From assembly GCA_018673925.1 (NCBI GenBank), contig JABHBL010000022.1, positions 62,001 to 126,000 on the forward strand: a stretch of 64,000 nucleotides of DNA, given 5' to 3'. A model generated the notes under the pieces. The model was not told the origin of the DNA and did not search any database. It saw nothing but the letters and a program-made list of their open reading frames with translations. This stretch comes from Fidelibacterota bacterium. GTDB lineage: Bacteria; Fidelibacterota; UBA8477; JABMPR01. Numbering within the stretch: position 1 is the stretch's first letter; each line of letters opens with the position of its first letter. Both the position numbers and the translations under genes were made by a program. Positions 1 to 64,000 of this stretch are shown piece after piece.

Positions 1-2796
1 ATCCATCTCGATATGGGTACAGACACCGGTCTTAGACATTCTTGGACCGATACAACAGTTAACAACGGACAGACCTATTACTATGCTGTTGTGGCTTATG
101 ATTATGGCTTTGACTACGATTTTTATGAGCGTGGCATATCCGAAATTGATTTAAGACCACCAATCACACCATCTGAATGTACAAAAAAAATAGAAATCAA
201 CGCCTCTGGCGATCCTGTAAAATTTGCCATTAATACGGCTGTTGTGGTTCCTAATGCACCAGCGATGGCCTATATAGCGCCAGAAATTGTTGCGGACGCT
301 ACCACGACCCTTGGAACAGGATCTCTGGATATTGAGGTAGTTGATCCTTCAAAAATCAGAAGTAATGATCAATATCGAATCACTTTCCGAGATTGGTCGG
401 AAGATGGTGTAGACAATGATAACGATTGGGCTACGTGGACGGATGATTCTACTACAATTGACATTAACGCAACTCTGCAACTGCTAATTCCACCAAACTC
501 GGATACATTAACCATCAATATTCCCGGTTATCAGTACCATCTTGGGATCACTGCAACTACTGAACAATTTTCCTATAATGGCTTCGATTTTATCACGACT
601 TTTGTGGATACGCAGACCGTGTCAGGGGATTCAACATATATCCAATATTTCGTTGATATTCCTGATACCAGTTTCACGCTACTCCCAACCCTTGGGTTGT
701 GGGATGGCTGGGAAGATCTGTATGATGATGTCGGTGCAGATGGTTGTGGAGACGAATATGAAACTGGAGATTTAAATAATCCATGCTCTGAAGTTGCCCT
801 CAACCTGGGCAACGATCCAAATGGAGATAACTGGAATGAATTGACCAATCCGACTGGAACACAAGCCAATGCCAAACCGGATGCAGGTGAGCCTCAATTC
901 GATAAGAATGATGTCGATGAGGTACCAAGACATACCACCTCCTATCAGCTTCAAAATCTCACAACTGGAAACGTGTTGCTTGCAGATCAGACCAATTTTT
1001 CAGGCGAGGGCCGAGGCCTGGTCACCGAAGGTTTTAAGGTCAATATAAAAAATGATGAAATCGGATTAAATGTCGCAGAAACGGGCTGGTTGAGGTCAGG
1101 TTTAAATTATGAAATCAATATCACCAAAGATGCGAATTCGAACGTAGATATTATATCGGTTCCATTCGATTACCTATTGACCCTGAGCCCCACCGTTGTA
1201 GACACTTCATTATTATATAATAAACGTCTGGCTTTCAGCATCCAGGATCTTACCAATGATCTCCCAGTACGAATTATCGCTCAAACCCTTACGGATAGCA
1301 TTTTGCGCCCAGGATCGGTGATTTACCCCACTATTCAAGCCGGTGGAGAGAATAAAGTAACCTGGAAGATGAACACAAGATCTAAGGTTGGTGACGTGAA
1401 ACGGATAGCAGTATGGGACGACTTGACCGTTTTTGCAACTTCAAGCCAGGGTATTGGCGTTTTTAATGAAGAAACCTGGACCAACATTACTGTGGATGAG
1501 GGATTGTTGACAAATAACATCTCTGACCTGGCATATGATAACAGTGGGCGACTCATGGTTGCTACTTCAGGCGGTTTAAGCGTTCACAATCCGTATGGTT
1601 GGGAGAATTATGCAATTGATCTTATTGTTGAGGCAAGCGGTACTGAAGAAGCCAAATTTGATTTCCTCAGTTTTGATAAAGTTCTTGAAGATGATGATGG
1701 CATACTCTGGTCCATTTCCTCCAAAGGAATCATGCGTTGGGATTGGCATCGAAGCTTCATAGCCGAGCTCTGGGGGGAGAATGAAATCACATATATGAAC
1801 TTTGTCAACGGTGCCTTCTATACGATTAGTGGTGACACGGTAGTAACTGGTGTGCTTCAGCATGAATCTACAGCGCTTCTTGCACTGGATGATGGGACTA
1901 TTGTGATTGGCACTCAATCTGAAGGACTTGAATTCTATCAGCCATCTGATAGTAGTTTCTGGTATCTGAACCGGGACAACTCAGCCATTCCAACGGATAA
2001 GATAATTTCTCTCGCGACCAACCAGAGCGAGCTATTCATTGGAACCAAAGACAGAGGTCTGCTAGTTTATAATTTCGCCTTGGATAGTATTACATATGCG
2101 AATAAAGACAGTCTTCTGGATAGAAAAGTTACTGATCTGATAGTTGGTGCCGATGGCCGGATTCACCTCGTTACCAAAAAAGGTTATAATATTGTCGATT
2201 TCACTGACCCAAATGCGGTTCAATACACAGCCTACACCAAAGACGATGTTCCTGAGTTTGGGACCAATATCTTGCTAAGTGTGAGCGAAATGGATGACGG
2301 AGCCATCTGGATTGGTACAGAAAATTCCGTAGCAAGATTGAAGGATGGTAGCTGGGATAATTGGGCTCCTGAACCAGGTGATCAGTTCATTGTCAAAGCA
2401 CAGAAACCCTTCTCTGCTAATGATGTGTTGACATTCTCTGCTACCGGTGGTGATATCGATGTAGGTGCACCCGCAAGTCTGTTGGAGGATATTTCTGTGG
2501 TACCCAATCCCTATGTTGTGACTGCCTCCTGGGAACCCCAGCATCTTTATGATTCTGGAAGGGGAGTGCGTAAGATTGATTTTATTCACCTTCCTCCGGA
2601 GTGTACTATTAGCATATATACCATGAGTGGAAAGTTTGTTCAATCAATTGAGCACAACTCGGAAATATGGGACGGTGCAGAATCGTGGAATCTGCTTTCT
2701 CGCGACGGACTGGAAGTTTCCTATGGGGTGTATCTCTATCATGTAGATGCGCCGGGAATTGGTAATCATGTTAGCAAATTCGCAGTGATTAAGTAG
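1..2796 (+). CDS. Secreted propeller protein with C-terminal sorting-like domain (5' partial)
   Basis: The frame is open from base 1, so the true N-terminus lies outside the window. The N-terminal part resembles an extracellular beta-sandwich region with a fibronectin-like fragment. From about residue 455 to 800 there are repeats of the 'two-component regulator propeller' type (a Trp/Asp-rich pattern of ISDLAYD, LMVATSGGL, IWIGTENSV), which form a beta-propeller. The last ~90 residues begin with a 'VPNPY' motif and end in beta strands with a Gly-x-Tyr-x-Tyr pattern, like type IX secretion sorting domains. Likely exported to the cell surface. A PorV-like barrel gene follows 9 bp downstream with its SD site overlapping this stop codon, so the two are probably cotranscribed. 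The specific function is unknown. Confidence 0.8.
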   Translation: MHLDMGTDTGLRHSWTDTTVNNGQTYYYAVVAYDYGFDYDFYERGISEIDLRPPITPSECTKKIEINASGDPVKFAINTAVVVPNAPAMAYIAPEIVADATTTLGTGSLDIEVVDPSKIRSNDQYRITFRDWSEDGVDNDNDWATWTDDSTTIDINATLQLLIPPNSDTLTINIPGYQYHLGITATTEQFSYNGFDFITTFVDTQTVSGDSTYIQYFVDIPDTSFTLLPTLGLWDGWEDLYDDVGADGCGDEYETGDLNNPCSEVALNLGNDPNGDNWNELTNPTGTQANAKPDAGEPQFDKNDVDEVPRHTTSYQLQNLTTGNVLLADQTNFSGEGRGLVTEGFKVNIKNDEIGLNVAETGWLRSGLNYEINITKDANSNVDIISVPFDYLLTLSPTVVDTSLLYNKRLAFSIQDLTNDLPVRIIAQTLTDSILRPGSVIYPTIQAGGENKVTWKMNTRSKVGDVKRIAVWDDLTVFATSSQGIGVFNEETWTNITVDEGLLTNNISDLAYDNSGRLMVATSGGLSVHNPYGWENYAIDLIVEASGTEEAKFDFLSFDKVLEDDDGILWSISSKGIMRWDWHRSFIAELWGENEITYMNFVNGAFYTISGDTVVTGVLQHESTALLALDDGTIVIGTQSEGLEFYQPSDSSFWYLNRDNSAIPTDKIISLATNQSELFIGTKDRGLLVYNFALDSITYANKDSLLDRKVTDLIVGADGRIHLVTKKGYNIVDFTDPNAVQYTAYTKDDVPEFGTNILLSVSEMDDGAIWIGTENSVARLKDGSWDNWAPEPGDQFIVKAQKPFSANDVLTFSATGGDIDVGAPASLLEDISVVPNPYVVTASWEPQHLYDSGRGVRKIDFIHLPPECTISIYTMSGKFVQSIEHNSEIWDGAESWNLLSRDGLEVSYGVYLYHVDAPGIGNHVSKFAVIK

Positions 2797-2805
2797 GAGG
2801 TTGAT

Positions 2806-3846
2806 ATGAAACTATCAAGAAACTCATTTCGTATAGCACTCATCTTCCTGTTAATGGTCAGTACATCACTTGCGGTCTCCAAAAGAGGGACCACAGCGGC
2901 TTCTTTCCTGGAAATTGGGATTGGAGCGAGGGGAACCTCCATGGGTAACGCTTATGTTGCTGTTGTTGATGATGTCCACTCACTCTACTGGAATCCAGCT
3001 GGATTAGCTCTTATGAACAAGAGTGAGGTTAGCTTTATTCAGACCAATTGGTTAGCAGGCATTGGCTTCAATAATATTTCAGCGGCTTTCCCAATGGGAA
3101 ATCTAGGAACCTTTGGTGTCGCCTTGACCAGCATATCTATCGAAGAAATGGATGTTACTACCGTAGATCAGCCGGATGGTACTGGGGAGCGTTTTGGAGC
3201 TTCAGACCTATCGGCAACACTGGGGTGGGGTAGAAAATTCACAGATCGATTCACTTTTGGCGCTAATGTCAAATATATCGAAGAACGTATATGGCATATG
3301 AAAGCCAGTTCAGTCGCTGTGGATCTCGGCACCACATTTAAAACTCAGTTCAAAGATCTGAGAATTGGTATGAGTGTATCCAATTTTGGTGGAAAAATGC
3401 AGCTAAAAGGAGATGATACCTTGATCGAAGTTGATGTTGCTCCAGATCAGGAAGGCAACAACTCTCGTATCAATGCCCACCTTGATACTGACGAATGGTC
3501 ACTGCCTTTGACCTTTAGAGTCGGCTTGGCTGCAGATGTACTAAAAATTCCACATGGAAAACTCACCCTGGCTGTTGATGCAGCTCATCCCAATAACTAC
3601 TCGGAAAGCATTAGTGTTGGTGGAGAGTTCAACCTCATGGATCTAGCATTTCTTAGAGCCGGCCAGACTTTTTACCTTGATGATGTGGATGAGGATGGCA
3701 ATGCCCTGTCTCCAGAAGGCTTTAATGTTGGCGGTGGTGTAAATTTCCTCATCGCCCGAAATCTGAAATTTAAATTAGATCTTGCCTATGGCGATTGGGG
3801 AATATTAGACGAAACACATCGCTTTAGTATAAGTTTGGAATTTTAA
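2806..3846 (+). CDS. PorV/PorQ-family outer-membrane protein
   Basis: 346 residues with a cleavable signal peptide (hydrophobic to about residue 23). The mature start has the pattern AASFLEIGIGARGTSMGNAY and then 'LYWNPAGLA', hallmarks of the PorV/PorQ (UPF0164) family, which forms FadL-like outer-membrane barrels. The rest is alternating beta-strand sequence ending in Phe, as expected of a barrel substrate for BamA. PorV proteins shuttle T9SS cargo to the sortase complex at the cell surface. A strong AGGAGG site sits 5 nt before the ATG. Its place right after a gene with a sorting-like tail fits that role, but FCB genomes carry many PorV paralogs and this one need not be the sorting subunit. 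Confidence 0.85.
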   Translation: MKLSRNSFRIALIFLLMVSTSLAVSKRGTTAASFLEIGIGARGTSMGNAYVAVVDDVHSLYWNPAGLALMNKSEVSFIQTNWLAGIGFNNISAAFPMGNLGTFGVALTSISIEEMDVTTVDQPDGTGERFGASDLSATLGWGRKFTDRFTFGANVKYIEERIWHMKASSVAVDLGTTFKTQFKDLRIGMSVSNFGGKMQLKGDDTLIEVDVAPDQEGNNSRINAHLDTDEWSLPLTFRVGLAADVLKIPHGKLTLAVDAAHPNNYSESISVGGEFNLMDLAFLRAGQTFYLDDVDEDGNALSPEGFNVGGGVNFLIARNLKFKLDLAYGDWGILDETHRFSISLEF

Positions 3847-3898
3847 CCAGGGTTTCTCATATTCTGATTAGTCGATGTTGAAGGAAAGAAGGAAGCCA

Positions 3899-5050
3899 AT
3901 GAGATTAAATAATACGTCCATTTTAATTCTGCTGACAATGCTTGTCGGGTTATTGCAAGCATCACAGGTAGATCAAATTATTGAAATCAACGATGCAGCT
4001 GAATCGTGGGTTTCAAAGGATGGACGTCCACTGTACTATACTTCAAGTAGTTCACAGTATATGATTGATAATCAGTCTGTTAGAAGAATGACAGCCTATG
4101 ATCCGGCTACCGTTCCAAGTCTATCACCAAATGGTGAATATCGTCTCTTTTCGCTGCTTCAGGATTTAGGTGAAATAAAAAACAACACGAGATATTCAGA
4201 TTATTTCGTGTTAAATGATCACTCCGAATTGCTCTATGCTGTAAATCGAGGGTCTGAATCAGATCTCAAGCCACTGGTGGCAGCAGTGTCTGACAATGGC
4301 GTCCTTGCCCTGGTAGATCCTGTCAAGGCATTAATCTATTTTTATGAATCTGGCAACCTCATCTCAGAAGGACAGTTGTATGAGGATGATGGAGAGATGA
4401 GCATGGAGCGAAATGTTCTCATGCAATGGGTAGGGGATCAGTGCTACATTTTACTTGAACGTCCAGGATTTAATGGGGGTCCAGCAGGTAAATCTCTCTT
4501 TATTCGAATAAATAGCAATGGTCGCGGGCAGATAACAGCTTATTTGCCATTTACTTATTTGCAGAAATTGGTCTTTCAGAATCAACGCTTTTTTGTCAGT
4601 GGCTACGATTACTCAGCCACTGATAAGGAAATGAAACCTATGGTTGCAGAACTCACCAGGGATGGGAAGATGCTCTGGAATAATGAGAATTTTGGTCATG
4701 AGCTTAAATTATCCACCAATGGACGCTATCTTGCTGTGCTAAGCAGCCATGAATATATTCAATTGTTTGACCTGAACTTCAAAAGAGTTGAAAAAATTCG
4801 ATTTGATAACAACAATCGTGTTTGTTTAGGCTTGTCAGTAAACAACCGCGGCGAGGTTGCAATTATTCGCGTCGCAGCAGATTTCTTTGCCAAAAGAAAC
4901 ACTCATTTCTCCCAAATCTTTTTTCCTCAATCAAAAGATAATACTGATGTTCAAATCGATCCTCGTTTTCCAAAGTTGTTTCAAATACAAAATGATGGTG
5001 ATCGATTTTTCATAGGAACCAGCTATGAATGGCTAGAGATCAGCCAGTAA
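3899..5050 (+). CDS. Secreted protein of unknown function
   Basis: 383 residues. I start at 3899 because an AAGGAAG site lies just upstream and the peptide then begins with a normal signal sequence (MRLNN, then a Leu-rich core ending near 'LLQAS'). An upstream ATG at 3875 would add eight charged residues and lacks a good SD site. The mature protein is beta-rich with short segments such as 'LSPNGEYRLFS' and 'LSTNGRYLAVLS', reminiscent of propeller blades. I recognise no catalytic motif. It overlaps the next start by one base (TAATG), so it is cotranscribed with the M23 peptidase. It resembles the gene at 7196 in size and layout, and the two may be distant paralogs flanking the peptidase. Confidence 0.75.
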   Translation: MRLNNTSILILLTMLVGLLQASQVDQIIEINDAAESWVSKDGRPLYYTSSSSQYMIDNQSVRRMTAYDPATVPSLSPNGEYRLFSLLQDLGEIKNNTRYSDYFVLNDHSELLYAVNRGSESDLKPLVAAVSDNGVLALVDPVKALIYFYESGNLISEGQLYEDDGEMSMERNVLMQWVGDQCYILLERPGFNGGPAGKSLFIRINSNGRGQITAYLPFTYLQKLVFQNQRFFVSGYDYSATDKEMKPMVAELTRDGKMLWNNENFGHELKLSTNGRYLAVLSSHEYIQLFDLNFKRVEKIRFDNNNRVCLGLSVNNRGEVAIIRVAADFFAKRNTHFSQIFFPQSKDNTDVQIDPRFPKLFQIQNDGDRFFIGTSYEWLEISQ

Positions 5051-7191
5051 TGTACCTTAAATTCATCCTTTTTCTCTTACCCCTGACCTTACTGGGTCAG
5101 ATAAATAACTTCCCCTGGCCCATGTCGCCCATGGATGCACAGCATCGCATCTCAGCTACCTTTGATGAATGTCGTGAAGACCGGGACCATTTTCATAATG
5201 GTACTGATATGCCTTTAGCTCCTGGTGAGAACGTCCTGAGCATCATGTCTGGCACGGTTTCAGGTTTTGGCTCTGACTGGATTAGAGTTGAGGATTTTGC
5301 CTATGTACATGTTATTCCTCTGGCAGGACTACAGGTAGGTAACACAGTAGCACAGGGGGCTGTGGTCGGCCACACAGACAGTTATGCCCATATTCATCTG
5401 AATTATGGTGGTGGCGCCAGTGGCCACCCCACTGGAAATCCGCTTTTACCGGGGAAAATCACCCCTTTTGTTGATCCCTATCATCCAAGGTCACCCATCA
5501 TTCAATTTGTGAGAGATGGTACTTCAGCGGCATTTCCCGGTGCGACTCTCAGTGGTCAGGTTGATATTATTGCTCAAGCCGCTGATACCACGGACCTTTT
5601 GTCTAGCATTGATATGAATAATGGAATCTACACTATTGGCTGGGCATTGTACTCAGCAGATACCTCTGAGGTGATACGCGGACCTCATTTTTGGTTTGAA
5701 GCTGATGAACTATATTCAAATTCGAATATCAATAGAGTATATGCTCCTGGATCCAGCACCAGCATATACCGATATGTCGTTACCAATCGAATCACATCAA
5801 ACGACTTCCTTGATTGTTCCCTTTATGAACCAGGTCCCTATGTCATATCTGTGATGAGTTCTGATACTCGCGATAATTGGGACACGACCTATGTGCGAGT
5901 ACAACTCAGTGATGTGGATCTACTGCCACCTGGACAGCCTAATTTTACATATATCGGACCCAATGCAGAGGGACATTTACAGTTGGAATGGGAAGCCCCT
6001 GATGATCCAGATCTAGGAGGCTATATTTTGGAATTCTCGTTCAATGGCACGACCTGGAGCTCCAATCATGGTCCAGATATCCTCACTTCAGAATTAACCA
6101 GTTTTACAGTCGATGGTTTTCCACAAAACTCCTACATTCAATTTCGACTTAAGGCAGTAGATACTGCCCCCATCCCTAATCAGAGTCTGTACTCCGATAC
6201 CTACGGTGTCCGATTAAATAATAATCAACCCACCATTCTCGTTGTTGATGGCTTTGATCGCACCAATGGCTCTTGGACAAGTGTCCAACACAATTTTGCT
6301 ACCTATTATTCTGAAGCTATCGTAAATAGCGGGTCAGAAGTAGCCATTGCATCAGCGAGCAATGAATGGGTCACTGTAACTCAGAATCTTGAGGATTATT
6401 ACTCTGTATTTTGGTTTCTAGGTGATGATAGCAGGACTTTAGAAACATTTAGTACGTCAGAGCAGAATGTGATTTCTGAATATCTGGATGGAGGTGGTTA
6501 CTTGTTTGCCTCGGGGGCAGAGATTGGCTATGATCTCAGTGCCGGATCTCCAAGCGATATCGCTTTTTTGAATGAAACCTTACATATTACCTACCTCGGT
6601 GATAATGGGAATCACTATACCGTAAATGGAGTGGGTCCTTACTTTTCTGGTCTCAGTTTTAACTATGGGAGCAGCCCCTATGAAGAGGATTGGCCAGATC
6701 ATTTTGGTGTATCATCAAATGGTGAAATAGCGCTTCAATATGGGAGTGGACTGAATGCTGCTGTGAGTTACCTTGACAATACATCAGGGACATTTGTTAT
6801 GGGATTGGCCTTCGAAACCATTGATACAGAAACTCAGCGTGCAAACCTCATCGGACGTGTGCTACAGTACTTTGCTGGAACAACTGACATAATCGACATT
6901 CAAGTTCCTGAGCATTTGTCCGTATCTCGGATATATCCAAACCCATTCAATGCTTCGGTTAATATCGAGTACCAATTGGATCAATATGCTGAGAGTCGCA
7001 TACTTATTTATGATCTTCGAGGGGCTCTTATTGCAGACCAGCAAATGGTGAATAATTCACCTGGGACCTACCATTGGACCTGGAATGCTGAAAATAAAAT
7101 GGGGCGGAGTGTACCAAGTGGTGCTTATTTTGTTCAGTTGCTTCAAGGAGAAGCACGCAGTGAGACCCACAAAATAGTTTTACTTAAATAG
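5050..7191 (+). CDS. Secreted M23-type metallopeptidase with Fn3 and T9SS sorting domain
   Basis: 713 residues from the ATG at 5050, which overlaps the upstream stop and is followed directly by a signal peptide (MYLKF to about 'TLLGQ'). Residues ~25-140 form a LytM/M23 domain with candidate zinc ligands in 'HNGTD' and 'HIH'. M23 enzymes cut peptide cross-bridges in peptidoglycan or elastin-like proteins. Next come a linker, an Fn3-like domain (~290-390), an alpha/beta segment starting 'TILVVDGFDR' and reading like a glutamine-amidotransferase-like fold (~395-600), and a C-terminal ~85-residue T9SS sorting domain with 'IYPNPFN' and 'YDLRG'. It is therefore expected to be surface-anchored or released through type IX secretion. 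The substrate may be foreign cell wall or protein. Confidence 0.85.
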   Translation: MYLKFILFLLPLTLLGQINNFPWPMSPMDAQHRISATFDECREDRDHFHNGTDMPLAPGENVLSIMSGTVSGFGSDWIRVEDFAYVHVIPLAGLQVGNTVAQGAVVGHTDSYAHIHLNYGGGASGHPTGNPLLPGKITPFVDPYHPRSPIIQFVRDGTSAAFPGATLSGQVDIIAQAADTTDLLSSIDMNNGIYTIGWALYSADTSEVIRGPHFWFEADELYSNSNINRVYAPGSSTSIYRYVVTNRITSNDFLDCSLYEPGPYVISVMSSDTRDNWDTTYVRVQLSDVDLLPPGQPNFTYIGPNAEGHLQLEWEAPDDPDLGGYILEFSFNGTTWSSNHGPDILTSELTSFTVDGFPQNSYIQFRLKAVDTAPIPNQSLYSDTYGVRLNNNQPTILVVDGFDRTNGSWTSVQHNFATYYSEAIVNSGSEVAIASASNEWVTVTQNLEDYYSVFWFLGDDSRTLETFSTSEQNVISEYLDGGGYLFASGAEIGYDLSAGSPSDIAFLNETLHITYLGDNGNHYTVNGVGPYFSGLSFNYGSSPYEEDWPDHFGVSSNGEIALQYGSGLNAAVSYLDNTSGTFVMGLAFETIDTETQRANLIGRVLQYFAGTTDIIDIQVPEHLSVSRIYPNPFNASVNIEYQLDQYAESRILIYDLRGALIADQQMVNNSPGTYHWTWNAENKMGRSVPSGAYFVQLLQGEARSETHKIVLLK

Positions 7192-7195
7192 GTGA

Positions 7196-8386
7196 GTGGT
7201 GAAAAGTAAGTATCTAATACTAATTTTAGGTCTACTGCAAATAACTAGAGCTGATATACTGCATATTGAACCTTATGCCCAATGGACCTTTGACACCCCG
7301 CTGGAACAGGTCATTTTCAGATCAAACACCAGCGGTTTCCCTATCATGTATACCCTTACAGAGCATCAGATTTCTTACTATGACAGTCTGGGGAACAAAC
7401 TAGTCCAAATAGACCGTACTCCAGATGATGTATTCAAAATAAATCAGGATCTGTCGAGTTTTATGTTGATTCAAGAAAACGAATCCATCGAGATTTCCAA
7501 TCCACAGAGACTTTACTCATTTCAGGTGTTTGATTCTCAAGGGAATCCAAAATACACATTAGTTCATGGTGTTCCCTTAGGTGGGGGAGAACTCAATTCA
7601 AGTCTGACCAATCATGGTAGTATTCTACTAACCCAAGATGATCAACCCTGGATACTTGAGTTGAGCAATGAGGACACACTGCTCTTTTTGGAGAATGTTG
7701 TACCCGGTGATCAGGAAAATTGTCAAATAAATCTCGCGATGGATAAATTGATCAACAGGAATGAATTCATCACGGCTTCCTCATGCATTTCTCCTAACGA
7801 TGACGTATCATCAGCTACAATCGATATTCACCTATGGAATCATGACAAACTTTTGACTGATCCTGTGAGCGTTCCAGGAAGGCTTGTTGGGCTAGAGGCC
7901 ATGCCTGGTACTGATTATTACTTTCTTGAGATTGATGATGGTTTTAAATCAAGCCTAACGCTATTTGATAGAGATAGAATCATGGAGAAATACCCCTGGA
8001 AAACCTGGGAGATCAGCTCTCTCGGACGAGAGGCAGCCTTTATCATTTCTGAAAATGATTTAAATGTTGTTAATCTGGGAGATGGGAAGATTATTTCCAG
8101 TTACCATCCCATCGATTTATCCACTATCAGTGATGCTGACTATCTGCCTCGCTGGGGTTTATTTCTGTATATTCGTTATGAACCATTTTTCACCGAAGAT
8201 GGTGTGCAGGCTTATCGCAATTTCGAACTGGAAGGCGTGAGTAAAACCGGCCAGATCGCCCACCGTAGCTCATTTGGAAGCTGGACAACCACATTACCAA
8301 AATTATCTCAAATTGGAAAAGATCTATTTGCAATTCATATGCACAATGCTGTTCTTTTATATCGTGTTGAATTGGAAGAGAAATAG
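7196..8386 (+). CDS. Secreted protein of unknown function
   Basis: About 396 residues. The start is GTG at 7196 or the adjacent GTG at 7199, four to seven bases after the preceding stop. A signal peptide follows (hydrophobic LILILGLLQ, cut near 'TRA'). The mature chain is beta-rich, with aspartate and glycine turns ('LGDGKIISSY', 'LFDRDRI'), suggesting a propeller-like fold, but there is no motif I can name. It lies in the same run as the M23 peptidase and may be a distant paralog of the gene at 3899. The next gene starts after a 42-bp gap with no convincing hairpin. Confidence 0.7.
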   Translation: MVKSKYLILILGLLQITRADILHIEPYAQWTFDTPLEQVIFRSNTSGFPIMYTLTEHQISYYDSLGNKLVQIDRTPDDVFKINQDLSSFMLIQENESIEISNPQRLYSFQVFDSQGNPKYTLVHGVPLGGGELNSSLTNHGSILLTQDDQPWILELSNEDTLLFLENVVPGDQENCQINLAMDKLINRNEFITASSCISPNDDVSSATIDIHLWNHDKLLTDPVSVPGRLVGLEAMPGTDYYFLEIDDGFKSSLTLFDRDRIMEKYPWKTWEISSLGREAAFIISENDLNVVNLGDGKIISSYHPIDLSTISDADYLPRWGLFLYIRYEPFFTEDGVQAYRNFELEGVSKTGQIAHRSSFGSWTTTLPKLSQIGKDLFAIHMHNAVLLYRVELEEK

Positions 8387-8428
8387 GTTTTTTTCAGAAT
8401 CAACTAATAACAAAATCAGGAGTGTAAC

Positions 8429-9487
8429 TTGAAAATAAAGTTTTTCGTATTATTGATGCTAAGCATGGCAATTGTTAGCTGCAGCACCCAGCAGGAAATT
8501 GTTGTCGAGGAAAAGCCATTTGGCCTTTCCAATGTTGAACAATTGACATTCGTTGGTGACAATGGTGAAGCATACTGGGGTCCACAAGGACAGCAGATTA
8601 TCTTCCAGAGCAAACGGGATGGCAATGGTTGTGATAAAATTTATATCATGAATGCAGATGGCAGTGAACAGCATATGGTGAGTCCTGAATTGGGCGCAAA
8701 TACTTGTTCCTATTTTAGCATGGAGAAGGATAAAATTATTTTTGCCTCTACCTTTGGTGTCGTGGATAGTTGTCCACCCAGACCAAAACCTCAGGGGAAT
8801 AAATACCTTTGGCCACTTTTTCCCTATGATATCTATTCAGCTAATCCTGATGGATCTGATCTTGTACGAATCAGGGAAAATGTTGGCTATGATGCTGAAC
8901 CAACCGTTTCCTTTCTCACTGGCAAGGTGATTTTCACTTCTGAAATCGATGATGACTTAGAATTATTCACCATGAATATGGATGGATCTGATGTCCAGAG
9001 GGTCACCAACCACCTTGGTTATGATGGTGGACCCTATTTTAGTCCAGATGCAAAAAAGATTGTCTGGCGTGCCTGGTATCCAGAAAATGCCGCAGACACT
9101 TTGCGTTGGCAGGAAAACATGGCTCTGGATCAGGTTGAAGCCGTACCGCTCTCTATTTATACCATGGATGTGGATGGTCAGAATAAAGTACGATTGACTG
9201 ACAATGGCGCTACTAACTGGGCTCCATCCTGGCATCCTGATGGAAAGCATGTGGTTTTCTCATCCAACATGGATGACTGGAATGAAGAGGTCGGTGCCTT
9301 TGGTCATAACTTTGAGCTATATATGGTGGCCATTGATGGTTCAGGACTAAAACGCCTGACAAACAATACCTTCTTCGATAGTTTCCCCATGTTTAGCCCA
9401 GATGGAAAATTCATGGCCTTTGCTTCCAACCGCGATGCTGATAATCCCAGGGCAACTCATATTTTTAAAGCTGAGTGGAACGATTAG
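8429..9487 (+). CDS. TolB-like beta-propeller lipoprotein (PD40 repeats)
   Basis: 352 residues starting at TTG 8429 behind an AGGAGTG site. The signal peptide ends in a lipobox (IVSC, Cys18), so a lipoprotein is predicted. At least five TolB/PD40 blades follow, seen as 'MNADGSE', 'NPDGSD', 'MNMDGSD', 'MDVDGQN' and 'AIDGSG', each with a paired 'SPDGK/WHPDGK...FSSN' strand. TolB-type propellers mediate protein-protein contacts in the periplasm or on the outer membrane. This one has no C-terminal OmpA domain and no Pal neighbour, so it is not TolB itself. A clear terminator at 9517-9560 closes the unit. Confidence 0.85.
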   Translation: MKIKFFVLLMLSMAIVSCSTQQEIVVEEKPFGLSNVEQLTFVGDNGEAYWGPQGQQIIFQSKRDGNGCDKIYIMNADGSEQHMVSPELGANTCSYFSMEKDKIIFASTFGVVDSCPPRPKPQGNKYLWPLFPYDIYSANPDGSDLVRIRENVGYDAEPTVSFLTGKVIFTSEIDDDLELFTMNMDGSDVQRVTNHLGYDGGPYFSPDAKKIVWRAWYPENAADTLRWQENMALDQVEAVPLSIYTMDVDGQNKVRLTDNGATNWAPSWHPDGKHVVFSSNMDDWNEEVGAFGHNFELYMVAIDGSGLKRLTNNTFFDSFPMFSPDGKFMAFASNRDADNPRATHIFKAEWND

Positions 9488-9516
9488 TTAGTTCGTAGAA
9501 ATCTGCTTAGGAAAAT

Positions 9517-9560
9517 AATGGTGTCTTACTTCAATTGCAGTAGTGGGACACCATTTTTTT
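9517..9560 (+). terminator. Rho-independent terminator
   Basis: A 9-bp inverted repeat (AATGGTGTC at 9517-9525 with GACACCATT at 9547-9555) encloses a 21-nt loop and is followed by five T residues. It lies 30 bp after the TolB-like gene. The long loop makes it slightly weaker than a textbook terminator. Confidence 0.7.
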
Positions 9561-9586
9561 ACACTTAACGAAATTGTCAGAAATGA

Positions 9587-9772
9587 ATGAATAAACTGCT
9601 ACTCACATATTTGCCCTACGGTGTCATCGATCTTCTTTTAAGTATCGCTATAATCAGTGAATTGGTCAATAAACGATATGATTTGCTGTGGGCCAATCTG
9701 CCAATCCTGATCTGGGGTTTGGTTTCACTCAATAAACAAGTCAGAAAGATGCAAGATGATCTGGTTGATTGA
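9587..9772 (+). CDS. Small hypothetical membrane protein
   Basis: 61 residues with two hydrophobic segments (about 5-23 and 34-47) and a charged C-terminal tail (NKQVRKMQDD). No family recognised. The SD site is weak. The gene overlaps the next membrane-protein gene by 17 bp, and the coupling suggests that both are translated together as a pair of membrane proteins. Confidence 0.55.
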   Translation: MNKLLLTYLPYGVIDLLLSIAIISELVNKRYDLLWANLPILIWGLVSLNKQVRKMQDDLVD

Positions 9773-10373
9773 AATCAGCATCATCCTGGTGACAGCCATT
9801 CTGGTGATCCACGCCAGAGCTGTATACAACCAATCATTTGTGAAAGTTTTCTGGATATCTGGGATGATTATGGGATTTCTCCGTGAATATGCGCTCAATG
9901 ATATCATGAAAATCTATGATTATGGTGACTTCCATATCACCCTCTTTGGCTTGCCCCTCATATATACTCTATTCTGGACCGACATTGCCTATATCGGTTT
10001 AACCTGGAGCAATAATTTTCTGGAACGTGAATATTTGAAAGCCAAACCCCTTGATTATCACCTGCCGCTCATATTTCTAACCATGGTTTTGATCTCTTTT
10101 TTCTTTGAGGCACTGCTCTCCCAGTACGGTCTGCACATCTGGAAGCTAGACTCCAGCGCAAAATTGTGGGGAAACACACCCATCCTGGCACCTTTTGCAT
10201 ATGGATGGACCGTTGTGTTATTTATAAAAAGTCTGAAATTACTTTCCAAAGAACCTCAGCAAAATTGGCGCGTGTTGGTTCTCAAGCTCAGTCTGGCTCA
10301 ACCCTTGGTGGTTCTGATTCTAGCAGGTCTGTTGCTTCTTTCAAACCTGGCTATTATTCTTGTTTTTTCCTGA
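9756..10373 (+). CDS. Polytopic membrane protein of unknown function
   Basis: 205 residues with about six predicted transmembrane helices (near 3-18, 27-41, 63-84, 103-120, 140-157 and 180-203). Polar motifs between helices include 'FLREYALND' and 'FFFEALLSQYG', which could bind a ligand. Size and topology recall small integral membrane enzymes such as carotenoid-hydratase-like proteins, but no diagnostic motif supports that. The stop lies directly against the -35 of the tRNA-Leu promoter. Confidence 0.65.
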   Translation: MIWLIEISIILVTAILVIHARAVYNQSFVKVFWISGMIMGFLREYALNDIMKIYDYGDFHITLFGLPLIYTLFWTDIAYIGLTWSNNFLEREYLKAKPLDYHLPLIFLTMVLISFFFEALLSQYGLHIWKLDSSAKLWGNTPILAPFAYGWTVVLFIKSLKLLSKEPQQNWRVLVLKLSLAQPLVVLILAGLLLLSNLAIILVFS

Positions 10374-10402
10374 TTGACAGAGGTTGGAAGGGGGATTACA
10401 TT
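10374..10402 (+). promoter_or_regulatory. Probable sigma70-type promoter of tRNA-Leu
   Basis: A perfect TTGACA at 10374-10379 is followed 17 bp later by TACATT at 10397-10402. Transcription would begin near 10410, giving a ~45-nt leader before the tRNA. Seen in sequence; activity is inferred. Confidence 0.45.
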
Positions 10403-10455
10403 AGCTCGCTTTTTCAAGTCATGGCGAAGCTGCATTACGTAGCTAAGTCAGCGAT

Positions 10456-10541
10456 GCCCGGGTGGCGGAATTGGTAGACGCGCTAGGTTCAGGTCCTAGT
10501 GCACTCTTTTGTGCGTGCTGGTTCGACTCCAGTCTCGGGCA
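10456..10541 (+). tRNA. tRNA-Leu (anticodon CAG)
   Basis: The acceptor stem GCCCGGG pairs with CTCGGGC. The D-arm contains GGTAGA, the anticodon stem CTAGG/CCTAG holds the loop TTCAGGT (anticodon CAG), a long class II variable arm GCAC/GTGC is present, and the T-loop TTCGACT sits on a five-pair stem. The discriminator is A and CCA is not encoded (ACA follows). At 86 nt it is a normal leucine tRNA. The last seven bases and the 58 bases after them recur at 21276-21340. Confidence 0.97.
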
Positions 10542-10599
10542 CAAATATAGATAGGTTGAAGTTTAAAATTGCTATCGCAGAAATGTGGTGGCAATTTTT
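10535..10599 (+). repeat. 65-bp direct repeat, copy A (tRNA-Leu 3' end and terminator)
   Basis: This stretch covers the last seven bases of tRNA-Leu, an AT-rich spacer and a terminator hairpin. It matches 21276-21340 at 63 of 65 positions. The two differences (10573 T/C and 10577 G/A) both keep base pairing through G-U wobble. The copies bound a 10.7-kb gene segment, like attL/attR of an island inserted at a tRNA, though a plain segmental duplication is also possible. Confidence 0.85.
10569..10599 (+). terminator. Rho-independent terminator of tRNA-Leu
   Basis: An 11-bp stem (TTGCTATCGCA with TGTGGTGGCAA, including G-U pairs) on a GAAA tetraloop is followed by TTTTT. Its T-run overlaps the stop codon of the converging esterase gene on the minus strand. 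Confidence 0.85.
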
Positions 10600-11383
10600 A
10601 TTTATTCTGAGACGTGTTTTGGATTCTTATCATCTCTTCAGCATAACGTTTTCCCATAAGCTTCACACTGACAGCATCAAAATGGTCTTCCTCAAAGAGT
10701 GTGAGACCCTCAGAGCTTACAACACCCGTGAAGGGCAGACGGTCTGGAAGCATTGCCGTTTGATCATTAATAGGGGAGGCACCATCGATTTGTCCAGCGA
10801 TAAAGGGGAGCTCTGGCATACCAAGGTCTTTTCTGAATTGTGCGACAAGTTTGGTGAGTTTATCAATGTATTTATTCGGATTCTTAACATTAGCCTCTCC
10901 CTGGTGCCACAGAATGCCCTTGAGGGTTCCAGTCTTCTGCGCCTCAGACACGCGCCTTAGTGCTTCCTGGTAGTATTTGGAGTCTTCTGCCCATTGCTCA
11001 ATCGCTGACCCACCCCTGGCATTCACCACCAGTCCCAGATCAATATTACTATCGATTGCAAGCATCGCTTGCGCAAAACTGAAACCGGGACCCATTTTTT
11101 GCATACTGAGGTTTTTGCGAATAGTCGAGTAACGATTGAGTGGGTTGCTGGCCGATTCCCAGTTACCGATACTATCAAGCAGGAAGCAGCGCTCCATGGG
11201 TCTGGATTCATCCTCTGTGAAAGGTGCTCGACCAGACATATTTGACTGACCGATAAGTAAATATACATGTAGCTTTTGTGTTGGACTACCATCGGTCTGA
11301 ACTGTTTCAACTGAGGCACACTGGGTGCTGGACAGAGCCCAGATACAACAAGCCAACCCAAATGTCTTCTGTTTAATATTCAT
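10598..11383 (-). CDS. Sialate O-acetylesterase-like SGNH hydrolase
   Basis: 261 residues. The N-terminus is a signal sequence with a possible lipobox near Cys22 (SSTQC). The SGNH-type blocks are visible: 'IGQSNM' with the nucleophile Ser, 'NARGGS', 'WHQGE' and a C-terminal 'DHFD' carrying the Asp/His pair. This matches the SASA/DUF303 carbohydrate-esterase family, which removes acetyl groups from sialic acid or plant glycans. An AAGGAGAG site precedes the ATG. It is the last gene of a minus-strand run and its stop falls inside copy A of the tRNA-linked repeat. No sialic-acid genes are nearby, so the substrate is open. Confidence 0.8.
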   Translation of the reverse strand: MNIKQKTFGLACCIWALSSTQCASVETVQTDGSPTQKLHVYLLIGQSNMSGRAPFTEDESRPMERCFLLDSIGNWESASNPLNRYSTIRKNLSMQKMGPGFSFAQAMLAIDSNIDLGLVVNARGGSAIEQWAEDSKYYQEALRRVSEAQKTGTLKGILWHQGEANVKNPNKYIDKLTKLVAQFRKDLGMPELPFIAGQIDGASPINDQTAMLPDRLPFTGVVSSEGLTLFEEDHFDAVSVKLMGKRYAEEMIRIQNTSQNK

Positions 11384-11451
11384 ACCACATCTCTCCTTGA
11401 GAATCTACTCATTGAATAATTCGAATCCGTTGATACCGACAGTAGCGTTGT

Positions 11452-12219
11452 TCAAACGATACAGAATCCATGGTTCTCTGATATAATTGTTAACAGACTT
11501 TGGTACAGCGATTCAGGTGTATAGCTTCCAGTCACTTCACCTGCAGAAAAACTTTCTATTTCAAGATTCCAGTTCAATCCACGACCGTGGACTACGATCC
11601 GGTGGTGCATTTTATTTGTATTGGGATCGGCGATAATAACTGAGTGTGTTGCCTCAAAACCTAACCCTGCCAGAGCAACTGCTGCATGAACGTTGACGTT
11701 GCGTGGGAATTGACTACATGCCTCCTGGGTTGATCCCTCAAAGAGGATCTCACGCTTTTTGATTTGGGAATTCGTGATCCCTAAATTTTGAGGATGCTTG
11801 GTCGTAGTAATAGATACATTATCTAACAGTGACCTGCCGTCTCTCAGACCATCTAAACCAAGCACTGCTCCATGAGGTAAGAATATATTCCGACCGTTTT
11901 GAGCCGCATCGTGCTCCAACTGCTTGCGGAAATCAGGATCAGACAAACAGGTCATGGATGCAACCATTACATCTGCATCAGATGTAATGATTGGCAAGAG
12001 AGCCTTGACAACATCAGCATGAGCAACTTCTACAATTAGGTCCAGTGGCCGCGATCCTAGATCCTCTAAATCCTTACACACTATTTGACTATCTAGATCC
12101 TCGGTTTTCTCAGAGATCGGCTCCCATACGGCTTTCACCGAGACCTCTTTACTATCTTTCAATCGCTCATAAAGGAATTTCCCAATGAATCCGAATCCGG
12201 CTAATCCAATATTCTTCAT
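11452..12219 (-). CDS. nadX: L-aspartate dehydrogenase
   Basis: 255 residues. The N-terminal Rossmann motif 'GLAGFGFIG' binds NAD(P). The C-terminal catalytic domain carries 'LPHGAVLGLDGL' and 'PRNVNVHAAVALAGLG', typical of the NadX/DUF108 aspartate dehydrogenase family, including the conserved His in the latter segment. The family deaminates L-aspartate to oxaloacetate and ammonia, or supplies iminoaspartate for NAD synthesis. No nadA or nadC is adjacent. It sits with peptide and amino-acid breakdown genes instead, so a catabolic role is more likely here. It follows SpmB after 8 bp in the same transcript. Confidence 0.85.
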   Translation of the reverse strand: MKNIGLAGFGFIGKFLYERLKDSKEVSVKAVWEPISEKTEDLDSQIVCKDLEDLGSRPLDLIVEVAHADVVKALLPIITSDADVMVASMTCLSDPDFRKQLEHDAAQNGRNIFLPHGAVLGLDGLRDGRSLLDNVSITTTKHPQNLGITNSQIKKREILFEGSTQEACSQFPRNVNVHAAVALAGLGFEATHSVIIADPNTNKMHHRIVVHGRGLNWNLEIESFSAGEVTGSYTPESLYQSLLTIISENHGFCIV

Positions 12220-12227
12220 GCTAATTC

Positions 12228-12764
12228 TTATCCAAAAACCAACTGAGTCACAACGACTGCAGCAATGATACCTGCCAGATCAGCTGTGAGAGCGGCCGGC
12301 AAAGCGTGTCGTGTTTTTTTGACTCCTACTGATCCAAAATAGACTGCCAATATGTAAAATGTTGTCTCTGTGGATCCCTCCATGACCGCTGCCATGCGGG
12401 CGATCATTGAATCGGCACCATATGTATTAATTAATTCAGACACAATACCCATAGCACCACTCCCGCTAAGGGGTCTCATGAGAGCCATGGGGATCACCTC
12501 TCCGGGCATACCAATCCAGGAGGTTAGTGGGGCAAGCAGACTGGTCAGTAGATCAAGTGCCCCCGAGGATCTAAACGCTCCGATGGCAACAAGAATAGCA
12601 ACGAGGAATGGAATTATTCTCACTGCCACAGTAAAACCTTCTTTTGCTCCTTCAGTAAATACTTCGTACACTTTAACTTTTTTGTACCAACCATGACCAA
12701 CAATTGCCAGGATGAGGAGAGGGATAGCTATAGCTGATACGCCATTTATTATTCCTTGAAACAT
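12228..12764 (-). CDS. spmB: Spore-maturation-B-like Gate-domain membrane protein
   Basis: 178 residues when started at the ATG whose first base is 12764, which has a GGGGGAG site; a start 24 bp further upstream would overlap spmA. The SpmB signature segments are clear: 'RIIPFLVAILVAIGAFRSSGAL', shortened here as the IIPFL/FRSSGA motifs, then 'LMRPLSGSGAMG' and 'MEGSTETTFY'. The family has a nucleoside-recognition (Gate) domain and about five transmembrane helices. In Bacillus it affects spore dehydration, but it is widespread in non-sporulating bacteria, where the transported compound is unknown. It is paired with SpmA one base upstream. Confidence 0.85.
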   Translation of the reverse strand: MFQGIINGVSAIAIPLLILAIVGHGWYKKVKVYEVFTEGAKEGFTVAVRIIPFLVAILVAIGAFRSSGALDLLTSLLAPLTSWIGMPGEVIPMALMRPLSGSGAMGIVSELINTYGADSMIARMAAVMEGSTETTFYILAVYFGSVGVKKTRHALPAALTADLAGIIAAVVVTQLVFG

Positions 12765-12765
12765 A

Positions 12766-13449
12766 TCAGATCTCCCCCTGTTCATCAATCGCTGTAGCTT
12801 CGGGAACTTCTAATTTGTACTTAGGAAGTTTTTGAAGGAATTTGATCATAATAATTGCCACCGTTGTGGAGACACCGGTCGCAAGGATCACGGGTCCAAT
12901 AATTTCAGCTGGATTTGAAGCATTGGCAGCTGCTCTAATACCAATTATTGTTGCGGGAATAAACGTAACAGACGAGGTATTTAAGGCCATAAAAGTCGCC
13001 ATGGCGTTGGTCGCTGTATCCTTTACTTTGTTTAATTTCTGTAGCTCTTGCATCGCCTTAAGACCGAGAGGTGTAGCTGCATTACCCAAACCCAGCATAT
13101 TAGCTGCGATATTCATGACCATGGCGCCCATAGCAGGGTGCTCTGGCGGAACTTCAGGAAAAAGTCTGATCATGATAGGTCGTACTGCTCTAGCAAATAT
13201 TTTTACCAATCCTGATTCCTCAGCAATACGCATGAGTCCGAGCCATAGAGCCATAATGCCGACAAGACCCAGAGCTAATTCTACTGATGCTTTTGCTGAG
13301 CTGAAAAGACCTGAGGTAAGTGTGGTGAGTGGTTCAAAACTTGGATTCATCACCAGTCCTGAGGCACTGCTGTAATCAAGACCCAGACACTGGAATGCTG
13401 CGACTAATATTCCACCACCCATTAATACAAGCCAGATAGTATTAATCAT
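12766..13449 (-). CDS. spmA: Spore-maturation-A-like Gate-domain membrane protein
   Basis: 227 residues with about five transmembrane segments. Family motifs include 'WLGLMRIAEESGLV', 'NIAANMLGLGNAATPLGLKAM' and 'ALNTSSVTFIPATIIG'. SpmA is the partner of SpmB and the two probably form one membrane complex. There are no other sporulation genes in the window. Position between secreted amidohydrolases and amino-acid enzymes suggests involvement in moving a peptide, amino acid or related product across the inner membrane; this is inference. Confidence 0.85.
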   Translation of the reverse strand: MINTIWLVLMGGGILVAAFQCLGLDYSSASGLVMNPSFEPLTTLTSGLFSSAKASVELALGLVGIMALWLGLMRIAEESGLVKIFARAVRPIMIRLFPEVPPEHPAMGAMVMNIAANMLGLGNAATPLGLKAMQELQKLNKVKDTATNAMATFMALNTSSVTFIPATIIGIRAAANASNPAEIIGPVILATGVSTTVAIIMIKFLQKLPKYKLEVPEATAIDEQGEI

Positions 13450-13536
13450 GTTCTTATCCTTTATTAAATATGCGCTTCTGGTAGACGAGACAGTATCTAC
13501 TCGCTTATGATTAGTCGTAGATGGGGTCTTTGAGTG

Positions 13537-14865
13537 TTATTTCTCTCTGATTATCCCCAACTGTCGATACTTTTCCTGATATTTATGATAAAGCGTTTTT
13601 TGCTTATCGTTCATATCCGTAGTGGTTCCATTAATAAATACCTGCTCCACCTGGGTGGTAATTTCAAGAATATCACCGTTAGCGATGAATAATGAGGCAT
13701 CTTTCCCAACATCTAAGGAGCCGATCCGATCATCAACACCCAAAATTTCTGCAGCAGATAGGGTAATGGACCTTATAGCTTCATCCCTGGGTAGACCAAA
13801 TGCAGCAGCCATTGCAGCGTGGTTTGGCAAATCTCTGACATGTGCTGACTGAAAGGCACTACCAGATGTTGAAATGCAGAATGATACACCTGCCTGGTGC
13901 AGTATATGAGGGAGCTCATATGTTTCACTATAGTCGCTATTCCTACGCATGGGCAAACGGAGCACCTCTCGTAGAATGACCGGAATTTGATTCTCCTTTA
14001 ATAGGTCAGTAACTCGCCCGGCATCCCAACCACCTAGGATAACTATCTTCACCTCTTGTGATTTTGACCATTCCACAGCTGCCTCGATTTGCCTCACCTC
14101 GAAAGCATGAACAAAAAAGGGCTTAGCTCCATTTACATATGGAATCATTGCCTCTAGTCCAAGATCATGGGCCATATTGTGGGTACCCTCTTTGGGCAAA
14201 TTGTCCATCATTTTTTTGTAGTGACGGACTCTGTCCATCATATCGTTCAACTCTTTAAGCGCATCTCGACGATTCTCTTCCTGCTTCTCAATGGTTTTTT
14301 TAGAGTTTGGATTTGTATTAATGTTCATGTCAGGCCAATTAATATGCATAGCAGTCGGATGATTCATCGTCGCATCTTCCCAGGTCCAACCATCCATTTT
14401 CATCAGTGAGGATTGACCAGGGATTCTACCACCTGTGGGCATGGAATTGACAAAGAGTACACCATTTGAGCGAGCAACGGGGATGAGTTCTGAGTCAGGA
14501 TTATAGCTCACATTGGCTCTAACCTCCGGTGTCATTTCACCCACTTCATCGTAGTCTTTTGTCATGGATACACCTGAAATTTCAACTAAACCAAGCGTGG
14601 AGATGCCTGCGATTAGTCCAGGGTAAATATGTTTGCCACTTGCCTCAATTAGATTCATATCAGCAGTACTAGCTATGGATTGTTCAATTTGAGTAATTAA
14701 TCCATTTTCAAAAAGAATATCATATTGTTCCAGTACACCTTGTGAAACGGTATGTAGAGTTCCATTCTGTATTAAAACGGGCTTTACCTGTGCAGCTGCT
14801 GGAATTTGATCAGAGGCAGAAATGAACTGAAGTGCAATAAACAGAAAACTTAGAATCGTTCTCAT
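13537..14865 (-). CDS. Secreted amidohydrolase-family protein, catalytic HxH missing
   Basis: 442 residues from the ATG at 14865, chosen because AAGGAGG lies just upstream and a signal peptide follows (MRTILSFLF to 'ISAS'). The fold is imidazolonepropionase-like: an N-terminal 'LIQNGTLHTVSQG' sandwich and a C-terminal 'GVDDRIGSLDVGKDASLFI' segment. At the place where active members have G-x-x-D-x-H-x-H the sequence reads 'IYPGLIAGISTLG', so the first metal-binding pair is absent. It may be a non-catalytic partner of the 996-residue protein, whose stop overlaps this start by 4 bp (ATGA). Such tandem pairs occur in other FCB bacteria. Confidence 0.8.
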   Translation of the reverse strand: MRTILSFLFIALQFISASDQIPAAAQVKPVLIQNGTLHTVSQGVLEQYDILFENGLITQIEQSIASTADMNLIEASGKHIYPGLIAGISTLGLVEISGVSMTKDYDEVGEMTPEVRANVSYNPDSELIPVARSNGVLFVNSMPTGGRIPGQSSLMKMDGWTWEDATMNHPTAMHINWPDMNINTNPNSKKTIEKQEENRRDALKELNDMMDRVRHYKKMMDNLPKEGTHNMAHDLGLEAMIPYVNGAKPFFVHAFEVRQIEAAVEWSKSQEVKIVILGGWDAGRVTDLLKENQIPVILREVLRLPMRRNSDYSETYELPHILHQAGVSFCISTSGSAFQSAHVRDLPNHAAMAAAFGLPRDEAIRSITLSAAEILGVDDRIGSLDVGKDASLFIANGDILEITTQVEQVFINGTTTDMNDKQKTLYHKYQEKYRQLGIIREK

Positions 14866-17852
14866 CTTAAACCTCCTTTCCATAAAATTTCATCTTCCCA
14901 GAGACATTTAATTTTGTCCTGATTTGGTGAATGTGGGGGAGGTGGCTCAAGGGCAACATTCCCATCGTCTTCAGAGAGTAGTATCTTTTGAATCAAATCT
15001 TGGCGTATTAAGCGATCCCTTTTCCGCAGTTCAGCATCCTTTTTGAGACTGAAATATTGTCTTCCATCAATCCAGGTTTCTGTACAGATCGATTGTGTGG
15101 ACAGGGGATGTCCGGACCAGACTACAAAATCAGCATCCTTTCCCTTTTCCAGAGAGCCAACCCACTTATCAATTTTTAGTTGTTTCGCAGAGTTGATGGT
15201 CACGGTATTTAGAGCATCAATCTCGGACATGCCGCCATACTTGAGTCCTTTTGCAGCTTCAAGATTAAGACGACGAGCGATCTCATCATCATCACTATTG
15301 AATGAGACCAACACACCTGCATCATGCATGAGGGCACCGTTGTAGGGTATGCCGTCATAGGTTTCAATTTTGTAGGCCCACCAATCCGTAAATGAAGAAC
15401 CTCCAGCGCCATGCTCTGCCATTTTCTCAGCTACTTTATATCCTTCCAGGACATGTTGAAACGTTGCTACGGTAAAATCAAAATCCTCAGCGACTCTCAT
15501 GAGCATCATTATTTCATCCTGACGGTAAGCATGCGAGTGCAATAGCCTTTTTCCATCCAGAACTTCAACTAAAGCATCCAGCTCTAAATCTTTTCGGGGT
15601 GGAATCAAGGTTCTACGCCATTTTGATTTTTTTGCATAATTATCTTGGTTCTGATCATAATCGCGGGCGCGTGTAAAGGCATCCCGTATGACTTGTTCTA
15701 CACCCATCCGTGTCTGGGGGTAGCGCTTAAAATAGCTATCATATTTCACATTCTCACCCAGGGCAAATTTGATCCCTGGTGCCGCTCCCTTAAACAATAA
15801 ATCTTCTGCACCTGAACCCCAGCGTAGTTTTATGACAGCATTATGACCGCCAATGGCATTTCCAGAACCGTGCAAAATATTTATAGTCGTATTTCCTCCA
15901 GCCAATTGTCGATAAATACTTATATCGTCTGGCACAAGTACGTCCTGCATACGCACCTCTGAAGTAACACTCTGTGCACTTTCATTTATGGATGCAGCAG
16001 CCGTATGACTATGGGCATCGATAATACCTGGTGTGATGAATTTCCCCCGGCCATCAATGAGCACATCGTTGTTGGCAGGTATTTTAATATCACGACCTAT
16101 TTTACTGATTTTTCCATCTATAATCAGCATATCCCAATCTTTGAGAATACCTTGTGGCCCAGAGGTCCAGATGGTAGCATCATTGATAAATACAGAATGT
16201 GGTTGTTCAGGAGTTTTTGCAAATCCATAGGCACCCTCTGGATAAACTACCGAGAGACTGCTGGCTGATGCCTTGATAGATTTCTTATCTTCTGCTGCTT
16301 TTAAATTGGTCCCTGAGACCGAGGATTTAACGCCACGAGCATTGGTAGCAGACCCAAGCAGTTTGTCATTTTTAATTTTTACTGAATATCGGGTGACACC
16401 AGGAAAATCCTCAGAACTATGTTTGGCAGTCCAGGTCAATTGATTACCATCGATTTTAAGATTCTTCATATCCACAGTGTCGGCACCGATTGTGATGACT
16501 CCAGATAGCTTGGAGGGTTTACCCTTAAGTTCTAACTGACCACCATTGCCATTTATCGAGAAATTCCACTTCCCAGGAACTAGATCTTCAGACCCCGACT
16601 CCAAATCATATTTAACACCCCGGACCCAAACAGACTTAACTGGATTTGATGCCTCAAAATAATTGCCATCAACTATTACAAAATTAGCATGATAGCCTGC
16701 TTTAATTTTTCCATGTGTTTTTGATATTCCGAAGCGTTTGGCTGGATTGGTAGTCAGTGCTGCCAGGGCCGCTTTTTCAGTTAGACCGCGTTGGACTGCT
16801 ATAATTAGATTCTTACGAAATTGATTTGGTTTTTTTAATCCAGCAGTCGTAAAGGCGATACTCAGACCTGATTTAACGAGCGTTTGGGGATTGTCAGGTG
16901 CCATGTCCCAATGTTTGAGTTGCTCTAAAGTGTATTGTAGCGCACGCTGAGGATTGGTAATGTCTGGTTTACCGGGAAAATTAAGAGGAAGAACGATAAA
17001 AGGATGTGCCTCAGCAATATTTGATATTCGTCGATATTCATATCCAGACCCCAGTAACCAGAGTGTAAGATCAAACTCCCTGGCAAAACCTATGGCTCTG
17101 ATGGCAGCAGTTTCATGCTCCGTCCTGATTAAGAAGGGCATTTTTTTTGCTCGGGCTTTGCCTAGAATCTCCAGAGCAATATTTTCAGTAATAGGTTCAT
17201 TTTTATCTGGATTTTTAGCGTAGATAACCTGCGATTTTCCATACCAATCTGCATCGTAAAGGGTTTGACGCATCGAGGCAATGGTTCCAAGAAGAGCACG
17301 TGGATAGGCTTTAGAACCCCGTTCTCTGACTTTATAATCCATTACCTGGCTTACTATAGAAGAAGTAATTGAGGTTTCTTCATTCAAATCGATGATAGAG
17401 GATTGTCCTCGAAAAATACCATCGTCAGTTACAGCATGAATCTGAGTAAACCCCTGGGAATGCAGGTCTCGAACCTTGCTTTCGTCATAAGAATAATAAT
17501 CTGAGGCCACCCACTCAGGGTGAACTAAATCGTTCCAATGTGATCGGGAAGTCTGCTGAACATCGTCTGTTTTGACCTCAACCCATCCATCAATGAAACC
17601 GGCATATATATTGGCACCCTTCATGTCAAGAACCGTAGCATCAGCGGGAACGTCTATTTTTGAACCAACTGCCTTGATAAGTCCATCTCTAATGACTATT
17701 GATGCTTGTGGAATTGATTTACCAGGTTCAGTGTGAACATGAGCATTTCTTAGTACATAAACCTGTGGTGCAACATGCAGAATATCAACGAGAGGTGCAG
17801 TTTGACAAAACAGCGTGCCTGCAATGAATGCCAATAGAATTGATTTCTTCAT
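14862..17852 (-). CDS. Secreted double amidohydrolase, only the C-terminal half with metal ligands
   Basis: 996 residues with a signal peptide (MKKSILLAF to about residue 18). The N-terminal half (~30-480) is amidohydrolase-like but reads 'IYAGFIDGWVEV' where HxH is expected. A beta-rich insert (~480-600) follows. The C-terminal half (~605-960) is complete: 'PGIIDAHSHTA', 'LLHSHAYRQDE', 'FQHVLEG' and 'SFNSDDDE' supply the metal and catalytic residues, and 'VGSLEKGKDADFVVW' closes the domain. Related periplasmic enzymes cleave acyl-amino acids or dipeptides; the substrate here is unknown. An AAGGGGATC site precedes the start. It is the first gene of the minus-strand run to 10598. Confidence 0.85.
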   Translation of the reverse strand: MKKSILLAFIAGTLFCQTAPLVDILHVAPQVYVLRNAHVHTEPGKSIPQASIVIRDGLIKAVGSKIDVPADATVLDMKGANIYAGFIDGWVEVKTDDVQQTSRSHWNDLVHPEWVASDYYSYDESKVRDLHSQGFTQIHAVTDDGIFRGQSSIIDLNEETSITSSIVSQVMDYKVRERGSKAYPRALLGTIASMRQTLYDADWYGKSQVIYAKNPDKNEPITENIALEILGKARAKKMPFLIRTEHETAAIRAIGFAREFDLTLWLLGSGYEYRRISNIAEAHPFIVLPLNFPGKPDITNPQRALQYTLEQLKHWDMAPDNPQTLVKSGLSIAFTTAGLKKPNQFRKNLIIAVQRGLTEKAALAALTTNPAKRFGISKTHGKIKAGYHANFVIVDGNYFEASNPVKSVWVRGVKYDLESGSEDLVPGKWNFSINGNGGQLELKGKPSKLSGVITIGADTVDMKNLKIDGNQLTWTAKHSSEDFPGVTRYSVKIKNDKLLGSATNARGVKSSVSGTNLKAAEDKKSIKASASSLSVVYPEGAYGFAKTPEQPHSVFINDATIWTSGPQGILKDWDMLIIDGKISKIGRDIKIPANNDVLIDGRGKFITPGIIDAHSHTAAASINESAQSVTSEVRMQDVLVPDDISIYRQLAGGNTTINILHGSGNAIGGHNAVIKLRWGSGAEDLLFKGAAPGIKFALGENVKYDSYFKRYPQTRMGVEQVIRDAFTRARDYDQNQDNYAKKSKWRRTLIPPRKDLELDALVEVLDGKRLLHSHAYRQDEIMMLMRVAEDFDFTVATFQHVLEGYKVAEKMAEHGAGGSSFTDWWAYKIETYDGIPYNGALMHDAGVLVSFNSDDDEIARRLNLEAAKGLKYGGMSEIDALNTVTINSAKQLKIDKWVGSLEKGKDADFVVWSGHPLSTQSICTETWIDGRQYFSLKKDAELRKRDRLIRQDLIQKILLSEDDGNVALEPPPPHSPNQDKIKCLWEDEILWKGGLR

Positions 17853-17974
17853 TTGATCCCCTTAGGTACGATTTCAATAAATTTTGTCGGCTGGATCTGA
17901 TGATATGATGGCTGCGTAAACCCCCTACCAGCAACCATGTAATCTATGAGAAAGATTTGCTGCACCAACACAAG

Positions 17975-18003
17975 ACTTTAAAGTGTTTTGTTACCCTTAT
18001 AAT
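17975..18003 (+). promoter_or_regulatory. Candidate promoter of the NlpC/P60 gene
   Basis: A perfect TATAAT lies at 17998-18003 with a poor -35 (ACTTTA) 17 bp upstream. It sits in the 242-bp divergent gap between the amidohydrolase operon and the peptidase gene and would give an ~85-nt leader. Only the -10 is convincing. Confidence 0.3.
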
Positions 18004-18094
18004 CGTTCTGAAACACAGATGTGGGACACATGGGTTGCAACCCTTGCTTCACCATTAACATTGATTAAATTCCACTTCACACAGGAGGAATAAA

Positions 18095-18886
18095 TTGGCT
18101 ATTGAAATGTTAACAAATGTAAGTGTGGCATTCATACACACGGAACCTAGTTTCAGGACAGAAGGCAGTTCTCAGACCTATTTGGGTGAAACTGTCATTG
18201 TCTATGAAGAGCAGGGTGATTGGTTTCGGGTACGTCTGGAAGACGGCTATGAAGGCTGGCTATGCAAATTCTATGTTGTGGACAAACCTCTTGACTGGGA
18301 TGAGCATGAATTTTACCACCACGGCGATCGAATCTCATGGATTTTCCCGACACCTGACAATCAGTCCACTCATTTCAGAGATATAACCCTTCTCTCAAAA
18401 TTGCCAGTTCTTGATTATAAGGATCAAATGGTTAAGGTCATACTACCAGATGGCACTCAGGGATGGATCGAGAAATCTCCGCGACCCCAATATACTGATG
18501 TTGATGTTGAACGACTCGTTCAAACTGCCCTTCGGTTTCTGGGTACACAGTATTTCTGGGGTGGAAGATCCCCAAAGGGTTTCGATTGTTCAGGTTTTGT
18601 CCAGACTACCTTCTGGTTGAATGGGCTCCAACTCCCGCGGGATGCCTATCAGCAAGCTGAGGTGGGTGTTAAGGTTGATGATGATTTTAATACCTGGCAG
18701 GTAGGGGATTTGATTTTCTTTACAGAGAGGTCTGAAAGAATTACTCACATAGCAATCTCTTTAGGTGGGGGAGACTTCATCCATTCCAGTGGTTATGTAA
18801 AACTGAATAGTCTGAATCCTGATCATCAGGATCTATTCCTTCAAAAGTATTCTGACACATTCACAAAGACTATGCGTGTCATATAG
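18095..18886 (+). CDS. Cytoplasmic SH3/NlpC-P60 endopeptidase (YkfC-like)
   Basis: 263 residues starting at TTG 18095, behind a perfect AGGAGGA site. Two bacterial SH3-like domains (~3-70 and ~75-135) precede an NlpC/P60 domain with Cys165 in 'FDCSGFV', His218 in 'THIAISLGG' and a third polar residue near His230. There is no signal peptide, so it should act inside the cell, as Bacillus YkfC does. YkfC-type enzymes cut gamma-D-glutamyl-L-diamino-acid bonds in murein tripeptides and release L-Ala-D-Glu. An L-Ala-D/L-Glu epimerase lies 1.4 kb downstream, the same pairing as in ykfBC. The function is therefore inferred with fair confidence. Confidence 0.88.
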   Translation: MAIEMLTNVSVAFIHTEPSFRTEGSSQTYLGETVIVYEEQGDWFRVRLEDGYEGWLCKFYVVDKPLDWDEHEFYHHGDRISWIFPTPDNQSTHFRDITLLSKLPVLDYKDQMVKVILPDGTQGWIEKSPRPQYTDVDVERLVQTALRFLGTQYFWGGRSPKGFDCSGFVQTTFWLNGLQLPRDAYQQAEVGVKVDDDFNTWQVGDLIFFTERSERITHIAISLGGGDFIHSSGYVKLNSLNPDHQDLFLQKYSDTFTKTMRVI

Positions 18887-18928
18887 CGCTGGACTGACCT
18901 TTATTTTAAGGACTAAAAATCCAGCCTT

Positions 18929-19891
18929 CTAAACTTCAGTAGCCAGTATTTGGGCCATCACATCTGCATCCACGTTACCTCCGCTGAGAATTATCCCAAT
19001 TCTGCCCTGAGCGTGTACCGAACCCTGCATGAGGGCGGCAAGTCCCAGAACACCAGACGGTTCAACCACTATTTTCAGGCGATTAAACAAGTATTGGACG
19101 GCCAGGAAAATGGATGCTTCTGTGACTGTCGCCATGTCATCTACATTTGAGAGAATCAGTGGGTAGGTTAGGTCACCCAGGTGTTGTGTTCTTACGCCAT
19201 CAGCAATCGTTGGCGGATTGTTCACAGATTGGAGTTCACCACTGTTGAAGGAACGATTGGCATCATCCGCGCATTCAGGCTCTATCCCGATAACCCGACA
19301 CTGAGGACTCATTGCTTTCGCCGTTATAGCTGACCCGCTGAGTAATCCACCACCTCCGCACGGTGTCATGAGGATATCCAGCTCACCAAGGTCTTCAAAC
19401 ATTTCCTTTGCGGCGGTGCCTTGACCTGCAATCACATCCTTATGATTATAGGGTGGTATCATTGTATAACCATGTTCAGCCTCTAATTCATTGGCCTTGG
19501 CCTCCCTGGTAGTCTGAAGGGGATCTATCTCCACCACTGTTGCTCCATACCCACGTGTTGCGGCTAGTTTTGTCCTACTCGCGTCATTGGGCATGACAAT
19601 TGTGGTTTTCACATCCAACAATCTCCCCACCAGCGCAACGGCCTGGGCATGATTCCCTGAAGAAAATGTGATAACTCCCCGCGCTTTTTCTTCAGTGCTG
19701 AGTTGGGAAATAGCATTAAAAGCTCCGCGAAATTTGAAGGCGCCAATTCTCTGAAATGGTTCAGCCTTGAAAAATATCTTAGCCCCAAGCTCAGCATCTA
19801 GCGTTCTGGAGGTCAGGATGGGTGTTCTGGTGGCATAACCATTGATCCGCTTACTGGCTTCACTAATTTGCTGAAAGTTCACAACGCTCAT
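18929..19891 (-). CDS. PLP-dependent threonine/hydroxyaspartate dehydratase-like enzyme
   Basis: 320 residues of fold-type II PLP enzyme. The Schiff-base lysine is Lys53 in 'RIGAFKFRGA', followed by 'SSGNHAQAVA', the glycine-rich phosphate loop 'PCGGGGLLSG' and the C-terminal 'LSGGNVD'. There is no regulatory ACT domain, so it is not biosynthetic IlvA. The 'FQRIGAFKFRGA' context resembles eukaryotic-type serine racemase and threo-3-hydroxyaspartate ammonia-lyase. The latter would yield oxaloacetate and pair sensibly with the aspartate dehydrogenase nearby. Serine racemase or catabolic threonine dehydratase are alternatives. An AGGGGAG site precedes the ATG. Confidence 0.8.
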   Translation of the reverse strand: MSVVNFQQISEASKRINGYATRTPILTSRTLDAELGAKIFFKAEPFQRIGAFKFRGAFNAISQLSTEEKARGVITFSSGNHAQAVALVGRLLDVKTTIVMPNDASRTKLAATRGYGATVVEIDPLQTTREAKANELEAEHGYTMIPPYNHKDVIAGQGTAAKEMFEDLGELDILMTPCGGGGLLSGSAITAKAMSPQCRVIGIEPECADDANRSFNSGELQSVNNPPTIADGVRTQHLGDLTYPLILSNVDDMATVTEASIFLAVQYLFNRLKIVVEPSGVLGLAALMQGSVHAQGRIGIILSGGNVDADVMAQILATEV

Positions 19892-20237
19892 AAATTGACT
19901 ATCTCCCCTGTAAGAATTTTTCTATATGTGTGACCCCATACTCGCTTTAAACTTTCTAAAAAAAGCGACGATAAAGGCAATCATAATTAACGACACTAAC
20001 AAGAAAAGAACAATGCCTTAGTATATGATTCACTGGTAGAAACCTTATTAAAATTTAAATTCATGGAAATTTAAATCTATTCTCACGGAATGATCATGGA
20101 TGTCCTGAATGAGAATGCGTGATTGTCAGTTATCATCCTGGTTCCCCTGTAGAGAATTAGGTACCAACACAGAATGGGATCTCCCAGAAAGTGTTTGTGG
20201 GGAAATATTTGCACAAAATTATTAAACGAAAAAAGGA
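19892..20237. other. 346-bp divergent intergenic region
   Basis: Lies between the dehydratase (minus) and the epimerase (plus). It is AT-rich with an imperfect dyad around 20050-20075 (AAATTTAAAT repeats). A possible broken small membrane-protein ORF occupies 19922-20064 on the minus strand and is listed separately. I see no convincing -35/-10 pair. Confidence 0.6.
19922..20064 (-). pseudogene. Possible frameshifted small membrane protein
   Basis: Reading minus from an ATG at 20064, about 16 codons (MNLNFNKVSTSESYTK) run into a stop, while the next frame continues from the same place as a hydrophobic helix (IVLFLLVSLIMIAFIVAFF), then 'RKFKASMGSHI' and a TAG at 19922-19924. Joined, they would make a ~47-residue single-pass membrane protein with a positive tail, CcoQ-like in shape. 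There is no good SD site. It could be chance, a sequencing indel or a decayed gene. Confidence 0.25.
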
Positions 20238-20243
20238 ATGGGT

Positions 20244-21263
20244 ATGTCACTATCTCTAAGCTGGTCAGTCGTCAGAGTTAACACAAAATTTGAATTCAAG
20301 ATCGCTCGTAGCGCCTTTAGCCATTATAACCGATTGATTCTCGAATTGACAGATGGACAATATCTTGCCTATGGGGAAGCGGCACCGAACATTCGCTATG
20401 AGGGTGATACGAAAGAAATCGTAGCCATGCTCGATGAAAAGAAACCTCAAATCCTTGAGTTGCCTGTCGATGATGCAGAAACACGTCAGCTTGCTCTGGA
20501 AAAAATGTTTCCAGACAGTTTTTCCTTGCAAGCGGCGATTGATACGGTGTTTTGGGATCTGTACGCAAAACGCGATGAAACACCACTCTGGCGACACTTT
20601 GGTGCCAGTAAAGACCTCGCTATCTCTTCTTATACTATTGGTATATCCGATCTTGATGCAATTCCAGCTAAGATTGTAGAAGCAGCACCCTATCCCATAT
20701 TGAAGATCAAATTGGGAACAGATTATGATCATGAGATCATGAGAACGATTCGTAAGGAAACGGATAAGGTTCTTCGAGTTGATGTCAATGAGGGCTGGAA
20801 ATCAATTGATGATGCCAAGCGAGGAACAGAATGGTTGATAGAAGAAAATGTAGAATTTCTCGAACAACCTATGCCAGCCCTCCAACTGGATGATATCGCT
20901 AAACTGCGTGAGTTTTCACCCATTCCTATCGTTGCTGATGAGGACTCAGTGAGACCTGAAGATTTGAAAAATCTAGTTGGGGCCTATGATGGGATCAACA
21001 TAAAACTCATGAAATGCGGAGGGCTGACTAATGCCCTTAAAATGATAGAGCTCTCTCAAAAATACGAATTCGATATCATGATGGGCTGCATGCTCGAAAC
21101 CTCAATCGGAATATCAGCCCTGGCACAACTTGGGTCATTTGCCCGCTGGCTGGATCTAGATGGCAATGTACTGATAGCTGACGATCCCTATCTAGGCGTT
21201 GGAAACATTGGTGGTAAGATCATTTTAAATGATAAACCAGGTATTGGTGTAGAGCCTCGGTGA
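20244..21263 (+). CDS. L-Ala-D/L-Glu (dipeptide) epimerase
   Basis: 339 residues from the ATG at 20244; the ATG at 20238 overlaps the AAAGGA site and is too close. Enolase-superfamily signatures are complete: Lys154 and Lys156 in 'LKIKLG', metal ligands Asp180 ('DVNEG'), Glu207 ('EQP') and Asp232 ('ADED'), and a catalytic Lys near 254 in 'NIKLMKCGG'. 'MMGCMLETS' and the late 'ADDP' fit the dipeptide epimerase family (YkfB/YcjG). The reaction turns L-Ala-D-Glu from murein into L-Ala-L-Glu for ordinary dipeptidases. With the cytoplasmic NlpC/P60 enzyme upstream it forms a muropeptide salvage pair. Copy B of the tRNA repeat starts 12 bp after the stop. Confidence 0.9.
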   Translation: MSLSLSWSVVRVNTKFEFKIARSAFSHYNRLILELTDGQYLAYGEAAPNIRYEGDTKEIVAMLDEKKPQILELPVDDAETRQLALEKMFPDSFSLQAAIDTVFWDLYAKRDETPLWRHFGASKDLAISSYTIGISDLDAIPAKIVEAAPYPILKIKLGTDYDHEIMRTIRKETDKVLRVDVNEGWKSIDDAKRGTEWLIEENVEFLEQPMPALQLDDIAKLREFSPIPIVADEDSVRPEDLKNLVGAYDGINIKLMKCGGLTNALKMIELSQKYEFDIMMGCMLETSIGISALAQLGSFARWLDLDGNVLIADDPYLGVGNIGGKIILNDKPGIGVEPR

Positions 21264-21275
21264 TTTTTACGGACT

Positions 21276-21340
21276 TCGGGCACAAATATAGATAGGTTGA
21301 AGTTTAAAATTGCCATCACAGAAATGTGGTGGCAATTTTT
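21276..21340 (+). repeat. 65-bp direct repeat, copy B
   Basis: Matches 10535-10599 at 63 of 65 positions, beginning with the final seven bases of tRNA-Leu (TCGGGCA) although no tRNA precedes it here (upstream bases GGACT do not match). It supplies the terminator for the epimerase gene. Confidence 0.85.
21310..21340 (+). terminator. Rho-independent terminator within repeat copy B
   Basis: An 11-bp stem (TTGCCATCACA with TGTGGTGGCAA, one G-U pair) on a GAAA loop is followed by TTTTT. It pairs better than copy A, so it may be closer to the ancestral form. Confidence 0.85.
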
Positions 21341-21363
21341 GTGTCCGAAAGGAGTAATAGATC

Positions 21364-21451
21364 GTCATCCCGAGCGGAGTCGAGGGATATGAATACTTCG
21401 TCAAATACGAGAATCCCTCCATGTAGTTTATGCTGAGCGGAGTCGAAGTGC
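21364..21451. repeat. REP-like element, two units
   Basis: The unit GTCATCCCGAGCGGAGTCGA at 21364 continues to GGGAT at 21388; a second unit at 21429-21451 shares GAGCGGAGTCGAAG. A 7-bp inverted repeat (GAGGGAT at 21382, ATCCCTC at 21413) lies between them. This type of extragenic palindromic repeat is scattered through many bacterial genomes and is often mobilised by RAYT transposases. It sits directly at the segment boundary. Confidence 0.55.
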
Positions 21452-21568
21452 TAGAGGAGAGGAAATACCAGTTTTATGGAGACAATTCTCACCTCATCGA
21501 ACAATCAGCTTCAATCCTGAGATGTTCTCATTAGCTTATGTGCAATCTTTTGAGGAGAACAGTAGTAG

Positions 21569-22075
21569 ATGGTCGATTATAAGCAGCTTGAAAACACTAT
21601 CCCCATCGAATTTGGCAAACAGTTCATCTCATTTATCACTGGTGAACATAACGATCAACGAATCTCTCTGAAGTATCACTTCAATGAAGAGAGTGGGTGG
21701 GTTTACGCCGAGGTCAAATTTGGAAAACTGGCGCAGGGACCACCAGGACACACACACGGTGGTGCCATATCAGCTGTTTTTGATGAACTCATGGGGGCAT
21801 GTTGCTGGGTAAATGGGTATCCTGCCATGACAGCCCAGTACACGACACGCTTCTTCAAACCACTGCCTCTGGAAAAGGATGTGCTGTATTGCTCAAAAAT
21901 TAATATCATCGATGGTAGCAAAATTAGTCTCAAAGCAAAATTGATTGATGAAACCAAAACAAAATATGCTAGTGCCCGGGGGCTTTTTATCCTCCAGGAC
22001 ATGGAAAAGTTTAAGCAAATGAACCTGGAAGCAGTGGAAAAGGTGTCATCGCTAGCCCAGACACACCAAAATTGA
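21569..22075 (+). CDS. PaaI-like hotdog-fold thioesterase
   Basis: 168 residues. The hotdog core has the diagnostic 'HTHGGAISAVFDELMG' stretch, where the HGG and the Asp/Glu of the central helix form the thioesterase site, followed by 'TARFFKPLPL'-type strands (here TTRFFKPLPL). The family hydrolyses acyl-CoA thioesters. A GAGGAG site precedes the ATG. It heads a co-directional set with a small ORF and the PhnD-like protein, but nothing here identifies the acyl substrate. Confidence 0.8.
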   Translation: MVDYKQLENTIPIEFGKQFISFITGEHNDQRISLKYHFNEESGWVYAEVKFGKLAQGPPGHTHGGAISAVFDELMGACCWVNGYPAMTAQYTTRFFKPLPLEKDVLYCSKINIIDGSKISLKAKLIDETKTKYASARGLFILQDMEKFKQMNLEAVEKVSSLAQTHQN

Positions 22076-22098
22076 GATCACCAGAAAAGGAGTAAATA

Positions 22099-22290
22099 AT
22101 GGCTTGGACGTTTAAATTTGATTTAGATAAGTATGAAGTTGAGGACCTCAAAATCGTTCTTGGCAAACTGAAAACAAAAGATGTTCGCAAAGTAGAAGTG
22201 TCTGTAAATGGAGATGTCCGGAAATTGGCAACTAATATGCTAAAGGCCGTATATGATCAGGAAGACTTCTTTAAGGATGAACGTTGGTAA
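22099..22290 (+). CDS. Small conserved-looking hypothetical protein
   Basis: 63 residues, strongly charged (Lys, Asp, Glu), no membrane segment and no Cys. A good AAGGAG site and an even coding pattern support it as real. It begins 23 bp after the thioesterase and 27 bp before the binding-protein gene. Family not recognised; size and composition would suit a small cytosolic regulatory or structural protein. Confidence 0.6.
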   Translation: MAWTFKFDLDKYEVEDLKIVLGKLKTKDVRKVEVSVNGDVRKLATNMLKAVYDQEDFFKDERW

Positions 22291-22317
22291 ATCTGATCAT
22301 TTAAGAAAATACCTATC

Positions 22318-23223
22318 TTGAAAAATATTAATCCAAAAATATTCCTGCCTGTTCTACTATTCCTCCTTTGTTTTGGGATTTCCTATGTATTCATCATGGA
22401 TATTGAAACTCACATTCCTGAACCAGTGTCCAAATTGGATGAGAAGAAAGAGACCATCTATTTTGGAGTGATTTCAAGATATTCTCCCAGATCAATCGTG
22501 AGTGGATACCAACCATTAATGGAATACCTCACGAACAATACACCCTACAATTTTAAATTGAAGCTTAGCCGGAATTATTTAGAGACCGTTGACCAACTAG
22601 CACTTGGTCGTATTGATTTTGCTTCGCTCGGTAATTATACCTACATCCATGCACATAAGAATTACGGGGTTCGGTGTATTGCTATGCCAATAAATAGCGA
22701 TGGGGACATTGAAAATTATGATGATATCATCGTTCCTCAAAATTCAGGAATTAAAAACCTGGAAGAATTAGCAGGTAAGTCATTTGCTTTCGCCTCGAAG
22801 CAATCATTCAGTTCATGGATGGGCATATGGATGTTGAAACAATCCGGTGTAGAATTAGCAGATTTATCACGCTATGAAAATTTGAGTTATCATGATCTGG
22901 TTGCAGAAAAAGTTCTTAGAGGCGATTTCGATGCAGGAATGGTTAAATCTGTGGTTGCTCGATCCTATGAGGAGTCAGGAATTCGAATCCTGGCCAGATC
23001 CCCAGCCATTCCCAGTGTCCCTCTCGTGGCAGCTGCTCATGTTGATACCTCTCGCATACGCGTGGTTCAAGCAGCCCTTTTAGAACTAAGCTCACTCATA
23101 GAAAGTGGTGAAATATCGACCTCAGGCTGGGATACTGAAGTTGCCAATGGATTTGTGGCAGGCCAAGACAGTCTTTACAATTTTCCTAGACAGATCTTGG
23201 ATGATATAGAGCAAGAGATGTAA
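22318..23223 (+). CDS. PhnD-like periplasmic phosphate/phosphonate-type binding protein
   Basis: 301 residues from TTG 22318 (weak SD). One N-terminal hydrophobic helix (~7-27) acts as a signal or anchor. The body follows the PhnD/SBP_bac family: 'YFGVISRYSPRSIVSGYQPLMEYL', in short the 'YQPLMEYL' opening, then 'LGRIDFASLGNYTYI' and 'FDAGMVKS'. Such proteins bind phosphonate, phosphite or phosphate esters for ABC uptake. No ABC ATPase or permease is present. Instead its stop overlaps the histidine kinase start by one base, so it probably serves as the sensory receptor feeding that kinase, as known for several PhnD-like proteins linked to two-component systems. Confidence 0.8.
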   Translation: MKNINPKIFLPVLLFLLCFGISYVFIMDIETHIPEPVSKLDEKKETIYFGVISRYSPRSIVSGYQPLMEYLTNNTPYNFKLKLSRNYLETVDQLALGRIDFASLGNYTYIHAHKNYGVRCIAMPINSDGDIENYDDIIVPQNSGIKNLEELAGKSFAFASKQSFSSWMGIWMLKQSGVELADLSRYENLSYHDLVAEKVLRGDFDAGMVKSVVARSYEESGIRILARSPAIPSVPLVAAAHVDTSRIRVVQAALLELSSLIESGEISTSGWDTEVANGFVAGQDSLYNFPRQILDDIEQEM

Positions 23224-24680
23224 TGAAACTCATAAACAGCATTCATGATAAGCTTGTTTTCAGAATTGGGTTAAGTCTCTCGATTGTTCTTTTGGTTCTT
23301 TTCTTTGCCATCATGACTTCGCAAAAAGAAACCATTATCGCAAAACATCGAACTGTTGCCACAACCATGATTCAAACTGCCATTATTCCCATTAACGATG
23401 CTCTTTATCTTGGTGGAGCTGATAACGATGATTTTTTGCAATCTTTTCTCAAAAATTTTGTACTGGAATATCAAGGTGAGATGAAGTTTGCCCTCATTCT
23501 CGGTGAAGGGGGACGAGTGATCGCCCACTCTGATATTTCACAGATTAATGAGATATACTCAGATGTCTACAGTAATTCTGCACTGGAGTCCCTGGATCCC
23601 CAATTTCATATCTATAGGGATAGCAAATTAGGCGGGGTTATGGAAATATCAGCACCACTTGGATTAATCACACTCTCACATGGTGCAGTTAGATTGGGCC
23701 TCGATTCTCAACCACTGGAAAGCGAACTCCGTAGCACCATGCTTTTTATCATTGGTATGATTCTATTAACCCTGGTACTTGTCATTTTTATAGTTTTACG
23801 AATTAGCCGAAACGTCACACGGGGATTGAGACATACAGCTGAAGCCATTGATGCCATAGATTTTCAAACTTCTGAGCCTCTTGAACTCCTTGAGACTGAT
23901 GATGAAATTGGGCTGCTTAATGACCGCTTTAAACGTCTTCAGGAGCGTTTGATCAATGCCCGATACAGCATGGAAATAACAAATAAAAATTTGGTACAGA
24001 CCGAAAAACTGGCCGCTATGGGACGCATGGCTGCCGGCGTTGCTCACGAAATCAATAATCCACTTCTGGGATTAAAGAATTGTCTCCATTTGCTACATAT
24101 TGATCCAGAGAATCAGGCCGATCATATACGGCTTCTTAAAGATGGACTGGATCGCATTGAGATCATTGTGTCCAGGTTGCTGGAGGGTGCCCGCAAAAAA
24201 ACAGGTACCATCAAGGACTATGATTTCAATAGAAGTGTGAGAGATGTTCTTAATTTGGTTGGTCACAGGCTTTCTAAAGAGAAGATTATCACTCAAGTGC
24301 AGCTGAATGACAAGATGCCACCTGTCTACAATAATAAATCTGGCTTTGAAGAGGCACTTTTAAATATCTGCATGAATGCACTTGATGCCATCGGCAGCGT
24401 AGGAACAATCTATCTGGAAACAGAAATCAGGGACAACAATGTTGCCGTCATTGTAGGTGATTCTGGACCTGGCATCCCCAGTGCAGAAAGATCAAGAATG
24501 TTTGAACCTTTTGTCACCTCAAAAGAAGTAGGGAAGGGGACTGGATTAGGATTATATGTATCCAGAGAGATTATTGGTTCCATGGGTGGTGAAATAAGTT
24601 ACTCAACCAGTAATCTTGGCGGAGCTGAATTCACCATTGAACTACCTATCCAAATCGAGCTTGACGAGGAAATGGAATAA
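23223..24680 (+). CDS. Membrane sensor histidine kinase (NtrB/ZraS-like)
   Basis: 485 residues. TM1 is ~13-31, a periplasmic domain of about 140 residues follows, TM2 is ~172-194, then HAMP (~195-245), a HisKA helix with phospho-acceptor His275 in 'GVAHEINNPL', and HATPase_c (~355-475) with N-box 'NICMNALDAIG', 'GDSGPGIP' and 'GTGLGLYVS'. All catalytic blocks are intact. Its start overlaps the stop of the PhnD-like gene and the regulator follows by 1 bp, so the three make one signalling operon. The ligand is inferred to reach it through the binding protein. Confidence 0.92.
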   Translation: MKLINSIHDKLVFRIGLSLSIVLLVLFFAIMTSQKETIIAKHRTVATTMIQTAIIPINDALYLGGADNDDFLQSFLKNFVLEYQGEMKFALILGEGGRVIAHSDISQINEIYSDVYSNSALESLDPQFHIYRDSKLGGVMEISAPLGLITLSHGAVRLGLDSQPLESELRSTMLFIIGMILLTLVLVIFIVLRISRNVTRGLRHTAEAIDAIDFQTSEPLELLETDDEIGLLNDRFKRLQERLINARYSMEITNKNLVQTEKLAAMGRMAAGVAHEINNPLLGLKNCLHLLHIDPENQADHIRLLKDGLDRIEIIVSRLLEGARKKTGTIKDYDFNRSVRDVLNLVGHRLSKEKIITQVQLNDKMPPVYNNKSGFEEALLNICMNALDAIGSVGTIYLETEIRDNNVAVIVGDSGPGIPSAERSRMFEPFVTSKEVGKGTGLGLYVSREIIGSMGGEISYSTSNLGGAEFTIELPIQIELDEEME

Positions 24681-24681
24681 A

Positions 24682-26034
24682 ATGTTAAAAATACTACTTG
24701 TTGAAGATGAACGCATAAATCGAATTACACTACAAAAGTTACTGGAGCATGCAGGTCATGCTGTAACCTCAGTAGAGGACGGTACAGCGGGACTAGACGC
24801 CGTTCAAAACGAGACCTGGGACGTAGTCCTCACTGACTATCGACTCCCCGGTGCTGACGGTCTGGAAATCCTTGAAGAAGTCAAACGAATTTCACCGGAC
24901 ACTCAAGTATTGATCATGACAGCGTTTGCCACAGTTGAAAACGCTCTCTCTGCCTTGAAAAAGGGTGCCTTTGACTATCTCACAAAACCTTTTGATCCTG
25001 ATGAATTATTCCATCACCTCGCCAGAATATCTGCCACCCGGGCCTTAAACTCTGAGAACGAAGTGTTGCGAGCTTCACTAGCTGAGTTGAAAGTGTCTCC
25101 TGATCTAATTGGGCAATCGGAAATTATGCGTGAACTTTTCGAAAAAGTAAAGATTGTAGCGGAGAGCGAGCACACGGTTCTGATTCAGGGAGCCAGCGGG
25201 ACGGGAAAAGAAAAGATAGCCAATGCGGTTCAAGTATTGAGTGAACGTCGCGAAAACCCTTTTGTAAAAATTAATTGCTCAGCCCTGAGTGAAACTCTTT
25301 TTGAAACAGAAATGTTTGGGCATGAGAAAGGAGCATTTACTGGAGCAGTGAAACGAGCCATTGGACGCTTCGAGAGGGCCAAGGGTGGAACTATTCTACT
25401 AGATGATATTGATGATTTGAGTATGCGGCTGCAAACCAAGCTTCTGCGAGTGATTCAAGAAGGTGAGATTGAGAGAGTAGGGGGCACCGAAGTAATTCCA
25501 GTCGATGTCAGAATCATTGCCGCTACCAAAATTGATCTGAAGTCCCTGGTTGAAAAGAAGTCCTTTCGGGAAGATTTGTATTATCGTCTTAATGTGATTC
25601 GACTTATTGTCCCCACACTGAATGAGAGGAAATCGGACATTCCATTATTGGCTCATTTCTTCTTGTCAAAGCTGAGTTCCGAAAAACAGTTATCAGCAGA
25701 GTTGATCAAGTATCTCATGGAGCTGGACTGGCCAGGCAATGTAAGGGAGTTGGAACACCTCATCATGCAAATGTCGGTGTTTTGCCGAAAAAACGTGATC
25801 GACTTGAATGATATTCCTGATTCATATCTTCCCATTCAAAGAAATATGGATGCAAAGAAGGGTGGTGAATCATCCTTGACCCAACAAGTGAACGAGTTTG
25901 AATTACAGATAATTAATGAAGCCATAAAAATACATCAAGGGAATCAGAAAAAGGTAGCTGATTCATTGGGAATCCCCAGGACGACCTTGAGGAGTAAATT
26001 GTTAAAACATGGTCTCGTGGATTTAAAAGATTAA
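24682..26034 (+). CDS. NtrC-family sigma54-dependent response regulator
   Basis: 450 residues from the ATG at 24682, one base after the kinase stop; a longer frame into the kinase gene lacks support. The receiver domain has phospho-acceptor Asp52 in 'LTDYRLPGADG' and Lys in 'LTKPF'. The AAA+ domain has Walker A 'GASGTGKE', an intact GAFTGA loop at 217-222 for sigma54 contact, and Walker B 'TILLDDID', where the usual DE is DD. The C-terminal Fis-type helix-turn-helix ends in 'GIPRTTLRSKL'. It should activate a sigma54 promoter from upstream sites, and such sites lie in the gap directly after it. Confidence 0.93.
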   Translation: MLKILLVEDERINRITLQKLLEHAGHAVTSVEDGTAGLDAVQNETWDVVLTDYRLPGADGLEILEEVKRISPDTQVLIMTAFATVENALSALKKGAFDYLTKPFDPDELFHHLARISATRALNSENEVLRASLAELKVSPDLIGQSEIMRELFEKVKIVAESEHTVLIQGASGTGKEKIANAVQVLSERRENPFVKINCSALSETLFETEMFGHEKGAFTGAVKRAIGRFERAKGGTILLDDIDDLSMRLQTKLLRVIQEGEIERVGGTEVIPVDVRIIAATKIDLKSLVEKKSFREDLYYRLNVIRLIVPTLNERKSDIPLLAHFFLSKLSSEKQLSAELIKYLMELDWPGNVRELEHLIMQMSVFCRKNVIDLNDIPDSYLPIQRNMDAKKGGESSLTQQVNEFELQIINEAIKIHQGNQKKVADSLGIPRTTLRSKLLKHGLVDLKD

Positions 26035-26132
26035 AATTATTTCTTGCTCGCCCGAAACAAAATAACTCGTTTCCCAATCATACAGAAAACTAATATCTGA
26101 ACTATATATTCCTGTCATTTGCAGGCGTGAAT

Positions 26133-26168
26133 AGACGATATCTCGTCTATAGTGACGATATCTGGTCA
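26133..26168. promoter_or_regulatory. Paired near-palindromes, candidate enhancer sites for the NtrC-type regulator
   Basis: Two 16-nt near-palindromes, AGACGATATCTCGTCT (26133-26148) and TGACGATATCTGGTCA (26153-26168), agree at 13 of 16 positions and start 20 bp apart, about two helical turns. The first extends to an 8-bp perfect inverted repeat (ATAGACGA/TCGTCTAT). They lie about 107 nt upstream of the -24 element, the usual distance for dimer-pair enhancers of NtrC-type activators. Binding is inferred. Confidence 0.6.
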
Positions 26169-26255
26169 ATAGTTTAGTGCATATTTCCCGTTGGTCATGA
26201 AATGTCCATGCTATAAGTGCAGTATAAACAAGAGTAAAGGTTCACGGGTCATTTG

Positions 26256-26270
26256 TGGCATACCATTTGG
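26256..26270 (+). promoter_or_regulatory. Sigma54-type (-24/-12) promoter
   Basis: TGGCA at 26256-26260 and TTGG at 26267-26270 have exactly the sigma54 spacing (GG, 10 nt, G-C position). Only the last -12 base differs (G for C). Transcription would start near 26282, about 45 nt before the first CYTH gene, which has an AAAGGA site. A sigma54 activator is encoded immediately upstream. Confidence 0.55.
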
Positions 26271-26326
26271 AATACATAAGGTCTGTGAATTAAAAAATAG
26301 ATCTATAAAAATAAAGGAAAACAAAC

Positions 26327-26926
26327 ATGGCAAAGATTGAATTAGGCAAGATTATCCCAAGATGGGAATGGCGAACTTTTGGTGATGAGTTTGGTGTTGC
26401 TGAAGAGAATATCAAAGCCCACGAATGCACGCGCGAAATTGAAAGTAGCGAAGTGTACATCCTTTCCAAAAAAAGTGGTGAGAATATCAAGATCAGAGAT
26501 ACACTCATGGACATCAAAGTATTGAGAAATGCCGAGAATGATCTGGAACAATGGTTTCCAATTATGAAAGCTACTTTTCCAATCGGTGCTGAAGAAGCTG
26601 CTGAAGTATTTAAGGCTGCCGGTGTTGAGGTTGAATTAAATGACGCTGATACCTGGGAATATGATGCCTTTATCTCCAAAATGGTTGATACGAATTCCGA
26701 TCTCAAGGCAGTTGGTGTTTTCAAAAAACGCTATGGCTATATGATTGAGGGTGCAACAGTTGAAATTGCAGATCTTACCATTGATGGAAAAGAAACGAGA
26801 ACAACGGCAGTTGAAGATGCTGATCCCGAATTGGTTACGAGACTCGTAGCAAAACTCGGCCTCAATGGTTACGAAAACATAAGTTATATCAAGGCTATGC
26901 GTCGCATGGTCGGTTTTGAGGACTAG
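26327..26926 (+). CDS. CYTH-like protein (tentative)
   Basis: 199 residues, soluble, no signal peptide. The first half contains 'WEWRTFG' and a strand pair 'EVYILSKKSGENIKIRD' then 'LMDIKVL'. The second half has 'VFKKRYGYMIEGATVEIADL', 'ETRTTAVEDAD' and 'NISYIKAMRRMVG'. Alternating Lys/Arg and Glu strands of this order resemble the CYTH/triphosphate-tunnel barrel, and a true CYTH gene follows 3 bp later. The classical ExExK opening is absent, so activity may be altered or regulatory. It is the first gene of the predicted sigma54 operon. Confidence 0.55.
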   Translation: MAKIELGKIIPRWEWRTFGDEFGVAEENIKAHECTREIESSEVYILSKKSGENIKIRDTLMDIKVLRNAENDLEQWFPIMKATFPIGAEEAAEVFKAAGVEVELNDADTWEYDAFISKMVDTNSDLKAVGVFKKRYGYMIEGATVEIADLTIDGKETRTTAVEDADPELVTRLVAKLGLNGYENISYIKAMRRMVGFED

Positions 26927-26929
26927 ATC

Positions 26930-27394
26930 ATGGGTCAAGAAATAGAACGTAAGTTTCTGGTCACAGCCACTACTTATCGTGATCTTGCCAAAGGTACGCA
27001 TTACAAACAGGGATACCTGAATAGTCAGAAGGAACGTGTTGTACGCGTACGCACGATTGATACGACAGGCTTCATGACAGTTAAAGGAATCACCAAGGGG
27101 GCAACCCGTCTCGAATATGAGTATGAAATTCCCGCTAAGGATGCTGATGAACTACTAGATCTCCTATGCGAACAGCCCATCATTGACAAACATCGTTATA
27201 AGGTAAAAATGGGTGATTTCGTTTGGGAAATCGATGAGTTTCATGGAGAAAACGAAGGTCTCACAGTTGCAGAAGTGGAACTGCTCTCTGAAGATCAGGA
27301 GTTTCCAAAGCCTGATTGGATAGGAGAAGAAGTCACTGGAGACCCTCGCTACTACAATTCGAATTTAATCGCCAACCCTTTCACAAAATGGTAA
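26930..27394 (+). CDS. CYTH-domain triphosphate tunnel metalloenzyme
   Basis: 154 residues, a single CYTH domain. It opens with 'EIERKFLV' (Glu4, Glu6, Lys8, the ExExK signature), then 'RVVRVRTID' with the phosphate-binding arginines, 'MTVKG', 'RLEYEYEIP', 'DKHRYKV', 'WEIDEFHGEN' and 'VAEVEL', whose acidic residues hold the metal. The length matches bacterial tripolyphosphatase-type enzymes (NeuTTM, CthTTM class) rather than class IV adenylate cyclase with its larger neighbours. The probable reaction is hydrolysis of inorganic or organic triphosphate. Its position in a run of phosphate transporters fits PPPi or polyphosphate use. Confidence 0.88.
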   Translation: MGQEIERKFLVTATTYRDLAKGTHYKQGYLNSQKERVVRVRTIDTTGFMTVKGITKGATRLEYEYEIPAKDADELLDLLCEQPIIDKHRYKVKMGDFVWEIDEFHGENEGLTVAEVELLSEDQEFPKPDWIGEEVTGDPRYYNSNLIANPFTKW

Positions 27395-27411
27395 TAGAAC
27401 TCTCCTAAACT

Positions 27412-28962
27412 ATGAAACAAATGCTGAATGATACGAAGGTGAAAATCACCCTCCGAGTAATTGGTTTAGTGCTGCTAGTTTTGGCTTTTCTTCTATTGGT
27501 CCCTTCAGCCAAGGCAGCCTTCCCAGAAAAACCCATTAAAATTGTTGTCTATACTGGACCTGGTGGTCTGATTGATATCAGTGCCAGAAAATTTGCAGGA
27601 GTGGCAGCAAAATACGTCGATGTAAATTTTGTTGTTGAGAATAAGCCTGGAGCCGGTGGTATTGTGGCCCTCAAAAAGGTTATTCAAGCACCTGCTGACG
27701 GCTACAATCTCTATGCTTGTACTAAGTCCAATATTGCAAAGTTCGTTCAAGTGGGTGGTGAGGGCTATGTCGATGCTCTTCACTGGACCGCAATGCTCAT
27801 GGCTGACCCGGAATGCGTCATTACAAATCGGAAATTGCCGATTCATAAGTGGAAAGATATTGTTTCGGATGCAATCGCTACTCCAGGGGAGCAAACCTGG
27901 GTAGGCCCTGCCGCAGGGGGACTGGATCATGTCACGGCTTTAAAGATTTGGGACAAATATGGGATGGATGCCAAGTGGATTCCCTTTAAGAGCGGTGGCA
28001 AAGCACTTGCTGCACTCCTTGGAGAGCAGGGGGTCGCTTATGTGGGAAACCCACGTGATGCACTTGGTAATCCCGACCTCTTTATTGCGGCTGTATCTGC
28101 ACCAAAACGCCTCGATGCCTTCCCAGATGTACCCACTTTTTCAGAATTAGGCATGCCGAACCTGGAAAATGAATTCATGTGGAGAGGCTTTGCTCTGAAG
28201 AAGGGAACTCCTCCTGAAGTCATTGAATGGTATGATGAACTTTTCAAAAAAGTTTCTGCTGATCAGGAATGGCTTGATTTCTGGGCAAAGGGTGGTATTG
28301 ATGTTGCCTATGTCGCCGAGCCTGAATTCTCCAAGCTGGTGAGTGAGGATGCCAAGGTATTTGAGTATTATTTGAAGAAGAGTGACATTCTTCCAGGAGA
28401 CGCTGTTGGATTTATGGCGAAATTGGCAAGTGGCACTTCCTTTAATATACTTGCAGTAATACTTATATGTCTCTGGTTATCAGGATCATACATGGTTCAT
28501 AAATCACAATACTCGGCCATATTAGGGCGAGTATTGGTTATTGGCTTCTTTTTAATTGTGAGTATACTTTTTCTTCTCCAATCTATGAATTTTCCTAGTA
28601 GCTCAGCAGTGGGGCCTGCAGCTGTCCCACGTCTTTGGATCTTTATGTTAATCCCGCTGAACTTATTGCTGCTATTCAAAACCTTTCGAAACAACGAAGC
28701 AATAGCAGAGACAGGTCCCCGCGTAGATATCGTACTTAGCTTTGTTGGATTTCTAGTCATTTATCTATTTGCCATGCAAATATTTGGATATTTCCTCAGT
28801 ACGTTTGCATTCATCATCGCAGGTCTCTACTATCTCGGTTATCGTAAATGGCGCAACACTTTCATTATAGCTGGAGTCTGGATTTTGTTCTCTTATCTCA
28901 TCTTTTATAAAACCTTATATGTTCCGCTTCCATTGGGAATGTTATTCGAAAACCTCTTCTAA
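27412..28962 (+). CDS. TctC-TctB fusion of a tripartite tricarboxylate transporter
   Basis: 516 residues. After an N-terminal hydrophobic segment (~13-35) comes a TctC-type binding protein (~37-330) with 'FPEKPIKIVVYTGPGG', 'NKPGAGG' and 'FPDVPTFSELG', all family signatures. From ~345 to the end there are about five to six transmembrane helices resembling TctB, the small membrane subunit. TctC is normally a free periplasmic protein encoded separately, so here the receptor is tethered to its own transporter. TctA follows 11 bp downstream, completing the system. The usual ligands are citrate and other carboxylates; the ligand here is unknown and the neighbourhood points to phosphate. Confidence 0.85.
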   Translation: MKQMLNDTKVKITLRVIGLVLLVLAFLLLVPSAKAAFPEKPIKIVVYTGPGGLIDISARKFAGVAAKYVDVNFVVENKPGAGGIVALKKVIQAPADGYNLYACTKSNIAKFVQVGGEGYVDALHWTAMLMADPECVITNRKLPIHKWKDIVSDAIATPGEQTWVGPAAGGLDHVTALKIWDKYGMDAKWIPFKSGGKALAALLGEQGVAYVGNPRDALGNPDLFIAAVSAPKRLDAFPDVPTFSELGMPNLENEFMWRGFALKKGTPPEVIEWYDELFKKVSADQEWLDFWAKGGIDVAYVAEPEFSKLVSEDAKVFEYYLKKSDILPGDAVGFMAKLASGTSFNILAVILICLWLSGSYMVHKSQYSAILGRVLVIGFFLIVSILFLLQSMNFPSSSAVGPAAVPRLWIFMLIPLNLLLLFKTFRNNEAIAETGPRVDIVLSFVGFLVIYLFAMQIFGYFLSTFAFIIAGLYYLGYRKWRNTFIIAGVWILFSYLIFYKTLYVPLPLGMLFENLF

Positions 28963-28973
28963 GGAACTGAACA

Positions 28974-30467
28974 GTGGAATTACTAAGCAATTTAGGAGAC
29001 GGTTTAGCATTTGTTTTAGGTGTGGTCCCAATTTTGACCATAACTCTTGGTGTGGCTATGGGAATTGTGGCTGGCGCTACACCAGGTTTATCACCTTCAA
29101 TGGGTGTAGCATTATTAGTACCATTTACTTATGCCATGTCTCCAACACTGGCATTGATTCTTCTCGTGGCTATTTACATTGCCGCTAATTATGGTGGCTC
29201 CATCACAGCTGTCACCATTAATGCACCTGGTACACCCTCATCCGTTGTTACTGCCTTCGATGGCTACCCACTAACAAAAAAGGGAAAACCAGGGTTGGCC
29301 CTTGGTGTTTCTTTGGTCTCCTCCACAGTTGGAGGTATCATTGGGACGCTGATCTTAATCTTCTTTTCAGGACCTCTGGCAAGGTTTGCGTTGAAATTTC
29401 ATCCAGCGGAATACTTTGCTCTAGCTATTTTTGGTCTTACCACGGTCGCATCCCTTGGTGGAAAAAATTGGATTAAAGCCTTCATAGCGGCAATGTTTGG
29501 CCTTCTGTTGAATACAATAGGTATTGACCCCATCTCTGGTGTGAGTCGCTTTACTTTTGGCATTTCATTTTTGTATGATGGATTTGCATTGATTCCTGCT
29601 TTGATCGGTCTTTTTGCTCTCAGTGAAATATTCAAGCAACTGGAAGGTGGCGATTTTTCCAGCCAGGCTGCAGATTCAGGGAAACAGGAATGGCCTACAG
29701 CAAGTGCTTACTGGAAGTTGAAGAATACCATTATGCGCTCCTCTTTCATGGGAACCATCATCGGTATTTTCCCTGGGGCAGGTGCTACAATTGCTGCATT
29801 CATTTCATATGATGTTGCTAAGCGTGTCAGTAAAAATCCTGAAGAATTCGGACACGGGAGTATGGAAGGGGTGGCAGCAGCTGAAGGAGCCAATAGTAGC
29901 TCTGTAGGTGGTGCACTGATCCCGTTGCTTACACTGGGAATTCCCGGAAGTGCCTCCACAGCCGTGCTTATAGGTGCCTTGATGATACATGACCTGACAC
30001 CAGGTCCACAATTATTCATCTCGAATCCAGATATTATTTACGGACTCCTCGCCAGTCTACTGCTGGCAAATATTATCCTGCTTGCGCTTGGATTCTTTGG
30101 AAGCCGTCTCTGGATAAAAGTAACTACCATTCCCAAAACGGTATTATTCCCACTGATTTTTGCTGTATCGATTATTGGTAGTTTCGCTGTGCGGAATTCA
30201 TTCTTTGATGTTGCAGCCTGTCTGGCATTTGGAGTATTCGGATGGATTCTTCGCCGATACAACTATCCAGTTGCCCCCATCATTCTTGGGATGGTCCTGG
30301 GAAATATTGCTGAAACAAATTTTATACGTGCCATCATGATGGGAGGGTGGACCGTATTCTTTACCCGCCCGTTAAGCTTGGGCATGCTTGTGGTTGCAGC
30401 CGGTAGCTTTGCAGTACCCTTAATTCAGGCTCGAAAACAATCAAAAATTCAGGAAAGAGATAAATGA
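28974..30467 (+). CDS. tctA: TctA large membrane subunit
   Basis: 497 residues starting with GTG 28974 behind AAGGA. About twelve transmembrane helices. The TctA signatures are clear: 'GATPGLSPSMGVALL', 'YGGSITAVTINAPGTPSS', 'GIFPGAGATIAAFISY' and 'LLTLGIPGSASTAVLIGAL', the two glycine-rich loops that define the family. It uses a cation gradient to import the ligand delivered by TctC. It completes the TctC-TctB fusion upstream and overlaps the DUF47 gene by 4 bp (ATGA). Confidence 0.93.
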   Translation: MELLSNLGDGLAFVLGVVPILTITLGVAMGIVAGATPGLSPSMGVALLVPFTYAMSPTLALILLVAIYIAANYGGSITAVTINAPGTPSSVVTAFDGYPLTKKGKPGLALGVSLVSSTVGGIIGTLILIFFSGPLARFALKFHPAEYFALAIFGLTTVASLGGKNWIKAFIAAMFGLLLNTIGIDPISGVSRFTFGISFLYDGFALIPALIGLFALSEIFKQLEGGDFSSQAADSGKQEWPTASAYWKLKNTIMRSSFMGTIIGIFPGAGATIAAFISYDVAKRVSKNPEEFGHGSMEGVAAAEGANSSSVGGALIPLLTLGIPGSASTAVLIGALMIHDLTPGPQLFISNPDIIYGLLASLLLANIILLALGFFGSRLWIKVTTIPKTVLFPLIFAVSIIGSFAVRNSFFDVAACLAFGVFGWILRRYNYPVAPIILGMVLGNIAETNFIRAIMMGGWTVFFTRPLSLGMLVVAAGSFAVPLIQARKQSKIQERDK

Positions 30468-31105
30468 TTTTTAAAAAGACCAAAGGTCTAGAACTGCAAA
30501 TGGACTCGTTCCTGGATAAGATTTCTGAATCTGGTATTGTTTTTCGTCGCGGTGTGAAGAATTACATGAACAACGCTGAAAAGGATTTTAGCCGACATCT
30601 TGAGCAGATCAGAACGCTTGAGCATGAGGCAGATGAGCTTCGCAAGGCGATAGAGACCGAGTTGTATACCCAGACTCTTGTCCCGGAATCACGCGGAGAT
30701 ATACTGGCTTTAATGGAAACCAGCGATGATGTGATTGATAGAGCAACAGATACACTAAGTGAGTTTTCTATCGAAAGACCTGTAGTCCCAGAACAGTTTA
30801 GAGAAGGATTTATAGAGTTGGCCAAATCCACGGTACGAGCCATGGAGGAAATGGTGAAAGCTATGCGTGCCTTCATGCGTGACCCCCTCAATGTTCGTAA
30901 CTATCTCCACAAAGTATACCATTGGGAGAAGGAGTCGGATCGTCTCGCTGAAGATCTTAAGCGGGCAATCTTCGCTAGTGAGGACCTTAAGTTGAGTGAG
31001 AAAATTCACCTGAGATATTTCGCTCTTCACACCGATACTATTGCTGATAGAGCTGAGGATGTTGCTGACAGACTCTCTATCTATACCATAAAGAGAAGCA
31101 TCTAG
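30464..31105 (+). CDS. DUF47 PhoU-like protein
   Basis: 213 residues, all-helical, acidic and charged, with no membrane segment. The pattern 'IRTLEHEADELRKAIETEL' and 'ALMETSDDVIDRATDTL' places it in the DUF47/PhoU-like family, with the E/DxxxD metal-binding repeats. DUF47 proteins are usually encoded beside PiT phosphate transporters and are thought to regulate them. That is the case here: PiT begins 2 bp after the stop. Confidence 0.9.
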   Translation: MIFKKTKGLELQMDSFLDKISESGIVFRRGVKNYMNNAEKDFSRHLEQIRTLEHEADELRKAIETELYTQTLVPESRGDILALMETSDDVIDRATDTLSEFSIERPVVPEQFREGFIELAKSTVRAMEEMVKAMRAFMRDPLNVRNYLHKVYHWEKESDRLAEDLKRAIFASEDLKLSEKIHLRYFALHTDTIADRAEDVADRLSIYTIKRSI

Positions 31106-31107
31106 GA

Positions 31108-32208
31108 ATGTTGATCCTCCTTTTCCTTTCAAGTGGTCTCTTCCTGGGATGGTCATTGGGTGCCAATGATGCATCCAATATTTTTGGGACCGCAGTGAGT
31201 ACCAGGATGGTCAAATTCTATACTGCAGCTATTGTTGCCAGTATCTTTGTGGTGCTTGGTGCCATTGTTTCCGGTGCCGGAACCACCCATACCTTAGGAA
31301 AACTAGGTGCAGTTGATATGATTGCAGGTGCTTTTATGGTAGCTCTGGCCGCTGCTGTCACCGTATTCTGGATGACGAAACTAAGTTTACCAGTATCAAC
31401 GAGTCAGGCCATTGTTGGTGCCATTGTGGGTTGGAATATGTTTGCTGGCAAGACGACTGATATGCATGCATTAACCAAAATAGCTTCAACCTGGGTCATG
31501 AGTCCCATTCTAGCGGCAGCTTTCTCATTTGTCTTTTTCTTATTATTTAAAAAATTACTGGAAGTCTGGAAAATTCACATCTTCCGGTTGGATGCCTATA
31601 CTCGGATTGGTTTGATTGTTATCGGCGCATTTGGGGCCTATTCATTGGGTGCCAATAATATTGGAAATGTCATGGGAGTTTTTGTTTCTGTTGCACCCTT
31701 CGAGAGTTTAGAGCTGATGGGTATGAGTATTAGTGGGGTCTCTCAACTCTTTTTACTTGGAGGACTGGCAATAGCAGTAGGTATCTTTACATATTCCAAA
31801 CGGGTTATGTTGACAGTTGGGGAGGGTGTGGTAAAACTGACACCCCAATCCGCTCTTATCGTTGTGCTGTCCCAATCAATCGTTCTCTTCCTATTCGCAT
31901 CAAAAGGACTCGAAACCTGGCTTCTTGGGCACAATTTGCCAACAATTCCCCTGGTTCCTGTTTCCAGCTCTCAAGTTGTAATTGGAAGCGTTCTGGGAAT
32001 TGGTCTGGCACATGGTGGTCGCGGTATTCGCTTCAGAGTACTTGGAAAAATTGCTTCAGGTTGGGTAACAACACCTGTCATTGCAGCTGTGATCTCATTT
32101 ATCTCACTATTCTTCCTACAAAACGTATTTGATCAACAGGTTGTGAAACCGACTGAGATGATCGGCCACCATCAAATAATTTCAACTCAAGTCATCAAAA
32201 CCGGATAA
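31108..32208 (+). CDS. pit: PiT-family inorganic phosphate transporter
   Basis: 366 residues, about ten transmembrane helices. Both halves carry the PiT signature: 'GANDASNIFGTAVST' near the N-terminus and 'GANNIGNVMG' in the middle, with 'LPVSTSQAIVGAIVGWN' and 'VPVSSSQVVIGSVLG'. Pit proteins import (metal-)phosphate with protons or sodium at low affinity. It lies between the DUF47 regulator and a Na/Pi cotransporter, and its stop overlaps the next start by one base. Confidence 0.93.
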   Translation: MLILLFLSSGLFLGWSLGANDASNIFGTAVSTRMVKFYTAAIVASIFVVLGAIVSGAGTTHTLGKLGAVDMIAGAFMVALAAAVTVFWMTKLSLPVSTSQAIVGAIVGWNMFAGKTTDMHALTKIASTWVMSPILAAAFSFVFFLLFKKLLEVWKIHIFRLDAYTRIGLIVIGAFGAYSLGANNIGNVMGVFVSVAPFESLELMGMSISGVSQLFLLGGLAIAVGIFTYSKRVMLTVGEGVVKLTPQSALIVVLSQSIVLFLFASKGLETWLLGHNLPTIPLVPVSSSQVVIGSVLGIGLAHGGRGIRFRVLGKIASGWVTTPVIAAVISFISLFFLQNVFDQQVVKPTEMIGHHQIISTQVIKTG

Positions 32209-34010
32209 TGTCTCTCTTTATGAAAATATTTCGTTTCATCCTCGTACTCTCTCTAGCATCAAATCAAGTATTTGCTGCATCCACTAGCACAAATGGAAGC
32301 ATCTCATGGTGGGCACTTATCATGACGTTGTTTGGTGGACTTGCTCTCTTCCTATATGGAATGGAAAAAATGAGCTCGGGTATGAAGAAGGCAGCAGGGG
32401 ATAAAATGCGCTCGATTTTATCGGCCCTGACAAACAACCGCTATATGGGTCTCATGGTAGGTGCATTTGTTACCATGGTCATCCAGAGTAGCAGTGCTAC
32501 CACGGTTATGTTAGTGAGCTTTGTCCAGGCTGGATTAATGACATTCGTTCAGAGTTTGGGTGTGATTCTTGGTGCTGATATCGGGACAACAGTAACAGCT
32601 CAACTCGTAGCCTTTAAGTTGACTGATTATGCATTATTGATGATTGCCATCGGTTTTGGTCTCATGATGTTTGGAAGAAATGAGAACCAAAAGAACATTG
32701 GCGAATCTGTACTTGGTTTTGGAATTCTCTTTTACGGCATGAAACTCATGTCCGATGCAATGTACCCATTGAGGACATATGATCCCTTCATTACTACCCT
32801 GGCACACTTAGAAAACCCGCTTCTGGGTCTCTTGGTTGGAGCAGCGTTCACTGCTTTAATCCAAAGTAGTAGCGCATTTACAGGTATTGTCATTGTCCTT
32901 GCCCAACAAGGCTTGTTAACTCTGGATGCTGGTATACCATTGATTATGGGAGCTAATATTGGAACCTGTATCACAGCAGGATTGGCGAGCATAGGTGCAT
33001 CACGAGAGGCAAAACGGGTTGCCATGGCACATGTTATGTTCAAGATTGTAGGTGTCATGCTCTTTATTTTCTGGATCCCCTGGTTTGCTGATATTATTCG
33101 AGCAATTTCACCAGCTTCCACTGAAACAGGCATGGCGAATCTAAGTGCAGTAGTACCTCGTCAGATAGCCAATGCCCACACCATCTTCAACGTCGGATTA
33201 GCACTAGCGTTCATTCCATTCACCAGCTTCTTTGCAAGATTAATTATGAAAATATATCCAGATGTTGAAGATGAAAAAGATCTGACTATCGCTACCTGGC
33301 ATTTAGATGAATCCGCTGTTGAAACACCAGCTCTGGCATTGGATCTTGCCAGATCAGAAATAGCTAGAATGGCCAAGATCACTGGCAGAATGATGGATGG
33401 GTTCATTCATCCATTTCTCGAAGATGATCCTGGAGCAGACAAAGTTCATCCACAACTCACGATTATGGAAGGTATTGAGATTAGGGAGAAGAAGCTGGAT
33501 TTTCTGGAGAAGAAGATAAAGAAGTATCTGCTTCAGATCGGTCAGGAAGAACTCTCAGACACTCAAATTGCTGAAGTGTTTGGCATGATCACGATCTCAA
33601 GTCAAATGGAAAGTATCGGCGATGTTATGGAACGGAACTTGAGACCACTTGTGACAAAGAAACGTGCCCTACAATTGGATTTCTCTGAAGAGGGCAAAAA
33701 AGAACTTATAAAATACAATACAAAAGTATGCAAGCAGTTCAGTCGTCTGGAGAAAACCTTTTCTGCTCTGGATCCCAAACGTGCTAAAAAGGTCATGGTC
33801 AAAGAGGAAAAGTACCTGAACCTTGAAGCTCAATACCGGGAATCCCATTTCCAGCGTCTCAATGCGGCCCGCGAAGAAACGGTAGAAACTGATGCAATTC
33901 ACACCGAGTTATTGGAAATGATGAAGCAGATCAATCTCCATACAGGTGAGATTGCTAAAATTATTTATGACCTTGGATCAAACGAAGAAAATGAAGGAAA
34001 TGTAGAATGA
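32208..34010 (+). CDS. Na+/Pi cotransporter (NptA/YjbB type) with PhoU-like tail
   Basis: 600 residues. Two inverted PF02690 repeats carry the signature 'QSSSATT' (~88) and 'QSSSAFTG' (~222) within about nine helices (to ~350). The C-terminal ~230 residues are helical and charged, like the PhoU-type domain of YjbB/NptA proteins. The family moves phosphate with sodium; YjbB of E. coli exports it. Having both PiT and NptA in one operon suggests phosphate flow in both directions or over a wide concentration range. The next start overlaps its stop by 4 bp. Confidence 0.92.
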   Translation: MSLFMKIFRFILVLSLASNQVFAASTSTNGSISWWALIMTLFGGLALFLYGMEKMSSGMKKAAGDKMRSILSALTNNRYMGLMVGAFVTMVIQSSSATTVMLVSFVQAGLMTFVQSLGVILGADIGTTVTAQLVAFKLTDYALLMIAIGFGLMMFGRNENQKNIGESVLGFGILFYGMKLMSDAMYPLRTYDPFITTLAHLENPLLGLLVGAAFTALIQSSSAFTGIVIVLAQQGLLTLDAGIPLIMGANIGTCITAGLASIGASREAKRVAMAHVMFKIVGVMLFIFWIPWFADIIRAISPASTETGMANLSAVVPRQIANAHTIFNVGLALAFIPFTSFFARLIMKIYPDVEDEKDLTIATWHLDESAVETPALALDLARSEIARMAKITGRMMDGFIHPFLEDDPGADKVHPQLTIMEGIEIREKKLDFLEKKIKKYLLQIGQEELSDTQIAEVFGMITISSQMESIGDVMERNLRPLVTKKRALQLDFSEEGKKELIKYNTKVCKQFSRLEKTFSALDPKRAKKVMVKEEKYLNLEAQYRESHFQRLNAAREETVETDAIHTELLEMMKQINLHTGEIAKIIYDLGSNEENEGNVE

Positions 34011-34945
34011 CCCTGAAAATTAGAACGATTTTTATTATTGGATTTGCTTTAATCATAACTGCTTGCGCTGTTAACCCACCAGCAATTGTTGAAGTAGCGC
34101 CTGTTGAAACAGTTGAACCGGCACCTGAATATTTTCTTAACTCGAGTGAGTATAAGCTCTTACTCAACGCGGATATGTTTGGTGACTATGAGAAGGCCTT
34201 CGCCGAGTACTGGCAATTTGTTCAGGATGTAGCAGCTGCTGAGGGGATACCCGTACTAGCTAAGGAAAACCCTTTGAAACTATCTCACAAACAGGTTTCT
34301 TTCTGGGATACGGAAGGTCTTGACCTCCGAAAGAACAGCTTTTTGCTTCGTAGGAAATCAAAATATAAAGCTGGAGAAATACGCCCAGGATTCGAATTTG
34401 GTCTGAAATTTCGCCAGACTGACAAAGCGACAACTCTGTCCAAGGATCTAACAATGACTGAGGGTTATGTTCCCAAATTTGACCGGATCGAACTTGAATC
34501 TGACATTGTGTATTATTCGGCAAAGAATGGTGGCGACGATGTCACATATGCTGTCTCAAATTCAGTTCAACTTGATGATATGCCCTCAAACACATATGGC
34601 GGTTTTGTAAAAATATATCCAGTTCTTGCCACACTTGGAATTGCTGAAGAAGCTGAACTATCTAAGGTTGCAGGAGTTTTTGTAGATGAATGGATGGTCA
34701 AACCAGGTAAACTTGATTTTGGTGATGGTCTGTACGGTCGTATGGATATGAGTGTCTGGATCGTTGAAACTGAAGCAGGTGAAATGCGAATTGCTGAATT
34801 CTCCTTCGATCATGATTTCATCAAGGACAGACAATATGATGCTGAGGCCATGAAACGTTGCACAACATTTATCAATAAGCTCAATGATTATAAACCAGAC
34901 TGGTCAGAAGTGGGCAAGCTCAAAGCTGCCTATCTGTTTGAGTAA
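34007..34945 (+). CDS. Lipoprotein with CYTH-like barrel sequence (tentative)
   Basis: 312 residues. The signal peptide ends in lipobox ITAC (Cys20) and a Pro/Val/Glu-rich linker follows. Residues ~90-300 show a CYTH-like order of motifs: 'SFWDTEGLDLRKNSFLLRRK' (~98-117; the YFDT..L.LR...LRRR strand), 'EFGLKFRQTD' (~130), 'KFDRIELESD' (~158-166), and a late 'TEAGEMRIAEFSFD'. CYTH enzymes are normally cytoplasmic, so an exported relative would be unusual. The ExExK opening is missing and catalysis is uncertain. It is embedded between Na/Pi and DASS transporter genes. It could instead be an unrelated beta-rich protein. Confidence 0.55.
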   Translation: MTLKIRTIFIIGFALIITACAVNPPAIVEVAPVETVEPAPEYFLNSSEYKLLLNADMFGDYEKAFAEYWQFVQDVAAAEGIPVLAKENPLKLSHKQVSFWDTEGLDLRKNSFLLRRKSKYKAGEIRPGFEFGLKFRQTDKATTLSKDLTMTEGYVPKFDRIELESDIVYYSAKNGGDDVTYAVSNSVQLDDMPSNTYGGFVKIYPVLATLGIAEEAELSKVAGVFVDEWMVKPGKLDFGDGLYGRMDMSVWIVETEAGEMRIAEFSFDHDFIKDRQYDAEAMKRCTTFINKLNDYKPDWSEVGKLKAAYLFE

Positions 34946-34977
34946 GCGGGTCGAGATCAAACAAAAGAACTGATGAA

Positions 34978-36489
34978 TTGATGAATGCTCAAGAAATAAA
35001 TTTCGATACGAATCTGAACGTAGTTGCTCAGAGGGAATCAAGTAGGGGAGAGAATCTCACCAAGTATATTGGTTTTCCATTGGGCATCATCTTCTTTTTG
35101 ATTCTCTACCTCATGCCCACACCTGATGGCTTAACATTGGAAGCCCAGGCGGCCATAGCATCCTTTGCCTTGGCCTTAACCTGGTGGGTGACCGAACCCA
35201 TCCCCACATATGCCACATCCCTGCTACTTATGGGTCTGCTAACCTTTTTTAATGGCTGGACAGAAGATAAGGTGTTGGGTGTATTCGGATTAGAGGTGAT
35301 CTGGCTGAATATTTTGGCCTTTATCCTCAGCTCAACCCTGGTAAAAAGCCAATTAGCCAAACGCTTCGCCCTATGGATCGGTCTGCGGTTTGGACACAGT
35401 TCTTACACCATTCTTGGCGCATTTATCGTTCTTCAACTTTTTCTGGCACCTTTTATTCCAGCCACGACTGCCCGAACGGTTATGGTTCTTCCAGTGATGT
35501 TGGTAATATCATCTATCTATGGTTCTACATCAGGAAATGGAAATAATTTTGGTGTAAACCTGTTTATGCAGAACCTCCAGGGAATCAGTATTTTCTCTTC
35601 AGGTTTTATCACAGGAAGTACCTGTAATATCGTCGCTGCAGCCTTCATCTTTGAAATGGGCAATCAGAAGGTCTACTATTCTGATTGGATGTTCGGTATG
35701 CTGCCTATTACCATCATCGTTATGGCTATCTCGTGGTGGTTGGGACCTAAATATTTATTTCCCATTAAAAAGGAAGACCAGCAACCCAAGGTTAAGGGTG
35801 GCTTCGATGTCATGCGTAAAATGTTGAACGAAATGGGTGGGTTTACCGTGGCTGAGGGAAAATCAGCAGGTGTATTCCTGTTTGTCCTCTTTCTCTGGGC
35901 CACCGATCGCTTTCATGTGGGTTGGTTCGGTTTTGAGATCAGCGCTGTTATGGCAGCCCTGCTCGGTGTTGTATTTGTCTTTTTGCCAAAAATCGGTTTG
36001 TTGAAATGGAACGACGCTGATATTCCCTGGCATGTGATGATCTTTAGTGCAGGTGCATATTCCGGTGGACTCGCTTTGTTTGATTCAGGTGCGGCGCGCT
36101 GGTTGGTAGGAAGTGTTTTTGATATGGTCGGTCTTGGCGCTGATCTAAGTTTCTGGACAGTTTATATCATCATCATTGCCTTCTCTATGTACGCCCATTT
36201 ATTCTTTACAAGTAAAACGATGCGGTCCATTGTGATGATCCCAATTATTATCGCCATAGCACAGCAGTTCGGATTTGATCCTGTATCACTGGCACTACCA
36301 GCTGCCTTTACCCTGACCTGGGTAATCACCTTACCAACCAATGCTAAACCCAACCTGATCCTGTATAGCGCTGGTCAATTCTCTATTTCTGATAACTTGA
36401 AATATGGTCTCACAGTTGCTACCATAGGTGTGGTCGTCATGGTGATTGCCGGCTTTACCTGGTTCCGCTTTTTGGGGATAACGCCATGA
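34978..36489 (+). CDS. DASS-family (SLC13-like) sodium/anion symporter
   Basis: 503 residues, about eleven to twelve helices. DASS features: 'ALTWWVTEPIP', 'NILAFILSSTLVKSQLAKRFALW', 'FIPATTARTVMVLPV' (the SNT-like sodium site region) and a conserved C-terminal 'LPTNAKPNLILYSAG'. The family imports sulfate, di- or tricarboxylates, and in some eukaryotic members phosphate. Substrate is uncertain; position in a phosphate-rich operon next to Tct genes suggests a carboxylate or phosphate. The next gene overlaps by 4 bp. Confidence 0.9.
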   Translation: MMNAQEINFDTNLNVVAQRESSRGENLTKYIGFPLGIIFFLILYLMPTPDGLTLEAQAAIASFALALTWWVTEPIPTYATSLLLMGLLTFFNGWTEDKVLGVFGLEVIWLNILAFILSSTLVKSQLAKRFALWIGLRFGHSSYTILGAFIVLQLFLAPFIPATTARTVMVLPVMLVISSIYGSTSGNGNNFGVNLFMQNLQGISIFSSGFITGSTCNIVAAAFIFEMGNQKVYYSDWMFGMLPITIIVMAISWWLGPKYLFPIKKEDQQPKVKGGFDVMRKMLNEMGGFTVAEGKSAGVFLFVLFLWATDRFHVGWFGFEISAVMAALLGVVFVFLPKIGLLKWNDADIPWHVMIFSAGAYSGGLALFDSGAARWLVGSVFDMVGLGADLSFWTVYIIIIAFSMYAHLFFTSKTMRSIVMIPIIIAIAQQFGFDPVSLALPAAFTLTWVITLPTNAKPNLILYSAGQFSISDNLKYGLTVATIGVVVMVIAGFTWFRFLGITP

Positions 36490-37250
36490 AATTATTAATT
36501 ATGATCAAAACGCTTTTCGGGCTCACGATATTCACAAGTTTGCTGCTCGCTCAACAGATTGATGTGCTTGAGCAAACTGTATCTATTTCTGAAGACGGTT
36601 CTGCCCAGTTGACCTACCAGGTAATTCTCTCAGTTAGCGACAGTCTAAGCGCGGTTCAGATTCCTGCTGGATATGAGAATATGGAGATCACATCAGTTTC
36701 ATTGGATGATATTGATATCACAAACCAAACTGCAATCATCATTGATAGATCATCTCCAGTCTTTGTTATGAACTTTTACAAGAAAATTTCTGGTGAGCAT
36801 ACCATCAGTATTAATACTCAGATCAACGATTTTCTAAATTGGAATGAAGCTGGACCTGAAGAGTTTAAGACATATAACTGGGAGGTTAATTATACCAATA
36901 CATTGCCGGCCCACATTGGACGATGTGACATGACGGTTATTCTACCCTATGGTTGGAATTTCCATCGAATAACTGGAAGTGATCCAAAGTTTAAAAAGAA
37001 ACAACCCAAACCACCGTATACGTTCGCCAAGGTTGGAGATAGAGCCAGCGTTTCAATATCGAGAACTCCCATGGAATACATGGAAAATGTGGGTATTGAA
37101 TTTGCGTTTAAAAACGAGCAGAAACCCAACGTGCTCATTTGGGTAGGGATTCTGCTTAGCATACTTTATCTATATTATTTTAAGCATCTGATTCTCCGAA
37201 AAGATGCTGAACCATTAATTGATACAAATAATGACAAGGAGTCAAAATGA
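36486..37250 (+). CDS. Exported, C-terminally membrane-anchored protein of unknown function
   Basis: 254 residues. A signal peptide (to ~'LLLAQQ') and a C-terminal helix (~212-230, 'NVLIWVGILLSILYLYYF') flank a beta-rich periplasmic domain that starts 'VSISEDGSAQLTY', similar in tone to DUF2207/DUF3068-type beta domains. No catalytic residues recognised. It overlaps its neighbours by 4 bp on both sides (ATGA), so it is translated with the DASS transporter and the porin and may link inner and outer membrane parts of the system. Confidence 0.75.
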   Translation: MKLLIMIKTLFGLTIFTSLLLAQQIDVLEQTVSISEDGSAQLTYQVILSVSDSLSAVQIPAGYENMEITSVSLDDIDITNQTAIIIDRSSPVFVMNFYKKISGEHTISINTQINDFLNWNEAGPEEFKTYNWEVNYTNTLPAHIGRCDMTVILPYGWNFHRITGSDPKFKKKQPKPPYTFAKVGDRASVSISRTPMEYMENVGIEFAFKNEQKPNVLIWVGILLSILYLYYFKHLILRKDAEPLIDTNNDKESK

Positions 37251-38422
37251 AAATCCTAAAAGTGCTCTTGAGTGGTCTGATGCTATTACCACTCCTCACG
37301 TTTGGACAGGGAGTTACCGTAAGCACTGACAGTGGACTGGATGTAGTCCTTGGCGGTGAAGTGGAACTTGAGTTTATTGATGTTGAGGGAGCTGGTGGAT
37401 TTGCTAACCAGGATTTAACCTATCAGAAGGTCAGAAATCGTAGTCCACACATGCGCATTGATATGGCTGTGCTTTCAGCCCGAGTCAACTATAGCGAAAA
37501 CCTTTACTATCAAATTGAATTCCGTTTTGATGATGAAAGCGCTTATGTTGATAAACAATATGCTCGTTTGAACGTTCCAAGTATTAACACAAAGTTTGAA
37601 ATGGGAAAGAATCGCCCCTTTGTGTCTAGAAAAAGACAATCAGAAGGTTATCCGCTTGCAGGAACTGCTTTCTGGAAGGGTCGTGAAGCCCATGTCAATA
37701 GTGAAACAGAGATCAAATTAGGTGAAAATGGCAAACTTATAGGTGGATTATCATTTGCTATGAAACGTCCTCTCGGTACCGATGATGCAGCTGAAGACAA
37801 ATCATTCAAAATGATGGTTTATGATGACTACGAGCCCAAAAATGGACAGACCTTTGAATATGGGGTGAAAGCAGGAGTAGATATCGCTGGCGTTTCATTG
37901 CTTGGATGGTACTTCATGGGTGAACTCATTGATGATTGGGATTGGAAAGCCAGTCTGAAACAGTCTCTTGCTCCATACTCAAATATGGGAGATGAAACAG
38001 ACATATCTCATTATTGGATGGGTGGTAGAGCAGGATACAACATCGCTGGATTGAATTTAGTCGGTGAATATATTCAAGCTCAGGATGGATTATTGACACG
38101 TGAGGGCGCTTATGGCGAAGCATCATATTCCATGAAGGCACCGTCATTTTTGAAATCCAAAAGCATCACGCTTCTGGGACGTAATGGCTTTCTCAATTTG
38201 AAGTCAAAAAAGAACAGTGCTGGTGAAGAATTGACATGGGCTTATCTTAGTGAGGCTATGTCATGGGATAGACAAATGACTACACTTTCTGCCATGCTTG
38301 AGATTAATGACAATTTGACTCTTAAATTCGAGCATTATATTCTTGGCGAAACAACTGGGTCCGAAATTGAGTCAAGTGTGGACGACGACCAGACATTAAT
38401 GCAGATAAATTTTAGATTTTAA
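37247..38422 (+). CDS. Outer-membrane porin, OprO/OprP-like (tentative)
   Basis: 391 residues with a signal peptide (to 'LLTFGQG'), alternating amphipathic beta strands and a C-terminal Phe ('MQINFRF'), i.e. a barrel. 'YYQIEFRFDDE', 'VPSINTKFEMGKNRPFVSR' and 'HYWMGGRAGYNIAGLNLVGEY' resemble phosphate-selective porins O/P, where Arg/Lys residues line the pore. The assignment to an anion pore rests on family resemblance and operon position, last in the phosphate run with an AAGGAG site. A 51-bp gap then leads to the propeller lipoproteins. Confidence 0.72.
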   Translation: MKILKVLLSGLMLLPLLTFGQGVTVSTDSGLDVVLGGEVELEFIDVEGAGGFANQDLTYQKVRNRSPHMRIDMAVLSARVNYSENLYYQIEFRFDDESAYVDKQYARLNVPSINTKFEMGKNRPFVSRKRQSEGYPLAGTAFWKGREAHVNSETEIKLGENGKLIGGLSFAMKRPLGTDDAAEDKSFKMMVYDDYEPKNGQTFEYGVKAGVDIAGVSLLGWYFMGELIDDWDWKASLKQSLAPYSNMGDETDISHYWMGGRAGYNIAGLNLVGEYIQAQDGLLTREGAYGEASYSMKAPSFLKSKSITLLGRNGFLNLKSKKNSAGEELTWAYLSEAMSWDRQMTTLSAMLEINDNLTLKFEHYILGETTGSEIESSVDDDQTLMQINFRF

Positions 38423-38473
38423 TAGTAACCAATAAGAAGTGATAACCAAAAGTCCTTATAAGGAGGAACAAAC

Positions 38474-39718
38474 ATGAAAAAAGCTACCGTATTACTTATG
38501 GTGCTAATGGCTGCCTTTTGGGGTTGTGAAGATGACGCGGTTGATGAAGTCCCAACCTTTGATTCTTTCAGTCTTCAAACAGTTATGACTGTTGCGACGG
38601 CAACAGATGCTAACCCTGAGATTATTAGAATGGTACCTGGATCAGAAGATCAGGCCGTTTTCGTTGCCTCAGGAACAAACCAGCTCTTTAGTATTGATTA
38701 CACAACTAGTAATTTTACTGTGAATGAGCTTGCTGTATTAGAAACTGGTTCTGCAACTGCTGAGTTCACATCTATCGATGTTTCCCCACTTATTGGTGGC
38801 GAAAATTACATCGCTGTCTGTGTCGCAGAAGCTGATTGTGGACAGGGATCTATTAAGCTTGTCAAACTATCAGATCCTACATCTGTAGTTACCGTTTCTG
38901 GTATTGGTTACAACCCTGATGGTTGTGCCTTTACAAAAGATGGTAGTTTCCTGATTGTTGCTTGTGAAGATGATCGTGAAGATCGTACCTGTAAACCAGA
39001 TACCCGTCATGGTGGAAGTGTTTCAATCATCAGTTTAGAAAATGGTATTGCTAATGCATCACTGGTTCAAGACTATGCTGTTGATCATGATGTAGATTCT
39101 GAGCCAGAACACTGTGAAACTTCTGCTGATGGAACTGTTGTTGTTTCCGTTCAGGAAACCAGCGAGATCTTGGTCTTCAATGCCAATGATGCACCTCTTG
39201 AAGCCTCTGACGTAACTATCGTTTCTCTCCAGGCAGATGCTGGTGACAACGAAGCAGAACCAGATGGACTATATATCTATCCAAGTGGTGATTATGCATT
39301 GATCTCAAATGAGAGAAATGGTTCCTTCCAGATCCTCGACCTTGCTACCTTTACAGCAACTGATCCACATACGATCTTGAATGATCTCCCTAGTGGATGG
39401 CAGCATGATGCTCGGAAATCTACCAAGCAAACAGAACCTGAAGAAGCTGCAGTGATTGAAAAAGATGGTCATGTCTATGCACTTATGGCACTTCAAGAAT
39501 CACACGCTGTTGTAGCTTATGATGTTACTGATCCTGCAAATATCATTTTTGATTCTGTTGCAAAAGCTGGTTTAGATCCAGATTCTGATATGGGTATGGA
39601 AAAAAGTGAAGTCGGTTCAGAAGGCTTGGCCGTTCACCCAACAAACGGTGTAGCATTCAGTGCTAACGAGCGTGAAGGTAGTATTACTATGTTTACCGCT
39701 GAGTGGGCACGCGAATAA
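38474..39718 (+). CDS. Beta-propeller lipoprotein
   Basis: 414 residues, strong TAAGGAGG site. The signal peptide ends at Cys18 (FWGC, a loose lipobox). The mature part shows recurring blades ('DGSFLIVACEDD', 'PSGDYALISNE', 'DGHVYALMAL', 'PTNGVAFSANE') typical of seven-bladed WD40/choice-of-anchor-I-like propellers, with acidic loops that could bind calcium and several Cys in the first half. No catalytic assignment. It follows the porin after 51 bp and is closed by a strong terminator, so it may be read from the operon or its own promoter. Confidence 0.78.
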   Translation: MKKATVLLMVLMAAFWGCEDDAVDEVPTFDSFSLQTVMTVATATDANPEIIRMVPGSEDQAVFVASGTNQLFSIDYTTSNFTVNELAVLETGSATAEFTSIDVSPLIGGENYIAVCVAEADCGQGSIKLVKLSDPTSVVTVSGIGYNPDGCAFTKDGSFLIVACEDDREDRTCKPDTRHGGSVSIISLENGIANASLVQDYAVDHDVDSEPEHCETSADGTVVVSVQETSEILVFNANDAPLEASDVTIVSLQADAGDNEAEPDGLYIYPSGDYALISNERNGSFQILDLATFTATDPHTILNDLPSGWQHDARKSTKQTEPEEAAVIEKDGHVYALMALQESHAVVAYDVTDPANIIFDSVAKAGLDPDSDMGMEKSEVGSEGLAVHPTNGVAFSANEREGSITMFTAEWARE

Positions 39719-39743
39719 TCGTTTAACCTGTTTTATGTTTGAA

Positions 39744-39776
39744 AAACCAGCCTGGTTCTGCCAGGCTGGTTTTTTT
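39744..39776 (+). terminator. Strong rho-independent terminator
   Basis: AAACCAGCCTGG pairs with CCAGGCTGGTTT around a short TTCTG loop and is followed by a run of T. It ends the propeller gene and probably the whole operon starting at 26282. Confidence 0.92.
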
Positions 39777-39844
39777 AAAATAGTTTTAGTCTTCTAAGAT
39801 TTTATTATACGTCAAATATCGTAAATGGCTCATGAGGGAATAGC

Positions 39845-41083
39845 ATGCCAAAAGTGATCTCAATTCGTTTTCTATTATTTGTAATAAGTTTTATAATTCT
39901 TGTGGCCTGTGCAATCAAGAGTGAGTCTTCAATACCAACAAAAGATGCCATCTCACCAATAAATATTTTCCCAAACCCACAAAGTGGGTATGGTGCAGCA
40001 CCCGACCAGTTGGCCCAACCAGATGATGTGGAAATAATGGAAAATGGTGATCTCATCATCTCAGATGTGGACAACAATCGTATTCAGGTTTTTTCAAGCG
40101 ATGGAAACCTTCTTAAAACTATTAATGCTGGAACTCTAGGAATAGCAAACTCGGACATTGTTCCAACAGGCATAAGTAGTGATGGAGCGGGATATATATA
40201 CATCACTCTTGAAGGGATTGGTTCCGTTGCCAGGTTCAATGCTGATATGACGCTTGATCAATTAATAGGATATCAGGGAAAAGTCTCCTCAGATGAGTAT
40301 TATCTCGATGAAAATGATGGCCTCCTCATCAAACCCCAGGGGATTATTGTTTCTCAAAGCGGTGACATCTATGTCGCTGATATGGATAAAACCATATTCC
40401 GAATAGAGGGTGTGTATAATTTTGGCTTTAGGAAATTCAAGCAGATCGTTACCAGTGATGGAACGAGTTATATATACGATAAGGAATATGCGGCGACCCA
40501 GGAAGTAACCAAAATTATGCGCAAAAGTGAGGGGATGGCGATCTCAGAGGAAAGAGGATTACTCTTTGTGGCTGAGGAAAAACCCCAGAAGAGTCAATTC
40601 GGGAACTCTGAAAAGTTTCGCTATATCGGTGTGTTTGACCTCACCACGGGAAAGTTTAAAAATCGCCTCATTGGCGTTGAAATGGTCGATGGCAAGATTA
40701 CAACTGGGTATTCTAAAGACTCAATCGAAGGCTTGAGTGTTTTTGGTCAATATATTTTCGCTGTAGATGAAAAGGCTGGTCGAGTCGACTGCTATAACAT
40801 TGAATCAGGGGAAAGGGTCGCTCATTTTGGAACCCGTGCGCCATTTTATTGTGATGATGAATCAGATTGTGTTATCGATGGTGTGAATTATAATGAGCAA
40901 AACATCATTGCAGGTGGAGCACAGGTACATCTGCTCAATGATTGGCATAAAAATGAATTGGCTTCTCCTGATGGAGTTAGCACGAGAACTTTGCTCACTG
41001 GAGAAAAGATTCTCGCAGTAGTAGATCAATGGAATTCACGAATTCTGACTTATGATCTAAATGATATTTTGGGAATGCATTAG
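39845..41083 (+). CDS. NHL/phytase-like beta-propeller lipoprotein
   Basis: 412 residues with lipobox LVAC (Cys22) and a GAGGGAA site. The N-terminal part has an NHL-type blade ('LAQPDDVEIMENGDLIISDVDNNRIQVF', i.e. the 'DNNRIQVF' motif). The later blades 'AISEERGLLFVAEE' and 'SIEGLSVFGQYIFAVDEKAG' resemble those of phytase-like and esterase-like propellers. Phytases of this fold bind calcium with acidic residues, which are plentiful here, but the exact ligand set cannot be confirmed by eye. Its place after a phosphate-transport operon makes a phosphoesterase role attractive but unproven. Confidence 0.7.
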   Translation: MPKVISIRFLLFVISFIILVACAIKSESSIPTKDAISPINIFPNPQSGYGAAPDQLAQPDDVEIMENGDLIISDVDNNRIQVFSSDGNLLKTINAGTLGIANSDIVPTGISSDGAGYIYITLEGIGSVARFNADMTLDQLIGYQGKVSSDEYYLDENDGLLIKPQGIIVSQSGDIYVADMDKTIFRIEGVYNFGFRKFKQIVTSDGTSYIYDKEYAATQEVTKIMRKSEGMAISEERGLLFVAEEKPQKSQFGNSEKFRYIGVFDLTTGKFKNRLIGVEMVDGKITTGYSKDSIEGLSVFGQYIFAVDEKAGRVDCYNIESGERVAHFGTRAPFYCDDESDCVIDGVNYNEQNIIAGGAQVHLLNDWHKNELASPDGVSTRTLLTGEKILAVVDQWNSRILTYDLNDILGMH

Positions 41084-41107
41084 ACACTAATTGATGGGCT
41101 ATCACCT

Positions 41108-42100
41108 TTGAATCGAAAAATCTACATACGAATATTTCTACTAATTATTGCTTCAAGTGTCTTCTTAAGCTGCGATGGCTCAAAAGAAACACCACTGGCA
41201 AAAATAATAACAGAGCAATCCAGGTTTCTCAAAGGCTATCCCATTGAATTCAGTGCAGATTTAAAAGCTGGTGAAGATGCCAGCGACTACGAATTCACCT
41301 TCGATTTTGGTGATAGCATATCTAGTACTGGTTCTGATGTAGTCCACATCTATAATTCACCTGGAAATTACACAGTTACTCTCACCATAACTGGAGCTAC
41401 TGGTTCAGAAAAAGACACCAGAGACATCAAGGTTGTAAATTCGCTGGAATTGATGGCTATTTATACTGTCCGAGTGGATTCACCCTCAGGCTTAAGTTTT
41501 GGCAGTGATAAGAGCACACTCTGGACCGTGAGTGACAAACCCGGTGGCCGCATATTTGAAATAGACACATTAGGTAATCTGATGCGATCATTGAACTACA
41601 GTGGTAACGATCTGGAAGGCATTAGTTTTGACTCCAGAGACTCCACGCTCTGGATGGTCGATGAAAATCTAGGTCAACTCATACATCTTGAATCAGATGG
41701 TCGCACCCTTGGCTATCAGAATATTTCAAGTGTGGGTGATGGGGGAGGACTTGAGGGAATCTCAATAGATGAGGACCACTCGAGAATATTCATGGTTAAG
41801 GAGAAAGACTTTGGGGCCTTGATTACCATCGATGAATTATCCCTGACTCAAACTTTACAGCAGATTTCCTTTGCACCAGATTTCTCAAGTATTTCTTACA
41901 TCTCCTCCCAGGACAAACTCTGGATTCTCAGTGATGAAGCCTCAAATGTCTATCTAGTCAATCTAGATGGTAGTTTTCAAGATGCCTATGCCATTGATAT
42001 GGTTCAACCAGAGGGGTTAGTTTATGATGAAGAACATCAAGTATTCTATATCATAGATGATACCACAGAGAAATTACATAAATATAAATTCTGGGACTAA
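41108..42100 (+). CDS. PKD plus YjiK/CarP (SdiA-regulated) beta-propeller lipoprotein
   Basis: 330 residues starting at TTG 41108, with Cys22 (FLSC) as probable lipid site. Residues ~30-115 form a PKD domain ('FDFGDSISSTGSDVVHIYNSPGNYTVTLTI', here cited as the 'FDFGD...YTVTLTI' pattern). Residues ~120-330 are a YjiK/CarP-type propeller with repeated 'LEGISFD', 'LEGISID' and 'PEGLVYD' blades. CarP of Pseudomonas aeruginosa, in this family, is described as a calcium-linked putative phytase. It lies 24 bp after the NHL lipoprotein, with DUF523 following by 5 bp. Confidence 0.78.
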   Translation: MNRKIYIRIFLLIIASSVFLSCDGSKETPLAKIITEQSRFLKGYPIEFSADLKAGEDASDYEFTFDFGDSISSTGSDVVHIYNSPGNYTVTLTITGATGSEKDTRDIKVVNSLELMAIYTVRVDSPSGLSFGSDKSTLWTVSDKPGGRIFEIDTLGNLMRSLNYSGNDLEGISFDSRDSTLWMVDENLGQLIHLESDGRTLGYQNISSVGDGGGLEGISIDEDHSRIFMVKEKDFGALITIDELSLTQTLQQISFAPDFSSISYISSQDKLWILSDEASNVYLVNLDGSFQDAYAIDMVQPEGLVYDEEHQVFYIIDDTTEKLHKYKFWD

Positions 42101-42105
42101 ACCTG

Positions 42106-42549
42106 GTGCAACAATCACCGATTCTTTTATCCGCATGTTTAATGGGTGAAACCTGCCGCTTTGATGGTCAGGGTAAACAGAATGCTGCACTATTAGAGCT
42201 TTTAAAAGATAACACCCTTATCCCGGTCTGTCCCGAGGTAGAGGGCGGGTTGCCTATTCCACGACCACCTGCTGAAATAGAAGGAACTGGTGTGTTTCGT
42301 CAAAATGGTGAGGATGTTTCCGAAGCATTTCAGAAAGGTGCATCAATATGTACTGCGAAAGCTGTGTCTGTGCATGTGAGTCAGGCCATCCTTAAAAGCC
42401 GCAGCCCGGCCTGTGGTTGTGGTAAGGTCTACGATGGTTCCTTTTCAAAAACGTTGATTGATGGTGATGGGGTCTTTACCCAACACATGAAAGCGGCTGG
42501 AATCACTTGTATATCAGACGAGGACTTCCTCAAGCGTAAGCTCTCATAA
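42106..42549 (+). CDS. DUF523 protein
   Basis: 147 residues, GTG start. 'LLSACLMGETCRFDGQGK', shown by the ACLMG and CRFDG elements, then 'VCPEVEGGLPIPRPP' and 'ILKSRSPACGCG', are the DUF523 signature with conserved cysteines that probably bind a metal or take part in redox chemistry. The function is unknown. It follows the CarP-like gene by 5 bp. Confidence 0.88.
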   Translation: MQQSPILLSACLMGETCRFDGQGKQNAALLELLKDNTLIPVCPEVEGGLPIPRPPAEIEGTGVFRQNGEDVSEAFQKGASICTAKAVSVHVSQAILKSRSPACGCGKVYDGSFSKTLIDGDGVFTQHMKAAGITCISDEDFLKRKLS

Positions 42550-42738
42550 TCCTGAGCTAGTAAGGTCGTTTCATGAAACGACCCGACACAATCCTCTATC
42601 ACAAACCTATTTCATACATATAGATCATTTTGTAACCAACTTCACATCTCTGCCTCAAAGACCTGTGAGCAAAAGAATTTTGACAACGAAATATATTAAA
42701 CATGGTACTTGTTCAGTTATCATGAATGGGAGAAAAAA

Positions 42739-43107
42739 ATGACCGAAAATTTGACAAAACAAGATTTCCTCGATAAAGTTTTTGATTACGAGAATGAAGA
42801 AGAATGGAAGTATAAAGGTGATACTCCCTGTATTATCGACTTCTGGGCTGAATGGTGTGGACCATGTAAGGCTGTAGCTCCAGTACTTGAAGAGCTATCA
42901 AACGAGTATGATGGCAAAGTAAAAGTTTACAAAGTAGATACAGAAACGGAGCAGGAGCTTGCTGGTGTCTTTGGTATCCGTAGCATCCCTTCACTTCTGT
43001 TTGTACCCCTTGGCGAAAAACCACAGATGGCTGCAGGCGCCCTGCCAAAAGAGCAGTTTGTCCAGGCTTTCCAGGATGTTCTTGGAGTTGCCCCTGTAAC
43101 AGCCTAA
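42739..43107 (+). CDS. trx: Thioredoxin
   Basis: 122 residues from the ATG at 42739, which has a GGGAG site; an ORF extension of ten residues upstream is not needed. The active site is 'WAEWCGPCK', the cis-proline loop is 'IRSIPSLL', and the length and the absence of a signal peptide fit a cytoplasmic thioredoxin that reduces protein disulfides. The N-terminus is ~15 residues longer than E. coli TrxA. It stands alone, with a strong terminator after it. Confidence 0.93.
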   Translation: MTENLTKQDFLDKVFDYENEEEWKYKGDTPCIIDFWAEWCGPCKAVAPVLEELSNEYDGKVKVYKVDTETEQELAGVFGIRSIPSLLFVPLGEKPQMAAGALPKEQFVQAFQDVLGVAPVTA

Positions 43108-43423
43108 GCTTTAAAAGATATTCATCCTAAAAAGCGCCAAATCATCTTGGCGCTTTTTTTTTGTCCAATCGGGAGGTTGAGGCTCGCGAAACCTCATCGA
43201 TTCACACGAGGACATTCTAGCCGGTCAGGCTTCCACATAAAACATATACCCACCTGTGCGCCTTTCGACGAGCTCAAGGACCAACTAGGCCATAAGGATG
43301 CGGAGGATAACTGGATATGCTCTTCATCTCTTACATTTCTATCTTCTACGTTGTCCTGACTTACTTATGCTTCTAAACATCCCAACACCACCTATATTGA
43401 GCGCAAATGAGAGCTGAAGAGAG
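43108..43423. other. 316-bp intergenic region
   Basis: Holds the thioredoxin terminator, a small hairpin (GAGGTT 43173-43178 with AACCTC 43190-43195), and a stretch TTTCGACGAGCTCAAGGAC near 43263 that looks like a degenerate FCB extragenic repeat. Nothing else recognisable; the short frame at 43147-43359 has no SD site and is not credible. Confidence 0.5.
43129..43162 (+). terminator. Strong rho-independent terminator
   Basis: AAAAGCGCCAA pairs with TTGGCGCTTTT over an ATCATC loop, followed by a T-run. It ends the thioredoxin transcript and is nearly symmetrical, so it could also work from the other strand. Confidence 0.92.
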
Positions 43424-44377
43424 TTGAATTCAAAAGTCATAGCAGGAGTAGACGAAGCTGGTCGGGGACCTCTAGCGGGACCTGTGGTAGCATCGGCAGT
43501 TATCCTGAATCCTCTAGATATTCCTGAAGGTTTACGAGATTCCAAAAAACTTAGTGAAAAGAGACGAAATGTCCTCGCAGTGGATATTAGATCAAAGGCT
43601 CTGGCAATTGGTGTGGGTATAGTTCATGAACAGGACATCGATCGTAACAACATCCTTCAGGCGACCTTTGAAGCCATGCGTCAAGCTATCGGAGATTTGA
43701 AATTTGAATTCAATCAAGTGCAGGTAGATGGCAATCATAAGATACCTGGACTACAATTTGATCAGGAATGCATTATTGGTGGGGATGATCTGGTACCTGA
43801 AATAAGTGCTGCCAGCATCATTGCCAAGACCACGCGAGATGCCATGATGATCTCCTATGACAAATTGTTTCCCGAATACAGTTTTAAGTCTCACAAGGGT
43901 TATGGATCCAAAGCACATATGGAAAGCCTGAGAGAACATGGACGAACCCCTGTCCATCGTCGCAGTTTTCGACCTGTTGAATCCTGTCCAAATAAAAAAT
44001 ATCAGTATTATATGCAGGAACCTTCGTATGGACGCATGGGGGAGATCATTTCAGGGATGTTTTTGATACGGAACGGCTATCAGCTTCTGGAATATAGTTA
44101 CCATGCTGGACGGAATGGCGAGATAGACCTTATTGCCAGCAAAGCTGATGAAGTCGTCTTCGTCGAAGTAAAGAGCTTTGCAGGAGAATCGGATGACACC
44201 ATGGCACTTGAACGTGTGACACCAGCAAAACAGAATCAAATTGCCAGAATTGCTGAGATGTATCTGGAAAAGAATGAGGTTGATCAACCTGAATGTAGAT
44301 TTGACATCATCACCGTAAATTTCTCAGACCCCAAACCACAAATAAAGCATTACACCGAAGCATTTTTACCCCTTTAA
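43424..44377 (+). CDS. rnhB: RNase HII - YraN (UPF0102) fusion
   Basis: 317 residues, TTG start with weak SD. Residues 1-~195 are a full RNase HII: 'GVDEAGRGPLAGP' with Asp10 and Glu11, 'VDGNHK' and 'ISAASIIAKTTRD', and 'FKSHKGYGSKAH'. It removes ribonucleotides and RNA primers from DNA. Residues ~202-317 are a complete YraN domain: 'GEIISGMFL', 'YSYHAGRNGEIDLIA' and 'VVFVEVKS', the nuclease-fold residues E, D and ExK. rnhB and yraN are neighbours in many genomes, often after rplS; here they are one polypeptide. YraN is a predicted endonuclease of unclear role. Confidence 0.92.
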   Translation: MNSKVIAGVDEAGRGPLAGPVVASAVILNPLDIPEGLRDSKKLSEKRRNVLAVDIRSKALAIGVGIVHEQDIDRNNILQATFEAMRQAIGDLKFEFNQVQVDGNHKIPGLQFDQECIIGGDDLVPEISAASIIAKTTRDAMMISYDKLFPEYSFKSHKGYGSKAHMESLREHGRTPVHRRSFRPVESCPNKKYQYYMQEPSYGRMGEIISGMFLIRNGYQLLEYSYHAGRNGEIDLIASKADEVVFVEVKSFAGESDDTMALERVTPAKQNQIARIAEMYLEKNEVDQPECRFDIITVNFSDPKPQIKHYTEAFLPL

Positions 44378-44388
44378 GGAATCATCAA

Positions 44389-46095
44389 ATGAAAATTATA
44401 TGCACTCTATTCATAACCATCATTTTCAGCGCAGCTGCTCTGGCAACCCAACCGAGTATTTATGGAGAGAATGGGGTGGTTGTTGCACATGATCTGGAAG
44501 CCTGTGAAGCTGGAATTGAAATCCTCAAAAAGGGTGGTAACGCAGTGGATGCAGCTGTGGCTGTTAGTTATGCATTGGCAGTAACCCATCCTCAGGCCGG
44601 TAATATTGGCGGAGGAGGCTTTATGCTCATCCACATGGCAGATGGTCAAAAAGTAGCCATCGACTATCGCGAAATGGCGCCAGGACAGGCTCATAGGGAC
44701 ATGTTTCTGGATGATAGTGGAAAAGTGGTTCCACAGTTAAGTGTCCGTGGGGGATTGGCAGTAGGTGTTCCTGGGACGGTGGCCGGTCTGCAACTAGCTC
44801 TAGATAAACACGGCTCAATGGAACGTAAAAAGGTGATGAAACCCGCCATCAAACTGGCACAAAAGGGTTTTACTATTCCTTACGATCTGGCTTATTCATT
44901 TGGTTGGTTAAATAAAGCAGCTGAAGGGTTTGATGAAACAAGAAGGATTTTTTGCAGAGATGGTGAGATATATATGCCTGGAGAGACTTTCAAACAACCC
45001 GATCTGGCAAAAACATTAAAACTGATCCAGAAAAAGGGCAATGCTGGCTTCTACACTGGTCCAGTGGCTGAAGCAATGGTGAAAAGTAGTTCAAAATATG
45101 GTGGTAAGATCTCTTCTCAGGATCTTATGAATTATACGGCCAAAATACGGAAGCCAGTTATAGGTAACTATCGCGGCCTGGAAGTCATATCGATGCCACC
45201 ACCTAGTTCTGGCGGTATTGCGCTCATTTCCATGCTCAATATGATGGAGCCCATGGTTTTTGATTCTGTGGGTTGGCATTCAGCCCAGCATATTCAGATG
45301 ATAGCTGAGGTGGAGAAGCGAGCTTATGCCGACAGAAGTGTGTGGCTAGGGGACTCAGATTATTTTGATGTTCCTCAGGATAAATTGCTTTCAAAGGAGT
45401 ACGCTACCCTGCGTATGGCTGATTATGATAGCCTCACCATTACACCAAGTGATTCTATTTATCCTTTGAATGATAAGGACTTAGCAGGTATAGAACTCAT
45501 CGGTCAGGAAAGCGAAGAGACCACTCACTTTTCAGTGGTTGATAAATGGGGAAATGCAGTTAGTGTTACCACCACTTTGAATTGGTCATTTGGATCTTAT
45601 GTGACTGTAGATGGTTTTGGTTTCCTCCTGAACAATGAAATGGATGACTTTAGCTCAAAACCTGGTGAACCCAATTCATTTGGACTAATTGGAAACGAGG
45701 CCAATGCCATTGAACCCAAAAAGCGTATGCTTTCCAGTATGACTCCTACCATTCTGGCACAAGATGGGAAAGTAGTCCTGATTGTCGGCGCCCCGGGTGG
45801 TTCGACCATCATCACTACGGTCTTGCAGGTCATCCACAATATGGTGGATTTTGGGATGCCAGTCCACGATGCTGTAAATGTTCCAAGATTTCATCATCAA
45901 TGGCGTCCAGATGTGATCCATTATGGTCCTGGATCCATCAGTCCCGATACGATGGTTCTGCTGGAAGCAATGGGCTATGAATTGGTACCACGCTACGGTT
46001 ATGGTGAGGTGAACGCAATTTCTCGGGATAAAATCTTCGGTGGTTGGGTGGGTGCACCAGATTTGAAAACCGCTTCACATGGAGCGGCATATTAG
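44389..46095 (+). CDS. ggt: Gamma-glutamyltransferase
   Basis: 568 residues with a signal peptide (cleaved near 'AALA'). The autoprocessing nucleophile is Thr378 in 'EETTHFSVVD', splitting large and small subunits. 'GGNAVDAAVAVSYAL', 'NIGGGGFMLIH', 'PPPSSGGIAL' and 'PGGSTIITTV' are family landmarks. The enzyme works in the periplasm, hydrolysing or transferring gamma-glutamyl groups from glutathione and related peptides. It follows the RNase HII fusion after 11 bp with an AAGGAA site, but the functional link is not obvious. Confidence 0.95.
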   Translation: MKIICTLFITIIFSAAALATQPSIYGENGVVVAHDLEACEAGIEILKKGGNAVDAAVAVSYALAVTHPQAGNIGGGGFMLIHMADGQKVAIDYREMAPGQAHRDMFLDDSGKVVPQLSVRGGLAVGVPGTVAGLQLALDKHGSMERKKVMKPAIKLAQKGFTIPYDLAYSFGWLNKAAEGFDETRRIFCRDGEIYMPGETFKQPDLAKTLKLIQKKGNAGFYTGPVAEAMVKSSSKYGGKISSQDLMNYTAKIRKPVIGNYRGLEVISMPPPSSGGIALISMLNMMEPMVFDSVGWHSAQHIQMIAEVEKRAYADRSVWLGDSDYFDVPQDKLLSKEYATLRMADYDSLTITPSDSIYPLNDKDLAGIELIGQESEETTHFSVVDKWGNAVSVTTTLNWSFGSYVTVDGFGFLLNNEMDDFSSKPGEPNSFGLIGNEANAIEPKKRMLSSMTPTILAQDGKVVLIVGAPGGSTIITTVLQVIHNMVDFGMPVHDAVNVPRFHHQWRPDVIHYGPGSISPDTMVLLEAMGYELVPRYGYGEVNAISRDKIFGGWVGAPDLKTASHGAAY

Positions 46096-46199
46096 GTCAT
46101 TATCTTCGGATAGAAAAATCTGAACTTTTTAATATTTATACCGTTGAAAGAGAGTCGTCGCATTAACATGGCACGAAGCGAAGATCAGGAGATCGAATT

Positions 46200-47096
46200 T
46201 TGAGTGAAAAAGAAAAACAAGCCAAACGATCCAGAAATAGCAGTGCTTTTCGGGGGCTGATGCATATTATCGTTTCGGTGTTGATCCTGAGGGCTACCGT
46301 CATCGAAGCCTACAATGTCCCGACAGGCTCCATGGAAACAACCATCAAGATTGGTGACTTCATTCTTGGTAATAAATTCATTTATGGCATTCGAACACCT
46401 GATTGGATCGGTATACCCTGGACAAACTTTGGATTTTCTGTACCCTATTATCGTCTTCCAGGTTTTGAACAACCAAAAACCGGTGATGTTGTCATTTTCC
46501 GCTATCCCAACGACAAATGGCCAGGTCTCCAAATTGGTCCCCACGACCCAAGCTTGAACTATATCAAGCGCTGTATCGCTGGACCAGGACAGTCTCTGGA
46601 AATTATCGAGAAAGATGTTTTTGTGGATGGTGTCCAGTTTGATCTGCCCGAACATGGACGTGCATCAAAGTTGAATGTCTATGATGATGAGTATACCGAG
46701 CGGAATATTTTCCCTCCAGGTATAGGGAACCGTGATTACTTCGGACCCCTTCATATCCCGGCAGCAGGGGATACGCTTGTGTTTAGTGAGGTGGACCTGA
46801 ATCACGCCGTGAATGTGATCTCCCTTGAAGGGCACGAGGTTACCCCAGGAATCTCAGGACAATTAAAAGTTGATGGGGAATCAGTTGATTCCTACATTTG
46901 TGAACAGAATCACTTTTTTATGATGGGTGATAACCGGGATAATTCCCACGATAGTCGCTATTGGGGACTGGTCCCGGAATCAAACATAATTGGTGAAGCT
47001 ATTGTGACCTACCTTAGCTGGGAACAGACTGAGCCAAACCTTCTTAAACGGATTTTCAAAATTCGTCCAAGTAGGATGTTTAGACTCATTGACTAA
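46200..47096 (+). CDS. lepB: Signal peptidase I
   Basis: 298 residues, TTG start with an AGGAG site 8 bp upstream. One N-terminal membrane helix (~18-33). Catalytic Ser44 in 'VPTGSMETT' and Lys123 in 'NYIKRCIAGPG' are present, and 'MMGDNRDNSHDSRYWG' is box E. It removes signal peptides from exported proteins at the outer face of the inner membrane. The insert between boxes (~130-215) is longer than in small Gram-positive enzymes. A terminator follows. Confidence 0.95.
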   Translation: MSEKEKQAKRSRNSSAFRGLMHIIVSVLILRATVIEAYNVPTGSMETTIKIGDFILGNKFIYGIRTPDWIGIPWTNFGFSVPYYRLPGFEQPKTGDVVIFRYPNDKWPGLQIGPHDPSLNYIKRCIAGPGQSLEIIEKDVFVDGVQFDLPEHGRASKLNVYDDEYTERNIFPPGIGNRDYFGPLHIPAAGDTLVFSEVDLNHAVNVISLEGHEVTPGISGQLKVDGESVDSYICEQNHFFMMGDNRDNSHDSRYWGLVPESNIIGEAIVTYLSWEQTEPNLLKRIFKIRPSRMFRLID

Positions 47097-47118
47097 TTAC
47101 CTTTTCTCATAATCTTTA

Positions 47119-47148
47119 CAAAGCACTGCCAATGGTGGTGCTTTTTTT
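47119..47148 (+). terminator. Rho-independent terminator
   Basis: AAAGCACTGCC pairs with GGTGGTGCTTT (G-U pairs allowed) across a three-base loop, with a T-run after it. It lies 23 bp downstream of lepB. Confidence 0.85.
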
Positions 47149-47270
47149 ATTACACTCCAAATAATTCAATTTCCATACTTCCATATTGGGGTGTTGATAA
47201 CTATAATAGCGCGTTCTTTGCTAAGGTTTTTTACATTATTTAAGTAGTATCGCTAACTCATTGAGGCACA

Positions 47271-49886
47271 ATGACATCACAAGAGATTCGTAATCAGTTT
47301 ATACAGTTCTTTCAGGATAAAAACCATAAATTTGTACGTAGTGCAGGTGTGGTTCCTTTTGATGACCCCACCTTGCTATTTACTAATGCGGGAATGAATC
47401 AGTTCAAAGGCATCTTTCTGGAGACAGAAACAGCGGATCATTCCAGAGCTGTTAATTCCCAAAAATGCATCCGGGTCAGCGGTAAACATAATGACCTTGA
47501 AGAAGTGGGTCTGGATACCTATCACCACACATTTTTTGAAATGCTGGGAAACTGGAGTTTTGGTGATTATTACAAATCAGAAGCTATTCAATGGGCCTGG
47601 GAATTGTTCACAGATGTTTGGAAAATCCCCAAAGACAAGCTGTATGCTACCGTTTATAAAGATGATGACGAGGCTTTCGAACTATGGGAAACCCTTACCG
47701 ATATACCTCGAGACCACATTTTACGCTTTGGCAACAAAGACAATTTTTGGGAAATGGGAGAAACTGGTCCCTGTGGTCCCTGTTCTGAAATTCATGTTGA
47801 TATTGGTGGGGATCCCGCCATTCATGGGTCTCATCCTGAATTAGGAGTAAATACAGACAGTCCACGTTTTATGGAGTTGTGGAATCTGGTTTTTATTCAA
47901 TATTTCCGTGATCAGACTGGTGAGTTAACAGAATTACCAAATAAGCATGTTGATACGGGAGCAGGCTTTGAGCGCGTAGTTGCTTACCTCCAGGGGAAGG
48001 ACAGCAATTACGACACTGACCTTTTTACACCCATTCTTGATGAAATATCCAGTCTCTCAGGAGTTGCCTATCAAAGTGACGAACAGGGTATGGCTCATCG
48101 TGTGATAGCAGACCATGCTCGAATGTTGACCTTTTCCATCTCAGACGGCGCTATACCATCCAATGATGGCCGTGGGTATGTTTTACGGCGCATATTGCGT
48201 AGAGCAGCCCGTTATGGGCGTAATTTGGGTATGAATGATGCCTTCCTCTATAAACTTGTTCCAATTGTAGTCGCTGTCATGGGTGAGGCGTATCCAGAAC
48301 TTAACGAACGAGTCGCGTATATCCAGAAGGTGATTAAATCTGAGGAAGATTCCTTTAGCCAGACTTTGGGAAGGGGATTACAGATTTTTGCAGGGATGGT
48401 AAAAGACGCAAAATCGGCCAGTCAGAAGACACTTTCAGGTGAAAATGTCTTCAAACTCTATGACACCTTTGGTTTTCCTGTTGACTTGACCAGCCTAATG
48501 GCTGATGAAGAGGGCTTCAATGTTGATCTCGAATCTTTCGAAGTTCTTATGAATTCTCAACGTGAAAAGGCCCGTCAGGCCACCCAACTCAAGCAAACCC
48601 ATACCAAGGGTAGCAAATGGGAAATCATCAATCCAGGTGAACATTCAGAATTTCTGGGGTATACTCACCAAAAATTGGATACATCTCTTGCTCAGGTAAT
48701 GAAATCTGACAAAGAAATTTCTGTCGTACTCAATCAGACACCCTTTTATGCTGAAAGTGGTGGTCAGGTAGGCGATACAGGTCGAATCTATAACGCTAGC
48801 ATGGAACTTGAAGTCCTGGATACTCGTCGTAAGGGTGATTCAATAGTCCACGTAACGAAGCTTGTTTCAGGAGAATTCAATACAGAACCAGTGATAGCCG
48901 TCATCGACTCCCATAGACGTGGTGATATTATCCGAAATCACTCTGCCACCCATTTATTGAATGCTGCCCTGAGAAAAATTCTCGGTGATCATGTCAAGCA
49001 AGCAGGTTCGTTGGTGGATGATCAGCACCTACGTTTTGATTTCAACCATTTTGAAAAGATGACCTCAGACGAAATCAACGAAGTCGAGCGTTTGGTGAAT
49101 GCTGAAATTAGAAAGAATATCTCTGCCAGCATTCGGAACATGAGTTTTGATGATGCCCGAACTGAAGGGGCTCTAGCCTTCTTTGGTGAGAAATATGGTG
49201 ACGAGGTCCGTACTGTCAAGTTTGGTGAATACAGCCATGAATTGTGCGGTGGTGTCCATGTACAGGCCACTGGGGATATCGGGTTTTTCCGTATCGAATC
49301 AGAAGCTGCTATTGCAGCAGGAGTCCGCAGAATTGAAGCTGTCACTGGAAAGATTGCTGAAGAAAATGCCCGAGTGGAAAGATCTACCATTAACCATCTC
49401 CGACATTTGCTCACCTCAGATATAGAAGATTTAGGTGAAAAGACTCAACATTTGATGGATGAGAAGAAAGCATTGGAAAAACAAGTCAAGACCTTGTCTT
49501 TTGATCAAGCTGCTTCCGTGCTCACCGATATTCTTGGAAATTCACAGTCCATTGGTGGGGTTAAGGTATTAAGTGAAGTAGTGGAAGTGTCTGATACAGA
49601 GGCATTAAAGGATTTAGGATCTGAACTTATTCGACAGATGAAAAGTGGTTTAGGAGTCTTAGGAACAGTTATCGACGGATCACCATATGTGGTCTGTGTT
49701 GTCTCGGATGACGTCATTGCTCAATATAAATTGAAAGCCGGGGATATCGTACGTGACCTGGGTCAGAAGTTGGGTGGTGGTGGTGGTGGAAAACCACAAA
49801 TGGCCACTGCTGGCGGTAAAGATGCCACTGCTTTAAATACTGTAATTGCAGGTGTGTTTGATTTGATAGGAGATCGCTTGGGATGA
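47271..49886 (+). CDS. alaS: Alanyl-tRNA synthetase
   Basis: 871 residues, full length. The class II core includes 'FFQDKNHKFV' and 'VVPFDDPTLLFTNAGMNQFK'; the editing domain has 'RNHSATHLLNAALR' and the zinc-binding 'ELCGGVHVQATGDIG'; the C-terminal C-Ala domain ends 'LGGGGGGKPQMATAGG'. It charges tRNA-Ala and clears mischarged serine and glycine. A TATAAT at 47202-47207 could be its promoter, with a poor -35. It overlaps gcvPB by 4 bp (ATGA), an unusual pairing that may link alanine and glycine metabolism or simply be operon packing. Confidence 0.97.
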   Translation: MTSQEIRNQFIQFFQDKNHKFVRSAGVVPFDDPTLLFTNAGMNQFKGIFLETETADHSRAVNSQKCIRVSGKHNDLEEVGLDTYHHTFFEMLGNWSFGDYYKSEAIQWAWELFTDVWKIPKDKLYATVYKDDDEAFELWETLTDIPRDHILRFGNKDNFWEMGETGPCGPCSEIHVDIGGDPAIHGSHPELGVNTDSPRFMELWNLVFIQYFRDQTGELTELPNKHVDTGAGFERVVAYLQGKDSNYDTDLFTPILDEISSLSGVAYQSDEQGMAHRVIADHARMLTFSISDGAIPSNDGRGYVLRRILRRAARYGRNLGMNDAFLYKLVPIVVAVMGEAYPELNERVAYIQKVIKSEEDSFSQTLGRGLQIFAGMVKDAKSASQKTLSGENVFKLYDTFGFPVDLTSLMADEEGFNVDLESFEVLMNSQREKARQATQLKQTHTKGSKWEIINPGEHSEFLGYTHQKLDTSLAQVMKSDKEISVVLNQTPFYAESGGQVGDTGRIYNASMELEVLDTRRKGDSIVHVTKLVSGEFNTEPVIAVIDSHRRGDIIRNHSATHLLNAALRKILGDHVKQAGSLVDDQHLRFDFNHFEKMTSDEINEVERLVNAEIRKNISASIRNMSFDDARTEGALAFFGEKYGDEVRTVKFGEYSHELCGGVHVQATGDIGFFRIESEAAIAAGVRRIEAVTGKIAEENARVERSTINHLRHLLTSDIEDLGEKTQHLMDEKKALEKQVKTLSFDQAASVLTDILGNSQSIGGVKVLSEVVEVSDTEALKDLGSELIRQMKSGLGVLGTVIDGSPYVVCVVSDDVIAQYKLKAGDIVRDLGQKLGGGGGGKPQMATAGGKDATALNTVIAGVFDLIGDRLG

Positions 49887-51319
49887 AAAAAGCTCAATTA
49901 ATCATTGAAAAATCTACTTCGGGACATGTTGCCACTTCAATCCCCGCTCTGGATATTCCAGAAAGGGATTTAAGTGAACTGATTCCTCGAAAATTTCTCA
50001 GGACTGAATCACCCCGTCTTCCAGAAATCTCTGAACCGGAGCTGGTTCGCCACTATATTGGTATTTCAACCAAAAATCATCATGTGGACAAGGATCTCTA
50101 TCCCTTGGGATCTTGCACCATGAAGTACAATCCCAAGATTAATGACTGGACAGCCTCTGCTCTGGCAGAAGTGCATCCCTACCAACCAGAAGAGTTGAGC
50201 CAGGGCTTACTTGGTGTGTATCATGAATTAGAACAGCAGTTGTGCGCTATTACTGGTATGACTGCATTTACACTCCAGCCTGCCGCTGGTTCACAAGGTG
50301 AGCTGGTCGGTGTCCTGCTTATGCGCAAATATCATGAACTCAGAGGCAATGATAAAGATGTCATTCTTATTCCTGACGCAGCTCATGGTACCAATCCCGC
50401 TTCTGTAGCTATGGCTGGTTATAAAGTGGTTGAGGTAAAAAGTAATTCCAAGGGTCTGGTCGATCTTGAGGATTTTGAATCGAAAATTAATGATCGTGTT
50501 GCTGGATTTATGCTCACCAACCCCAATACGCTAGGCCTTTTTGAGGAAAATATTAGCAAAATATCTGAGCTCATCCATGGTGTAGATGGTATCATGTACA
50601 TGGATGGAGCCAATATGAATGCCCTTCTGGGTATTGCTCGACCCGCAGATTTGGGATTTGATATTACGCATCTGAATCTTCACAAGACATTTTCCACACC
50701 TCATGGTGGCGGTGGCCCAGGAGCTGGTCCCATTGGTGTAACTAACAAACTGGCGGCTCATCTACCTAGACCACGTGTAGAACTCAAAAACCACAAATAT
50801 CGTTTAGAATATGGCTATGAACATAGCATTGGCCGAGTTCATGGGTTTTATGGTAATTTTGGTATCTTACTACGTGCCTGGACCTATATCAGAATGCTAG
50901 GACCAGATGGTCTCAGGAATATTTCGGAAATTGCCATCTCTAACGCCAACTATATGATGCACAAGTTGAAAGATGTCTTTGAACTGGCTTACGATAGAAC
51001 CTGTATGCATGAATTTGTTCTTTCTGCTCAAACACAGAAGGAAAAGGGGACCAACGCTCTCCATATCGCCAAACGTCTGCTGGACTTTGGTTTTCATTCA
51101 CCAACCATGTATTTTCCCCTCATTGTGAAGGAAGCCCTCATGATTGAACCCACTGAGAGTGAGAATAAGGAAACCATGGATCGTTTTATCTCAGTCATGA
51201 AGCAAATCGCTGAAGAAGTGGAAACAAACCCTGAATTGGTGCACTCTGCACCACACTCTACACCCGTTGGGAAGGTTGATGAAACCTATGCCAACCGCAA
51301 TTTGAACGTCCACTGGTAA
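49883..51319 (+). CDS. gcvPB: Glycine dehydrogenase (decarboxylating) subunit 2
   Basis: 478 residues, the normal size of the split P-protein's second subunit. PLP-lysine Lys268 is in 'LNLHKTFSTPHGGGGPGAGP', and 'YPLGSCTMKYNPKIN' is the glycine-cleavage signature. With subunit 1, H- and T-proteins it decarboxylates glycine and loads the lipoyl arm of GcvH. gcvPA, gcvH and gcvT are not in this window, so the partners must be elsewhere. Translationally coupled to alaS and followed by lysA after 1 bp. Confidence 0.96.
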   Translation: MKKAQLIIEKSTSGHVATSIPALDIPERDLSELIPRKFLRTESPRLPEISEPELVRHYIGISTKNHHVDKDLYPLGSCTMKYNPKINDWTASALAEVHPYQPEELSQGLLGVYHELEQQLCAITGMTAFTLQPAAGSQGELVGVLLMRKYHELRGNDKDVILIPDAAHGTNPASVAMAGYKVVEVKSNSKGLVDLEDFESKINDRVAGFMLTNPNTLGLFEENISKISELIHGVDGIMYMDGANMNALLGIARPADLGFDITHLNLHKTFSTPHGGGGPGAGPIGVTNKLAAHLPRPRVELKNHKYRLEYGYEHSIGRVHGFYGNFGILLRAWTYIRMLGPDGLRNISEIAISNANYMMHKLKDVFELAYDRTCMHEFVLSAQTQKEKGTNALHIAKRLLDFGFHSPTMYFPLIVKEALMIEPTESENKETMDRFISVMKQIAEEVETNPELVHSAPHSTPVGKVDETYANRNLNVHW

Positions 51320-51320
51320 A

Positions 51321-52568
51321 ATGGCTTACACTTACATAAACAAACGGCTCCACTGTGATGGGGTTGATTTGCAGGACCTCGCTGAGAAATACGGAACCCC
51401 AGCATACATCTATTCAGAGCAGATCCTCCGGCGCAATGCCGAAGTACTGAAAGGGATATTTATTGATCACGGTTTTAAGGTTTCCTATGCCATGAAGGCC
51501 AATTCCAATCCAAACATTCTGAAGCTTTTCAAAAGTTATGGTTTGGGAGTGGACATTGTCTCTGAAGGTGAATTCAAGCTGGCGCAGCACTGTAAATTTG
51601 ATGGTTCCGAAATCAATTTTGCAGGTGTAGGGAAGACCATCGAGGAATTGGACCTTGCGTTGGAATTGGATATCGACCATTTTAATGTGGAAAGCCGCTT
51701 TGAGTTGGAATTGTTGGAAAAACGGGCCAGTATAGCCGGTAAAAAAGCAGCGGTTCTGCTCCGTTTGAACCCTGATATAGATCCCCAAACGCACCCCCAC
51801 ATCTCAACAGGGTTAAAACAGAATAAATTTGGGATGAGCCCTGAAAAGGTCAGGCATTTCCTTACCCATGCTGAATCGTATCCACATATCCAGTTTGATG
51901 GAATTCACTGCCATATCGGATCGCAAATTGTACAACCTCAACCATTTTATGATCTCATTGACTATCTGGATCAATTCACATCCTCTCTACGAGCAGAAGG
52001 TATCGAATTCTCTCATATCGATCTCGGGGGAGGTTTTGGCGTGAACTATGAGGATCCCTTCGAAGACATTCTAGAGACGACACCCTTTCTTGAATCGATT
52101 GCTAATCGGGCTTTGGAGAAGTTGGGAGAATACCAGCTTCATATTCAACCGGGCCGGGTTCTAGTAGCCAATGCAGGGATTCTGTTAGCACGTGTCCTGG
52201 GCAACAAAGAGAATGGGGGCCATCAATTTGTCATCATCGATGGAGCTACAACAGATCTGATCCGTCCTGCTATGTATGATGCCTACCATGCAGTCTATTC
52301 GCACCTGGAGGACCGTCCTACGCATATGGGGGATGTTGTAGGTCCAGTCTGTGAAAGTTCTGATGCTTTAGCGCGAAACCGAGAATTACCTGAGTTTGAA
52401 AAAGATGATCTTATGATTATCGGGTCAGCTGGTGCTTATGCCAGTTCCATGGGATCTACCTACAATATGCGACCGCTATCACCAGAAATAATGGTGGGGT
52501 TGTCAGGAGCAACACAACTTCTGCGTAAACGACAGTCTTTTGACGAAATGATTTCGCTCTACCCCTAG
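51321..52568 (+). CDS. lysA: Diaminopimelate decarboxylase
   Basis: 415 residues. PLP lysine lies in 'VSYAMKANSNPNILK', 'GIHCHIGSQI' and 'LDLGGGFGVNY' (here IDLGGGFGVNY) follow, and the C-terminal barrel has 'GPVCESSDALARNRELP' and 'GSAGAYASSMGSTYN', all LysA rather than ornithine decarboxylase signatures. It converts meso-diaminopimelate to lysine, the last step of lysine synthesis. It starts one base after gcvPB, closing the alaS-gcvPB-lysA operon. No terminator is evident in the next 157 bp. Confidence 0.95.
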   Translation: MAYTYINKRLHCDGVDLQDLAEKYGTPAYIYSEQILRRNAEVLKGIFIDHGFKVSYAMKANSNPNILKLFKSYGLGVDIVSEGEFKLAQHCKFDGSEINFAGVGKTIEELDLALELDIDHFNVESRFELELLEKRASIAGKKAAVLLRLNPDIDPQTHPHISTGLKQNKFGMSPEKVRHFLTHAESYPHIQFDGIHCHIGSQIVQPQPFYDLIDYLDQFTSSLRAEGIEFSHIDLGGGFGVNYEDPFEDILETTPFLESIANRALEKLGEYQLHIQPGRVLVANAGILLARVLGNKENGGHQFVIIDGATTDLIRPAMYDAYHAVYSHLEDRPTHMGDVVGPVCESSDALARNRELPEFEKDDLMIIGSAGAYASSMGSTYNMRPLSPEIMVGLSGATQLLRKRQSFDEMISLYP

Positions 52569-52725
52569 ATTAATTGTCGTACTGAGACTCCTCTGTGGGT
52601 TTAAGGGAGAAGTTGACATTGCCTAAAGCAGGTGCTTACTTATATCACAGGCTATTCAAGTAATCAGAATGCTTGATCATAATCTTGTAACTGACTGAGT
52701 AACAACAATATAATAGGATATTATC

Positions 52726-53106
52726 ATGAAGAATATTATTCGTACAGATGCTGCACCAGCTGCTATTGGTCCCTACAATCAGGCAGTTGAGATTAATGGA
52801 TTGATTTACACAGCAGGCCAGATCCCATTGGATCCAGCAACAGGGAAACTAGTTGAAACTTCATTTAGTGACCGAGTTTATCAGGTTATGAATAATCTTA
52901 AAGCAATCCTGGAAGCTGCAGGCAGTGACTTTTCCAAAGTTGTAAAAACCAATATTTATGTGACTGATCTGGGACAATATGCAGAACTGAACCGTATATA
53001 CGGTGAATTCTTTCCAGGTGATGATGCACCAGCCAGAGCAGCGGTTCAGGTGGCTGCCCTACCACTTGGAACTGATGTTGAAATAGAAATGGTTGCATAT
53101 AAATAG
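52726..53106 (+). CDS. ridA: RidA enamine/imine deaminase
   Basis: 126 residues, typical length. 'GPYNQAVEINGLIYTAGQIPLDP' and the catalytic Arg in 'ARAAVQVAALP' are present, with the final 'VEIEMVAY'. RidA hydrolyses reactive 2-aminoacrylate and other enamines released by PLP enzymes. It may protect the cell from by-products of dehydratase-type enzymes such as the one at 18929. The gene starts after a 157-bp gap behind a weak AGGA site. Confidence 0.95.
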   Translation: MKNIIRTDAAPAAIGPYNQAVEINGLIYTAGQIPLDPATGKLVETSFSDRVYQVMNNLKAILEAAGSDFSKVVKTNIYVTDLGQYAELNRIYGEFFPGDDAPARAAVQVAALPLGTDVEIEMVAYK

Positions 53107-53111
53107 AGACA

Positions 53112-53561
53112 ATGAATCAATCCTTAAAACAAATAATTCTTATCGTCTTCACATTCGGAATTCTGAATGGCCAATCCCAGATTGAGGGGAATGTTGACTC
53201 ATCCAGTGTTAAAAGTCCCGGTAAAGCGCTCTTATTCTCAGTAATTCCAGGCGGAGGCCAGCTTTATAATCGTCACCCTTTGAAAGCTATTTTGTTTGCT
53301 GGCGCTTTCGCATACTACGGCTATGGATATTCAATTGCTCAACAGGACTATCAGGCTGATCTATCTAGTGAATCACTCCATAGAACCAGGAATGACAAGG
53401 TTTGGATGATGTCATTGATATGGACGCTGAATATTATTGATGCTTATGTTGATGCCCAGCTTTGGGATTTTGGCAAGTATGAAATTGAAGATCAGCAAGA
53501 GATTACAGATGAAAACATGATTAAACCAAAAGAGGCAGGACCAATAGATGACACAGAATAG
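53112..53561 (+). CDS. DUF5683-type membrane protein
   Basis: 149 residues with a signal sequence or first helix (~7-20), then 'GKALLFSVIPGGGQLYNRHPLKAILFAGAFAYYGY', i.e. the PGGGQxYNRxPxKA motif of DUF5683, and a second helix pair to ~'NIIDAYVDAQL'. The family is mostly found in the FCB group and its function is unknown. It overlaps the sodium transporter gene by 14 bp, suggesting translational coupling. Confidence 0.82.
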   Translation: MNQSLKQIILIVFTFGILNGQSQIEGNVDSSSVKSPGKALLFSVIPGGGQLYNRHPLKAILFAGAFAYYGYGYSIAQQDYQADLSSESLHRTRNDKVWMMSLIWTLNIIDAYVDAQLWDFGKYEIEDQQEITDENMIKPKEAGPIDDTE

Positions 53562-54909
53562 AGAATCGTGGGGATCGAAATTTGGATTTATACTGGCTGC
53601 TGCAGGATCTGCAGTTGGGCTGGGAAATATCTGGAAGTTTCCATACATCGCTGGAGAAAACGGGGGAGCTGCCTTCATCTTTGTCTATCTGATCTGTATC
53701 GGTATCATAGGTTTTCCAGTGCTTATCGCTGAAGTACTCATTGGAAGAACAACTCAACGTAATCCCGTTGGTGCTTTCGCAGCACTTACACCCTCGAAAG
53801 CATGGATATCCGTAGGCTTCCTGGGTGTACTTGCTGGATTTATGATTTTGTCATTCTATAGTGTTATTGGCGGCTGGACGATTGGCTATGTGATTGAAAC
53901 CCTGCGAGGTTCACTCTCCAATTTTCAATCACCAGAGGAGGCTGGTGTGTTGTTTGGAACACTTTCTGGCAGTGCAACATGGACTTTAGGGTATCATACC
54001 ATTTTCTTTGCCTTGACCATGTTTATTGTAGTCAGGGGAGTTCAGGGTGGCATTGAGAAATCCAGCAAGATTATGATGCCAATTCTACTTTCGATTCTAG
54101 TTATCCTCATGATTCGTGGGATCACCCTACCTGGTGCTGACAAAGGTTTAGCCTTTCTATTGGTCCCCGATTGGGCAAAAATAAATGGTCAATCCATTCT
54201 CATCGCACTTGGGCATGCATTTTTCACCCTGAGTCTTGGTATGGGCGCAATGATGACCTATGGTAGCTATATGTCCAAGAAGGACAGCGTCATAACTGCT
54301 TCAGCGCAGATTGTCTTTTTGGACACAATCATTGCCATCATGGCCGGTGTCGCCATCTTCACGGCTGTATTCGCTTCAGGACTGAATCCAGCAGCGGGTC
54401 CCGGATTAATATTCCAAACACTCCCTGCGGTCTTTTCTGGTATGACCGGAGGTGTTTACTTTTCTTTTCTCTTTTTCTTATTGCTGGCCATCGCAGCACT
54501 TACATCGGCCATTTCACTTCTGGAAGTGGTAGTGGCATATTTTGTAGATGAGAAGGGTTGGAATCGCAAGGGGGCCGTATTGATTTTCGGTGGATCTATA
54601 TTTTTATTGGGAATTCCTTCAGCGTTGTCATTTAACCTCATGTCAGATGTTACCCTGTTTGGAAAAACATTTTTTGATATCGTTGATTTTATTGCCTCCA
54701 ATATTTTGCTACCATTCGGTGGTTTGATGATAGCTATTTTTGTGGGTTGGGTTTGGACCCGGACATCTGTCATGATTGCGGTGAAAGAGGGAGCAGAGCA
54801 ATTATTTGAAACCTACCCCTGGTTCGAAGGTGTCTGGTTCGTCTTCCTGCGATTTGTGGCTCCAGTACTTATCACATTGGTACTATTAAGCAGTTTAGGT
54901 TTAGTGTAA
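53548..54909 (+). CDS. NSS-family sodium-dependent transporter
   Basis: 453 residues, about eleven helices of the LeuT fold. 'WGSKFGFILAAAGSAVGLGNIWKFPYIAGENGGAAFI', cited here as the AGSAVGLGNIWKFP motif, is the NSS signature forming the sodium and substrate site in helix 1. 'TLSLGMGAMMTYGSYM' (helix 6-8 region) also fits. Bacterial NSS proteins take up amino acids such as tryptophan, leucine or tyrosine. The 455-residue length lacks the long eukaryotic tails. Substrate unknown. Confidence 0.92.
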   Translation: MTQNRESWGSKFGFILAAAGSAVGLGNIWKFPYIAGENGGAAFIFVYLICIGIIGFPVLIAEVLIGRTTQRNPVGAFAALTPSKAWISVGFLGVLAGFMILSFYSVIGGWTIGYVIETLRGSLSNFQSPEEAGVLFGTLSGSATWTLGYHTIFFALTMFIVVRGVQGGIEKSSKIMMPILLSILVILMIRGITLPGADKGLAFLLVPDWAKINGQSILIALGHAFFTLSLGMGAMMTYGSYMSKKDSVITASAQIVFLDTIIAIMAGVAIFTAVFASGLNPAAGPGLIFQTLPAVFSGMTGGVYFSFLFFLLLAIAALTSAISLLEVVVAYFVDEKGWNRKGAVLIFGGSIFLLGIPSALSFNLMSDVTLFGKTFFDIVDFIASNILLPFGGLMIAIFVGWVWTRTSVMIAVKEGAEQLFETYPWFEGVWFVFLRFVAPVLITLVLLSSLGLV

Positions 54910-55098
54910 ACTTTCCGAAATAAAATATCCCCGATGGACGTGCATGAACCGATGCGTCCATCTCCGGATAATCCAGTGCATTTAATCATTTAGAATGCAC
55001 CATTGATTCCTATTTTAACAGGTTAATTCTGAATCGATCTTCTCTGGCGGACAGGAATATCCTCCAAATTGATCGTGTATTTATAAAAGGGGTTTATA

Positions 55099-55296
55099 AT
55101 GATCCTCGTAAAAGATAATCGATGTGACTTTTGTGGTACCTGCGTGGCGGTCTGTCCCGTGGATGCCATTGAGTTGCGCGAAGCTGATATATCAATCATA
55201 CATGACACCTGCATAGACTGTGATATCTGTATCTGGGTGTGTCCCATAGATGTGCTTTCCTCCGATGAGAAAAAAGAGGAGGTAAAGCATGACTGA
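55099..55296 (+). CDS. Small 2[4Fe-4S] ferredoxin
   Basis: 65 residues with two clusters of the CxxCxxxCP type: 'CDFCGTCVAVCPV' and 'CIDCDICIWVCPI'. This is a bacterial-type low-potential ferredoxin. An AAGGGG site precedes the ATG. Its end overlaps the start of the geranylgeranyl-reductase-type flavoprotein by 8 bp, which strongly suggests it is that enzyme's electron donor. Confidence 0.93.
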   Translation: MILVKDNRCDFCGTCVAVCPVDAIELREADISIIHDTCIDCDICIWVCPIDVLSSDEKKEEVKHD

Positions 55297-56461
55297 TTTT
55301 GATGTCATTGTAGTTGGTGGTGGACCTGCTGGATCCATGGCTGCCGAAGCTGCAGTAAAAGGTGGAGCCAAGACACTTCTGCTGGAGAAGGATAGAGACA
55401 TTGGTTACCCCGTGCGTTGCGGTGAAGGTGTGGGAGCCCACGGTTTAAAACAATTTATCGAACCAGATCCGCAATGGATAGCTGCTACTATCTCGAAGGT
55501 TCGTATGCGCTCCCCGGACAATACAAAGGTCGATTTCGGGATGAAGGATGCTGGATATATACTCCATCGAAGATTGTTCGATTATGCTTTGGCCAACCGT
55601 GCAGGGCATGCTGGCGCAGAGATCCAGACTCGGGCATATGTGGATGGTCTTATTGTAGAAGACGATATTGTAAAAGGCGTCAAATACCAATACATGGGTG
55701 AAAACAGGGAATTGACGGCAAAGATAGTCATAGCTGCCGACGGTGTAGAATCCAGGGTTGGACGAATGGCCGGGATGCGTACAGCCACCAAACTTAGAGA
55801 TATGGATTCTGGATATCAGGCCACTGTCGGGAACGTTGATATAGATCAGGAAATGATAGATTTCTTTGTAGGGTCTAACTGGGCACCAGGTGGATATCTC
55901 TGGATATTTCCAAAGGGGAACGGCATGGCCAATATTGGTCTGGGTGTAAATGGAGCTTTTGCCAAGGATTTTAAAGCGCATGATCTTGCCCATAAGTTCT
56001 TAAAAGAGTTTTTTCCAAAAGCCCGTATTTTGACCAGTGTTTGCGGTGGTATACCCATAGCCAAGACACTGAAAACCATTACTAAGGATGGTATCATGCT
56101 AACTGGAGATGCCGCTAGAATGGTAAACCCCGTAACGGGAGGCGGTATTATCCCAGGTATGGTGGGAGGTCGGATCGCTGGAGAGGTAGCTGCAGCAGCA
56201 TTGCAGACCGGGGATCTAACATCCAATGGTTTTAAAGACTATCCTGCGAGATGGCGAAAAGCCGAGGGGAAAACACACGAAGGTCTCCATCGCGTAGCTG
56301 AGGCAATATTTGAGATCACTGATGAAAAATTGAATAAGATGGCGCACCGTCTGGCAAAGATACCAACTGATGAACTCTCACTTATGAAGATATTCACCGC
56401 CGTTGCACGACAAAAACCATCCATACTGATTGATGTGACCCGCGCCTTTGCAGGCATTTAG
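55289..56461 (+). CDS. Geranylgeranyl reductase family flavoprotein
   Basis: 390 residues. The FAD Rossmann motif 'VIVVGGGPAGSMAAEAAV' is N-terminal, then 'PVRCGEGVG' (conserved Cys of archaeal-type reductases), 'AADGVESRVGR', 'PGGYLWIFPKG' (the conserved YxWxFP motif of the family) and 'LTGDAARMVNPVTGGGI'. The family saturates isoprenoid double bonds in archaeal lipids, chlorophyll tails or menaquinone side chains. With the adjacent ferredoxin this is a complete reductase pair. In a bacterium the likely target is a quinone side chain or another polyprenyl lipid. A GAGGAGG site precedes the start. Confidence 0.92.
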   Translation: MTDFDVIVVGGGPAGSMAAEAAVKGGAKTLLLEKDRDIGYPVRCGEGVGAHGLKQFIEPDPQWIAATISKVRMRSPDNTKVDFGMKDAGYILHRRLFDYALANRAGHAGAEIQTRAYVDGLIVEDDIVKGVKYQYMGENRELTAKIVIAADGVESRVGRMAGMRTATKLRDMDSGYQATVGNVDIDQEMIDFFVGSNWAPGGYLWIFPKGNGMANIGLGVNGAFAKDFKAHDLAHKFLKEFFPKARILTSVCGGIPIAKTLKTITKDGIMLTGDAARMVNPVTGGGIIPGMVGGRIAGEVAAAALQTGDLTSNGFKDYPARWRKAEGKTHEGLHRVAEAIFEITDEKLNKMAHRLAKIPTDELSLMKIFTAVARQKPSILIDVTRAFAGI

Positions 56462-56532
56462 ATCCATCAATATTAGAAAGCACAGGAAGAATTGATCACA
56501 ACACACACAATCACCATAGCGGGAAATCTCGC

Positions 56533-59400
56533 ATGAGTTTTTCAGACTATTTACAAGGAATTGGTCTCGGAACGTTTGTTTCATTTGATCTTGAGACTAC
56601 TGGTCTTGACCCCAAAGTAGATTTCGTTATTGAATTTGGGGCCGTCAAAGTTGTTAATGGCGTCGCTACAGAACGCTACCAACAGTTTATCAAACCTCCA
56701 GTGAGAATTCCTAAATTCATCACAAAACTCACCGGTATCACCAATGAAATGGTGGCAGACGCTCCCACATTTGAAGAAGTAGTGGATGACCTATACGATT
56801 TCCTGGGGAACCATCCTCTTGTCGCCCATAATATTTACTTCGATCATAATTTTTTAAATGTCAAACGCGAAGCCATAGATGGTATACCTCTCAAAAATCA
56901 ACGCATAGATACTTTGAGTCTGGTGCGTACCCTCAGATACGACATGATCAATCATAAACTGGGGACAGCAGCTGAATTCTACGGTTTGTCCAAAGAAGGT
57001 GCACATCGCGCTGACTATGACGCCGACATGGTTGCAGATATTCTACTCATCTTGATTTCCGAGATGAAACGGCTCTCACCAGATGTCATTAAATCAATTG
57101 TGGATGTCCTTCACGGTACTGATCTGCCGAACGAAGACTTGTATAAGTCAATATTGGAATGGACTGCTACGGGTCGTGCTCTGGAAGAATTGGATGAATA
57201 TCCTCGAATCCCCTTACCACAGAGACCGAATATCCGTCATTCTACCACAGAAGGCGGCTATCCTGATCTTGATCAAATATTTTCTGATGAGGGTTTGCTG
57301 TCAGAGCATCTTGATGGATATGAACCACGCGAAACTCAGGTGACGCTTGCCCATGATATTCAGTATGCCATGCGCAATGATGAGTTTCTCATGGGTGAAG
57401 CTGGGACAGGTATAGGGAAAAGTCTAGCCTATACTATTCCTGCTGTTTTGACCCGGCATGAGCTCAAAGAAGACGAGCCTATATTTATCAGTTGCAACAC
57501 CAAGAATTTGCAGGATCAACTTTTCCATAAGGAAATCCCTTTTATTCAGGAGAAGCTTGGCTTACCAGTTCGAGCTCTACTCCTTAAGGGGCGGAACAAT
57601 TACATCTGCAAAACAAAATGGCAACGTGCCTTGCGAGATGTGAGCTGGCGATTTAGTCGTCGAGAAAAGGAAGCACTGCAAACCCTGGTGGTCTGGGCAC
57701 ATGAAACACCCACAGGTGATATTGATGAGCACAATGGTTTTCATACCGTAGGGAATGCACTGGTATGGTCTAAGCTGAACAGCGAACCGGGCTTTTGTAC
57801 TACCAATACATGTGCCCACAATGATTTCTGTTATCTCGGTAAATTGCGTCAGGAATCAGCCAAGGCAGATATCGTTGTGGTCAACCATTCGCTTCTATTA
57901 GCGGATGCTGCAGCGGATCACGCCATTTTGCCCCGTTATCAACGACTCATCGTAGATGAAGCCCATCTGCTTGAAAAAACAGCCTATCAATTCTTTGCAG
58001 CTGAGTTCTCCTACAAGAGTTTGCGAATCCAGATGGATCAGTTGTTTTATAAAGGACGCAACAAAAGTGGTATGTCTATTGAGCTGCGACATCTCTTAGT
58101 TCCAGTTGATGAAAAACAAAAATCCGGGCTTACTACTCAGTTGGATCAGTTGGAGAGCGACATACAAGAGTTTGATAAGACCCTGCTGGCCTTCTTTACC
58201 GAATTCAAAGCAACCAGACAGCGAGATATCGAACGGGCTACATTTACATACAAAGAATTGTATACTGCTGAAAAGGATCCGTTTGCTCCTGTTCGGGGAA
58301 TATGGTACTCAGTCATTACCAGTTTGACCTCACTAAATAATCTGGTAAGAGAGGTGGAGAAATCCCTGGATGATCTGGACGATGATATACTTCCCGGTCT
58401 ATCTGAAATCAGTTCAAGATTTCAGTCCTGGCGTGAGATGATGGTCTACACTCTTGAAATTATGGATAAGCAAGCTGCGGCTGACAATCCAGAATTGATT
58501 TATTGGTTTGAGATTTTGCCAAAGAGCGAAGTCGTCGCAGTAAAATTTGTTCAGGTTCCCCTGGAGATTGGCAAACAAATGCAAGATCGTGTATATGAAG
58601 ATCTAGCATGTGCCATTTTCACGTCCGGTACTTTAAACATTGATGGAAGTTTTAGCTATCTCAAGCAACGTCTCGGTTTGAGAGGTCATGATAGGCTAAA
58701 AGAAATGACCTACCCATCACCTTTCTATTATGAGGACCAGGCCAGGATATTTGTCCCCACATTTATGGGACCCCAAAACGCAGAGAACTACACCATTGAA
58801 GTGCTCTTTCTCCTTGAAAAGATTTGGAAAACACATCCAGTGGGTACCATGATATTATTTACGAGCTATACCATGCTCCTAAACTGGCAGGAAGAACTGG
58901 AAGATCGTATCAAAGGCTCAGGCCGACGCTTACTGGTACAATCGAGTAGAGTATCCAGAATGGATCTAATCAATCAGTTCAGGAAATATCCAGACAGCAT
59001 CCTTCTGGCAACAGATAGTTTCTGGCAGGGAGTGGATATCCGCGGTGATGCGCTTCAACTGCTAGTGATTGCCAAATTACCCTTCCTGGTACCATCAGAT
59101 CCTATCGTTCGTGCCAATAGCGATGCATTGAAAGCTGCTGGCGAGAATGATTTTATGGGCTATAGCGTCCCTGAGGCGGCGATTAAGTACAAACAGGGAG
59201 TCGGGCGGCTCATCCGCAGTACCACTGATTTTGGTGCTATTCTTTCACTTGATGAACGCATATTCACCAAACGTTATGGTGACTATTTTCGCAATTCTAC
59301 ACCTATACCTCATGTCCCTGCGAATTCAGAGAGAGAACTGGTTGACTCCATACGTGCCTGGTACAGATCACATGGAATACAAGATGCCAACACAAATTAA
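56533..59400 (+). CDS. dinG: DnaQ-DinG fusion: exonuclease and XPD-type helicase
   Basis: 955 residues. The N-terminal ~170 residues are a DEDDh exonuclease: 'FDLETTGLD', 'HNIYFDHNF' and 'HRADYDAD'. The rest is a DinG/XPD helicase with Walker A 'GEAGTGIGKS' (~295), four cysteines ('NYICKT', 'GFCTTNTCAHNDFC') for an iron-sulfur cluster, 'VDEAHLLE' (DEAH box) and a C-terminal 'GVGRLIRS' motif VI. Bacillus-type DinG has this same fusion. It likely unwinds and trims DNA or RNA-DNA structures in repair. The start ATG has only a weak SD site. Confidence 0.95.
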   Translation: MSFSDYLQGIGLGTFVSFDLETTGLDPKVDFVIEFGAVKVVNGVATERYQQFIKPPVRIPKFITKLTGITNEMVADAPTFEEVVDDLYDFLGNHPLVAHNIYFDHNFLNVKREAIDGIPLKNQRIDTLSLVRTLRYDMINHKLGTAAEFYGLSKEGAHRADYDADMVADILLILISEMKRLSPDVIKSIVDVLHGTDLPNEDLYKSILEWTATGRALEELDEYPRIPLPQRPNIRHSTTEGGYPDLDQIFSDEGLLSEHLDGYEPRETQVTLAHDIQYAMRNDEFLMGEAGTGIGKSLAYTIPAVLTRHELKEDEPIFISCNTKNLQDQLFHKEIPFIQEKLGLPVRALLLKGRNNYICKTKWQRALRDVSWRFSRREKEALQTLVVWAHETPTGDIDEHNGFHTVGNALVWSKLNSEPGFCTTNTCAHNDFCYLGKLRQESAKADIVVVNHSLLLADAAADHAILPRYQRLIVDEAHLLEKTAYQFFAAEFSYKSLRIQMDQLFYKGRNKSGMSIELRHLLVPVDEKQKSGLTTQLDQLESDIQEFDKTLLAFFTEFKATRQRDIERATFTYKELYTAEKDPFAPVRGIWYSVITSLTSLNNLVREVEKSLDDLDDDILPGLSEISSRFQSWREMMVYTLEIMDKQAAADNPELIYWFEILPKSEVVAVKFVQVPLEIGKQMQDRVYEDLACAIFTSGTLNIDGSFSYLKQRLGLRGHDRLKEMTYPSPFYYEDQARIFVPTFMGPQNAENYTIEVLFLLEKIWKTHPVGTMILFTSYTMLLNWQEELEDRIKGSGRRLLVQSSRVSRMDLINQFRKYPDSILLATDSFWQGVDIRGDALQLLVIAKLPFLVPSDPIVRANSDALKAAGENDFMGYSVPEAAIKYKQGVGRLIRSTTDFGAILSLDERIFTKRYGDYFRNSTPIPHVPANSERELVDSIRAWYRSHGIQDANTN

Positions 59401-59412
59401 AGTGAGACATAT

Positions 59413-60936
59413 ATGATTCTAGATGGTAACTCTTTGTCGCTCGAGGGCATATTTGGAGAGCTTGAAACTCCGACGAAACTATCACTTACTTCGGAATCGA
59501 AACTCCTTGTTCGAAAATCGCGTGAGGTTGTCGAGAACGTTCTAGAGACTGGCAAGACAGTTTATGGTGTGAATACTGGATTTGGCAAACTGGCTAATCA
59601 GAGGATTTCCAGTGATAATTTGCGTCAACTTCAGGTTAATCTGTTGAGAAGTCATGCCGCTGGAACCGGGGGCTACTTGTCTCATAAGACGGTTAGGCTG
59701 ATTCTGCTCCTTAAGATAAATAGTTTACTCAGAGGCTATTCCGGGATCAGACTTGAAGTTATAGAAGCATTGATCGATCTGTATAACAATGATCTCACCC
59801 CCGCCATTAGGGAAAGAGGTAGCGTGGGAGCCAGTGGCGATCTGGCACCACTTGCTGATCTGGCCTTGCCCCTCATCGGGGAAGGTCAATTTCTCATGTC
59901 CGACGGCTCCACAAAACCCGCTTCAGAGATATTGAAACAGACCGGTCTTTCAACCGTGGAGCTAAAAGAAAAAGAAGGCCTCTCCCTCATAAACGGGACA
60001 CAGGTGAGCACCGCTTTTGCTATCGAATCACTAAAAAAGATTAAAGATTTATTTTTTACCATCTCTGCTACAGGGGCTTTTAGCACCGAGGTCATGCTGG
60101 GCACCGATACAGCATTTAGAAAAGAAGTCCAGGAAGCTCGCAACCAGCCGGGACAGGCCTACGCTGGTGAACTTTTATATACTCTCATGGCCGATAGTGG
60201 GTATAGAGATGCTCACCTTGACTGTGATAGAGTTCAGGACTTCTACAGCCTTCGGTGCATGCCTCAAGTTCATGGTTCATGGTATGATCTTATAGTTCAT
60301 ACTGAAAGAATTCTGACACAGGAGGCTAACAGCACCACGGATAACCCGGTAACATTGATTGAAGACAATATTATTGTCTCCGGAGGCAATTTTCATGCAG
60401 CCCCCATTGCGCATACAATGGATTATCTGGCAATAGCCCTTTCAGATGTTGCAGCAATGAGTGAACGGAGGATAGCCGCGTTTCAGGAAACAAGTCAGAG
60501 CAATTTGCCTATGTTTCTTATGCAGGAGGCTGGCTTAAACTCTGGTTTTATGATCGCTCATGTAACTGCAGCAGCATTGGCCAGTGAGAATAAGTCTCTA
60601 AGTCATCCTGCTTCTGTGGATTCTATTCCTACCTCGGCCAATCAGGAAGATCATGTGAGCATGGCCCCAAACGCTGGTCATCAACTCAAACAAATTGTTT
60701 CCAATACTTCAAAAATAATTGCCATTGAACTCATGTGTGATGCTCAAGCAAGGGATTTGAATCCGCAGTATCATCTGGCACCTTGCAGTGAGGCTATTTA
60801 TCAATTGATTCGTAATGAAGTACCTTATCAGGAGGTGGATGGTCCATTGAGTGCTCATATTGAAGCGATACACGGAATGGTTTCTTCTGGAGCCATTGCG
60901 AACATTGTTGAACACCATTTGGAGGCACAGGCATGA
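59413..60936 (+). CDS. hutH: Histidine ammonia-lyase
   Basis: 507 residues. The autocatalytic Ala-Ser-Gly (140-142, in 'GSVGASGDLAPLADL') makes the MIO cofactor. 'GVNTGFGKLAN' and 'LLRSHAAGTG' are family landmarks; the Ser-His pair in the latter is the histidine-lyase type, not the Phe-Leu or His-Leu of phenylalanine or tyrosine lyases. 'QEDHVSMAPNAG' is also typical. It turns histidine into urocanate and ammonia. No hutU, hutI or hutG is in the window, so degradation may be completed elsewhere. Confidence 0.93.
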   Translation: MILDGNSLSLEGIFGELETPTKLSLTSESKLLVRKSREVVENVLETGKTVYGVNTGFGKLANQRISSDNLRQLQVNLLRSHAAGTGGYLSHKTVRLILLLKINSLLRGYSGIRLEVIEALIDLYNNDLTPAIRERGSVGASGDLAPLADLALPLIGEGQFLMSDGSTKPASEILKQTGLSTVELKEKEGLSLINGTQVSTAFAIESLKKIKDLFFTISATGAFSTEVMLGTDTAFRKEVQEARNQPGQAYAGELLYTLMADSGYRDAHLDCDRVQDFYSLRCMPQVHGSWYDLIVHTERILTQEANSTTDNPVTLIEDNIIVSGGNFHAAPIAHTMDYLAIALSDVAAMSERRIAAFQETSQSNLPMFLMQEAGLNSGFMIAHVTAAALASENKSLSHPASVDSIPTSANQEDHVSMAPNAGHQLKQIVSNTSKIIAIELMCDAQARDLNPQYHLAPCSEAIYQLIRNEVPYQEVDGPLSAHIEAIHGMVSSGAIANIVEHHLEAQA

Positions 60937-61463
60937 GAATCCAGAGCAAAACATTCCTTCTATCCCTGATGATGATACTCATCATTGGATGTGCTTCTGA
61001 ATCAGTAAAATATGATCTCCCAAGTGCAGGGACTAGCAAAGCCCCAAAATGGGTTGATACCCATCGAGCAGTTCGAGATACCATTTTTATAGTTATCCAT
61101 TTACCTGAAGAACATTCACTTGATATGGACATTTCTGTACAAAAGGCACAGTCCGAACTGAATCTGGTATTGATGAGTGAAATCGAAGTCATCCTGCGTG
61201 ACTATTGGGAAGAAAAGCAGATTAGTTATTCTGAAGAAGAAGAGTTTCAACTCTTATCAGGACTTCCCATAACACTTGAGCAAATCATGAATCATGTGGA
61301 TGTAACCGATGGCTGGGAGAAAAATGGCGAAGTCTCAATTTTATGTGCACTTGACTATGAGGAGGTTGCGGAGGTGCTCATAGAGGATATGGAAATTGAG
61401 GATCGTGCTTTTCTCTCGTATTTGAAGAGAAGAATGGATGATCTGGCGCAACGCTACCGCTAG
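60933..61463 (+). CDS. Hypothetical lipoprotein
   Basis: 176 residues overlapping hutH by 4 bp (ATGA). The signal peptide ends in lipobox IIGC (Cys20). The mature part is acidic and mostly helical, with no recognised motif ('HAVRDTIFIVIHL' type strands followed by long helices). It is likely exported and lipid-anchored. It precedes obg by 8 bp. Function unknown. Confidence 0.75.
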   Translation: MRIQSKTFLLSLMMILIIGCASESVKYDLPSAGTSKAPKWVDTHRAVRDTIFIVIHLPEEHSLDMDISVQKAQSELNLVLMSEIEVILRDYWEEKQISYSEEEEFQLLSGLPITLEQIMNHVDVTDGWEKNGEVSILCALDYEEVAEVLIEDMEIEDRAFLSYLKRRMDDLAQRYR

Positions 61464-61471
61464 GATAAATA

Positions 61472-62443
61472 ATGAGATTTGTTGATTATGTAAAGATTAA
61501 GGTCATACCGGGCAAAGGCGGAGACGGTATTATTGCTTTTCGTCGGGAAAAATTTGTTCCCAAAGGTGGTCCTGCAGGTGGTAATGGTGGACGAGGCGGT
61601 AGTATCATCCTCAAGGTGGACACTCAACTGCATACACTTCAGGATATTCGTTACCATCGCATTTATAAGGCTAATCGAGGTAAACACGGTGAGGGCAGTC
61701 TCCGTCACGGCAAAAAAGGCGATGATATCACCGTTAAAGTTCCTGCTGGAACCATTGTCAAAGATTTGCATAATGGTGAAGTTGTTGCCGATTTGCAAAT
61801 TGATGGTGAATCCATCGTTGTTGCACAGGGTGGTCGCGGGGGCAGAGGCAATGCCGAATTTGTGACACCAACACACCAGGCTCCCCGTGAGTTTGAACAT
61901 GGTCGAGAAGGTAGGGAACGCGAGCTTGAACTAGAGTTAAAGGTCCTTGCTGATGTGGGATTGGTAGGTTTTCCCAATGCCGGTAAATCTACTTTGTTGT
62001 CCAGAGTTTCACGAGCCAAACCCAAGATTGCAGATTATCCTTTTACTACATTGACGCCAAATCTTGGAATTGTGAAATCTGGAGCCTATTCCAGCTTTGT
62101 TATGGCCGATATTCCTGGACTCATTGAAGGTGCTCACGAAGGAAAGGGTCTTGGAATCCAGTTCTTGAAGCATGTCGAACGTTGTAGTGTGTTGTTGTTT
62201 CTGGTGGATGCCAACGATGAAGATCCTGCTGAATCATATAGACTCCTCTTCGAGGAAGTAAAGAAATATAGCCCTGGACTAATACAGCGGAAGCGGATGC
62301 TGGCCGTTACCAAAATGGACTCCATTGTGGGTGTGCCTAAGATGGCAACCTTCGAACCTGTCGAACTGTTCCCCATTTCCTCCGTCTCAGGAGAGGGACT
62401 TGAGGAATTGATCAAGGCGATTTCAACCAGTATAAGTGAATAA
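61472..62443 (+). CDS. obg: Obg GTPase
   Basis: 323 residues. The glycine-rich Obg fold (~1-155) shows 'KVIPGKGGDGIIAFRREKFVPKGGPAGGNGG' (the GGDG and GGPAGGNGGRGG elements). The GTPase domain follows: G1 'GFPNAGKSTL', G2 'PFTTLTPNLG', G3 'ADIPGLIEGA', G4 'TKMD' and G5 'ISSVSGEG'. The C-terminal OCT domain is absent, as in many non-Firmicute Obgs. It acts on ribosome assembly and stress control. An AGGATAA site lies before the ATG, and its end overlaps dprA by 8 bp. Confidence 0.96.
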   Translation: MRFVDYVKIKVIPGKGGDGIIAFRREKFVPKGGPAGGNGGRGGSIILKVDTQLHTLQDIRYHRIYKANRGKHGEGSLRHGKKGDDITVKVPAGTIVKDLHNGEVVADLQIDGESIVVAQGGRGGRGNAEFVTPTHQAPREFEHGREGRERELELELKVLADVGLVGFPNAGKSTLLSRVSRAKPKIADYPFTTLTPNLGIVKSGAYSSFVMADIPGLIEGAHEGKGLGIQFLKHVERCSVLLFLVDANDEDPAESYRLLFEEVKKYSPGLIQRKRMLAVTKMDSIVGVPKMATFEPVELFPISSVSGEGLEELIKAISTSISE

Positions 62444-63533
62444 AAAACTATTCAATATTATCCGGATGCTTAGCATCCCTGGAGTTGGTCCTCGAAAAAC
62501 CTTAGACCTGATAACAGAATTTGGTTCGCTGGAAAATATCTTCTCAGTCGATTACAAGGAGCTGACAAGAATTCCCGGCATCAAGGACAAAATTGCCAGA
62601 GCCATATTGGGCGATCCAGATGAGGAATTGATTGCTGGACAGAACAAACTCATTGATAAGTTCCAGGTTAAATTGGTCACACTCTGGGACGAATCTTATC
62701 CTGAACAGTTAAAACAAATCTATGACCCACCCATTGCCTTGTTTTGTAGGGGAAATGTTGAGTTGCTGACTTCTGATAGTGTTGGGATTGTAGGCACTCG
62801 AACTCCCAGCAGTTATGGCAAGGAGATCTCAAAGGAATTCAGTAGAGATCTGGCCCAAAGTGGGTTGACTGTAGTTTCAGGCGTCGCTAAGGGAATAGAC
62901 ACGTCTGCTCATGAAGCTTGTTTGAAAGCGGGGGGACAAACCATCGCCGTTCTTGGAAATGGCGTGGATAGAGTATATCCAGCTGAAAATCGAGGGATAT
63001 ATGATGAATTATCTACAAAAGGGCTGCTGGTCTCAGAATTTCTAATGGGTAGCAAGCCAGATGCCCAAAATTTTCCTCGACGGAATAGAATTATCTCTGG
63101 ACTCACCATGGGTACCATTGTAGTAGAAGCTGCCGAACGAAGCGGCTCTCTTATCACGGCGTATTTTGCACTTGATCAAAACAGGGAAGTATTTTCTGTA
63201 CCAGGACCTGTGAAGAGCAGACAGAGTAAGGGTACCAATCTTTTGATCAAACAGGGGGCAAAACTGGTTGAAAATGTTGAAGATGTTCTGGAGGAACTGG
63301 GGGGGAAGTACACAATAGGAAACTCCCAGGGTCAACAAGAACTTCTCATTGCTACTGATCCAGTTGAAGTAGCAGTGCTTGAACATCTCTCAAGTACTGA
63401 GGATATTCATATCGATGAATTATCTATACTAGCCAAGCAGACTACCTTTGCACTTCTGGGGACCTTGCTACAACTTGAAATGAAGGGTCTCATCCAACAA
63501 TTACCTGGCAAATATTTTAAACGAAGATTTTGA
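62436..63533 (+). CDS. dprA: DNA-processing protein DprA
   Basis: 365 residues, GTG start overlapping obg. The N-terminal HhH/SAM-like part ('LSIPGVGPRKTLDLI') is followed by the Rossmann domain with 'VGIVGTRTPSSYG', 'VVSGVAKGIDTSAH' and 'FPRRNRIISGLT', and a C-terminal winged-helix segment (~300-360, 'HIDELSILAKQT'). DprA loads RecA on incoming single-stranded DNA during natural transformation. Other competence genes are not in the window, so only the capacity for processing transformed DNA can be inferred. Confidence 0.95.
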   Translation: MNKKLFNIIRMLSIPGVGPRKTLDLITEFGSLENIFSVDYKELTRIPGIKDKIARAILGDPDEELIAGQNKLIDKFQVKLVTLWDESYPEQLKQIYDPPIALFCRGNVELLTSDSVGIVGTRTPSSYGKEISKEFSRDLAQSGLTVVSGVAKGIDTSAHEACLKAGGQTIAVLGNGVDRVYPAENRGIYDELSTKGLLVSEFLMGSKPDAQNFPRRNRIISGLTMGTIVVEAAERSGSLITAYFALDQNREVFSVPGPVKSRQSKGTNLLIKQGAKLVENVEDVLEELGGKYTIGNSQGQQELLIATDPVEVAVLEHLSSTEDIHIDELSILAKQTTFALLGTLLQLEMKGLIQQLPGKYFKRRF

Positions 63534-63550
63534 AATAAAGGGAACTCACC

Positions 63551-64000
63551 ATGATCACGAGCCTGATCGATTACTTAAATCAAAGCGTTACTGCCTACCA
63601 TGCTGTATTGAAAGCTGAAACCATCCTCAAATCAAATGGATTTATACAATTGGATGAGAAGGATGCCTGGGATCTAAAACCTAACCTGAAATATTATGTT
63701 ATTCGTAGTCAATCAGCTCTGGCGGCCTGGCAAATGGGCACTGGCAATGCACCTGGTGTACGTCTTGTAGGCGCTCACACCGATTCTCCAGGGCTCCATT
63801 TAAAACCTAAGGCTCAATATTCAAAGAGTGGATATATACAGCTTGGGGTTGAGGTCTATGGTGGACCACTTCTGACAAGTTGGACAGATCGTGATCTTTC
63901 CCTGGCCGGTCGAGTCATTCTAAAGCAGAACGGCAGACTCAAGGTGGTACCTTTCAAATCAGAGAGGGTTTTGCTCAGGGTTCCTCAACTGGCGATTCAC
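63551..64000 (+). CDS. M18-family aminopeptidase (3' partial)
   Basis: The frame opens at the ATG at 63551 behind AAGGGAA and runs off the window. The visible 150 residues include 'SVTAYHAV' (near the start), 'VGAHTDSPGLHLKPK' with the metal-binding His and Asp of M18 enzymes, and 'YGGPLLTSWTDRDLSLAGRV' (the second conserved box). The family (LAP4/ApeB-like aspartyl aminopeptidases) removes N-terminal acidic or other residues from peptides in the cytoplasm. Confidence 0.9.
   Translation, partial: MITSLIDYLNQSVTAYHAVLKAETILKSNGFIQLDEKDAWDLKPNLKYYVIRSQSALAAWQMGTGNAPGVRLVGAHTDSPGLHLKPKAQYSKSGYIQLGVEVYGGPLLTSWTDRDLSLAGRVILKQNGRLKVVPFKSERVLLRVPQLAIH

Follow-up and report, generated by a model that had tools for sequence, protein, structure and literature searches.

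A marine Fidelibacterota (Marinimicrobia) bacterium carries a genuine and probably sensor-controlled operon that belongs to a multi-phylum module. New here is its defining unit, which by sequence comparison is CYTH1, a tunnel protein of an unnamed family, paired with a polyphosphate/triphosphate hydrolase (an exopolyphosphatase in most phyla), around which the transporters swap. We consider it likely that this one module couples the hydrolysis of phosphoanhydrides to the transport of phosphorus anions, and the core of tunnel protein, hydrolase and anion transporters may allow cells to import polyphosphate-like compounds and make use of them. Some marine microbes use external polyphosphate, and the entry of the intact chain into cells was stated to be an open question in 2026 (PMC13318637).

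In the window, which is the whole 64,000-nucleotide stretch of DNA analysed, a PhnD-like sensor, a histidine kinase and an NtrC-type activator are followed by a packed co-directional run comprising CYTH1, CYTH2, a TctC-TctB fusion, TctA, DUF47, PiT, NptA, a CYTH-fold lipoprotein, DASS, an anchored protein and a barrel. The genes lie where an earlier sequence-only reading had placed them, as judged by open reading frame positions and, for most, by Pfam, and the many overlaps of 1-4 bp that it described amount to six gene junctions. Pfam, used to assign domains to the window's reading frames, matched the sensor (PF12974), kinase, activator, CYTH2 (PF01928), TctC and TctB in a single frame, TctA, DUF47 (PhoU_div), PiT (PHO4), NptA (Na_Pi_cotrans and PhoU) and DASS, and agreed with that reading on three propeller-type lipoproteins downstream. 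The features are as follows.

22318..23223, + strand: PhnD-like periplasmic sensor with N-terminal membrane anchor (PF12974, 2e-50)
23223..24680, + strand: histidine kinase (HAMP, HisKA, HATPase_c; Pfam)
24616..26034, + strand: NtrC-type sigma-54 activator (Response_reg, Sigma54_activat, HTH_8); true start probably the ATG at 24682 rather than the TTG at 24616
26134..26147, no strand: upstream activator dyad 1, GACGATATCTCGTC, conserved in 7 relatives
26154..26167, no strand: upstream activator dyad 2, GACGATATCTGGTC, conserved in 7 relatives
26256..26271, + strand: sigma-54 -24/-12 promoter, TGGCATACCATTTGGA, one mismatch against the consensus
26327..26926, + strand: CYTH1, unnamed triphosphate-tunnel family (RWEWRTFG), module core (fold comparison)
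26930..27394, + strand: CYTH2, predicted NeuTTM-like inorganic triphosphatase (PF01928, 1.9e-15)
27412..28962, + strand: TctC-TctB fusion, binding protein plus small membrane subunit (PF03401, PF07331)
28974..30467, + strand: TctA, large membrane subunit (PF01970, 2.8e-158)
30464..31105, + strand: DUF47 (PhoU-like) PiT accessory protein (PF01865)
31108..32208, + strand: PiT-type phosphate transporter (PF01384)
32208..34010, + strand: NptA Na+/phosphate transporter with PhoU domain (PF02690, PF01895; NF037997 above cut-off)
34007..34945, + strand: CYTH-fold lipoprotein, lipobox Cys20, predicted outside the cytoplasm (AF2 pLDDT 74)
34978..36489, + strand: DASS anion symporter (PF00939; TIGR00785 above cut-off)
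36486..37250, + strand: membrane-anchored DASS companion, no confident family
37247..38422, + strand: predicted outer-membrane barrel (signal peptide, C-terminal Phe; no family match)
38474..42100, + strand: three lipoproteins (choice-of-anchor I; NHL repeats; PKD plus SdiA-regulated/phytase-like propeller), by profile matches; order kept in same-genus loci

Conserved order was sought in relatives, since the sequence-only reading had made its case depend on it, and the same order was found in about a dozen (at least 12) same-genus genomes, with single modules swapped. Because the order is kept in these genomes and the core recurs across phyla, the arrangement is more than chance. The promoter and both dyads lie before CYTH1. 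The TGGCA..TTTGG box of the promoter is kept in 7/7 relatives, and its -12 element is GG, not GC, in all seven; one-mismatch promoter matches are not rare in the window on their own, and the promoter is called because it is conserved in relatives, not because of match quality alone. The dyads are spaced 20 bp apart, centre to centre, and the only exact match to dyad 1 in the 3.4-Mb genome is at dyad 2. A search for a wider regulon through these dyads returned, elsewhere in the genome, no more than single-mismatch matches, in numbers that did not exceed the control count. The presence of one sigma-54 promoter, with enhancers dedicated to it, is consistent with one regulon.

In the members tested, CYTH1 matched neither Pfam nor NCBIfam models, and it had no PDB relatives by sequence; fold comparison was therefore needed. 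Its AlphaFold model (AF2 pLDDT 94.8) has thiamine triphosphatase, YgiF and AtTTM3 as top Foldseek matches, and residues R12, E14, R16, E42, K55, R57, K64, E74, K81, K133, R135, E146 and E163 are invariant among 58 sequences. On this model, CYTH1 is a CYTH/TTM superfamily tunnel fold with conserved Lys/Arg/Glu, and it looks catalytically equipped; the analysis defines it as a conserved tunnel-fold family. The label "CYTH-like", given earlier to the genes at 26327 and 34007, proved apt: neither matches Pfam, but AlphaFold and Foldseek give both the triphosphate-tunnel (CYTH) fold.

The family is present in ten or more phyla, and in 70 of 75 loci a hydrolase is either the next gene after CYTH1 or fused to it, namely exopolyphosphatase (Ppx) in 52 and NeuTTM-like triphosphatase (CYTH2) in 18, with synteny scored by tblastn, as ORF lists in some GC-rich loci pick antisense frames. 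The pairing holds in 36 of 40 in a second sample, chosen by HMM within the window's phylum. CYTH1-Ppx fusions occur in Pseudomonas, Rhizobium, Thiobacillus and actinobacteria. The best NCBIfam model for the Ppx partner is TIGR03706 exopolyphosphatase. Proteins of the Ppx/GppA kind could have pppGpp as their substrate instead, a point against the coupling model. CYTH2, which occupies the slot held by exopolyphosphatase in most other phyla, has NE1496 (NeuTTM) as its best PDB match, and its invariant Tyr29/Lys52 are the equivalents of NeuTTM Tyr28/Lys52 (PMC3440374). By these residues CYTH2 is a NeuTTM-type, predicted triphosphatase; specific inorganic triphosphatases, NeuTTM among them, have no clear role as yet (PMC3440374). 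CYTH-exopolyphosphatase fusions have already been noted in the CYTH literature; we found no account of the transporter partners, of the constancy with which CYTH1 and a hydrolase are paired, or of the swap to a triphosphatase.

The transporters beside the pair are TctCBA, PiT/DUF47, NptA, DASS, a GlpT-like antiporter and SulP, and they are interchangeable: TctCBA stands alone in Clostridia, whose operons generally lack a phosphate transporter, NptA or PiT stands alone elsewhere, and Fidelibacterota mini-operons have NptA without TctCBA. Furthermore, a second NptA replaces DUF47-PiT in several same-genus species, a GlpT/UhpT/PgtP-like antiporter takes the place of DASS in two species, and DASS with its anchored companion accompanies the CYTH1 pair at two loci (L078 and L063). 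The constancy of the pair amid interchangeable transporters, together with the retained NeuTTM signature of CYTH2, argues for coupling of hydrolysis to transport; loci with no recognised anion transporter nearby (16 of 75, and 14 of 40 of the second sample, some on short contigs) and a few CYTH1-CYTH2 pairs adjoining thiamin pyrophosphokinase and SSF, or TrkAH, argue against it. The same constancy, beside transporters that vary among five or six unrelated families, would also suit a regulatory device in which an oligophosphate or nucleotide signal is sensed by CYTH1 and reset by the hydrolase, and in which the pair gates the neighbouring anion transporters, much as phosphate transporters of eukaryotes are gated by SPX domains. 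The pairs beside TrkAH and SSF and the invariant charged tunnel residues are consistent with such a device, but CYTH1 looks equipped for catalysis and its slot partner across phyla is degradative, never a kinase or synthase, and we regard this explanation as fairly unlikely.

The TctC proteins linked to CYTH1 in 7 phyla, including that of the window, form a single clade (SH-aLRT 99) that excludes the 25 unlinked TctCs. In one Clostridia family (150 genomes), the four with CYTH1 are exactly the four with a clade TctC, which scores 438-508 bits in these carriers versus at most 155 in the other 146. This dedicated clade argues for the coupling model. Together with the exact co-occurrence and the one conserved promoter and enhancer pair, it stands against a loose neighbourhood in which separate operons for phosphate, carboxylate and sulfate transport share a regulator by chance, with housekeeping CYTH enzymes; this we judge very unlikely, even though gene content differs between species and three lipoproteins are included. 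As far as is known, solved TctC relatives with named ligands bind organic acids, which counts against the coupling model, as does the failure of the clade's own residues to announce a polyanion site: K60, K263 and several Trp are clade-specific and the mean net charge is -9, and the clade-specific charged residues are unconvincing as such a sign.

Predicted envelope proteins accompany the transporters. The CYTH-fold lipoprotein gave HpAC1 triphosphatase, AtTTM3 and YgiF as top Foldseek matches, with VTC4 lower, and only chance-level matches to PDB entries by sequence; it is remotely related to cytoplasmic CYTH3, which adjoins CYTH1-Ppx fusions. The DASS companion has homologues that adjoin DASS in Bacteroidota (hhalign 98.5%) and also, as judged from tblastn plus reading frame, in Acidobacteriota and one proteobacterium. 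A Porin_O_P protein is part of the cluster in one species of the window's genus as well as in Cloacimonadota and Bacteroidota; its presence, like the predicted location of the lipoprotein outside the cytoplasm, favours the coupling model. The gene at 37247, previously called a porin, has a signal peptide and a C-terminal Phe; it matches no family and was not detectably homologous to the relatives' Porin_O_P (hhalign probability 7%).

The closest solved relatives of the PhnD-like sensor are ArrX, the best match, and PtxB. In aligned sensors from 12 loci, residues Y87/S163/S165/H192 are kept, so that the sensor, as aligned, keeps a phosphorus-oxyanion-type pocket, a further point for coupling. 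The arsenic-coordinating Cys106 of AioX is conserved in the AioX/ArxX/ArrX subfamily (PMC5908839), while the sensors have Gly105 at this position in 12/12 loci, and arsenic sensing was rejected for the missing cysteine. A regulon for arsenate/arsenite or another non-phosphorus oxyanion, suggested by the kinship to ArrX/AioX and by an ArsR-family regulator before the cluster in Cloacimonadota, is accordingly highly improbable, and no arsenic enzyme, including a linked oxidoreductase, was present among annotated cluster genes. The phosphorus-oxyanion regulon proposed earlier, with phosphate, polyphosphate or phosphate-carboxylates as candidate substrates, is the best-supported direction, given the kept pocket and the one promoter with dedicated enhancers; what that proposal missed is the CYTH1-hydrolase pair around which transporters swap.

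Classically, TctCBA and DASS carry carboxylates or sulfate, and polyphosphate-accumulating organisms import acetate in a battery-like manner. The operon could likewise serve an internal polyphosphate battery, with Ppx/CYTH2 cutting the store, phosphate leaving through PiT/NptA to yield an ion gradient, and TctCBA/DASS importing carboxylates. A model in which polyphosphate is degraded and export by the Pit system follows has been described (PMC3994843), and two PPK2 genes and a VTC-domain protein are encoded in the window genome, hinting that the host may make polyphosphate itself. Conversely, 18 of 40 carriers lack both PPK1 and PPK2, and 16 of these also lack VTC. The absence of PPK genes, which may partly reflect incomplete MAGs, would argue against purely internal cycling, and most of these carriers still keep Ppx, as expected if the substrate is external. 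The phosphorus-type sensor, the Clostridia operons and the Fidelibacterota mini-operons also speak against a battery, which we consider unlikely.

Our best reading is a module that couples phosphorus-oxyanion transport to cleavage of phosphoanhydride chains and serves phosphorus-oxyanion acquisition; to this reading in full we give a nearly even chance. In such a module, the sensor would bind a phosphorus oxyanion and switch the operon on, the barrel would pass the substrate through the outer membrane, TctCBA (DASS in other phyla) would import an oligophosphate or related phosphorylated anion, CYTH1 and its partner (triphosphatase here, exopolyphosphatase elsewhere) would cut the imported chain to phosphate, and PiT/DUF47 and NptA would keep phosphate in balance between the two sides of the membrane. 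PiT and NptA are hard to fit into a scheme of uptake alone, and the transported substrate is one that we infer. That TctCBA (or DASS) is a dedicated importer of intact oligo/polyphosphate across the inner membrane, with CYTH1 and Ppx/triphosphatase cutting inside, is possible but doubtful; a search of the open-access literature returned nothing relevant on a polyphosphate importer in bacteria or on a connection between TctCBA and polyphosphate. If true, such an importer would answer how external polyphosphate enters cells. A multi-phylum module tying triphosphatases to a dedicated transporter clade, phosphate carriers and a phosphorus-type sensor makes the questions of polyphosphate entry and of the NeuTTM role testable.

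Several known systems share parts of this module. TctC, TctB and TctA of tripartite tricarboxylate transporters are all present, but the window TctC belongs to a separate clade tied to CYTH1. DUF47-PiT and NptA phosphate transport and OprO/P porins are families in common with CYTH1 loci, although to our knowledge they are not known as joined to CYTH/Ppx and TctCBA. AioXSR, ArxXSR and ArrXSR likewise combine a PhnD-like sensing protein, a histidine kinase and an NtrC-type activator, but they have the arsenic-coordinating cysteine where window-type sensors have glycine, and they control arsenic redox enzymes rather than transport and phosphoanhydride genes. The known CYTH-exopolyphosphatase fusions have their counterpart in CYTH1 fused to Ppx. 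CYTH2 has in common with NeuTTM of Nitrosomonas its EIERKF motif (ExExK-type), Tyr/Lys signature and length, but, unlike NeuTTM, it is nearly always found behind CYTH1, usually with transporters.

ORF and Pfam analysis of the window bears out the gene list of the sequence-only reading. Two of the proteins, CYTH1 (26327-26926) and a lipoprotein (34007-34945), have no match in Pfam. The predicted structure of CYTH1 (pLDDT 94.8) matches thiamine triphosphatase, YgiF and AtTTM3 in fold comparison, while that of the lipoprotein (pLDDT 74) matches HpAC1, AtTTM3 and YgiF; these matches to tunnel-fold structures identify both as predicted triphosphate-tunnel (CYTH) proteins. The closest relative of CYTH2 (26930-27394) among PDB entries is NeuTTM, and the signature Tyr and Lys are retained. 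Elsewhere in the window, 13-8386 shows features of type IX secretion, namely a PorV-like barrel and another protein that ends in a Por secretion tail. The stretch 18095-21263 encodes an NlpC/P60 peptidase (18095) that has SH3 domains and a member of the enolase superfamily (MR_MLE; 20238); the two may serve muropeptide recycling.

A CYTH1 alignment, used to scan the genomes of GTDB species, yielded 75 loci in at least 10 phyla. In 52 of the 75, CYTH1 is directly followed by Ppx/GppA, either as a separate gene or fused as a C-terminal domain; the best NCBIfam model for this partner is TIGR03706 (exopolyphosphatase, scoring below its cut-off). In 18, CYTH2 takes this position, and in none do both stand there. 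The scan relied on two short conserved peptides, and we therefore examined an independent, HMM-found sample from the window's phylum, in which CYTH1 is present in 59 of 245 genomes and CYTH2 directly follows it in 36 of the 40 loci read. Thus, triphosphatase and exopolyphosphatase occupy one and the same slot after CYTH1. Earlier work mentions fusions of CYTH with exopolyphosphatase (PMC8233210); searches of open-access papers turned up no account of how CYTH1 and hydrolase are paired, of the hydrolase swap, of the TctC clade treated below or of the operon.

An anion transporter lies close to CYTH1 in 59/75 loci of the first scan and 26/40 of the HMM sample, and its family differs between phyla.

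Transporters beside CYTH1
Clostridia: TctCBA
Cloacimonadota: TctCBA with DUF47-PiT
Bacteroidota and Acidobacteriota: DASS with the anchored protein
Proteobacteria: SulP with a third CYTH protein
Fidelibacterota: minimal units CYTH1-CYTH2-NptA or CYTH1-CYTH2-PiT

Loci L090, L091, L103 and L093 carry a CYTH1-Ppx fusion and a third CYTH gene, with SulP in several Proteobacteria, and in some the neighbors include DUF1538, glycogen phosphorylase or a Na/Ca exchanger. At L045 (1926-4010), an NptA with a bacterial Ig-like (Big_1) domain lies directly 3' of CYTH1-Ppx. In two loci (L169, 5313-8614; L197), genes for thiamin pyrophosphokinase and an SSF symporter stand, in this order, before a diverged CYTH1 (with RFEFRSFG) and CYTH2, an arrangement that may be a version of the pair for thiamine triphosphate. 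L168 (4562-8444) reads TrkA, TrkH, CYTH1, CYTH2, the pair here adjoining potassium uptake.

In a quick tree with some long outgroup branches, the 37 TctCs encoded at CYTH1 loci, from seven phyla, form a single clade (SH-aLRT 99), and 25 TctCs without such linkage fall outside it, several of them from genomes that also encode a linked one. One Clostridia family was covered with 150 genomes; four of them carry CYTH1, and the same four, in the same places, carry the clade's TctC. Two of these four TctCs fed the query profile, and therefore the score gap (at least 438 bits for clade TctCs, at most 155 bits for every other TctC), not presence, serves as the test. Such a patchy unit of constant composition points to a function that would require every part.

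Within the genus, a dozen genomes keep the order sensor, CYTH1, CYTH2, TctCB, TctA, phosphate transporters, CYTH lipoprotein, DASS, anchored protein, barrel, propellers, intact or interrupted by contig ends. In some loci, a second NptA cleanly takes the place of DUF47-PiT, or a GlpT/UhpT/PgtP-like antiporter that of DASS and the anchored protein. In one species the lipoprotein-to-barrel block is missing, and an LTD lipoprotein and a Porin_O_P protein stand in its stead. SdiA-regulated/phytase-like propellers repeatedly adjoin CYTH1 clusters (window 41108-42100; locus L158, 7976-10273), with LTD domains elsewhere. The 292-bp gap 5' of CYTH1 is alignable across seven relatives and contains the following features.

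26134-26147: dyad 1, GACGATATCTCGTC
26154-26167: dyad 2, GACGATATCTGGTC, 20 bp from dyad 1
26256-26271: sigma-54 promoter match, TGGCATACCATTTGGA, one mismatch to the consensus

Apart from these two dyads, the 3.4-Mb genome has no exact match to the pattern, and its one-mismatch matches are not commoner than those in a reversed control. By sequence, dyads and promoter have the arrangement that would be expected of an NtrC-type activator with one target operon. In locus L012 (5033-6014) of one relative, an insertion of ~0.7 kb with a small ORF splits the activator-CYTH1 gap, and enhancers and promoter are still there.

In the simplest reading, phosphoanhydride compounds or related phosphorylated anions would arrive from outside the cell, be carried in and then be cleaved to phosphate. 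We favor an external substrate because of the sensor pocket, the carriers of CYTH1 without PPK or VTC yet with Ppx, the CYTH-fold lipoprotein and the Porin_O_P barrels. Specifically, pocket residues Y87, S163, S165 and H192 are retained among 12 aligned sensors, one having Thr at S163. PPK1 is absent from 33 of 40 carriers and both PPK1 and PPK2 from 18, a count in which two handles are seemingly one genome and which gaps in the MAGs weaken but hardly abolish; VTC is also absent from 16 of these 18, most of which still have Ppx. Outside the window, the window genome has two tandem PPK2 genes (contig C10, 42206-43910), as does every genome of the genus tested, with PPK1 absent, and a VTC (polyphosphate polymerase-type) domain protein (contig C105, 53921-54619) found in most of the genus, so internal polyphosphate is possible there.

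Alternatively, several transporters may have recruited the CYTH1-CYTH2 pair as a general unit for triphosphate handling or for sensing, as the pair's places beside thiamin pyrophosphokinase with SSF and beside TrkAH, and one CYTH1 without a hydrolase, would suggest. Because of these thiamin pyrophosphokinase-SSF and TrkAH neighbors, and of PPK2 and VTC in the window genome, we consider it probable rather than secure that phosphoanhydride hydrolysis is coupled to the transport of phosphorus anions, and import of intact chains by TctCBA, a proposal drawn solely from association and replacement, less likely than not.

A 2026 Haloferax paper calls the import route of external polyphosphate unresolved (PMC13318637). 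NeuTTM, whose signature residues CYTH2 shares, is a specific inorganic triphosphatase (PMC3440374). PhnD-like XSR modules are known to sense arsenic (PMC5908839); the arsenic-oxyanion sensors have their own marker cysteine, whereas sensors of the window type have Gly at that position in 12 of 12.

Follow-up and report, generated by a model that had tools for sequence, protein, structure and literature searches.

A predicted sigma54-dependent switch linking an NtrC-type regulator to a phosphate/anion and CYTH operon in an uncultured bacterial phylum

Introduction

Does an NtrC-type regulator gene, followed by paired palindromes, a promoter-like element and a long run of transport genes, form with them a single regulatory switch? 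We asked this of a 64,000-nucleotide stretch of DNA (hereafter the window) from an uncultured marine Fidelibacterota bacterium whose 3.41-Mb assembly is 90% complete and whose closest named relatives are MAGs of Candidatus Neomarinimicrobiota. The region at issue is a 292-bp intergenic segment of 35% G+C, which extends from the stop of the NtrC-type gene (24682-26034) to ORF1 (26327-26926), the first gene of the run. An earlier note on this DNA had proposed that palindromes, promoter and regulator make up a sigma54 control system, with one possible weak point in the promoter.

We conclude that the intergenic region is very probably the control region of a sigma54-dependent operon of about 12 kb, activated by a PhnD-like protein, a histidine kinase and the NtrC-type regulator. 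The titles and abstracts of the literature on CYTH and phosphate-transport operons, on CYTH/polyphosphate and TctABC, and on phosphorus regulation in Marinimicrobia contained nothing recognisable as this locus, and our literature search found no link between Marinimicrobia and sigma-54.

Results

Directly upstream of the intergenic region lies a run of three forward-strand genes that is kept in relatives: a PhnD-like substrate-binding protein (22318-23223; Pfam PF12974, 2e-50; NCBIfam TIGR01098, 2.9e-30, slightly under the cut-off); an AtoS/ZraS-like HAMP histidine kinase with a HEINNP-type H-box (23223-24680; Pfam HisKA 1.3e-9 and HATPase_c 1.7e-21; AtoS and ZraS the best NCBIfam models); and the NtrC-type response regulator. 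The PhnD-like gene heads the trio in relatives too, its position being conserved, and its product is presumed to be the kinase's sensory partner. The regulator joins a receiver (PF00072), a Sigma54_activat domain (PF00158, 3.4e-67) and a Fis-type HTH (PF02954, HTH_8), the composition of a group I enhancer-binding protein. That an NtrC-type gene with an intact GAFTGA loop stands directly upstream, as the earlier note had it, is borne out by gene order and motif alike, and the orthologue alignment has the loop in every orthologue covering the stretch. The Walker B motif, DDIDDL in the regulator and again in every orthologue covering the stretch, has Asp in place of the usual Glu and lacks the Asp-Glu pair; in PspF this residue (Glu, E108) has been proposed to act as the switch (PMC7175178).

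On the other side of the region, the genes between 26327 and 38422 all lie on the forward strand and are separated by about 30 bp at most. ORF1 (26327-26926, 199 codons) has no Pfam or NCBIfam family match, the CYTH Pfam model included, and a profile comparison with its CYTH neighbour gave no significant match. Its AlphaFold2 model (pLDDT 94) most resembles thiamine triphosphatase, the best Foldseek match, and other triphosphate-tunnel enzymes (TTM structures); against 5a64, Foldseek gave an E-value of 4.8e-7, a probability of 1.00 and a TM-score of 0.55. By this model ORF1 has the triphosphate-tunnel (CYTH) fold, as a divergent CYTH/TTM-fold protein, and because its nearest structures are triphosphate-tunnel enzymes the operon appears to open with two CYTH-fold proteins, the second being a CYTH domain protein with an EIERKF signature (26930-27394; PF01928, 1.9e-15). 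Then follow a tripartite tricarboxylate transporter, TctABC (27412-30467; PF03401, PF07331, PF01970), encoded as a TctC-TctB fusion (27412-28962) and TctA (28974-30467); a DUF47/PhoU-like protein (30464-31105; PF01865); a PiT-type phosphate permease (31108-32208; PF01384); and a Na/Pi cotransporter (32208-34010; PF02690). The contiguous same-strand genes that make up the rest of the apparent operon (34007-38422) encode a 312-aa protein, a DASS anion symporter (PF00939/TIGR00785), a 254-aa protein and a 391-aa protein; the 312-, 254- and 391-aa proteins had no confident family match, and to call the last porin-like is a guess made from its sequence. Further downstream (38474-41083) are genes for a choice-of-anchor I protein and an NHL-repeat lipoprotein-like protein.

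The gene neighbours suggest that the operon likely serves to take up and process phosphorylated or other anionic compounds. ORF1 homologues occur in Neomarinimicrobiota, Cloacimonadota, WOR-3, Acidobacteria, rumen Clostridia and Nocardioides, and those in Cloacimonadota, WOR-3, Acidobacteria and rumen Clostridia lie beside CYTH, DUF47/PiT and TctCB/TctA genes in varying combinations. Because ORF1 homologues have such neighbours in other phyla, the phosphate/anion theme is widespread; among the genomes compared here, sigma54 control of ORF1-type genes was seen only in Neomarinimicrobiota.

The intergenic region holds two 16-nt near-palindromes, which we predict to be enhancer sites: site 1 (AGACGATATCTCGTCT, 26133-26148), palindromic at 7 of 8 pairs, and site 2 (TGACGATATCTGGTCA, 26153-26168), palindromic at 6 of 8, both conserved in relatives. 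With flanking bases included, the palindrome of site 1 lengthens to ATAGACGATATCTCGTCTAT. The sequence agrees with the earlier description of two such sites that match at 13 of 16 bases and start 20 bp apart, but their likeness had been understated, because, flanks included, the two make up a tandem direct repeat of 20 nt with 90% identity. Both palindromes together, as 16-mers 17-23 bp apart and matching at 13/16 or better, arose in 0 of 5000 dinucleotide shuffles of the 292-bp region. A position weight matrix of five sites and no window sequence (G018, a divergent congener, supplied two and other families three; close congeners were left out) ranked sites 1 and 2 first and second in the 64 kb.

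The palindromes might instead act in RNA, as a hairpin that terminates or attenuates transcription, either where the ntrC message ends or in a leader made by read-through, and in the predicted RNA fold site 1 can indeed pair into a hairpin of 8 bp. We consider this most unlikely: the intergenic region contained no U-tract, terminator pattern or Rfam match, and its fold was no better than that of shuffles (z -0.76). Across relatives, half-sites decay with no compensating changes while the spacing is kept, as expected for protein-DNA recognition.

Downstream of the palindromes lies a predicted sigma54 promoter, TGGCATACCATTTGGA (26256-26271, forward strand), with TGGCA at -24 and TTTGG at -12, which matches TGGCAYR-N4-TTGCW at 11 of 12 positions and would place the transcription start near 26282. 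Its -24 element, TGGCATA at 26256, fits TGGCAYR and is conserved in congeners, and the spacing from the -24 GG to the -12 G is 12 bp, as in the consensus. A forward-strand match this good was found in 9 of 5000 dinucleotide shuffles of the region. The promoter had been described as TGGCA-N6-TTTGG with exact sigma54 spacing, about 107 nt downstream of the palindromes; the gap is really N5, although the 12-bp GG-to-G(G) spacing is exact, and the distance holds from the end of site 1, whereas from site-2 start to promoter start it is 103 bp. The window genome encodes an intact, single-copy rpoN (PF04552, 3.6e-57). We predict that the element works as a -24/-12 promoter, and word the prediction as variant at -12 because the C of the -12 GC is missing, with G in its place, from all 10 genus genomes that have the element, the window's among them.

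Comparison within the genus and phylum ties these elements to the regulator. Among nine genus genomes, the window's included, mean pairwise identity is 0.87, 0.88 and 0.86 in the three elements vs 0.47 elsewhere in the region; the sites start exactly 20 bp apart in all nine, and the promoter lies 101-103 bp past site 2. The tenth, G014, has its ORF1 contig beginning inside the region; its element is on the ntrC contig, which breaks off within the opening codons of ORF1 and carries the promoter at 102 bp. In other families, eight genomes have a tandem element with a fixed 19 bp between starts and a -24/-12 element 57-70 bp downstream, the promoter being a perfect 12/12 match to the consensus in three of the eight (e.g. 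TGGCATGCTATTTGCT) and most other families having the canonical TTGC at their orthologous promoter. Where an NtrC-type gene stands directly before ORF1/CYTH genes, the space between them holds the tandem site together with a -24/-12 element. Two details tell against the sigma54 reading: the best -24/-12 candidate of G018 has no G at -13, and in several distant genomes one palindrome half is degenerate. The orthologues compared have about 39-93% identity, the lowest values being those of partial copies. Two congeners, G003 and G005, carry ORF1 beside NaPi and have neither an adjoining ntrC nor a tandem element, and this control of ORF1-type genes is therefore not universal.

An alternative is that the palindromes are operators of a different regulator or repressor and that transcription of the operon starts at a sigmaA-type promoter, such as one near the conserved TATAAACA block at 26213-26240. 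This additional block, TGTAAGT-N4-GTATAAACAATAG, lies between enhancer and promoter in congeners, is moderately conserved there (identity 0.68 vs a background of 0.47) and contains TATAAG/TATAAA; it could be a bending-protein site or a secondary promoter. We nevertheless regard such a reading as unlikely: the intergenic region had no sigma70-type match to an E. coli-type consensus; tandem sites go together with an adjoining NtrC-type gene; and the -24/-12 element holds its position and core while its flanks drift. The two palindromes are, on this comparative evidence, very probably bound by the adjacent NtrC-type regulator to switch on the predicted sigma54 promoter. The earlier proposal that regulator and target can be linked from sequence is supported, tandem site and promoter being co-conserved with the regulator over a large evolutionary distance.

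A genome-wide search for the site had been suggested as a check. Scanned singly with 3 mismatches allowed, the site was at background, with 316 matches vs 308 for a reversed control, and we therefore used a tandem model, trained on 13 sequences and applied to 149 genomes. This two-site model placed the element once in the window genome (E 3.5e-10), with no second copy of the tandem element in that 90% complete MAG. Outside its training set it found G119, G092, G105, G112 and G018, each time 142-209 bp upstream of an ORF1 homologue. A second target appeared in the congener G009, in which a tandem element (L193:4652-4687, G009:C237) and a -24/-12 site, TGGCATGAAAATTGG, precede the gene of a secreted protein with a lamin-tail domain (LTD), an SdiA-regulated/phytase-like propeller and a T9SS-type tail; in G016 a tandem element (G016:C48:14499-14536, in L194) precedes the gene of a related protein. 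These extra elements are as expected of a predicted regulon.

The -12 base bears on whether the promoter is sound. The G noted earlier is indeed there, yet as a lineage-wide trait and not the possible weak point it had been taken for: the base is G in 10/10 genus genomes that keep the promoter, and at the orthologous promoter of other families it is C in six and T in two. The pattern TGGCAYR-N4-TTG occurs 54 times in the window genome vs 12 for the reversed pattern, a control in which codon usage is not modelled, and just one of the 54 sigma54-like sites, the ORF1 promoter, has paired enhancer sites upstream. Thirty of these predicted sites lie outside ORFs of at least 110 codons, and their next base is A in 12, T in 10, G in 4 and C in 4. 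By comparison, intergenic sigma54 sites of Salmonella have C at -12 in 25/29 cases (PMC3844500), or in 12/15 under the filter applied to the window genome, a difference significant on either count (Fisher 1.3e-8 and 2.0e-5, respectively). Summed over 16 genus genomes, 118 sites have C (control 28) and 765 lack it (control 167). Sites without C are also found in other families of the phylum; C was present in 3/3 intergenic sites of an Acidobacteria genome and in 1/4 of G092, a phylum member with C at its ORF1 promoter, both too few to weigh.

These counts also bear on the reading that the promoter is a decayed, weak sigma54 site, with GG for GC at -12, and that the operon is transcribed mainly by read-through from the PhnD-HK-ntrC transcript. 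The canonical -12 is GC, as most of the Salmonella sites illustrate, and no terminator was found after ntrC; however, the G is fixed throughout the genus at this promoter, unlike a pattern of decay, and a base other than C is the norm at the genome's predicted intergenic sites (26/30). We judge decay to be quite improbable. Taking the predicted sites as a whole, the -12 G is not a defect, and the genus's sigma54-like sites generally have no C there.

RpoN itself diverges in its HTH. Glu378 and Arg383, in the HTH of RpoN, are reported to crosslink to promoter DNA (PMC5505868). Position 378 (E. coli numbering) is Glu in 0/30 phylum genomes and Ile in nearly all, and the change of Pro393-Arg394 to Asp-Trp is confined to the genus, family and order of the window; Arg383 and the RpoN box are retained. 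The rpoN of the window genome (G000:C38:9617-10087) has both replacements in its HTH. We put at about even the chance that the sigma54 of the genus has changed its -12 specificity, from GC to TTG followed by A, T or G, along with an HTH of the Ile378 type and Asp-Trp at 393-394, and we infer that the HTH changes and the promoter shift may be causally related.

Discussion

We suggest the following mechanism. The PhnD-like protein (22318) and the histidine kinase (23223) would sense an extracellular ligand, and the kinase would phosphorylate the NtrC-type regulator (24682). Dimers of the regulator's Fis-type HTH would then bind the two in-phase palindromes, TGACGA-N4-TCGTCA, at 26133-26168 cooperatively, and the oligomerised AAA+ ring would reach RNA polymerase-sigma54 at 26256-26271 by looping of about 90-120 bp. 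ATP-driven opening of the promoter by RNAP-sigma54 would start transcription near 26282 and drive the co-directional operon of two CYTH-fold proteins, TctABC, DUF47, PiT, Na/Pi and DASS transporters, and the porin-like protein. What the sequence shows directly is the anatomy of the elements, their conservation along with the regulator, an rpoN gene and one such element per window genome. The biochemical steps, among them binding, phosphorylation and sigma54 dependence, are inferred from the NtrC/DctD paradigm (PMC11077940, PMC7175178); the length of the operon, its ligand and its physiological role are predictions as well. ATPase and promoter-opening activity are not guaranteed from sequence, because C is missing at -12 and the Walker B Glu is Asp.

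Comparative evidence alone here ties a named regulator of an uncultured phylum to its operator and promoter. For a conserved operon of phosphate/anion and CYTH genes, the locus offers a test system ready for use. Searches for sigma54 promoters that insist on GC at -12 would miss most such sites in this lineage, given 26/30 intergenic candidates without C. Because other families keep C or T at the orthologous promoter, promoter and sigma factor can be compared pairwise, a natural series in which to study the reading of the -12 base, on which the way sigma54 keeps the promoter closed centrally depends.

Among known systems, DctB/DctD - dctA of Rhizobium has two tandem inverted-repeat sites of the TGTGCGgaaatCCGCACA type upstream of a -24/-12 promoter, and DctD is a group I enhancer-binding protein that acts on the sigma54 promoter of the organic-acid transporter gene dctA (PMC11077940). 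The window locus likewise has an NtrC-type regulator and kinase, tandem inverted repeats, and a -24/-12 promoter before transport genes; it differs in its recognition sequence, its added PhnD-like protein, its much longer operon with CYTH and phosphate genes, and its -12 without C. NtrB/NtrC - glnA, like other classical sigma54 systems, shares the receiver-AAA+-HTH regulator and the paired upstream palindromes, and ntrC is the best NCBIfam model for the window regulator, though below the cut-off. The NtrC box is TGCACCA-N3-TGGTGCA (PMC8743547). The window locus has a different box, a Walker B with DD instead of DE, and no visible link to nitrogen genes.

The operon's products have counterparts of their own. 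The second gene belongs to the CYTH/triphosphate tunnel metalloenzymes through PF01928, and the ORF1 model is nearest to thiamine triphosphatase and TTM structures; unlike the known members, ORF1 is too divergent for any Pfam or NCBIfam model. In the phosphoglycerate transport system of Salmonella, PgtC/PgtB/PgtA - PgtP, a binding protein, a kinase and an NtrC-type regulator control an anion transporter. The window has the same trio before anion transporters, but its proteins match the NCBIfam PgtA and PgtB models far below their cut-offs, its binding protein is PhnD-like, and its transporter set is another. Read against these systems, the locus would be a known kind of switch with two apparent departures from the textbook, the absence of C at -12 and the Asp in Walker B.
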